A stretch of 30,804 nt of DNA. It comes from a virus. Under the pieces are notes generated by a model that ran no database searches, had not been told where the DNA came from, and saw nothing but the letters and a program-made list of their open reading frames with translations. Of this stretch, positions 1 through 30,804 are shown piece by piece. The first letter of the stretch is position 1. The number at the start of each line of letters is the position of its first letter. The position numbers were made by a program, and so were the translations under genes. The stretch covers positions 1 to 30,804 of IMG/VR virus record IMGVR_UViG_3300024348_000165; one strand, 5' to 3'.

Positions 1-681
1 ATCTGACTCTGAAGAAAATAATTTAACAATACATGAGGAATAAAACTTAGTAGCCTGACCACCAGAAGGCTGCTGGCTAGTATACATAGCATTGATATTG
101 TTACGAGACTGAGAAATAAGAACAAGCAAAGTTGGCTTAACCTTATTGTTTGCATAGTTAAGCATTTTCCATGCGTTACTAAAGTCACGGGATTCTGCTC
201 CAATCTGTTTTGTATTTTCTAATGCCTTCATGTCGTCTGTATCTTTTTCAAAATATATTGCTGGAAGCATTGATGTAATAGAGTCTATCACAATTAAATC
301 AACGCCTGCATTCATTAGCCCAACACCGACATCGACCATGTCACTAATAGTTCTTGCTTGTGAATAGATTAGTTTTTCTGGATCTACCCCCAAAGTTCTG
401 GCCCAGTCTTCAGAGTATGACATTTCTGAGTCAATCCAAGCACAAACTTTTCCTTCTTTTTGAGCAAGAGCAATCATTTGAAGACACATAGAGGACTTTG
501 CTGAAGACTTTGATCCCCATATAAGGACTTGCCTACCGTATGGAAGTCCACCTCCTAGTGCACGGTTTAAGCCATAACTAGGTGTAGGCTGGTATTCATA
601 ATTTATCCCAACACCACTACCTAAACGCTTTCTAAGTTTTGGGTCTAATTGTGCTAATACTTCTTCTACGCTAACTGACAT
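1..681 (-). CDS. recA: RecA-like recombinase, partial (3' end beyond window)
   Basis: RecA/UvsX-type ATP-dependent strand-exchange protein, expected to coat single-stranded DNA and drive recombination-coupled replication and repair of the phage genome. I translated 227 codons without a stop from the ATG at 681 to the left edge, so the C-terminus is missing. A Walker A-type loop lies at residues 56-64 (GSKSSAKSS), followed by the WIDSE segment with the likely catalytic Glu at 86, Walker B LIVID at 129-133, SQSRNN at 190-195 (loop L1 region) and PSGGQATKFYSS at about 205-216 (L2 region). The Walker A Gly that normally precedes Lys is Ala here (AKS in place of GKT). GGAGG sits 6 nt before the ATG and the start overlaps the end of the polymerase gene by 11 nt, so the two are probably translated together. 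Family assignment is firm. UvsX-like versus RecA proper cannot be settled from the fragment. Confidence 0.9.
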   Translation of the reverse strand, partial: MSVSVEEVLAQLDPKLRKRLGSGVGINYEYQPTPSYGLNRALGGGLPYGRQVLIWGSKSSAKSSMCLQMIALAQKEGKVCAWIDSEMSYSEDWARTLGVDPEKLIYSQARTISDMVDVGVGLMNAGVDLIVIDSITSMLPAIYFEKDTDDMKALENTKQIGAESRDFSNAWKMLNYANNKVKPTLLVLISQSRNNINAMYTSQQPSGGQATKFYSSCIVKLFSSESD

Positions 682-3600
682 GTACATCCTCCAATGTTAC
701 TGTTCCGTCTTTAGTCTTTCCAAAATCAAACTTATATGATTTTCCTTCTTCAATGTGCATATATGCTTTTGCAAATGATGTAGGGAAAACTGTGATTGAA
801 TGCAAATCTCTACTTGTGTCTGCAAGAGTAAGAGAGGCCATCTTCTTTCCAGTCTTTGTAATTCTTGGCTTAAACGAAACCACAAACATTTCATCATCCT
901 TATATGGAAGTTGCTTGTAACTTAAGAACTTAACAAGCGCATGAGATGATTCTTTTATTTCATCAGAAGGTATGAAAGAAACAATCCTGTTATCATTACA
1001 CAAGACCAGATAAGAACGACCTGTCTCAATAGTTGTATTTTCATCGTCAAATATACCGACACTGCCAGTTTTGTCCAAAACTTCAACTCGTGACCATCCT
1101 GTTCCTCGTTTAATTGATTTTACCATACCCATAAATATGTATGATCCCTTTTCTTCAAAGTCAACAATGTCCTGAATAAATGCATAGTAATGAGAAGGGA
1201 TTGTAATATTAAACTCTGGAAGGTTTAGATATTCATATAAGTTCTCTTTAATCTCCTGATCATTTTTAGGATTATCACTAAAGGTTGCAGCACCAATTAC
1301 TCTTAGCGCCTGGAGTGCACGACTGTTTACTCCGTTACCTTTGGTAAATGTAAACTCTTCAAGTTCTTTGTACGAATTAAATGGTCGTGCTGAAATGTAT
1401 CGTTCACCAATCTTGTCAGATATGAACTTGATAGCACTGAGTCCAAACCTAATACCTTTACCCTCAATTTTAAAATCAATATCCGAATCGTTAATGTGAG
1501 GTAACTTAACGCTAATGCCCATTCTTTTTGCTTCAATAAGATATTCAGTTCTCGCATCTTTGTCCTTTTCATTCTTTAGTACTGAGTACATAAACTCAAG
1601 TGGATAATAATACTTTAGCCATGCTGTCCAGTAAGATAGAGTTGAGTATGCTACTGCGTGTGACTTGTTAAATGAGTACCCTGCGTGAGCCTCAAAGTCA
1701 TGCCATAGATCACGAGCAGCGTTGGGAGCAATAAACTTTGATGCACCTTCTACGAACTTCTCTTTAAACTGATCAAATTCTTTAGCATCCTTTTTCTTTC
1801 CAATGATCTTTCTAACTTTGTCTGCTTCCGACATGGACATACCGCCAAGGTGTACGCATGCTTGCATAACTTGTTCCTGGTAAAGAATACAGCCATAAGT
1901 GTCCTCCGTAAATTGTTTTAGTACCTGGTGTGTATAAGATATATTTTGACGACCATGCTTGCGATCAACATAGTCCTTTCCGATAGTATTCATTGCACCT
2001 GGGCGAACAAGAGCATTTGATGCTGCAAGTTCATTTAAATTCTTGACACCCATCTTAACAAGAAGGTTTGTGTATGGTGCTGCTTCGCACTGGAAGACAC
2101 CCTTTGTATACCCATCTGATAACATCTGATAAACATTTGCATCATCCATTTTGATTTTAAGAAGGTCGATCTTTTTTCCATCTCGCTCTTTAATAATGTC
2201 AATTGTGTTCTTAAGAACAGATAAGGTCTTAAGACCCAAAGCATCAATCTTAATTAAGCCAATTCTTTCAGCCTCTTCCATATCAACACCCACAACTGGA
2301 ATTCTTTCGTCTGATCCAGTAGACGATCTTGTTTCAAGTGGTGCATATCTAAAGATTGGTTCCTTTGCGGTTACAACACCTGCAGCGTGGATTCCTGTAC
2401 CACGAATGCGACCACGTAGTTGCTCTCCGTAAATCTCCACCTCTGGATATTTTTCACGGAACTCATATGTTGATTTAGATGTACAGAAGTCATCCCATGT
2501 ATCCACAGTCTTCAATACTTTGTTAACATCAGATAGTGGAATATTTAATACTCTTGAAACATCTCTAACAATTCCCTTTCCAGTAAACTGAAGGAAGGTA
2601 GCGATAGATGCAACATGTCGATACTGTCTAACTAGATAGTCTTTAACTTCTTCACGACGAGTATCTTGAATATCTGTATCAATATCAGGAAAGTCATTAC
2701 GCTCTGGGTTAATAAAACGAAAGAACAAAAGATTGTGCTCAATAGGGTCAATGTCTGTAATCTTTAGTGCGTAACAAACAAGAGATCCAGCAGATGAACC
2801 ACGACCAGGGCCAACCATGATCTCTTCTTTCTTAGCCCAGTTGATCATGTTGCTCACGACAAGGAAGTATGGTGCAAACTTTTTGTCCTTAATAATCTGC
2901 AACTCTTCTTCAAGTCTATCAAGATACTCTTGGTTTTCTGACAAACCTCGCTCTACCAAACCTTCTAGTGCAGCCTTTGCAAGTTCCTTGTCAGGATTTT
3001 TATACTGTACTGGAAGCAAGTTCATTCCATCTTGAATTCCGTAATCACCAACCTTTTCTGCTATCTCTATTGTGTTAGAGTATATATCTGGACGATCAAT
3101 GCCCTGAGCCTCCATTGCAGATTTCATCTCTTCATAGGAAAGCAAATGAATATCAAACTTGTTAAAAGTAATCTGACGATCTTCACCATACAGATAGTCA
3201 AGTCTCTTCATCATGTCTGGCTGCTTTTTTGATTTTTCAAATGTATGCTCTTTATCAATCTTTACATGTGTATTTAAGAGCAACTTAAATTCTTGAATTT
3301 CTTTTTGATCTGTATGGCTATGATGACAGTCAGGTGTTACAACAACCTTAACTGTAAACTCATCGGCTAATGCTATTAACTGTTTATTAATTTCTGCATC
3401 ATTATGTGGCATAACCTCAATATAATAGTCGTCATTAAACACACGTTTAAACCATTCAATGTATTTCTTTGCAATTGCAAACTCGTTATTCTCAAGTGCT
3501 TTTACAAGTACGCTGCTTGGGCAAGCAGAAGTAACTATAATTCCCTCTGAATATTTTTCCAAGACTTCAAAGTCAAACCTTGGCTTCTTAAAGTATCCCT

Positions 3601-3946
3601 CTGTCCAAGAGATCTCACTAATTTTATTTAAATTCTCTAAACCAATTTGGTTCTTGGCGAGAAGGACTATATGGTTGTAGACTAGATCAAGGTCTCCGTC
3701 TCTTTCAGACTTATCTCTTGTATCGAATCTATCTTGACACATATAGCCTTCTACACCAAGTATAGGCTTAATACCCTTCGCTTTTGCAATACGGTGCAGT
3801 TCCCTATGCCCAGATAAAGTACCGTGGTCAGTGATGGCAATTGCTGGCATCCCTAACTCAACTGCACGGTCAACGTATTCTTCTGGAGTAGCGATTCCAT
3901 CAAAGAGGGAATAGTGGGTATGTACATGTAAGCCTACATAATTCAT
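671..3946 (-). CDS. dnaE: DNA polymerase III alpha subunit (DnaE-type)
   Basis: Replicative family C DNA polymerase, 1091 residues, somewhat shorter than typical bacterial DnaE. The N-terminal PHP domain begins with HVHTHYS (7-13), then ITDHGTLSGH (38-47) and CHHSH (207-211); in this family it can carry metal-dependent proofreading activity. The catalytic palm has GPGRGSSAGS at 379-388, PDIDTD at 420-425 (two metal-binding Asp) and IKIDALGLKTL at 566-575, which supplies the third Asp at 568. RGTGIHAAGV at 515-524 is also typical of DnaE. The C-terminal part has a helix-hairpin-helix region and an OB-fold-like segment (GMVKSIKRGTGWSRVEVLDK). The ATG is 3 nt after the single-stranded DNA-binding protein stop, with only a weak Shine-Dalgarno, which suggests translational coupling. 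No clamp or clamp loader is visible in the window, so it may borrow the host's. Confidence 0.96.
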   Translation of the reverse strand: MNYVGLHVHTHYSLFDGIATPEEYVDRAVELGMPAIAITDHGTLSGHRELHRIAKAKGIKPILGVEGYMCQDRFDTRDKSERDGDLDLVYNHIVLLAKNQIGLENLNKISEISWTEGYFKKPRFDFEVLEKYSEGIIVTSACPSSVLVKALENNEFAIAKKYIEWFKRVFNDDYYIEVMPHNDAEINKQLIALADEFTVKVVVTPDCHHSHTDQKEIQEFKLLLNTHVKIDKEHTFEKSKKQPDMMKRLDYLYGEDRQITFNKFDIHLLSYEEMKSAMEAQGIDRPDIYSNTIEIAEKVGDYGIQDGMNLLPVQYKNPDKELAKAALEGLVERGLSENQEYLDRLEEELQIIKDKKFAPYFLVVSNMINWAKKEEIMVGPGRGSSAGSLVCYALKITDIDPIEHNLLFFRFINPERNDFPDIDTDIQDTRREEVKDYLVRQYRHVASIATFLQFTGKGIVRDVSRVLNIPLSDVNKVLKTVDTWDDFCTSKSTYEFREKYPEVEIYGEQLRGRIRGTGIHAAGVVTAKEPIFRYAPLETRSSTGSDERIPVVGVDMEEAERIGLIKIDALGLKTLSVLKNTIDIIKERDGKKIDLLKIKMDDANVYQMLSDGYTKGVFQCEAAPYTNLLVKMGVKNLNELAASNALVRPGAMNTIGKDYVDRKHGRQNISYTHQVLKQFTEDTYGCILYQEQVMQACVHLGGMSMSEADKVRKIIGKKKDAKEFDQFKEKFVEGASKFIAPNAARDLWHDFEAHAGYSFNKSHAVAYSTLSYWTAWLKYYYPLEFMYSVLKNEKDKDARTEYLIEAKRMGISVKLPHINDSDIDFKIEGKGIRFGLSAIKFISDKIGERYISARPFNSYKELEEFTFTKGNGVNSRALQALRVIGAATFSDNPKNDQEIKENLYEYLNLPEFNITIPSHYYAFIQDIVDFEEKGSYIFMGMVKSIKRGTGWSRVEVLDKTGSVGIFDDENTTIETGRSYLVLCNDNRIVSFIPSDEIKESSHALVKFLSYKQLPYKDDEMFVVSFKPRITKTGKKMASLTLADTSRDLHSITVFPTSFAKAYMHIEEGKSYKFDFGKTKDGTVTLEDVHVS

Positions 3947-3949
3947 CTG

Positions 3950-4234
3950 TTACCAGTCAATATTCGTTGACGAAGTTACAGAAGGAGTGTCAAAGCCAAG
4001 ATAAAAGGCTTCTTGTTCAGCATAAGGAATCTTCTTGAGTGCTGATTCCAAAGGGTAAGGCTCAATAGCCTTCCAATCAAATGGCTCTTTATCTGGTGCT
4101 GATGGAATAAGTGTGTAATTAGTTTCAGTTCCCTGACCATTACGCTTTAACTTCCACAGTACGTTTGAGATGCTACCTGTTTCAAGTGCATACTCACGAA
4201 TTGTATTGAATGATGATTGCTTGCTAATTCCCAT
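3950..4234 (-). CDS. Single-stranded DNA-binding protein, C-terminal fragment (frame broken)
   Basis: This frame encodes the second half of the single-stranded DNA-binding protein begun by the gene at 4599. The ATG at 4234 is internal, not a real start: reading back in frame, residues KPYVAIWS (4258-4235) precede it and would continue the OB-fold strand of the upstream fragment. The segment contains MGISKQSSFNTIREYALETG and VLWKLKRNGQGTETNYTLIP, a pattern I recognise from actinobacteriophage single-stranded DNA-binding proteins, and ends in a polar tail finishing NIDW. There is no separate Shine-Dalgarno. Restoring one A at 4257-4259 would give one 216-residue protein running from 4599 to 3950. 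In the sequence as given, this half is probably not expressed on its own. Confidence 0.75.
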   Translation of the reverse strand: MGISKQSSFNTIREYALETGSISNVLWKLKRNGQGTETNYTLIPSAPDKEPFDWKAIEPYPLESALKKIPYAEQEAFYLGFDTPSVTSSTNIDW

Positions 4235-4599
4235 TGACCAGATAGCAACGTATGGCTTTCAATTCCATCGTCTACAAGAACATTACAATAGAAACGAAGT
4301 CTTGCTCTCCAGCCAGCCTTTGGATCCTTGCGGTGCATTTCTTCTGCCCAGTCACGGCCCTCTGACTCAATTGTGTCTACAGCCTTACGCTTGTAGTCTT
4401 TTGGATTTACGTGTTCCTTAACAACTAGTGCAAGTCCACGGTCTGCATTATAATTTGCTGAATCCTCATCAAGTTCTTCAATGAATCGGATCTTTGCTGA
4501 TTGACCATCAGCGAGTTTTAACCAACGGACCTTTGGTCCGTCTGATTTTGGCTTGTCGAGCAGGGCATTAATGTTTTTGAGTCCCTTTACTACGCTCAT
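4147..4599 (-). CDS. Single-stranded DNA-binding protein, N-terminal fragment (frameshifted)
   Basis: The first 114 residues are the N-terminal half of a phage single-stranded DNA-binding protein, which would coat the lagging strand and interact with the polymerase and recombinase encoded just downstream. RWLKLADGQSAKIRFIEEL and RLRFYCNVLVDDGIE are OB-fold-like strands seen in this phage family. After the GAA codon at 4260-4258 the frame is lost: the remaining 36 residues, ending QTYCGS, have no family resemblance, while the expected continuation lies in the -1 frame (3950-4258). The ATG has a strong Shine-Dalgarno (AAAGGAGAAATAATATG). The 25-nt gap before it also carries a weak -10-like TATAAC. 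A single missing A in a short A run, from mutation or sequencing error, is the simplest explanation. Confidence 0.8.
   Translation of the reverse strand: MSVVKGLKNINALLDKPKSDGPKVRWLKLADGQSAKIRFIEELDEDSANYNADRGLALVVKEHVNPKDYKRKAVDTIESEGRDWAEEMHRKDPKAGWRARLRFYCNVLVDDGIESHTLLSGQWELASNHHSIQFVSMHLKQVASQTYCGS
4257..4259 (-). other. Probable one-base deletion in an A run within the SSB gene
   Basis: On the minus strand the codons ATT GAA AGC CAT lead into unrelated sequence. One extra A (GAA AAG CCA TAC) joins the two halves of the single-stranded DNA-binding protein as GIE-KPYVAIW. The site has no canonical X-XXY-YYZ slippery heptamer, so programmed frameshifting is the less likely reading. Confidence 0.75.
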
Positions 4600-4624
4600 A
4601 TTATTTCTCCTTTGTGTTGTTATA

Positions 4625-5569
4625 TTAGTTTAGCATAAGGTCTATAGATTTGTCAAACTGGAACTCTAGTTCCTTAATACTTTGATCATCCATATCGCCT
4701 ATGTCTTTATATTTTTTATTAAGTTGTATTACAGAAACACGAGATCCAAGTTTTTCAATTATCCTGTCTTTCATGCCACTGCCTGCTTCATCGTTATCAG
4801 CAATGATAATGATATCATTAAAATACTTTTGAAGCAAATCTATTTGTGTATTTGATACTGTTGCACCTAGCGTTGCAACTGCTGGTATTCCTACCTGATC
4901 AAGCCTAATTGCATCAAACGATGACTCAACTACATACACCTTGCTTGATAACTTTACACGACTAAGGTTGAATAAAGTTTTACTTTTAGGTAGGCCTGGT
5001 GAGTTTTTAAATTCTTTTCCTTCTATAGACCTTCCAACAAAACCTATTGCTATTCCATCAGGACTGTGAACTGGAACAGTAACCATATCTTGTTTTTCAG
5101 AATAACCTAGAGAAAACTTTGCCCAGGAAGTGTTTTCAATTTTGCGATATTTGAAATATTCTTTTGCTTTATCTGATGAAAGTAAGCCATTATAAAGTCT
5201 TTTTAATATTAGTTCGTCAAACTGAACAAACTCTGGCTTGACATATAACTGTTGATTTATTTGCTGCTCAAGATCTATAGCCTGATCTTTTGATTTAATA
5301 AATCTAACAGACTCAAAGTAGGATCTTCCAGATGAATGCATTACAAGTTCGCAAAGGTCTGCTGATTTTCTGCATGAGAAACAAAAGAACATACCGCTTT
5401 CTTTATTTACTTCTCCTGCTGGTGTTTTATTATTATTATGGAATGGACAGAATATCATATACTCTGTTTCTAACTCTGACTGTACAGTTACACCTGATCC
5501 TGTGAGAACTCTTTTGACTTGCTCTTTTGTGTAAATATCGCCCTTGTTCCGTATAGTCCTTCTATCCAT
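4625..5569 (-). CDS. DnaG-type DNA primase (CHC2 zinc finger and TOPRIM)
   Basis: Makes RNA primers for lagging-strand synthesis, 314 residues. The N-terminal CHC2 zinc-binding domain uses C41, H44, C63 and C66 (CPFH ... CFSC). A DnaG-like catalytic core follows, with IGFVGRSIEGKEFKNSPG at 175-192, and a TOPRIM fold in which VVESSFDA (213-220) supplies the conserved Glu at 215 and IIIADNDEAGSG (254-265) supplies Asp 258 and 260. It is about half the length of bacterial DnaG and ends just after TOPRIM, so it lacks a separate helicase-binding C-terminal domain. The start is ATG at 5569 with AAGGAA 6 nt upstream. No better start lies downstream before the zinc finger, so the 82-nt overlap with the preceding gene appears genuine. 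Confidence 0.93.
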   Translation of the reverse strand: MDRRTIRNKGDIYTKEQVKRVLTGSGVTVQSELETEYMIFCPFHNNNKTPAGEVNKESGMFFCFSCRKSADLCELVMHSSGRSYFESVRFIKSKDQAIDLEQQINQQLYVKPEFVQFDELILKRLYNGLLSSDKAKEYFKYRKIENTSWAKFSLGYSEKQDMVTVPVHSPDGIAIGFVGRSIEGKEFKNSPGLPKSKTLFNLSRVKLSSKVYVVESSFDAIRLDQVGIPAVATLGATVSNTQIDLLQKYFNDIIIIADNDEAGSGMKDRIIEKLGSRVSVIQLNKKYKDIGDMDDQSIKELEFQFDKSIDLMLN

Positions 5570-5814
5570 TCGCTTTTCCTTTTCCCTACGTGTATTCCAT
5601 ATAATGTTAATTCAAATTCAAAACTTTGCTTCTTTATATTATAGTCTATTGTAAAATCTGGCTCTATCTCAAACTTTGGGACATATCCAGAAAGTCTCAT
5701 TTCTGATATTAATAGTCTAACATACTCTCCTCTTAATCGGTCAATGGCAGAATCGTCATGGATGACTCCACTAAGGTTAAACCTTTTAATATTCTTATGA
5801 TGAAAGTTTTCCAC
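5488..5814 (-). CDS. Conserved phage protein of unknown function, 108 residues
   Basis: A small protein between helicase and primase. I do not know its function, though its middle (KRFNLSGVIHDDSA, then SEMRLSGYVPKFEIEP and FELTLYGIHVGK) resembles a family I recall next to replication genes in actinobacteriophages. I chose GTG at 5814 because the open frame upstream of it only antisense-shadows the helicase gene, and homolog-like sequence starts at VENFHHKNIKRF. There is no Shine-Dalgarno. Instead TATAAT lies exactly six bases before the GTG, consistent with a leaderless transcript. The 3' end overlaps the primase gene by 82 nt in another frame. A role at the replication fork is guilt by association only. 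Confidence 0.75.
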   Translation of the reverse strand: MENFHHKNIKRFNLSGVIHDDSAIDRLRGEYVRLLISEMRLSGYVPKFEIEPDFTIDYNIKKQSFEFELTLYGIHVGKRKSEWIEGLYGTRAIFTQKSKSKEFSQDQV

Positions 5815-5820
5815 ATAATT

Positions 5821-5826
5821 ATTATA
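5821..5826 (-). promoter_or_regulatory. -10 element, leaderless promoter before the 108-residue gene
   Basis: TATAAT followed by AATTAT and then GTG at 5814. It lies in the 13-nt gap after the helicase stop. There is no TG extension and no good -35, so it is weaker than the other sites. Confidence 0.45.
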
Positions 5827-5827
5827 C

Positions 5828-7048
5828 CTACTTATCTTCAAAATCTTTATATCTGTAATATCCCTTATCAAAGTCACACTGAACAAGAAAGTCTCCCATA
5901 AAACCATTACGGTTCTTTCTAAAAGCGCATTCAATGATATCACTATTATTACCACGGCCAAGGGCTAAGACCCAGTCAGCATCGTAAGCAATCTGTCTAG
6001 ACCATGCTGTTTGACCCAGTGTAGGTACCGTAGATAGATCGTTAACATCATCTGGTGTGGCAGATGAAATAGCAATAATAGGAACTTCTTCACCAATAGC
6101 CATTAGTTTAAGTTCTCTTGAAAGGTTCTTCATTCGTACCGTTTCATTATCTGACTTTTGATTAGGAGCCATCAACTGAAGATAGTCAACGATTACAAAG
6201 TCTGGCTTGTACTGATCAATCTTTCCACGGAGAACTGAGGGGTTAATCTCTCCACCTTGGTCATTTGAAATGATATGAAACTCTGGCTTTCCCTGAAGAT
6301 GCTTTGCATGCCAATCCTTTAACATATCTAGTTCTATCTCACCATTACTTAATTTTCTATGAGACCATCTGCCCTCACCCATAATAGTAAATACACGATT
6401 ACGAACCTCTGTCTCACTCATTTCAAGACTGATAACCAGTGGGCTACGACCCTGTTTCCAAGCCTGTACAGCGAAGTAGAGAGCCAACCAAGACTTTCCT
6501 ATACCTGGGTATGCCAGGAACACTCCTAACTGCCCTGGCATGATTCCAGAAGGTAGGTAGTTATCAAATCCTGGTAGGCCAGTCTTGATGCCAATGTGCC
6601 CAAGTTCTTGCTGCTTCTTTACATTTTCAAAGTAAGCGATTGCAGACTCTAGATCTGTAACATCAATATCACGAATTGCAGATGTATTCTTTTTAAGTTC
6701 TGAGGTTTTTGTAATTAAAGTTTCTAGTGCTTCTGTTCCATGGCCTCCTTGAACATCTGATGCTGCGGATCTTAGAATATCTTTTAGGCTATCGTTTAAG
6801 TATTCAACCTGAAGTTCTGCAAGATGATGCTTTGTAGAACCAACATCCTTAATTGGCTCAAAATCTCTAAACTTTTCTACAACTAGGGATGCTGGAGGGA
6901 CTGATGCATTTTGTTCTGAATAGACTCTGATAAAATTCCAAATATCTCCGTGGGTTCTTAGGAGAGAGTCAATATTGTTTTGCAATAGAACATGGACTTG
7001 CTTATCTTGAAGAACAGCCGAAAGTAGTTTTGCCTCTGTGTTATTCAC
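5828..7048 (-). CDS. Replicative DNA helicase, DnaB-like
   Basis: Hexameric 5'-3' replicative helicase of the DnaB/RecA-fold class, 406 residues. A helical N-terminal region of about 120 residues resembles the DnaB N-terminal domain, which interacts with primase. The motor has Walker A at 179-186 (AYPGIGKS), the Glu-containing ISLEMS at 206-211, Walker B FVIVDYLQL at 284-292, a conserved Ser/Thr-rich segment AISSATPDD at 326-334, and FRKNRNG at 376-382, which fits the arginine-finger beta-hairpin. The start is GTG at 7048, 8 nt inside the previous gene, with AAGGAG about 8 nt upstream. It is slightly shorter than bacterial DnaB, as is common for phage versions. Confidence 0.94.
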   Translation of the reverse strand: MNNTEAKLLSAVLQDKQVHVLLQNNIDSLLRTHGDIWNFIRVYSEQNASVPPASLVVEKFRDFEPIKDVGSTKHHLAELQVEYLNDSLKDILRSAASDVQGGHGTEALETLITKTSELKKNTSAIRDIDVTDLESAIAYFENVKKQQELGHIGIKTGLPGFDNYLPSGIMPGQLGVFLAYPGIGKSWLALYFAVQAWKQGRSPLVISLEMSETEVRNRVFTIMGEGRWSHRKLSNGEIELDMLKDWHAKHLQGKPEFHIISNDQGGEINPSVLRGKIDQYKPDFVIVDYLQLMAPNQKSDNETVRMKNLSRELKLMAIGEEVPIIAISSATPDDVNDLSTVPTLGQTAWSRQIAYDADWVLALGRGNNSDIIECAFRKNRNGFMGDFLVQCDFDKGYYRYKDFEDK

Positions 7049-7349
7049 TTAACCACTCCTTAGCCATTACTCTTCGCTCCATTCTATCTTTTTGATCTTG
7101 GTCTTTGTCTCTTTTTGATTGTAATATCTTTTCTGCATTATATGCGAAATGATTCCAACTTGGTGTCTGTGCAATTTTAAAATAGTACTCTAGTAAATCA
7201 TAGCATATAGAAATTCCATATGACTCAACAAGTGCATCGGATGCCCATTGCTCAACATTTAGATTCAGTGATGGCTTTGATTCGTACCTTGCTGTATGAT
7301 ACTTGCTGTATCTTGAAAGCAAAGCCATTCGGTCTTTGCGTTCTGCCAT
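7041..7349 (-). CDS. Hypothetical protein upstream of helicase, 102 residues
   Basis: I do not recognise a named family. The protein is basic and mostly helical, with several aromatic residues in the middle (SYGISICYDLLEYYFKIAQ, then SWNHFAYNAEKIL) and a highly charged, probably helical C-terminus (KRDKDQDQKDRMERRV). It starts by a TAATG overlap with the preceding gene and its end overlaps the GTG of the helicase by 8 nt, so helicase translation is probably coupled to it. A small protein fixed directly before a DnaB-type helicase could be a loader or accessory factor, but no loader motif is visible and this is only a positional guess. Confidence 0.8.
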   Translation of the reverse strand: MAERKDRMALLSRYSKYHTARYESKPSLNLNVEQWASDALVESYGISICYDLLEYYFKIAQTPSWNHFAYNAEKILQSKRDKDQDQKDRMERRVMAKEWLSE

Positions 7350-7555
7350 TAGGACTCTTCGGCCTCTGACTGTGCCTCTTTAATTTTTTCTGTAAGTTTA
7401 TCTTCTACAAACTTATAAACTCTTTCAAAAGCCTGATCTGTATTTTCACCGTCTCTCTTATTATCAATTACTCCAAGATCCAATCTTAGTGATTGAAAAT
7501 TTCCTAGGTTAAGTGTGTATCCTAATGTTACTGATACCTTTGTCTCTTCTATCAT
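7349..7555 (-). CDS. Hypothetical protein, 68 residues
   Basis: Function unknown. The first half has an alternating beta-strand pattern (KVSVTLGYTLNLGNFQSLRLDLGV), followed by an acidic helix (ERVYKFVEDKLTEKIKEAQ). I recall similar short proteins near replication genes of actinobacteriophages, none with an assigned role. It has a very strong Shine-Dalgarno (TTGGAGGGGTAATG) in the 15-nt gap after the helix-turn-helix gene, and its stop overlaps the next start as TAATG. It is therefore likely well translated. Confidence 0.8.
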   Translation of the reverse strand: MIEETKVSVTLGYTLNLGNFQSLRLDLGVIDNKRDGENTDQAFERVYKFVEDKLTEKIKEAQSEAEES

Positions 7556-7570
7556 TACCCCTCCAAGGGA

Positions 7571-8116
7571 CTAGTTTATAGATTCACTCCAAATTGGGAT
7601 AAATCTTCCATCTTCAGTCTTCGTATACATAAGTATACCATCGCCCATTCTGCGTGTCAACTCTTGCTTGCTGGGCGTAATATCATTTGTTATTAAATTA
7701 TCTTTTCGTGGTCTGCCAATGTGGTGTGTAGCAAGTATATCACGTATCTCTCTTACTTGGGATTCTGAGTAATAGGATCGTACTTGCCATCCTCTGTCCC
7801 CGCCTTTTTGTGATCCCGTAGGAAATGGAATGACTCCTCGTTTCATTAGTGATGGCATATACTTTTTATGACGATTAACTAAATCAGCAGTCTGTCCAAC
7901 TGTGTATGCTCTCTCTCTTTTGTTTTTAAAATCACTAACTAAGCAACTTTCAATTTGATCTTTAGTAATATTATAAACAGACATAATTCCATTAGATTTA
8001 TTAAGATGATAAACTCTAACAAGGTCTCCATTTAAAAACCAGACCTTCTTATTTCCTTGTATTACAGGGGACTGATTGTAGCCTTCGCTCTCAATTGTTC
8101 CTTTTTTAGTAGCCAT
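7571..8116 (-). CDS. MerR-like helix-turn-helix DNA-binding protein
   Basis: Probable sequence-specific DNA-binding regulator, 181 residues. Residues 70-130 look like a winged-helix MerR-type domain: AYTVGQTADLVNRHKKYM is the helix-turn-helix, PSLMKRGVIPFP leads to the wing, and YYSESQVREIRDIL is the following helix. GRPRKD at 134-139 is an AT-hook-like motif just after it. The N-terminal 60 residues (about GNKKVWFLNGDLVRVYHL) may form a separate small domain. The start has GAGGGA 4 nt upstream and lies 55 nt inside the zinc-ribbon gene. Its position at the join of tail and replication modules suggests it regulates phage transcription, which is inference. Confidence 0.85.
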   Translation of the reverse strand: MATKKGTIESEGYNQSPVIQGNKKVWFLNGDLVRVYHLNKSNGIMSVYNITKDQIESCLVSDFKNKRERAYTVGQTADLVNRHKKYMPSLMKRGVIPFPTGSQKGGDRGWQVRSYYSESQVREIRDILATHHIGRPRKDNLITNDITPSKQELTRRMGDGILMYTKTEDGRFIPIWSESIN

Positions 8117-8253
8117 CTTCCCTCTTTAGAATTCTCTGGTGGATTTAAAAATCTTCTATTCCCACATGTCAAACAATATACTTCTAGGTGATTAATAGAA
8201 CTAAAAGTTCTATCTATAAACATTCTTGATTTGCATTTTGAGCATGTCAACAT
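8062..8253 (-). CDS. Small zinc-ribbon protein, 63 residues
   Basis: Two CxxC knuckles (CSKC at residues 4-7 and CLTC about 20 residues later) form a rubredoxin-like or zinc-ribbon fold that should bind one zinc ion, followed by a basic tail (RWLLKKEQLRAK). The start overlaps the previous stop as TAATG and the last 55 nt overlap the helix-turn-helix gene. Small zinc ribbons of this kind usually bind nucleic acid or protein, but nothing here fixes the partner. The tight overlap with a DNA-binding protein suggests coordinated synthesis. Confidence 0.8.
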   Translation of the reverse strand: MLTCSKCKSRMFIDRTFSSINHLEVYCLTCGNRRFLNPPENSKEGRWLLKKEQLRAKATISPL

Positions 8254-8693
8254 TAAATAGGTATTCCAACTATAAGTAAATTTACACCTATTGTGGCCTC
8301 ACCAGTGGTATTAAATTTTACTACGCCTTCAACTTTTGTTGTGGTGACTGGCTTTAGAATAACCGATACATTTTTCCCTGCTGGAGTATTTGTAACATTT
8401 ACTGGTGTGGCAGTTACTATTGGAGCAAATTTAAAATCTGAAAAAGGATAAGAAAATGAAACCTCGTCACCAGCATTCTGGCTTGAGTTATTTGTTACAT
8501 CTACATATCCACCAATAATCTTAGCATCTGATGTTTTAACGCTTTGCTTTCCTGCGCCTTGAGTGTCAACAGTTACATACTTGTATGTTGAACTAGTTAC
8601 TGATGTGGAAAGTGTATTGATAGCATTAACTATCTGTGAAATTGTGGACACATCTAGAGGCTGGCCTCTTTCTGGAACATTTAATATAGCCAT
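8253..8693 (-). CDS. Probable minor tail or receptor-binding protein, 146 residues
   Basis: Last gene of the structural module. The N-terminus (MAILNVPERGQPLDVSTISQ, followed by a Ser/Thr-rich helix-like stretch) resembles attachment segments of phage tail proteins. The remainder is beta-rich, and FKFAPIVTATPVN followed by a final strand VNLLIVGIPI recalls H-type-lectin-like tail domains, suggesting carbohydrate binding at the tail tip. That domain assignment is tentative. No Shine-Dalgarno precedes the ATG. Instead an extended -10 (TGGTATAAT) ends exactly six bases before it, the pattern of a leaderless mRNA, so the gene may be transcribed separately from the tail operon. Confidence 0.75.
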   Translation of the reverse strand: MAILNVPERGQPLDVSTISQIVNAINTLSTSVTSSTYKYVTVDTQGAGKQSVKTSDAKIIGGYVDVTNNSSQNAGDEVSFSYPFSDFKFAPIVTATPVNVTNTPAGKNVSVILKPVTTTKVEGVVKFNTTGEATIGVNLLIVGIPI

Positions 8694-8699
8694 ATTATA

Positions 8700-8708
8700 A
8701 TTATACCA
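8700..8708 (-). promoter_or_regulatory. Extended -10, leaderless promoter before the 146-residue tail protein
   Basis: TGGTATAAT then six bases (TATAAT) then ATG at 8693, with no Shine-Dalgarno. It could drive the last tail gene and the zinc-ribbon and helix-turn-helix genes overlapping downstream. Confidence 0.6.
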
Positions 8709-8724
8709 CTAAAACGCCAGTGGT
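8705..8724 (-). other. Small inverted repeat at the end of the 148-residue gene
   Basis: ACCACT and AGTGGT flank an 8-base loop. The 3' arm on the minus strand includes the TG of the extended -10. It could be a weak operator or a minor RNA hairpin; it is too short to call a terminator. Confidence 0.35.
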
Positions 8725-9155
8725 GTGCTCTCAAATAAAGTTGCTACAGCATATCTCTTTTTTGGAAATGTTGGGACTTGAACAGCAATTTGAAAAGTTG
8801 CAGCACCTTGTTTTTTTATAACGGTATAGGTGTTTGTTAGTACAGATCCGTAGTATTTCCAGTACCCTGTCGGATCAGTATCCCATCTAATATAAATATC
8901 AAATTGTGACTTTAAGTCTTCAGTTGGGGACCAGACTGTAGTCATGATATTCCCATCTGTATTTGCAACGTAATAAGGAATATCATCTACCTGTGTGACC
9001 GCAACAGAGTGTGTAGGTGACCAATGTGAAAATCTGTTTCTATCTTCTGATACTATCCTATATCTAATTTTATAAGATGAAGTCTCTCCATTAAATTCTG
9101 GTAGGTCTTTTTTTAAAATAGTAACTTTTTTTATTCCAGGATCTGGAGTTGGCAT
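8709..9155 (-). CDS. Probable minor tail protein with fibronectin III-like fold, 148 residues
   Basis: A beta-rich protein. YKIRYRIVSEDRNRFSHWSP at residues 28-47 matches a fibronectin type III-like pattern often seen in minor tail proteins of actinobacteriophages, and the rest (DIYIRWDTDPTGYWKYYG, TYTVIKKQGAATFQIAVQVP) continues the strand pattern. It probably forms part of the tail tip or fibre. The start overlaps the preceding stop as TAATG with a weak AGGA ahead. Its TAG stop lies in a small inverted repeat just before the next gene's promoter. Confidence 0.75.
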   Translation of the reverse strand: MPTPDPGIKKVTILKKDLPEFNGETSSYKIRYRIVSEDRNRFSHWSPTHSVAVTQVDDIPYYVANTDGNIMTTVWSPTEDLKSQFDIYIRWDTDPTGYWKYYGSVLTNTYTVIKKQGAATFQIAVQVPTFPKKRYAVATLFESTPLAF

Positions 9156-10294
9156 TATCCTACGTCCATTCCAAATCTAAATTCAATAAAACTTGTTTTA
9201 TTTGCAGACTTAACAATTGTTTTTGAATCATTGTTTTTAATTACTGTATATCCAGTCAAACCGTATAGTGGATTAGAGATATCTTTATTCTCTAAGCGTA
9301 AAGCATCTAGACCTATATAAAACTGAGATGATGTTGTTAGTCCATCAATAATAGATGAATAAATCTTTACAGTGTTTACAGAAGACCAACTAAAACCAGC
9401 ACTACTCTTATACATATCCTGTAATTGTTTTGTTATAACAATATATCTATTATTTTCAAAATCATAAGAGTCTAAAATAACCTCAAACCTTGCCCACTCT
9501 CCTTCTCCAAATACGCTTGAAGAAGAAAACTCTACAAGAATCCTAACCTTGTCTGGGAAAATTGTTGGATCGGGATCTTTATTGATAACAGAAAAAGCCA
9601 ACTTTAATTCATCTGTTGGAGCATTCTGTGTAAAATTTAATGACTCAGAGCCAAGAAGTATCGGTGAGCCACTTTGTACATCTAAGTGCTCGCCATCAAG
9701 AACTAGTTCTGATGAATTTCCACGCATCATTATTATTCTATTTAAAAATCTACATCTTTCATATCTTGCAACTCTGTCTACGTCTGTAAATATTCTGTTA
9801 TCTGAATTAGTTTTAAATATAGGGTGTGTAACAGTTATGTGGTTATTTCCTTGATCATCTACTCCATCATTTCCAGCATCAAGAGGGCCAGCAACAATAG
9901 GTATTTCTCCAAGACCTGGACTAATAACCCAATTTTTTGTATCATCAAAAGCAAAAACTGTCTTGCTATCATTTGACTTTGCAGATGGGTTAGATCCTGC
10001 GGACCAAAGACCAATCTCAGTTATTTCGTATCTTTCTTCTGTTGGAAGTTCTGCTGTAAACACAACCTTTGTCTGATTGTTTTCTGTTACATAACCTCTA
10101 GATGTTATTGGTACACGAAACATTTCAAAGTCTAAAGATTGTTTTGTAGAAAATTCTGCCTTGTCCTCTGAAGAAAAATCATAGGTTAACTCTTTAGGCT
10201 GTGGACCACAGCCAATTGCTATGTATGAGGCGTACGCTGGGGCTTGCCCAATTAAATACTTGCCTATTATGCTTTTGCCACTATTAGTTATCAT
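9155..10294 (-). CDS. Minor tail / tail fibre protein, 379 residues
   Basis: Structural tail protein. The N-terminal 115 residues hold a familiar tail-fibre attachment pattern: YASYIAIGCGP (22-32), then VPITSRGYV, KVVFTAELPTEE and YEITEIGLWSAGSNP. The C-terminal part is beta-rich and may form a jelly-roll carbohydrate-binding-like domain (LKLAFSVINKDPD, ARFEVILDSYDF, VKIYSSIIDG, FYIGLDALRLEN). It probably sits on the hub and contacts the host surface. GAGGTG precedes the ATG and the start overlaps the previous stop (TAATG). Receptor specificity cannot be read from the sequence. Confidence 0.8.
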   Translation of the reverse strand: MITNSGKSIIGKYLIGQAPAYASYIAIGCGPQPKELTYDFSSEDKAEFSTKQSLDFEMFRVPITSRGYVTENNQTKVVFTAELPTEERYEITEIGLWSAGSNPSAKSNDSKTVFAFDDTKNWVISPGLGEIPIVAGPLDAGNDGVDDQGNNHITVTHPIFKTNSDNRIFTDVDRVARYERCRFLNRIIMMRGNSSELVLDGEHLDVQSGSPILLGSESLNFTQNAPTDELKLAFSVINKDPDPTIFPDKVRILVEFSSSSVFGEGEWARFEVILDSYDFENNRYIVITKQLQDMYKSSAGFSWSSVNTVKIYSSIIDGLTTSSQFYIGLDALRLENKDISNPLYGLTGYTVIKNNDSKTIVKSANKTSFIEFRFGMDVG

Positions 10295-10785
10295 TATTCA
10301 TTCACCTCATATATTGTACCATTAAATACCGTGCCAGTTGTCAGGATCTCTACATCTACTTGCTCGTTTTTGTCCATGTTTATTAAGTTTATTATCAAGT
10401 TTCCAGTGCTCTCTTCAATATATACGATCTCTCCATTTGGGCCTGTTCCTACATTAGGAACTCTATTAGAAAACTTAATTGGAAAGTTTTTAAATATTGT
10501 GTCCGATGTATCCTGAAGACCAAGGATATTTTTTGGGTTATACTGAAAGAATATACTGCTTATATTTTTTATTGGCTGATATAGAATATTCTGTCCATTG
10601 ATTAAATCATTTCTAGATATGTTGATTAACTCTGTTCCACCTATATCTTCAAAGATTAGGTCTGTCATTATTTCAATTGGTATTAACTCATCATTAAAAA
10701 CTTTTAAATCTGGGGTTGCAATTTTTACTGGATCTGCTGCTTTCGTAGTTTGAGAGTTTGGGACATTTGGGGTTGCGTCAGTCAT
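10294..10785 (-). CDS. Probable minor tail protein, 163 residues
   Basis: A small protein between the large hub-like protein and the fibre-like protein, linked to both by TAATG overlaps and preceded by GAGGTGGCATAATG. The N-terminal 40 residues are polar and Pro/Thr-rich, and the rest alternates hydrophobic and polar as in beta-sheet proteins (LIFEDIGGTELINISRNDL, FFQYNPKNILG, VDVEILTTGTVFNGTIY). I do not recognise a family. Its place in an unbroken run of tail genes argues for a tail-tip structural role. Confidence 0.75.
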   Translation of the reverse strand: MTDATPNVPNSQTTKAADPVKIATPDLKVFNDELIPIEIMTDLIFEDIGGTELINISRNDLINGQNILYQPIKNISSIFFQYNPKNILGLQDTSDTIFKNFPIKFSNRVPNVGTGPNGEIVYIEESTGNLIINLINMDKNEQVDVEILTTGTVFNGTIYEVNE

Positions 10786-13700
10786 TATGCCACCTCACTT
10801 AAAAATACAACCATGCTTGGACCCATAGAGTCTTTAGAGTAACTTATATTGTAAACAACAAATCTTTTATCTACTGATCCAACTTTGTCTATTCCATTTT
10901 CAATATAGTCTACTTTTACTATATCTCCTAGTTGTACTGTAGGCATAGAAAATACTTTAATACCCAATGATTTTCTGGGCTTCATAATTTTACCAATCAT
11001 CCACTCCATTAATTCATTTGCTGCATCTTGTGTCTGTACATACGGAGTCTCTAGATTAAACTCTTTAGTTCCATACGTCATTCGACTAAGTTTTATATCT
11101 TGGTATTCTTTTGCAACTTTGTTCGGATATGAAACCAAAAGACCATTTTTAAAATCTGGATTAGATGGATCGCTATTTTTTGAGAAGTAGTCATCAACAG
11201 TCAAAGAGTTTTGATTTTCTTGAGTAAAAGTTATTCCCTGAATTCTTAAATAGTTTCCCGATGATGCATCTAGGCTTAGGGCTTGGTCTGTTGCATTAAA
11301 GACCATAAACTCTGCTCCATAGGCTCCTGCTCTAAATCCTGAAACACTATACCCCTTTATTCTATTAAATGTTGGAGAAAGTTTTGCAAATATTGCTGGA
11401 TATGCTTTGTCATATTTAACATTAAAAGTTGATGCCTCTCTCATGATTGTTCCAAACTCATCAAAGTAAACATTGTACTGTGGTGGCGAAGACTGGTCTA
11501 CACCGCTTAGCATAGTTCCTTGGATTATTCCAGACAATGCGTATTTTCTAAATGATTCATTTGTATCTATTTCGTCTGGATCAAAGATAGAGTTAAATGG
11601 GGTATTTAATTCTGCTGATGTGTTTTTACCAGATGTAGTTTTACTATAGTTATTTGTTATAGCATATATATTTTCAAACATGATTCTTGATGAGCCACGA
11701 GTAAACAAAGCCATATTGTTGTATGTCGGTAGTGGACTTGTATCTTCAACAGTTGTAATTAATTTACCATTTATATACAGGAAAAACCTCTTACCATTTG
11801 GTATGTTTTCATACTCTACTGCAAGATCATAAACTGTAACAACCTGATCTGTAGTCATTCTGCTTTGACCAGTAAAATTTCCATTGTCTACAACAATTTG
11901 TCCTAAGCCTTCCCATAATTTTACAGGTATTGCCTCAGTGGTTCCAGACTTTTGCATTACTTTGTAAAAAATTAAATTGTTAACATTTGTATTTTCCGTA
12001 GTTGTGCTTACGTCTGTTGTGCCCAATGCAACAATTTCAAAGTAATATCCATTGTTATTGGATGGATTTAGCATTACCCCTATGCCACCAGAACCACCAG
12101 AAATACTGATATTTTTATCTGGCGTATCCCCTGGTATTGTGTAGTATGTTGTTGAGCCAACTGCTGTTTGCACTGTACCACTAGAGTTTTGCAGTCTACC
12201 AACGATTCTCATTCTTGCTCCAAAATGCTTAAACTTATCTGTAAGTGGCTTATAAACATATGAAATAAAATCAACTGGTGTCTCAGTTGTTGTAAAAGAT
12301 GGGCCACTCATCACAAGTGCTGAAGACTGTATTGATCCAGTTTCGGTAGATCGTTTTGACTTTATATCTGACTCACTAATATATTGAGAAGATAAGAAAT
12401 TTCTAATAATTCCATTCCTTGTTGTTTTTTTAGCAAGGGTATTATCTATTCCTGCTGGCCCAACCACAAGACTTAAATCTTTTGTCGCTTGACCTGGGTA
12501 CTCAAGTTGTGGTGTGTTAAACAAATACTTTGATTGCATAGTACATCCACGAACATTATTGTCGTCATACCAGTAAGGGTTTAGTCCTGCACTATGGCTT
12601 ACAATGGTTGTACCAAACTGCCCTCTTCCGTGCTTTGCAACTTTACCGTTCTTAAGTTTTATAACACCCAAAACTTCTTCATAGTTTGGCTCTGCATAAA
12701 TTCTAACTCTTCCAGTTGGATAAATTTTACCGTTAAAAGAAATCTCAGAAAAATACTTTTGATATTCCTGAACATTATTGATCCAAACATTTCCAACTCC
12801 AGAGATGTTGTATTCTACTGCGTCAAACCTAATAATTTCTCCACTTGAATAAAAGTAACCACTATATCTTGTTATCCAGTACACTCCTTCTCCAAGATCT
12901 AGTATGTTATTTTTAATTTGATTATTTGCAACGTAAGGAATAACATCTGATAAATCGGAGTTTAAAGGTATTGCAGATAACATATAACTTGATCCGTTTC
13001 CAACTTCATTATTTATAGACTTTGTATTTTCTGTTCCCCCTACTTCCCAAAGCAACACTGGCTTATATATCCAGGTCTTATCGTTATCAATCATTGATGC
13101 TTGTTTAATTGAGCCGTAAGATCTTTGTATGTATCTTGAGGTATAGTTTATCTTTCCACCATTATATACGTTATTATCTTGAGAAGAGATTTCAATTATG
13201 TTTGCCAGTTTAGTTGCTGTTAGACTATTGCCGTCATTGTCAATTGTTTTATTTTTGTAGACTGATGTGCTTTCTAAATCTACTGATCCCCTTAGGGTTA
13301 TGTCAGTGCTTCTATCAGACTCTGATGGTAACATATACTTTTTACTCATCATAACAAAATTATTGTACTCATCTAAGAACATTGCTGTTTGTGTTGAAAC
13401 AGCAATATCTTGTAGAATCTCAGCAACAGATTTATCTGGAGGAATAAAAAAGAAAGGAATTTCTAATTCAGTTTCTTCAGGAACTCTTTTGAACATATAG
13501 TTTGAAAAACCAATAGAATCAAGAAGTATGGATACTGCAGTGCTTGTTGACACATTTGTTAAAAGCATTTGTGGGGCAGTAAGTGAGTCAAAATAAAAAT
13601 ATAGGTCTTTTAAATCTAAGTCTACACTTTTATCTTTATTGTTTAACTTAGGGAAACCACTACTATACATTGTTTTTATTGGAACATAGTAATCATAACC

Positions 13701-15128
13701 ATTTACATCTACAATTATTTCATAAAGTTTTACTTGCATATGTCTAGTTACATAGTCTTTTATTATACTTAAACTATTGTTGTAATTAAAAGCATCGTCA
13801 TAATCAAACAATGATAAAGATCCAGTAGAGGTGAGTAACTGACTAACTGGCAAACCACTTACACCTAAATCTGATGCAGCCTTTTGCACATCAAAAGCAA
13901 CTGTTTTATCAGTTAGGTTTGCTGAAAGTCTTGGAGATATTTCAATTAAATCAAATATGGCGCTGTCTTTTTGCATAGTTTCTACAACTACTCGTATGCC
14001 AGAGAAATACTCAAACTCTCTATACTTAATAGAGCCATCTACAGGACTTATAAAACTAGGTGGTGCCGTAAGGTCTGTAGCAAAGTTTGTCAACCTATCA
14101 ACAGTTTCTTCTTGTAGGTACCATCCATAATCTGGAGTAAAGGTTTCATACCCCGAAGATTCGTCAGTCCATATATAAAACTGTCCAACGCTTGTTGCAT
14201 CTGGAGCAATTAAATAAGCATATCCATTTTTAGATTTTTTTGGCAGTGGACTTGTTGATGGATATGTCTCAGCATAAACAAATATATCTTTGTATTTTTC
14301 TGGAACTTTTAATCCGTATGCAAGTTCAACGTATCCGTCAGATTTTACAATTTCGCTATTATCTTTTCTTCTTGAAGATTCATTAAAAGAAATGATATCT
14401 GACCAACTATTATTTTTTAAATACTGAATCTTCCATCTTACTGGAGTCGTTCCATTCTTAACTCCATAGTATGGATCACTAGATAGTCCTAAATTTATAT
14501 CCCCAATATTTGTTTGCATTTTTACAACTACTCTGTTTGCTGGCATTGAATTTTTATATACTACAAATGGGGCAACATCGTCAATAGCATACTGTCCGTT
14601 AGATGGCTTTGATATTCCTCTTTCTCCATCTTCGTATCTGTATGAAGACCAATATTTAAATAAATCATTTTTGTCAGACATATAATATCTTGGTCTTCGT
14701 GCCATATTAATATTTGCATTATGAAGCCAAGAAATATCTTTTGTGTCCGTATACCTTGCTTTGTTAATTCCTGATCTTGGTCTAAAAGGCTTAAAGCACT
14801 CTTCTAAAGAATATAGCATTTCGTTTTTAGAATTTTTGCTTTTTAGTGTTACTGGCAAACCATCATCATTAAATGTTCCATCAACAGTTATATCAGAATC
14901 TGTTGCTCCGTAGTAAAACTTTACAGAAGAACTTTCTGTTTCGTTTGGATCAAAAGAGTTTGGTAGTGCAAAGTATGGAGAACTTGGTGTAGATTTTCTA
15001 TATCTGTAATTTCCAATATGTAATATATTTGTTGGAATGTTCATGTTCCATTCAGCAATTACAGCAGACTGACTTCTTATTGTTGGGGAAGTCTCTAAAT
15101 GATTTTGTAACTCTTCATTGATAAACAT
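10785..15128 (-). CDS. Large tail hub / minor tail protein with lectin-like domain, 1447 residues
   Basis: Probably the central tail-tip protein (tail-associated hub, Tal-like). Three features support this. It is the second gene after the tape measure. Residues of about 350-620 contain hub-like segments (LYEIIVDVNGYDYYVPIKTM, then the helix-rich SVAEILQDIAVSTQTAMFLD). The C-terminus (QDAANELMEWMIGKIMKPRK ... PTVQLGDIVKVDY ... RFVVYNISYSKDSMG) matches the closing domain of phage tail hubs. Between about 960 and 1160 lies a beta-rich concanavalin/LamG-like domain (FGARMRIVGRL, GYYFEIVALG, KRFFLYINGKLI, MALFTRG, IMFENIYAI), a likely glycan-binding insert. No peptidase or lysozyme motif was seen. 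The start overlaps the previous stop (TAATG) with AGAGG ahead. Confidence 0.85.
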   Translation of the reverse strand: MFINEELQNHLETSPTIRSQSAVIAEWNMNIPTNILHIGNYRYRKSTPSSPYFALPNSFDPNETESSSVKFYYGATDSDITVDGTFNDDGLPVTLKSKNSKNEMLYSLEECFKPFRPRSGINKARYTDTKDISWLHNANINMARRPRYYMSDKNDLFKYWSSYRYEDGERGISKPSNGQYAIDDVAPFVVYKNSMPANRVVVKMQTNIGDINLGLSSDPYYGVKNGTTPVRWKIQYLKNNSWSDIISFNESSRRKDNSEIVKSDGYVELAYGLKVPEKYKDIFVYAETYPSTSPLPKKSKNGYAYLIAPDATSVGQFYIWTDESSGYETFTPDYGWYLQEETVDRLTNFATDLTAPPSFISPVDGSIKYREFEYFSGIRVVVETMQKDSAIFDLIEISPRLSANLTDKTVAFDVQKAASDLGVSGLPVSQLLTSTGSLSLFDYDDAFNYNNSLSIIKDYVTRHMQVKLYEIIVDVNGYDYYVPIKTMYSSGFPKLNNKDKSVDLDLKDLYFYFDSLTAPQMLLTNVSTSTAVSILLDSIGFSNYMFKRVPEETELEIPFFFIPPDKSVAEILQDIAVSTQTAMFLDEYNNFVMMSKKYMLPSESDRSTDITLRGSVDLESTSVYKNKTIDNDGNSLTATKLANIIEISSQDNNVYNGGKINYTSRYIQRSYGSIKQASMIDNDKTWIYKPVLLWEVGGTENTKSINNEVGNGSSYMLSAIPLNSDLSDVIPYVANNQIKNNILDLGEGVYWITRYSGYFYSSGEIIRFDAVEYNISGVGNVWINNVQEYQKYFSEISFNGKIYPTGRVRIYAEPNYEEVLGVIKLKNGKVAKHGRGQFGTTIVSHSAGLNPYWYDDNNVRGCTMQSKYLFNTPQLEYPGQATKDLSLVVGPAGIDNTLAKKTTRNGIIRNFLSSQYISESDIKSKRSTETGSIQSSALVMSGPSFTTTETPVDFISYVYKPLTDKFKHFGARMRIVGRLQNSSGTVQTAVGSTTYYTIPGDTPDKNISISGGSGGIGVMLNPSNNNGYYFEIVALGTTDVSTTTENTNVNNLIFYKVMQKSGTTEAIPVKLWEGLGQIVVDNGNFTGQSRMTTDQVVTVYDLAVEYENIPNGKRFFLYINGKLITTVEDTSPLPTYNNMALFTRGSSRIMFENIYAITNNYSKTTSGKNTSAELNTPFNSIFDPDEIDTNESFRKYALSGIIQGTMLSGVDQSSPPQYNVYFDEFGTIMREASTFNVKYDKAYPAIFAKLSPTFNRIKGYSVSGFRAGAYGAEFMVFNATDQALSLDASSGNYLRIQGITFTQENQNSLTVDDYFSKNSDPSNPDFKNGLLVSYPNKVAKEYQDIKLSRMTYGTKEFNLETPYVQTQDAANELMEWMIGKIMKPRKSLGIKVFSMPTVQLGDIVKVDYIENGIDKVGSVDKRFVVYNISYSKDSMGPSMVVFLSEVA

Positions 15129-15808
15129 TAGACCTCTTCCAGAGTTAAACTAACTTTCCAAAGATCTATAGTGGCTCCACGCTTTACTATGCTGTAATCA
15201 AAATTTGAGAAAAAAACTTCTATAAGTTCGTTATATTGTTGCTTATGAAGATAAGCATTATCGTTTTTACCAAAATTGCTGTACTTGTCATAAGCAAGAA
15301 AAACCCAAAAAGATCCTTTATGGTTTTTATACCAATCAAGAAGTTCTACTCCTCCTGCTCCACCATCAGTTGTATAGTTTGCTTGAGCCATGTTTGGAAG
15401 TCCAGCAGTATTTGAATAGTCAGATACTCCACTTGAACTAAAATCTGGATTTAAAGCAAATGCTCTTGATGGAAGATTGTCCCAACTCATAGAAATATTT
15501 ATCTTGTCTGCAATGTGATATGACCTCATGCGCCCATTGATCATTCTTTCACGTTTTTCAATTCTATCGTGGCTAATATCAATTGGAGACCTGTTGTCGT
15601 CTGAGAGTATTAAAAATGTATTTAGCATATCCTGATTTGTTTCTGAGCCAGGGTTTGCACCAATCTCATAGCCAATAGGAACGTAAACCTTTTTATCTGG
15701 ATCTTCTGCTGTTGGGGAAGTAACCAATGTGCCTGGGTTATCAGAAAATAGCAGAGCCTGTGGTCTGTTATATTTCTTTCTTCCAGCCATATAGTTTAGT
15801 GTTGCCAT
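15128..15808 (-). CDS. Distal tail-type minor tail protein, 226 residues
   Basis: The first gene after the tape measure, where siphoviruses usually encode the distal tail (Dit-like) protein that joins tube to hub. It is Asn/Asp/Tyr-rich and beta-leaning, with a conserved-looking segment INGRMRSYHIADKINISMSW around residues 90-109 and the C-terminal EVFFSNFDYSIVKRGATIDLWKVSLTLEEV, which resembles the end of a tail-tube-type beta fold. It begins MATLNYMAGRKKYNRPQAL. AAGGGGA precedes the ATG and the start overlaps the tape measure stop as TAATG. The structural role is well supported by position; the Dit equivalence is inference. Confidence 0.8.
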   Translation of the reverse strand: MATLNYMAGRKKYNRPQALLFSDNPGTLVTSPTAEDPDKKVYVPIGYEIGANPGSETNQDMLNTFLILSDDNRSPIDISHDRIEKRERMINGRMRSYHIADKINISMSWDNLPSRAFALNPDFSSSGVSDYSNTAGLPNMAQANYTTDGGAGGVELLDWYKNHKGSFWVFLAYDKYSNFGKNDNAYLHKQQYNELIEVFFSNFDYSIVKRGATIDLWKVSLTLEEV

Positions 15809-18800
15809 TATAGTCTATTCCCCTTAATGCGTTGTGAGTCAACTTGTTTAATTTGCTTCATAACTACCCTGGCAATTTCATCAGGGTTAGCATCTGATGC
15901 AACATTGACACTTACACTATAATTATACACTGACTCGCCAACTCCCTGACCATTATTGATTGCCTTCATGCCGTTGATTCCATATGAATTAACAGCATAC
16001 CTACTCATTACAAATTCTCCAGGAGTGAGCATTGCTGGGACTGTGTCTGTCCCCTTTGCAAAACCACCCATAGCAAACTTCATTGGATTTATTAATCCAC
16101 CATTTGCCTCAAATTGCATTTCAAATTTTCCACCGCTTGCACCTCCAGAGCCACCAGTTGCATTTGCATCTCCAACTGGCAACGTTGCATTATATGCTGC
16201 TTGTGCTGCTGCTAGTTCTTTCCTTGCTGCTGCAATCTGGGCCTGACGAATATCATAGTTATCGTCTGATCTTTGTCCTCCAGCACCACTGCCTTCAGCC
16301 AGGATTGCGTCCAAGGCTGCCTGTGCTGCGTCTAGCCACGCCACAGTTGCATCAAATGCTTCTGCTTCGGCTTCTGACTCTGCAGTTTCTTCTGGAGCAG
16401 TATACGCATCTCCGTCAGAACCGCTACCTGGATTTCCACCACCTGTGTTAGAATAAACGTACGTAATTGTATGAATTGTTTCAAGGTTGATAACTGATCC
16501 ATCTGATCCAAGCCAAGAGTTTAGCCAACCATTAATTGATTCCCAGTCAGCCTCAACTGCTGCAGTTGCTTTTGTTAATGCAGCCATATGTGTATTAACT
16601 GTCTTATCAATTGCAAGATTGTATGCTTCAAGTTTAGTTTTGGCTAAATCCCATCCATCTTTATCCTTGCCCATAATTCTAATATTATCAACTTGATTTT
16701 GAATTGATTTTTCTGCATCAGAAAGTTTTGTATTTAGATCTGTTAACTTTTTATTTTCTTTATCAAGCAGACCTTCATCTTTTGCAATTTCTTGCTGGAT
16801 AAGGTACATCTCATCTTCAATTGTTCTTATTGCAAGAAGTTTTGCTTCACGTAATTCTTCCTTTGCATAGATAGCATCTTGAAGATCTTTAATCTTTTGT
16901 ACTTTTGCAACTCTGGCTGGATCATTTTCCATAGCATAAATTTTTTGAGCAATTTCATATTGGCGCTCTTGTATTTGTTTTTGACTTTGGCCTTTTGAGT
17001 TACGCAAACCATCAATTGCATTATTTCTGGATTGTTCAAGTGCTGAAGACACTCCATCTGCATATTGTGATGCATCTGTTTCTCTCATTGCTTGGGCTGC
17101 CTTGGCTGCTGCAGAAATGTCTCCGCTAGTTATTGCGTCTGCTAAATCAAGTTGTTGGGATTGCTGCTCTAAAATATTTTCATTTATAGCACGAACTTTT
17201 TCTAATGCTTCTGCTTGTTTGTCATACTTTTCGTTTATTTTTTCTGCAGCATTGTTCATTACGTCTAGGTCATGGGCAAGTTCACCTGATTCTTTTTGTA
17301 AAGCATCTATTGCTCTTGTACCCCATTCGGGATTTATCTCAATTTCTTTATTTAGGTCATTGATATCTTCTGTTAATTTTTCAATTACTCTTGAGCCATA
17401 CTCGGAGTTTACTTCTAAATCTCTTTGTTCTTTTGATATAGTGTCTTGATACTCTTTAGCCCTATCTAAAAGTTGCTCATAAGAAACTGTATAGTCATCT
17501 AAAATACCCTTAAGTGATGTTCTTACCTTTTCCTCTGTTTGCAATGCACGGATTAAAATTTCTTGTTTTTCTATTTGATCCTGTATTGGTTTTGTAGTTG
17601 CTTTCCCTGCATGTCTAATTAGTGATTCCTGGATTTGGAACATCTTGTCAACAATTTCAAACCCTGGTGCTGCTGCGCCAAGGAAATCTTTCTTTGCAAG
17701 TTTTTGCTCTACACTAATTTCAATTCTCTTTGGTATGGTATCAAGATAATCTTTGATTGCTCCTGCTTCAATTTTTCCATCTTTTAAGTCTTCAACAAGC
17801 ATTGCTGCCATTTGTGGATCAGAAAGAACTTCATCAATTTGCTCTATTGATAAGCCTGCATCATAAAATGCTTTTGCAAAACCAATAGCCTTTTCTTGAT
17901 ATTGAGAATCTTCTATTTTACCCAATGCAGTATTTATAACTGCTTGCTTTTGAAGTTCTGAGTTTGCTATCTTAATGTCATCTGTAAACTTTTGAAATTC
18001 TGCAGATCCTTGTGCTCCAACTGATCCTGAGGCTATCGCTGCTGCGATTGCAGAATTTTCAACAACCTTTAATGCATCTGATGTTGACATCCCAGTTGCA
18101 ATGAGTTGATTAAATGCAACATTTTGATCTTTAATTGTTTGAAGAGTTTCCTGCTGAATTAACTGATACTCTCCTGCTTGGGCTTCATTGTAGGTTTGCA
18201 TTACTGCTCTACCTTCTTTGGTTATGCCCTTAATGTTTTGTTTTGTTTTTGGAAGTTTCTTTCCTTTTGAATCTGTTTCATTATAGGTAAACATATTTTT
18301 ACCCTTTGGAAGACTTGAAAATGCAGTGAAGTCTTCTGCCGACATTCCAGCAATCATGTCTCTAAATTCTTTTGGAACTCCTAATTTCATCATTCTTTGT
18401 TGCAGTCCATCAAATATATCAAACATCTTCGAAGCATCGGCTTGTGCTTTTTTACTTGTAAATGCTGCCATCATTGATGCAAGAGGCTTTGTTGCGTCAA
18501 ATGCACCTTGGCGAACATTTTTAATTCTCATTGCAAGAGAATCAAGGAAGTCTAATGGATTTGATCCTGCCCCATCTTTACCGCCAACTGGTCCGCCATC
18601 CTTAGGTCCTTTGTTGGTTGGTGAATACTGAGGTTTTGTTGCTTCCATAGCAAGTTCATTTACAACCGCTGCTCTGCCTGCTGGAGAGTTATAGTAATCT
18701 GCAACAGTTGATGCACCACCAGTTGCTGCAATCTTTTTTGCAATTCTAGTCTTTACTGCATCATCAGTAACAGTTGTAGTTGCAGTTACATATGTTTGAA

Positions 18801-21800
18801 TAGCAGTCTTTCTTACTGTTTCTGGTAGTGACATAAAGTATTCCCAGTTTGCAGTAATACCCTTCATGGCATCTTCACTAAGTCCTGAATTTTCTAACTG
18901 AATTGCTTTTGTTAATGGTTCTGGAACTGCTTCAATTCCCTCTAGTTGCTTTTGAAGTGCCTGAAGTCTTTCTGTTGCTGTTTTAACATCATTTCCAAGA
19001 TAGACGTTAATATCAAAATCTTTTTGATCCATTGTTTGAAGTTGTACTAGAGTATCATTAATTCTATCCATTTCAGCAGTTGGAAGTTTGCTTATTGCTA
19101 CCGTTAGATTTTTCTTAAGGTTTTTATTTTTTAATCCGCCAAGGTTGTTAACAAGGAGTGCAATCTTGTCTGCTCCATGTGTTTTTACTGCAATATCTAA
19201 AACTCCTTCTAGTTTCTTTTCATCACCAGAGAATGCCTCTAATAAATCTGTCATAACTAGCGGATTGACTTGCCCAGACGCTACAATTGTATTTACTATT
19301 ACTTCAAGTTCTTTACTCTCCAGGTCTGCAGACTTGCTAAGCATGTCATCAGTAAAGGCTTCCATTGCCGTACCCTTATATTTTAATTTAACAGATTCCT
19401 TGAGTGAGTCAAAAAATGCGCCTTCAACTGCTGCTCTTTCTTTTGCAACTGCAAATAAAGCAAGTTGATCATCTAGTGTTTCTGCAATTTTTTCTCTAAT
19501 CTTTTTAGCACCTTCTGATTGTTCGTCTTGTGCTTTTTTAATACTAATATCAATTGCTTCTTGTTTTGATTTTTCTGTAGTGATTGCTCTTTGTGCTTGA
19601 AGTTCTTTAATCTTAGTCTCTGCTTGTAAATTATAAGAGTCTAGTTGCGCTTGTGCTGCGCCCATGTTGTTTGCATTAGAGGCAGCGCCAAAAGATGCAA
19701 CCTTCTCTGATTTAGTTTGTGTAAAGGCTTCTGCAAAGTTGTATCCTTTGCCTTCGGCAGACCCATTAAGTATTTTACCTGTTAACCATCCTCCTGGATT
19801 ACTGTATTCTGCTACTTTAGAAATCCCAGTATTTATGCTACTGTTGTCGCTCTTTATAGAGCCTGCAAGTTGGTCTGTTGATATTTTAGAAATTTCTGAT
19901 TGATCATCTATTAAGTTAAGTCTTACTTGAAGTGGATCTTTAAGTAGATCTTCTCCGTATGGACCAATAAGTCTGTTTAACTCAGCATCAACTCTTGGCT
20001 GTAGTGTTGTATCTCCAAACTTAATTGCCATCTGTCTTGCAACATCTGATGCCTCAACCGAAGTCATAACCCCATCTGATACAGCAAGGGCTAAGTTTGC
20101 AGCAAACTGTTGTGATGCTGGGCCTTCTCCTGCAATTTTAATGTTTTCTGCAAATCCATCTGCCATGGATTTTCCAACATCGCTTTCTAAGAATGTTGTA
20201 CCAAACTGTTGGCCCTTGCGATCATAGTTAGTTGTATACCTATCAGACTTTGCCTCTTGTCTTCTACGATCCATAATTTCACTGGCTCCTACTTTACCAG
20301 TTACCGCTCCAATACTCTGAAGAGTTTTTGAAGTCATTTGTGTTTTATTTGCAAACTCTGTTTGTGCTTTTGCTGCTTTCTCTGCAGCCTTATCTAGAAG
20401 ATATAGACCTCCTGCTGCGCCAGCAACTGCTCCTGCTGCGATTCCTAACGGTCCAAGTCCAGCAAGCATTGGAGCAAATTGTGCTATTGTTGCTGCCCCT
20501 CCTAGGGCTGCTGTAACTGCTGGTGGGGCACCTGCCATGCCTGCGACCATTGCTGCAGTGCCAAGACCACCAGATACCTTACCAGATACACGGCCAACGG
20601 CTTCTCTTCTTTTTCCTCTTCTTTCTTGTGTTGCAAGTTTTCTTGATCTACGGTCTTTTGCTCTTTGATCTCTTTGGTTTAGTGGACCTATAAAACCATC
20701 TTCTCCTGGAAGTGGGCCGTCTATGAGATCTCCAGTTTGAGATCCCCCAGAATTAAATCTTGCTGCTTCTTCTTGTGCATTTAGGACTGCAGCATTTGCT
20801 TCTTGCTCTTTAGCGTTTGCCAGTCTTTCTGCTGCTAAAGCAGTTTCTTGTGCTGATATAGATCTTTGATGTTCTGTACCTGCTATACCAGAGTTTATTC
20901 TCTCTTGTGTTATTAAATTCCCCGAATTTCCAGAGATAGCGTCTGCGCTAGATATTGTTCCATCACGGACATCAGTTAAAACACTTGTTGTTTCTTTTGT
21001 TAATTTTAATTGTTCTCCTGTTGCATCTGCAGATGTCTGTGTATTTTCAGCAATAGATTTAGAAGCATTAATTGTAAGATTTAAAGACTCTGCCTGTGCA
21101 CTTCTATCTTCTGGAACAATAACCTTGCCAGATGCACCAAGTTTTCTTCTTTGTCTATCTTGAGATTTTAGTATTTGTCTTTGATCACGCATTCCTGGAG
21201 TATTAATGTCATCATAGAACGCCTTGTTTCCAAGATCCATCTTTTCCATTTTTGCTTGTGTTTCTGCTGCTGACGGAACTGCTGCATCGCCAAGTCTAGA
21301 AGATTGCGCTTCTACCTGTCCTTCTTTAGCCTTCATGCCATCAATTAATCCATCGCCAACTTCTTCTCCAGCAGAGTGTGCCTTCTTTGATGGTGATGCT
21401 GCATCTGTTCCAGCCTTAGATCTTACACCATCAACTGCTGCATCTCCAAGTGCTGCACCTTCAGACATTGTTCCAAGTAGTCTGGAGTCTTCTGGTCTTG
21501 CTTCATGATTCATTATTTTTGCGTTGCTTGCCTTTGGTCCTAAAGTTCCTGCCCCATTTGCCTTAAGCATTGCATTAACTTCTTCAAAATCATCACCAAG
21601 ACTTATTCTTATTGCAGTTATACTTTGTTTTGCTTGGTCAACTATTTTTGCAAACTCTGGAGAAAGTGTGTGAAGTTCTTCAGTTATTCCTGATTCAATT
21701 GTTTTAAATATTGCATCATCAAAAATTTCTGGTGCTGGTTTTGCAGCATTATCTGCATTCCATTTATCTAATTTTTCTATTAATAGTCGATCATAGGTTT

Positions 21801-24663
21801 CAGCCTCTGCCTTTAATTTATCAAAGTCTCCGCCCATCATTGTGGTCATGGCTCGCCACTTTTCTGCGCCAGTCTTTTCAAAGTCTGCTTGGAAATCCCT
21901 ACCTAAACTTCCTGCTCCGTTTGCACTTTCATAAGATGCAGACTTTCCTGGTGTTGACATTGCATTATTTAGTTTGCCCTTTAGCATCATTGCATGAGCA
22001 TCTGCAACCTTAAGTTCTGGCATGTCTCTACCCTGATCACCATAAAACTTTTTAATAAGTTCTACTTGATTTCTAGCCTGTGGAATTAGATTTAGACTAT
22101 CTCCAGAAGTTGCATCTAGACCCCTGGTCTGACCTACGTGAGAAAATTCTGGTCTTTGTAGTTGATCAAATGCTGGATGGTATGCACCCATTCGACTTGA
22201 TTGTTTTTCTGGATCAAACTTCTTACCTACTGCAGTTAATCCTTCTTGCGTTATTTTACCAAATTGTGTTTTTACATCCTGTAAAATTTGTTCAAACTCA
22301 GAAGAAATAAGTTTTCTAATATTCTCTAATGCAGTTTTAGATGTGTCTGCCATATCTATACCTACACGTTTTGCATAAGCAATTAGTTGAGAGTCATCAA
22401 AGTTTGCAATTCTTTCTCTTTCTTTTTGAATAAAGCCAGATGTGCCACCACCGACAACGCCATCAGCATGTCCTGGTATCTTGTCTGCTATTATTGCTTG
22501 AATTAAAGCACGATGCTTATCTGATTGCTTTGCTGGAATTACAGACTCTCCTGGAGTCAACATTGCTGCTACGGTGTCTTCGTTTCCAGTTCCTGGAACG
22601 CTAAGGATTCCTTCTGAGAATTTCTTTATACCGCCAACTGCACCTCTTGGTCCTGGGGCAGAATTAAATAGTCCTGGGGCACTTGATGCTAATGCTAAGG
22701 CCTGAGATCCAGCATTACCGTATGAAATTGCTAATGCATCTACTGCTGCTTTTTCAACATTAAATGTACTAATAAGTTGCTGATGAGATGTGTGTAATGC
22801 CTGAGTTTGTGCAAGATTGTCAATTTCCTGTTGAGTTAAATAATCAAATCCACCACCAAGAACTTGGTTCTGTCCATTAAGTTTTGCTATTCCTCCACGA
22901 AGCATTGCAAAGAATTTAATTAAATTTGCTGCTCCGTTAGCAACAACACCAAATGTCATTAATGCAATTGGGGCAAGACCTGCAAGAACTGCTACCACAA
23001 TTGCAATTGCTTTTTTTGATCCTTCGCTAAAGTTGTTAAACTTTTCTAATACCTTTCCAAAAAACGCTACAACTGGAGTTAGTGCTTCTAAGAATGCTTT
23101 ACCTACTGGGATTAGTTGAATCTTAAGTTGCTCTATTGTTTTTTGGAATTTAACGCCAACTGCATTTTCAACTTTACCTAATTCTCTTTCAGATAAAATT
23201 GCTAACTCTTCAACAGAAGCCCCTGCTAATCCAAGTGCTCTTGATGCTTGAGAAGTATCTTTCGTTACGTTTTGGAATAGTGTAGACAAACGAGCAAACT
23301 GGAACTTACCAAACATCTGCTCAATTGCTCTAGCACGGTTAAGTGGATCAAGAGTATCAAGCGCTTGGGCAAAACCAATAACTGTATTCTTTAGGTCTCC
23401 AGAATTATTATTTACAATTCCTTTTACATTAATACCAAAGTCTGCAAGAAATGCACTTGCTTTTGCAGATGGATTAATTAAAGATGCAAGTCCAGACTTA
23501 AGTGCGTTAGCACCTTCTGAAGCATTTATGCCACCCTCTTTCATTGCAGTCATGAAGAATGCAAGATCTTCTACATTTCCACCAAGTTGTTTTATAACTG
23601 GACCAGCCTTTGGAATTGCTATAGTCAAGTCCTCAATTGAAAGAACGGTTTGGTTTTCTACTGCGTTAAGAAAGTTTATCTTTTTTGCTAGATCTTCTGA
23701 TGAAATTCCAAATGCGTTTTGAAGAGATATAGTTGTTTCAAGTGCCTGCTGTTGCTCAACCTGACCTAGTACTGCTAACTTGGTTGCTGCAGATACTTGA
23801 GCATTTAAAGCGCTTCCAGTTAAACCCATTGCTGCTGCTCGTGCAGCCAAGTCTACAGTATCTTTTGCTGCGATTCCATATTTTGTAAATTCAGAACTAA
23901 GTCTTTTTATGTCAGCAATCGCTTTATTTGTTGCATCGCCACTTGTAAACATATCTCCGTAAACTCTTGTAAACTTTACTGTTGCCTCTTCCATCTCTCT
24001 AAATGTTTTTGCTGCATAAGAGCCAAGCATAGAAAGTGGAACAGTTAGACCAACCATCAACTGACGGCCAGCCCACTGTGTATTTTTACCAAAGTTAAGT
24101 AGTTGTGTAGATCCCTGCTTCAATAGTTGATTAAGCAACTGTTGTCTTTGTGCAGCCATCTGAACCCTTGTGGCGTAGTCTGCATACTTGCCATTAACTG
24201 TTTGAAGGTGCTTTGGAACGACCTGCAAAACCTTTACAAAATCGCCTTGGGCATTTGTTAACTGAACATATTGAGACTGTAAAGATTTGACTCTGTCTTT
24301 ACGAGCACGGTTAATAATCTCACGCTCTTGTGCAAACATTCGTGTAAATGTTTTGGTATTTGCCGTTGCTGCTGCTGCCGTATATCTTACGTACTCTCGC
24401 ATTGAGAGTTGATTTTTTTCAAGAGCATCAGTAAAAGATCTGGTGCTTGTTCTGATTTCCTTTTGGGAAGCAACGAACTTTCCAGTAGCATTTATAGACT
24501 GCATCAACTGAGCATTGAGGCCCTTTTGGGCATTTGCTGCAGCGATATTTCCTTGTGTTAGGGATTGATTGAAACGACTGAGACCAGCCTGAAGTTGACG
24601 TAAGTTAGCGAGGGCTTGTTTGGTATCAAAATTAATACCAATATTAGCATTTACATCAGACAA
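15808..24663 (-). CDS. Tail tape measure protein, 2951 residues
   Basis: Sets tail length and is ejected through the tube at infection. The N-terminus is the classic tape measure domain (WAGRQLMVGLTVPLSMLGSY near residue 210, preceded by long helices). Hydrophobic segments lie at about 549-588 and 1355-1425 and may insert in the host membrane. Two LTPGE motifs (MLTPGESVIP near 700, AMLTPGEFVM near 2890) and a Ser-Pro-Ser-Lys/Gly motif near 1085 (SPSKKAHSAGEEVGDGLIDG) are recurrent in tape measures. A coiled coil runs from about 2350 to 2670 and includes a 25-residue tandem repeat. By the usual estimate of about 0.15 nm per residue the tail would approach 440 nm. The start is TTG at 24663 with GAGGGTG about 8 nt upstream; no in-frame ATG or GTG fits. 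No lytic domain was recognised. Confidence 0.97.
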   Translation of the reverse strand: MSDVNANIGINFDTKQALANLRQLQAGLSRFNQSLTQGNIAAANAQKGLNAQLMQSINATGKFVASQKEIRTSTRSFTDALEKNQLSMREYVRYTAAAATANTKTFTRMFAQEREIINRARKDRVKSLQSQYVQLTNAQGDFVKVLQVVPKHLQTVNGKYADYATRVQMAAQRQQLLNQLLKQGSTQLLNFGKNTQWAGRQLMVGLTVPLSMLGSYAAKTFREMEEATVKFTRVYGDMFTSGDATNKAIADIKRLSSEFTKYGIAAKDTVDLAARAAAMGLTGSALNAQVSAATKLAVLGQVEQQQALETTISLQNAFGISSEDLAKKINFLNAVENQTVLSIEDLTIAIPKAGPVIKQLGGNVEDLAFFMTAMKEGGINASEGANALKSGLASLINPSAKASAFLADFGINVKGIVNNNSGDLKNTVIGFAQALDTLDPLNRARAIEQMFGKFQFARLSTLFQNVTKDTSQASRALGLAGASVEELAILSERELGKVENAVGVKFQKTIEQLKIQLIPVGKAFLEALTPVVAFFGKVLEKFNNFSEGSKKAIAIVVAVLAGLAPIALMTFGVVANGAANLIKFFAMLRGGIAKLNGQNQVLGGGFDYLTQQEIDNLAQTQALHTSHQQLISTFNVEKAAVDALAISYGNAGSQALALASSAPGLFNSAPGPRGAVGGIKKFSEGILSVPGTGNEDTVAAMLTPGESVIPAKQSDKHRALIQAIIADKIPGHADGVVGGGTSGFIQKERERIANFDDSQLIAYAKRVGIDMADTSKTALENIRKLISSEFEQILQDVKTQFGKITQEGLTAVGKKFDPEKQSSRMGAYHPAFDQLQRPEFSHVGQTRGLDATSGDSLNLIPQARNQVELIKKFYGDQGRDMPELKVADAHAMMLKGKLNNAMSTPGKSASYESANGAGSLGRDFQADFEKTGAEKWRAMTTMMGGDFDKLKAEAETYDRLLIEKLDKWNADNAAKPAPEIFDDAIFKTIESGITEELHTLSPEFAKIVDQAKQSITAIRISLGDDFEEVNAMLKANGAGTLGPKASNAKIMNHEARPEDSRLLGTMSEGAALGDAAVDGVRSKAGTDAASPSKKAHSAGEEVGDGLIDGMKAKEGQVEAQSSRLGDAAVPSAAETQAKMEKMDLGNKAFYDDINTPGMRDQRQILKSQDRQRRKLGASGKVIVPEDRSAQAESLNLTINASKSIAENTQTSADATGEQLKLTKETTSVLTDVRDGTISSADAISGNSGNLITQERINSGIAGTEHQRSISAQETALAAERLANAKEQEANAAVLNAQEEAARFNSGGSQTGDLIDGPLPGEDGFIGPLNQRDQRAKDRRSRKLATQERRGKRREAVGRVSGKVSGGLGTAAMVAGMAGAPPAVTAALGGAATIAQFAPMLAGLGPLGIAAGAVAGAAGGLYLLDKAAEKAAKAQTEFANKTQMTSKTLQSIGAVTGKVGASEIMDRRRQEAKSDRYTTNYDRKGQQFGTTFLESDVGKSMADGFAENIKIAGEGPASQQFAANLALAVSDGVMTSVEASDVARQMAIKFGDTTLQPRVDAELNRLIGPYGEDLLKDPLQVRLNLIDDQSEISKISTDQLAGSIKSDNSSINTGISKVAEYSNPGGWLTGKILNGSAEGKGYNFAEAFTQTKSEKVASFGAASNANNMGAAQAQLDSYNLQAETKIKELQAQRAITTEKSKQEAIDISIKKAQDEQSEGAKKIREKIAETLDDQLALFAVAKERAAVEGAFFDSLKESVKLKYKGTAMEAFTDDMLSKSADLESKELEVIVNTIVASGQVNPLVMTDLLEAFSGDEKKLEGVLDIAVKTHGADKIALLVNNLGGLKNKNLKKNLTVAISKLPTAEMDRINDTLVQLQTMDQKDFDINVYLGNDVKTATERLQALQKQLEGIEAVPEPLTKAIQLENSGLSEDAMKGITANWEYFMSLPETVRKTAIQTYVTATTTVTDDAVKTRIAKKIAATGGASTVADYYNSPAGRAAVVNELAMEATKPQYSPTNKGPKDGGPVGGKDGAGSNPLDFLDSLAMRIKNVRQGAFDATKPLASMMAAFTSKKAQADASKMFDIFDGLQQRMMKLGVPKEFRDMIAGMSAEDFTAFSSLPKGKNMFTYNETDSKGKKLPKTKQNIKGITKEGRAVMQTYNEAQAGEYQLIQQETLQTIKDQNVAFNQLIATGMSTSDALKVVENSAIAAAIASGSVGAQGSAEFQKFTDDIKIANSELQKQAVINTALGKIEDSQYQEKAIGFAKAFYDAGLSIEQIDEVLSDPQMAAMLVEDLKDGKIEAGAIKDYLDTIPKRIEISVEQKLAKKDFLGAAAPGFEIVDKMFQIQESLIRHAGKATTKPIQDQIEKQEILIRALQTEEKVRTSLKGILDDYTVSYEQLLDRAKEYQDTISKEQRDLEVNSEYGSRVIEKLTEDINDLNKEIEINPEWGTRAIDALQKESGELAHDLDVMNNAAEKINEKYDKQAEALEKVRAINENILEQQSQQLDLADAITSGDISAAAKAAQAMRETDASQYADGVSSALEQSRNNAIDGLRNSKGQSQKQIQERQYEIAQKIYAMENDPARVAKVQKIKDLQDAIYAKEELREAKLLAIRTIEDEMYLIQQEIAKDEGLLDKENKKLTDLNTKLSDAEKSIQNQVDNIRIMGKDKDGWDLAKTKLEAYNLAIDKTVNTHMAALTKATAAVEADWESINGWLNSWLGSDGSVINLETIHTITYVYSNTGGGNPGSGSDGDAYTAPEETAESEAEAEAFDATVAWLDAAQAALDAILAEGSGAGGQRSDDNYDIRQAQIAAARKELAAAQAAYNATLPVGDANATGGSGGASGGKFEMQFEANGGLINPMKFAMGGFAKGTDTVPAMLTPGEFVMSRYAVNSYGINGMKAINNGQGVGESVYNYSVSVNVASDANPDEIARVVMKQIKQVDSQRIKGNRL
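17300..17420 (-). repeat. Two-copy 25-residue repeat within tape measure coiled coil
   Basis: Around residues 2415-2455 the segment NSEYGSRVIEKL is followed 25 residues later by NPEWGTRAIDAL, each leading into a charged helix. The period is about 75 nt. The copies have diverged at the DNA level, so the duplication is old. Confidence 0.6.
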
Positions 24664-24684
24664 TCATTACACCCTCTTTACTTT

Positions 24685-24999
24685 TTATTTTGTAGTGCTA
24701 ATTAGTCCTGTTGTATCAGAAAGTTGCATTCCTGAAGCAGCATCGATAACTTTGTACACTGTAGGAAGATCAATTAGATCTTCAAGTTCTTTTCTTTTTT
24801 CTGATAGTTCTGGAACATACTGCTTAAGAGCAATCTGCACACAGTCTAGCAAAACATCCATAGACTTATCGTTATCGTCTGCTACCTTTTCCAAACCTGT
24901 AAAGGTTTTCATAAATGGCTTAAGCAATGATATTTTTAGTGGACTAGCAGTAAATTTTGTGCCGTCCATAAGTACAATCTCTTGACCTGTTGTAGTCAT
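24685..24999 (-). CDS. Short tail assembly chaperone, paralog of the upstream gene, 104 residues
   Basis: Sits directly before the tape measure gene, the position of the tail assembly chaperone (gpG-type) that binds the tape measure during tail assembly. Its whole length matches the N-terminal ~95 residues of the preceding protein: both have L-(M/L)-DG near the start, then SP(L/I)KI, an alpha-helix with conserved F, LKQY/MKQY-x-P, a DL-x-T-(V/I)-Y motif and an ID/LD-x-(A/S)-(S/A)-G ending. It lacks the C-terminal extension of the long paralog. GGAGG lies 7 nt before the ATG, and an extended -10 sits 25 nt upstream, so it may have its own promoter. Chaperone identity rests on position and length and is not certain. 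Confidence 0.8.
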   Translation of the reverse strand: MTTTGQEIVLMDGTKFTASPLKISLLKPFMKTFTGLEKVADDNDKSMDVLLDCVQIALKQYVPELSEKRKELEDLIDLPTVYKVIDAASGMQLSDTTGLISTTK

Positions 25000-25023
25000 T
25001 ATTCCTCCAATGTGAATTAATTA

Positions 25024-25032
25024 ATTATACCA
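25024..25032 (-). promoter_or_regulatory. Extended -10 promoter for the short chaperone / tape measure genes
   Basis: TGGTATAAT in the 48-nt gap after the long chaperone, with a weak -35-like TTAAAA 16 nt upstream at the stop codon. The transcript would start near 25017 with a short leader containing GGAGG. Confidence 0.6.
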
Positions 25033-25047
25033 TAGAGGAGGCTATTT

Positions 25048-25731
25048 TTAAGAAAGTTTTTCGTAATCTAAGCCTAAACCAATACCAAATCCAGCGTTTT
25101 TTGCATTCTGTCCTTGAAGTGCAACTATGTCATTTGCATCAGATGCCTGACCTTTGCTATATACTCTAGCCTTTAGTTCTTCCCAAGCATTTTTCTTATT
25201 TGAATTCTTGTCAAGGTCTACACCTTGGATTGCTGCTAGAAATTTTTTCTCTTCATAATTTAGGTCTCTGCTTATGGACAAGGTTGCCATAAGTTCTGGC
25301 ATAGACAAAGATTTCTCTAATTCGTCATAATCTTTCCAGATACCAAGTAAGAAAACCTCAGACTCTAGTTTTGCCAGATCAAGACTTTCCCAAGTTGATC
25401 CACTTTCTACTGCTTGAGACTTTACTGTTTCTTCTGACTTGTCATTTATTTTTATTCCCGCAGAAATATCTAGTATTTGATATATTGTATTTAAGTCTAC
25501 GTGCTCTTCAAAAACCTCAGCACTTACTGCAATGTCTGGTCTGTATTGCTTCATACAAATTCTTGCACAATTAGATAGTGCAGAGATTGCTTCAAAATCT
25601 CCGTTAGCAGACTTAACGCTTTCAAACTCATTCATAAGTTGTCTTAAATACTTAATCTTAATTGGTGATACCTCAAACTCTTGACCATCTAATAGTTTAA
25701 GATTCTTTATTTTGTATATTTCTGTTGCCAT
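25048..25731 (-). CDS. Long tail assembly chaperone, 227 residues
   Basis: Likely equivalent of the gpGT-type chaperone. The N-terminal domain (LKLLDGQEFEVSPIKIKYL to DISAGIKIND) is shared with the next gene. The C-terminal extension is helical and includes ISRDLNYEEKKFLAAIQGVD, which fits the T domain that recruits the tail tube protein. The frame is open back to 25776, but an earlier start would lie in the terminator hairpin. I chose ATG at 25731 (MATEIYKIKN), which has no Shine-Dalgarno but has TATACT, preceded by TGG, exactly six bases upstream, pointing to a leaderless mRNA. No slippery heptamer leading to a second frame was found. It may be controlled separately from the more abundant tail tube protein. 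Confidence 0.82.
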   Translation of the reverse strand: MATEIYKIKNLKLLDGQEFEVSPIKIKYLRQLMNEFESVKSANGDFEAISALSNCARICMKQYRPDIAVSAEVFEEHVDLNTIYQILDISAGIKINDKSEETVKSQAVESGSTWESLDLAKLESEVFLLGIWKDYDELEKSLSMPELMATLSISRDLNYEEKKFLAAIQGVDLDKNSNKKNAWEELKARVYSKGQASDANDIVALQGQNAKNAGFGIGLGLDYEKLS

Positions 25732-25737
25732 CTTATA

Positions 25738-25746
25738 AGTATACCA
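25738..25746 (-). promoter_or_regulatory. Extended -10, leaderless promoter for the long chaperone gene
   Basis: TGGTATACT abuts the terminator T-run. The hexamer ends exactly six bases before ATG 25731, so the first transcribed base would be at or next to the A of ATG. The gene has no Shine-Dalgarno. Confidence 0.6.
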
Positions 25747-25787
25747 AAAAGAAAACAGAAAAGCCCAGACTTTCAAGGGTCTGGGCT
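25745..25787 (-). terminator. Intrinsic terminator after the major tail protein gene
   Basis: A perfect 9-bp GC-rich stem (25762-25770 with 25779-25787; AGCCCAGAC / GTCTGGGCT on either strand) with an 8-base loop. On the minus strand it is followed by a T-rich run (TTTCTGTTTTCTTTTT). It starts 20 nt after the tail tube stop. Confidence 0.88.
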
Positions 25788-25806
25788 AATCTTATATTAA
25801 GTTGTA

Positions 25807-26463
25807 TTATGCTGCTGGAACAGTACGATCTACGATCTTACCGTATGAAGCATCATCATTTGGAAGTAGACGGAATGAAACTTCGAACATAGTCGCTTCA
25901 TCACGCTTTGCTGATACTGAAACATTCTCGATTGAGAGTGCACGGTATGCAACATAAACTCTTTCCAATTCAGATCCAACTGCACAGTCACCTGTACCTG
26001 GACCTACTGCAACCAAACCACGCTCAACTGGACATTCTCCGATGTCTCCTGCTGACATGTTAAGTGTTGGGTTACCTGAGACAGTTGTAAGATCTGCATC
26101 TTTTCCTGCCAATGAGAACAAAAGATTCTCTAGTGTTGCTTCCGCAAATGTAGTATTTAGGTTTACTTGCATGCCTTGCTTATAAAGTTTAGCAACGTCA
26201 AGTACCTGGTCAACTGCAACTTCGCCGAAGTCTGGCTGGAATTGAATTTCCAAACCATTCATTGTATAACCTACGTTACGGTAGTTAGCATCATTAGACA
26301 AAGTTGTCTTATATGATACGTTGTTTACGTAATCTGGTAGGTCTACAAGTGCTTGTGTATTTGTAATTCCTGCGACTGTTGCGCCGATAGGACCATCTTC
26401 AAATGTGAACAGCGCTGCTGCTCCCACGATGATGTTATTACTTGAACCACGTGTATATGCCAT
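25807..26463 (-). CDS. Major tail tube protein, 218 residues
   Basis: Polymerises around the tape measure to form the tail tube. Size, position before the chaperone and tape measure genes, and a beta-sandwich-like composition fit a siphovirus tail tube subunit. Features include MAYTRGSSNNIIVGAAALFT at the N-terminus, VSYKTTLSNDANYRNVGYTM in the middle and VYVAYRALSIENVSVSAKRD followed by EVSFRLLPND near the end. Its sequence and that of the capsid protein look more codon-biased (more GC at third positions) than their neighbours, as expected for highly expressed structural genes. A good Shine-Dalgarno (GAAGAGGTGAAACAAATATG) precedes it, and a strong intrinsic terminator follows the stop. Confidence 0.88.
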   Translation of the reverse strand: MAYTRGSSNNIIVGAAALFTFEDGPIGATVAGITNTQALVDLPDYVNNVSYKTTLSNDANYRNVGYTMNGLEIQFQPDFGEVAVDQVLDVAKLYKQGMQVNLNTTFAEATLENLLFSLAGKDADLTTVSGNPTLNMSAGDIGECPVERGLVAVGPGTGDCAVGSELERVYVAYRALSIENVSVSAKRDEATMFEVSFRLLPNDDASYGKIVDRTVPAA

Positions 26464-26516
26464 ATTTGTTTCACCTCTTCTTGTTTATTAAAAGTAGGCG
26501 TGTTTCCTCAAGTACA

Positions 26517-26525
26517 AGTATAACA
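26517..26525 (-). promoter_or_regulatory. Extended -10 promoter for the tail tube gene
   Basis: TGTTATACT in the 75-nt gap between the terminator-like protein gene and the tail tube gene. It would give a leader of about 47 nt carrying GAGGTG. An imperfect inverted repeat (GGCTGTT / AACACGCC) spans the element. Confidence 0.45.
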
Positions 26526-26538
26526 GCCTTTTTCATTA

Positions 26539-27159
26539 TCATAAAACTATCTTTGTGCTTAGTTTTGGCTCTGGCTGCCAGTCGGCGTTGTTTAGTTGGG
26601 GCATCTGATGGTAGTCATAATCTATAATGATTTTATTCCCGCCGTATGTCCTGGCTGTGCCAAAGTCTATTATGTCTCTTGTTTCCTCTAACTGGTAGAC
26701 TTTGAAGTTGTGGAAATAGAATGGACAGTCTACGACTGTTCCATCATCTAACTCAACCTGTCTATTCGAACACCAGTTGTTAATTTCTTCTGCTGTTTCA
26801 TCAAACCTGTCCATAAGCCTTAGAACTGCCTCTTGAATAGTTATCATTTTTAAAACTGGATCTTCTCCAGTTGCGTAAAAGTAATAAAGAATTTGCTCGC
26901 ACTTTATATGCGGAAAGCCTTTTTTATTCATCTTAATAAGCCTGTCCCAAGTAGCAGCAAGTTGCTGTGTACTTCTTCCAAAATAATCAGTTAAATCATC
27001 TATAGTAGATGGGGTTGATGGAAAAAATGGTAGTTGTGAGACTGATTCATTGTCAGATGTAAAAATTCCAGATATTTGTGTTTGCAGATATTTGTTAATC
27101 CATAAAACTGGTGTATTAGTTGTTGCAGCATTTCCTGTCCAAACTTCTCCGTATGTCAT
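26539..27159 (-). CDS. Probable tail terminator protein, 206 residues
   Basis: The gene immediately before the tail tube protein, the usual place of the tail terminator that caps the tube at its head-proximal end. The N-terminus (GEVWTGNAATTNTPVLWINK) and a later helix (LYYFYATGEDPVLKMITIQEAVLRLMDRFDE) are followed by a strand-rich C-terminus (CPFYFHNFKVYQLEETRDII, then GGNKIIIDYDYHQM), a mixed alpha/beta layout compatible with that fold. There is no diagnostic motif. The start overlaps the preceding stop as TAATG with GGTGG ahead. Confidence 0.7.
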   Translation of the reverse strand: MTYGEVWTGNAATTNTPVLWINKYLQTQISGIFTSDNESVSQLPFFPSTPSTIDDLTDYFGRSTQQLAATWDRLIKMNKKGFPHIKCEQILYYFYATGEDPVLKMITIQEAVLRLMDRFDETAEEINNWCSNRQVELDDGTVVDCPFYFHNFKVYQLEETRDIIDFGTARTYGGNKIIIDYDYHQMPQLNNADWQPEPKLSTKIVL

Positions 27160-27836
27160 TATTTACCACCAATCGCAGCGTTAGCAACCCAACGATATCC
27201 AGTGGTTAATCCTTGAGATCTGCCCATGCGCTTTCCTTTCTGCAGGTTTGCCTTATAGACTATGGGATTATTAAAGTAATCAGAAAGTCCACTTGACCTT
27301 AAAAATGACTGAGTAAAGTATCTTCCAAAGAATGCATCAAATGCTTTTGCAAAACCATCTTGTGTGGCACCACCAGGATTGTCAACAACTACTGGTCTTT
27401 TAGTATACACAACATCTCCATTAATTTCAAATCTTAAGACATCAACATTCTTTGGCTTAATCGTTACCGATATCCCATTTTCCATAATTCTTGCTTTGTC
27501 TCTAAATGGCTCTCTTGATCCATTTTTAATTGTATTTGATTGCTTAAACTTTGATATAAAAGAAAGACCTAGATTGCTTACAGTATAGTCAATATCAAAT
27601 AGTCTTGCATCTGGGCTTCCAGTTTGATACCACTCATAGACATGGTGCAGTGTTGCTGGACTTACATTTGCATTTGAATCTATATACTGTGATGCTAGTT
27701 CTACTATCTCTGGCCCGATAGAGTTAAGAAAAGCATTTTTTCCACTAGATACCCCGTCAACAAAACCAATTGAGTAGTTCATGATGTTATCTATGTCTTT
27801 CTTAAATTGCTTTGAGTCAAACCTCATTGCTATCAT
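27159..27836 (-). CDS. HK97 gp10-like neck / tail completion protein, 225 residues
   Basis: Probable head-tail joining protein. The layout (MRFDSKQFKKDIDNIMNYSIGFVDG helix at the N-terminus, then ELASQYIDSNANVSP and a strand region ending ...GRYFTQSFLRSSGL) resembles the minor neck or tail-completion proteins found between stopper and terminator genes. ATG at 27836 was preferred over the in-frame ATG 9 nt later, because AGGTG lies ahead of it and it forms an ATGA overlap with the previous stop. The family call is by position and general resemblance. Confidence 0.68.
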   Translation of the reverse strand: MIAMRFDSKQFKKDIDNIMNYSIGFVDGVSSGKNAFLNSIGPEIVELASQYIDSNANVSPATLHHVYEWYQTGSPDARLFDIDYTVSNLGLSFISKFKQSNTIKNGSREPFRDKARIMENGISVTIKPKNVDVLRFEINGDVVYTKRPVVVDNPGGATQDGFAKAFDAFFGRYFTQSFLRSSGLSDYFNNPIVYKANLQKGKRMGRSQGLTTGYRWVANAAIGGK

Positions 27837-28279
27837 AGATCACCTGCTTGATTTTGGGATCTTCTAATTACAAGTTTGTAGTACTCTACGTTACCCATTG
27901 GACCTACAAATGGATCGTTTGTTGCTACTTCAAATATTGTTGACTTTCCCATTCTTGGGCCTGAAGTCTCTGTATATACTTCGTTGCAGTTTTTATCACG
28001 CAAATTTGTTATAATTATATTGGTAATTGAATTTTTTGAGTCTAAACTAGAAAAACGAATATCTGTTTTTATTCTTCCAAGAAGTAATTTATCTTGAGTA
28101 ATGTTTACATTTGGAGTTACTTCTTCTTTGAATCCTGAGCCTGCTGGTGCAAAGGAGCAAGCAATTGTTTTGTCTAGTATCCATGTTTTTTTAACATTTC
28201 CGTATGCACCTTGATCAACTATTGGATAGTATACATCTGCTAACATTGGGAATATAAAATCTGGCTCTTCGCATATCAT
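27833..28279 (-). CDS. Head-tail stopper (head closure) protein, 148 residues
   Basis: Small beta-barrel-like neck protein predicted to seal the portal after packaging. It begins MICEEPDFIFPMLADVYYPI and includes ACSFAPAGSGFKEEVTPN, DKLLLGRIKTDIRFSSLD and the C-terminal strand EYYKLVIRRSQNQAG. These match in general form the stopper proteins that follow the adaptor gene in siphoviruses. AGGGATAA precedes the ATG and the gene overlaps its left neighbour by 4 nt (ATGA) and its right neighbour by TAATG. The role is inferred from order and size. Confidence 0.72.
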   Translation of the reverse strand: MICEEPDFIFPMLADVYYPIVDQGAYGNVKKTWILDKTIACSFAPAGSGFKEEVTPNVNITQDKLLLGRIKTDIRFSSLDSKNSITNIIITNLRDKNCNEVYTETSGPRMGKSTIFEVATNDPFVGPMGNVEYYKLVIRRSQNQAGDL

Positions 28280-29202
28280 TAAATTATCCCTGGCTTGACA
28301 ATAGTTTTAACATACTTGTCAAGTATCCTATCAACTAAGAAGTTACCAGTACCGCTAAGCATTGCCTTATCAAATTGAATTCTAAACTGATCTGTATTAT
28401 AAGATGTAACATATCTCTTATAGTAGTCAAGTTTTCCACACTTAAGGTCTTCTATTAAAAGTTTTGCTGCATGCTCAATGTCAGCAGGCACTGTTATGTA
28501 TCCGTGGTCTACAACAAATGTGTAATCATACCCTGATGGGAAAGAGATTCCTTCATATCCATAATAGCCAAGATCTCCACTTGCAACTGGTAGATTTTGT
28601 GCTGTGGATTCATATCTATTTAATTCTAGTACGTCTTCTCTGACTCTTTGTATAGCAGTCTTATCTGATGTTATTACGTATTGGTACTCATTTAAATTTG
28701 GAGTTGATCTATCATAAACTAAAACATTATTCTCATAAACTTTAAATATTCTGTAAACTTTTTCCCATAAAGAAAAATAATCTGAGCCATTGCCAGTTCC
28801 AACTATTGTTATTTTTTTGTTATAAAACCCTTCTGGAACAAATGTGTCTATCATAGATCTTGCTACTAGTTCTAAAGTTGTGTATTCGGAGATCTCTGAT
28901 GCTGTTGTTCCTAGAGTGTTTGGGTCTACGTAGGGTCTTATTAGTTCGTAATATTCTTCGTAGATTGTAGTCTCTACACTGTCAATAATTTTAAAAAATT
29001 CTACTCTATATTTATTATCATATCTTCCAGGAAGAAAAATCTCTAGATCATCTCCTGTAGACGAACTCAAAAATTCTATATCTTGTACTGAAAGGTCCGC
29101 CATATCTGTAACTCTTGCGTATATGTTGATATTGCTATACCCTGCTGGGACAACAAAATTTACTGCAATTGCTTCGTATGGCGGAACTCTCAATATCTCC
29201 AT
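28279..29202 (-). CDS. Head-tail adaptor protein, 307 residues
   Basis: Predicted to form the ring docked under the portal. The N-terminal ~95 residues are an Ig-like beta domain (IAVNFVVPAGYSNINIYARV, NKYRVEFFKIID). The second part holds the adaptor pattern TTLELVARSMIDTFVPEGFY at about 107-126, and the C-terminus (VPADIEHAAKLLIEDLKCGK, then GTGNFLVDRILDKYV) is typical of helical adaptor proteins of actinobacteriophages. The extra Ig-like domain makes it longer than the ~100-200 residue adaptors of model phages. It begins 3 nt after the previous stop without a clear Shine-Dalgarno, so translation is probably coupled. Confidence 0.78.
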   Translation of the reverse strand: MEILRVPPYEAIAVNFVVPAGYSNINIYARVTDMADLSVQDIEFLSSSTGDDLEIFLPGRYDNKYRVEFFKIIDSVETTIYEEYYELIRPYVDPNTLGTTASEISEYTTLELVARSMIDTFVPEGFYNKKITIVGTGNGSDYFSLWEKVYRIFKVYENNVLVYDRSTPNLNEYQYVITSDKTAIQRVREDVLELNRYESTAQNLPVASGDLGYYGYEGISFPSGYDYTFVVDHGYITVPADIEHAAKLLIEDLKCGKLDYYKRYVTSYNTDQFRIQFDKAMLSGTGNFLVDRILDKYVKTIVKPGII

Positions 29203-29205
29203 GAA

Positions 29206-29712
29206 TTACTTACCGAATTCCTTGGCAACTTCTTCTGGGCTTGCTGGGCGAATGTGAGAACGGGTTAGCCACTGTTCAGCAGCGTCCTTTTCAACAATGT
29301 TGTATCCACGGTAAACCTTACCTACGCCAGACCATGTAACATTCTTTGTTGAGTGAATTGCCACAGTCTCTTTCTTTTCTGCAAACTTAGCAGACTTTTT
29401 CTTTTCTGGTGATCTTGGTGCTGTTGTTGCTCCAATTACACCTTCTGCAACAGAGCCTAGAGCCTGAACTTCTTCTGGTGCGCTATACTCTGGTGTCTGA
29501 ATAGCCTCTTCGTGAACTGGTGCGTGTACTTCTTCTACAACTGGAGTTTCTTCAACATGCTGTACAACTGGTTCCTGGATAGCAGGCTCTTCAAAAACTG
29601 GCTCTTCGGCAACTGGTGCCTCTAGAATTGGCTCTTCAAAAACTGGTGCTTCAAAAACTGGTGCTTCTTGTGTTGCTTCTTCTACAATTGGATTTTCATT
29701 AATGTTTTCCAT
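29206..29712 (-). CDS. Glu/Pro/Val-repeat head protein with conserved C-terminal domain, 168 residues
   Basis: Function unknown. Residues 12-85 are low-complexity acidic repeats (units like APVFEEP, EEPVFEEPAIQEP), then a basic stretch (RSPEKKKSAKFAEKKE) and a compact C-terminal domain of about 50 residues (AIHSTKNVTWSGVGKVYRGY ... AAEQWLTRSHIRPASPEEVA). I recall this C-terminal domain in proteins that follow the capsid gene in actinobacteriophages. A decoration or head-tail joining role is plausible, with the repeat as a flexible or extended arm. It has an excellent Shine-Dalgarno (AAGGAGGAATTATG) and an extended -10 18 nt upstream of the ATG, so it may be transcribed independently of the capsid gene. 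Confidence 0.8.
   Translation of the reverse strand: MENINENPIVEEATQEAPVFEAPVFEEPILEAPVAEEPVFEEPAIQEPVVQHVEETPVVEEVHAPVHEEAIQTPEYSAPEEVQALGSVAEGVIGATTAPRSPEKKKSAKFAEKKETVAIHSTKNVTWSGVGKVYRGYNIVEKDAAEQWLTRSHIRPASPEEVAKEFGK
29575..29672 (-). repeat. Degenerate tandem repeat coding for EPV arm
   Basis: On the plus strand, units such as GCTTCAAAAACTGGT recur in tandem, with two near-identical 15-nt copies around 29640-29667 and several diverged copies to their left. They encode the acidic APVFEEP-type repeats, and unit number could vary between related phages. Confidence 0.7.
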
Positions 29713-29729
29713 AATTCCTCCTTGTTAGT

Positions 29730-29738
29730 ATTATATCA
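29730..29738 (-). promoter_or_regulatory. Extended -10 promoter for EPV-repeat gene
   Basis: TGATATAAT on the minus strand lies just after the capsid terminator. Transcription would begin near 29723, leaving a leader of about 11 nt that just contains AAGGAGG. No good -35 is visible. Confidence 0.55.
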
Positions 29739-29739
29739 T

Positions 29740-29783
29740 TATAAGTAATAAAGGGAGCAGGAGCGTTAACTCCTACCCCCCTT
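29740..29783 (-). terminator. Probable intrinsic terminator after the capsid gene
   Basis: Plus-strand bases 29751-29763 pair with 29770-29782 around a 6-base loop. As minus-strand RNA all 13 pairs form, three of them G-U wobbles. As plus-strand RNA those three become A-C mismatches, so the structure is selected for minus-strand transcripts. A moderately U-rich stretch follows (TTTATTACTT). Confidence 0.7.
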
Positions 29784-29802
29784 AATTTTTACTGTTTACA
29801 GA

Positions 29803-30804
29803 TTATGCGTCTGCTGCAGCGTCAGCGAATGCAATTGCATCCTGCTCTTCCCATTGAATACCGAAGCGAACGAATACTGTATATTCTACAGTGTCCTTCT
29901 TTGGCTTGTATTCACGGTTTACTGTGATGTCACGCTGGAATCCCCATACACGGTTCTGTGGGAATGTCAAGTCGACATATCCTGCAGGGTAGTAAGGAAC
30001 TTCCTGTACGTCAATTCCGAGAACACGTGTTGTACGTGCTCCACCGAATGTCTGTGCTCCACCATCAAGGTATGCTTGACGATTTGTTGGTGTACCACCA
30101 GCACGTGAAGCAAATGCTTCAGCGACTGCGTCTGCTAGAGTACCGTTATTCTTAACGATTCCCTGGAATGCATCTGTACCAGCATAGAACTTCAAGTTAG
30201 ACTTGATAGCACGATACTTACGTGGCATTGCAAGGATAATTCCCTGCATTACGTCTGTTGTCCAAGCGTTATCAGCAACTGTTACAACTGACTCGTGGGC
30301 ATCTCCATCAGTCTTGACACGATTTACGAAACCGTCCATGATTGAAAGGAAATTTCCTGTTGCACCGTCTCCGTTGATTGCAAGGTCTTCGATATCGTTA
30401 CCGAAAGCGTTTGTCATCAAGCGTACGATGTGATCTTCTAGTGCTGCACCTTCGATGTTATCTTCTAGTGCTTCTGCAGATACTTCCCAGTCAAGACGAA
30501 TCTTCTTTGTAGTCAATTCAACCTTTGAGAATGTTGCACCTGCGTTTGTGTAGTCGCCAACTGCTTGCGCTGCTGCACGAATTACACGCTCTCCGACGTT
30601 TACCTTTTCGAGTTCCATTGTATTGGCTCTCATAGTAACACGACGGCCATCTTGGGCGAGAATGGTAGCATCCCACACGTAGTCAATAAAACGACGTGCT
30701 TGCTCTGGGCGAAGGATACCTGATCCAGCCTCACCTGAAGGGTTAACTGCATTTGGACCAGATGTTACTCCTGATAGTGCTGTTGGGATATTACCCAAGA
30801 CACC
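29803..30804 (-). CDS. Major capsid protein (HK97 fold), start at or beyond right edge
   Basis: Forms the icosahedral head. At least 331 residues with HK97-fold features: an N-arm followed by GILRPEQARRFIDYVWDATI, the E-loop region with VRLMTNAFGNDIEDLAINGD, the A-domain with GIILAMPRKYRA and FYAGTDAFQGIV, and the C-terminal strands YTVFVRFGIQWEEQDAIAFA. A TTG at 30798 gives LGNIPTALSGV, but the frame is open to the window edge with no visible ribosome site, so the true start is likely a little further out. Codon use is more biased than in neighbouring genes, consistent with very high expression. A strong hairpin follows the stop. Confidence 0.92.
   Translation of the reverse strand, partial: GVLGNIPTALSGVTSGPNAVNPSGEAGSGILRPEQARRFIDYVWDATILAQDGRRVTMRANTMELEKVNVGERVIRAAAQAVGDYTNAGATFSKVELTTKKIRLDWEVSAEALEDNIEGAALEDHIVRLMTNAFGNDIEDLAINGDGATGNFLSIMDGFVNRVKTDGDAHESVVTVADNAWTTDVMQGIILAMPRKYRAIKSNLKFYAGTDAFQGIVKNNGTLADAVAEAFASRAGGTPTNRQAYLDGGAQTFGGARTTRVLGIDVQEVPYYPAGYVDLTFPQNRVWGFQRDITVNREYKPKKDTVEYTVFVRFGIQWEEQDAIAFADAAADA

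Follow-up and report, generated by a model that had tools for sequence, protein, structure and literature searches.

Predicted leaderless genes in phages related to the Stanwilliamsviridae, including a fused tail assembly chaperone that may have replaced a programmed frameshift

Introduction

In bacteria, transcription starts about 7 nt after the -10 element, and where exactly six bases separate the hexamer from the start codon (spacing 6), the +1 is therefore predicted to fall on the first base of that codon. Reasoning from the distance between the -10 element and the start codon has been applied to bacterial genomes (PMC3160421), and the rule that only ATG and GTG serve as leaderless starts was measured by reporters and selection in Mycobacterium smegmatis (PMC4633059). 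Leaderless initiation is a known mechanism, and single leaderless promoters have already been predicted in phages (PMC4351075, PMC11373665). A different kind of control is known from the tail genes of phage lambda, in which gpG and gpGT are needed at a ratio near 30:1 that is set by a -1 frameshift (PMC5009743). Here, we describe a phage contig, and a group of related phages, in which both subjects meet at a single locus.

Results

The phage contig and its relatives

The window, by which we mean the whole stretch of DNA analysed, is a 30.8-kb virus contig from IMG/VR with a G+C content of about 37%, and represents a partial genome. All of its likely genes are carried by the minus strand, on which all features described below are located. 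The tail module contains a major tail protein, two chaperone paralogues (TAC1 and TAC2) and a tape-measure-like protein of 2951 aa; further tail-region proteins are present, and the replication genes encode a DnaB-type helicase, a primase, SSB, a DnaE polymerase and RecA. A nucleotide search of phage records with bases 1-25000 of the window gave no matches. At the protein level, the closest isolates are Streptomyces phages of the Stanwilliamsviridae, with identities of about 40% for the chaperone and the product of the phrog_17515 gene, and of 55% for DnaE, which is why the phage probably falls outside the Stanwilliamsviridae proper. For TAC1 and the protein encoded by the gene starting at 5814, the nearest isolates are Streptomyces and Rhodococcus phages. 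The local gene order is common to the window and the Stanwilliamsviridae-like large siphophages, both in the tail module and in the series of helicase, phrog_17515 gene, primase and SSB.

The window itself yielded no host marker. The actinobacterial marker WhiB (PMC6802176, PMC10202952) is present in 15 of 19 related contigs, and the sole match in a scan of genome contigs was to one MAG binned as a cyanobacterium, in a contig that looks phage-like. The host is likely actinobacterial, as judged from the relatives and not from the window.

Three gene starts directly behind a -10 hexamer

The initial annotation had drawn attention to three genes, starting at 25731, 8693 and 5814, in which the hexamer TATAMT is followed by six bases and RTG. 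All three elements are located at gene starts and none is accompanied by a Shine-Dalgarno (SD) motif. The element of TAC1 (25729..25743) consists of TATACT at 25743-25738, the 6-nt discriminator TATAAG and the ATG at 25731, and the element at 8691..8705 consists of TATAAT, the discriminator TATAAT and the ATG at 8693. Both hexamers are preceded by TGG and thus have the extended -10 reported for them. The third element, a candidate at 5812..5826 (TATAAT, AATTAT and the GTG at 5814), is preceded by AGG and is placed directly after the stop codon of the helicase gene. One form of the leaderless-type element can be written as TGGTATAATTATAAT-ATG. The three contrasting genes, described as having a more distant -10 and a good SD, each carry an SD-like motif: GGAGG and TATAAT at spacing 24 for the gene at 24999, AAGGAGG and TATAAT (29730..29735) at spacing 17 for the gene at 29712, and AGAGG and a TATACT about 52 nt upstream for the gene at 26463.

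The bare pattern TATAMT-N6-RTG occurs three times in the window, against 1.57 expected, and 23 of 100 shuffles reach three. The count in the window alone is within chance, and was set aside as proof. For the 26 likely gene starts, the three hits give P ~1.7e-4 relative to how often TATAMT occurs elsewhere in the upstream regions, which is a crude value with very few hits behind the rate. The evidence from the window being modest, the claim was tested in the relatives.

A spacing peak across the related phages

The test set comprised nine related large phage contigs and the window, in total 981 kb, and ATG-ORFs of at least 50 aa. At spacing 6, TATAMT precedes an ATG-ORF in 123 cases, and at spacing 7 in 39, whereas spacings 0-4 and 10-40 average 11.7; permuted hexamers were flat, without a spacing peak. 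Since the genomes are related, Poisson P-values overstate independence, and counts of protein families provide the fair version of the comparison: spacing 6 has 45 distinct families, and any spacing apart from 6 and 7 has 3-16; of the families at spacing 6, 14 recur in at least three genomes, compared with 0-4 elsewhere. When every hexamer was scored without bias at 41 positions upstream of 7596 ATG-ORFs, TATAAT at spacing 6 ranked first, followed by its TGG extension, with the SD hexamer AAGGAG lower. The peak at spacing 6 is also present in five pooled isolates, of which four are Streptomyces phages and one is a Rhodococcus phage (24 vs 2.5). The density of leaderless-type starts in the relatives is about 14 per 100 kb above background. 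An excess at spacing 9 seems to consist in part of real orthologues (the 8693 family) and in part of alternative registers.

The sequences around these starts in the relatives have further features in common. TG is located ahead of the hexamer in 62-69% of the cases at spacing 6-7, compared to a background of 28%, and a T precedes the ATG in 63% versus 33%, which fits a pyrimidine/purine start site. From spacing 14 up, SD motifs are common, and at 6-13 there are almost none, the shortest spacings leaving little room for one. At spacing 6, ATG (123 vs 11.7) and GTG (9 vs 2.1) are enriched, while TTG (5 vs 5.0) and CTG (3 vs 2.0) are not; GTG and TTG were at one stage counted as a single class, and separating them showed that the enrichment is due to GTG only. 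No -35 elements were evident at the leaderless-type promoters. As in actinobacterial leaderless genes, the first T of the -10 is placed about 12 bp before the start codon, the SD is absent, and the starts are ATG or GTG, the last being a statistical statement across the relatives.

Conservation of the individual sites and gene groups

The gene at 8253..8693 encodes a tail-region protein of 146 aa that has 143 relatives in viral contigs and no match in PHROG, Pfam or the phage records. The 15-nt gap between the preceding stop codon and the ATG consists wholly of the extended -10 and the discriminator. Among 56 distinct upstream sequences of its orthologues, 37 have spacing 6-7, none of them with an SD, and six have spacing 15-16, all of them with an SD. 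The remainder comprises 11 cases at spacings 5 and 9 (placed by the script in its class "8-11"), two of which have an SD, and two uncalled cases. The orthologues thus mostly keep the leaderless-type arrangement.

The gene at 5488..5814, located between the helicase and primase genes, encodes a small conserved protein of 108 aa (phrog_17515). TATAAT is found in 24 of 25 distinct upstream sequences of its orthologues, at a spacing of mostly 5, and of 6-7 in seven, in a set for which the script took a later start in three cases. A TTG start at 5961 was considered and rejected, since the gene would then overlap that of the helicase, and since the relatives share the RTG behind TATAAT as their start. 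Of the three sites, the one at 5814 is the weakest: it has no TG and directly follows the helicase stop codon, from which the gene may be read by re-initiation. At spacing 5, as in the 5814 family, or 9, as in the 8693 family, the usual start site would fall slightly within the codon or 2-3 nt ahead of it.

Among the families that recur with leaderless-type starts are TAC1, the 8693 type, a 2OG-Fe(II) oxygenase, a methyltransferase and one ferritin-like protein. The recurrent leadered families include TAC2, the 29712 type, which is the top leadered family among the relatives, a CHAP-domain protein and ribonucleotide reductase. The split is not absolute, as 13 family pairs connect both sets. 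The suggestion that different genes use two initiation modes is supported, in the sense of consistent use, for both chaperone paralogues and for the recurrent families; that the two modes would let the phage respond to a changing ribosome state in the course of infection is a speculative extension of it.

A fused chaperone followed by a G-only paralogue

TAC1 (25048..25731) is a protein of 227 aa in which the G and T parts, corresponding to phrog_10504 (residues 1-107) and phrog_10474 (residues 131-203), are fused in one frame. TAC2 (24685..24999) is a G-only paralogue of 104 aa, with phrog_10504 and without phrog_10474, and has its own leadered start. Its TATAAT, which is TG-extended, is located at 25024..25029, 24 nt before the ATG, and its SD, GGAGG, at 25004..25008 is conserved. 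The relatives of TAC1 in Streptomyces phages are annotated as tail assembly chaperones, and the identification of both proteins as chaperones is based on homology and gene order. The major tail protein unit lying upstream has a predicted intrinsic terminator (25762..25787; fold z -4.6), which ends about 18 nt before the -10 of TAC1. At the corresponding position, a hairpin of differing sequence is seen by eye in both relatives and isolates. With such a strong terminator ahead of it, TAC1 is probably shielded from transcription of the major tail protein gene. Another hairpin, in which CCUCC would pair with the SD of TAC2, was discarded as weak (z -1.85) and as having an upstream half that is not kept in the relatives.

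For TAC1, 30 of 31 distinct upstream sequences of the orthologues have spacing 6-7 and one (locus L059) has spacing 9, and none has an SD. The hexamer is TATACT in nearly all of them, TAAAAT in three loci (L072, L077 and L078) and TAGAAT in L059. The orthologues of TAC2 have kept TATAAT at spacing 24-28 together with an SD (GGAGG or AGGAGG), the script having chosen a start ahead of the SD in four cases. An uninterrupted TAC1 frame is found in 81 of 81 loci, counting that of the window, and TAC2 directly follows TAC1 in 76 of the 77 loci with room for it; in the exception, L052, other genes lie between the two. No slippery heptamer was common to the TAC1 genes checked. In a frameshift-dependent chaperone the T part is reached through slippage into another frame, which is not the arrangement seen in TAC1.

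The arrangement differs in the isolates that were fetched. Here, the G gene ends and the T part is located in another frame, and in Yaboi the two are annotated as a joined, frameshifted gene. Of the Loccivirinae phages, the four that were examined (BillNye, Limpid, Moab and Muntaha) have the heptamer CCCAAAT at codon 102, while the script found no such heptamer in Yaboi, Samisti12 and Coruscant. In the isolates, the G gene is preceded by a leader with an SD that is clear or purine-rich, and the -10 is more distant. One locus, L234, is laid out like the isolates, with a leader and an SD. TAC2 is about 30-40% identical to TAC1, and in the tree the two form separate groups that are jointly apart from the isolates and L234, with support values of 99/98 for the joint group, 99/97 for TAC2 and only 87/86 for TAC1. 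The program warns of long branches meeting in this tree, and its root is uncertain.

Discussion

We consider it very probable that SigA-type extended -10 promoters give rise to leaderless mRNAs for a recurring set of genes in these phages, and that the GT fusion is leaderless while its G paralogue is leadered. The geometry of promoter and start, its conservation and the start-codon rule are visible in the sequences themselves, and from these we infer the 5' end of the transcript and initiation by 70S ribosomes. The SigA-type extended -10 would be positioned so that transcription begins on the first base of the start codon, and the 70S ribosome would begin directly on the 5' RTG of the leaderless mRNA, as in actinobacteria. 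The leaderless set would stand beside ordinary leadered SD genes within the phage family. Such a coexistence of actinobacterial-type leaderless transcription with SD genes had been put forward in the initial annotation, and the spacing peak, the extended -10, the T before ATG, the ATG/GTG rule, the conservation in orthologues and the actinobacterial relatives all argue for it.

That the three sites are meaningless, the pattern being frequent in AT-rich DNA, agrees with the count of 3 vs 1.57 in the window, but it is hardly credible in view of the spacing-6 peak in the relatives, the flat controls, the family counts and the conservation in orthologues, which refute it for these phages as a group; an isolated site, such as the one at 5814, may even so be partly due to chance. 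It is also unlikely that the hexamers are promoters but only incidental to translation, which would proceed by coupling or re-initiation on operon transcripts coming from upstream. The preceding gene does end within about 15 nt of 8693 and 5814, and in the Streptomyces phages among the relatives no -10 is seen ahead of the 5814 gene, which begins at the helicase stop, but coupling would predict neither the start-codon rule nor the exact spacing, and a strong terminator stands ahead of TAC1. Somewhat easier to imagine, and still improbable, is that a phage-encoded sigma factor or a T4-late-type promoter, rather than the host SigA, places the start. There is no clear -35, and phages of "Ca. Planktophila" encode a sigma factor of their own (PMC10202952), but the consensus TGG-TATAMT is that of a SigA-like extended -10. 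The T4-late version was dropped, since TATAAA is without enrichment in the hexamer scan.

If the leaderless reading with SigA-type promoters is adopted, the chaperone pair can be given a more specific, and more tentative, interpretation: the programmed frameshift may have been replaced by a duplication, so that a leaderless GT gene behind TATACT and an SD-led G copy behind TATAAT set the G:GT ratio. We regard this as quite possible, if short of probable. The fusion and the duplication can be read from the genes directly; that two promoters and two initiation modes set the ratio is our proposal. The GT fusion would be made without a leader from the TATACT promoter, which is probably the weaker, and the G-only protein from the TATAAT promoter with an SD, the leader and SD being of the ancestral kind. 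The ratio, formerly set by frameshifting, would now be set by two promoters and two modes of initiation. Leaderless and leadered translation were comparable in one study (PMC4633059), and since leaderless reporters in M. smegmatis had a lower predicted transcript production and a translation similar to that of one leadered control (PMC7148126), any difference between G and GT may come as much from transcript production as from translation. A competing and rather doubtful view is that TAC2 is a diverged paralogue with another role and not a functional G, with TAC1 still making its own short form. The divergence of TAC2 from TAC1 (~30-40% identity) and the derivation of its function from homology and position only are compatible with this, whereas its place next to TAC1 in 76 of 77 loci, the stability of both groups and the lack of a slippery site common to the TAC1 genes checked speak against it.

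With these phages, leaderless phage translation becomes testable genome-wide in laboratory isolates, as the Streptomyces phages peak likewise, and orthologues of one gene that differ in the presence of a leader are now at hand. The chaperone pair would be a natural substitute for a programmed frameshift that is widely conserved. In such phages, starts may also be mis-called by gene-finding programs that expect an SD.

In the open-access literature, outside which most subscription papers fall, we found no genome-scale account of leaderless genes in phages and no chaperone frameshift replaced by duplication. For the tail assembly chaperones of T4-like phages, a non-frameshift mechanism has reportedly been described by Vladimirov et al. 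in 2022, as the title of that work states. What seems to be new here is the locus at 25731, with a predicted leaderless G-T fusion chaperone and, behind it, a leadered, SD-bearing G-only paralogue, which together may stand in for the frameshift.

The TA-led leaderless genes of Actinobacteria and Deinococcus-Thermus resemble those of the phages in having TANNNT about 12 bp before the start, no SD and only ATG or GTG starts, and in standing beside SD genes (PMC3160421; PMC4633059). In contrast to these bacterial genes, the present ones are located in AT-rich phage genomes, have a nearly full TATAAT or TATACT with a TG extension, and are predicted from sequence. The promoters PL1, PR2 and PL2 of cluster O mycobacteriophages (PMC4351075) and P90 of Adephagia (PMC11373665) are likewise SigA-like or putative promoters, and their predicted +1 coincides with the first base of a phage gene's start codon. 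However, there are few such promoters per mycobacteriophage, whereas the phages related to the Stanwilliamsviridae show a peak across dozens of families and orthologues that switch between modes. Finally, lambda (PMC5009743) and the Streptomyces phages Yaboi, Moab and BillNye share with the window a G part and a G-T form between the major tail protein and tape measure genes. In these phages, GT is made via a programmed -1 frameshift from one leadered gene, as annotated for Yaboi and inferred from the frames for the other Streptomyces phages, whereas the window phage encodes GT in one continuous, predicted leaderless gene and G separately, in a second gene that is leadered.

Promoter spacing

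The 15-nt intergenic gap upstream of the 8693 gene (window 8691-8711, minus strand) consists of TGG-TATAAT-N6 and nothing else, and this sequence is predicted to be a complete extended -10 promoter squeezed into minimal space. The related contigs contain a lesser excess of TATAMT hexamers placed 9 nt ahead of ATG, and this spacing-9 class includes four families with three or more genomes each, possibly representing transcription start sites located 3 nt upstream of the codon. A family of 134-aa proteins, encoded at G001:C1:35567 (plus strand) and by its counterparts, is preceded by TATAMT at a spacing of 7 in all of the nine related contigs (9/9), and had no Pfam match.

Tail assembly chaperone genes

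At the chaperone locus L234 (CAINGU010000031.1, 6001 onward), the G gene is leadered, T is in a different frame, and a tape-measure-like gene adjoins them. The contig comes from a MAG with a cyanobacterium bin label, which may be mixed, since the contig looks like a phage contig. At L052:6690-7800, extra genes are placed between TAC1 and TAC2, the first of which is preceded by TATACT and a possible Shine-Dalgarno sequence (AAGGAG). The window contains a duplicated tail assembly chaperone on the minus strand (24685-25731), consisting of TAC1, a fused G-T gene, and TAC2, which is G-only. While the Streptomyces relatives have a single frameshifted G/T gene, the window has TAC1 and TAC2 in its stead.
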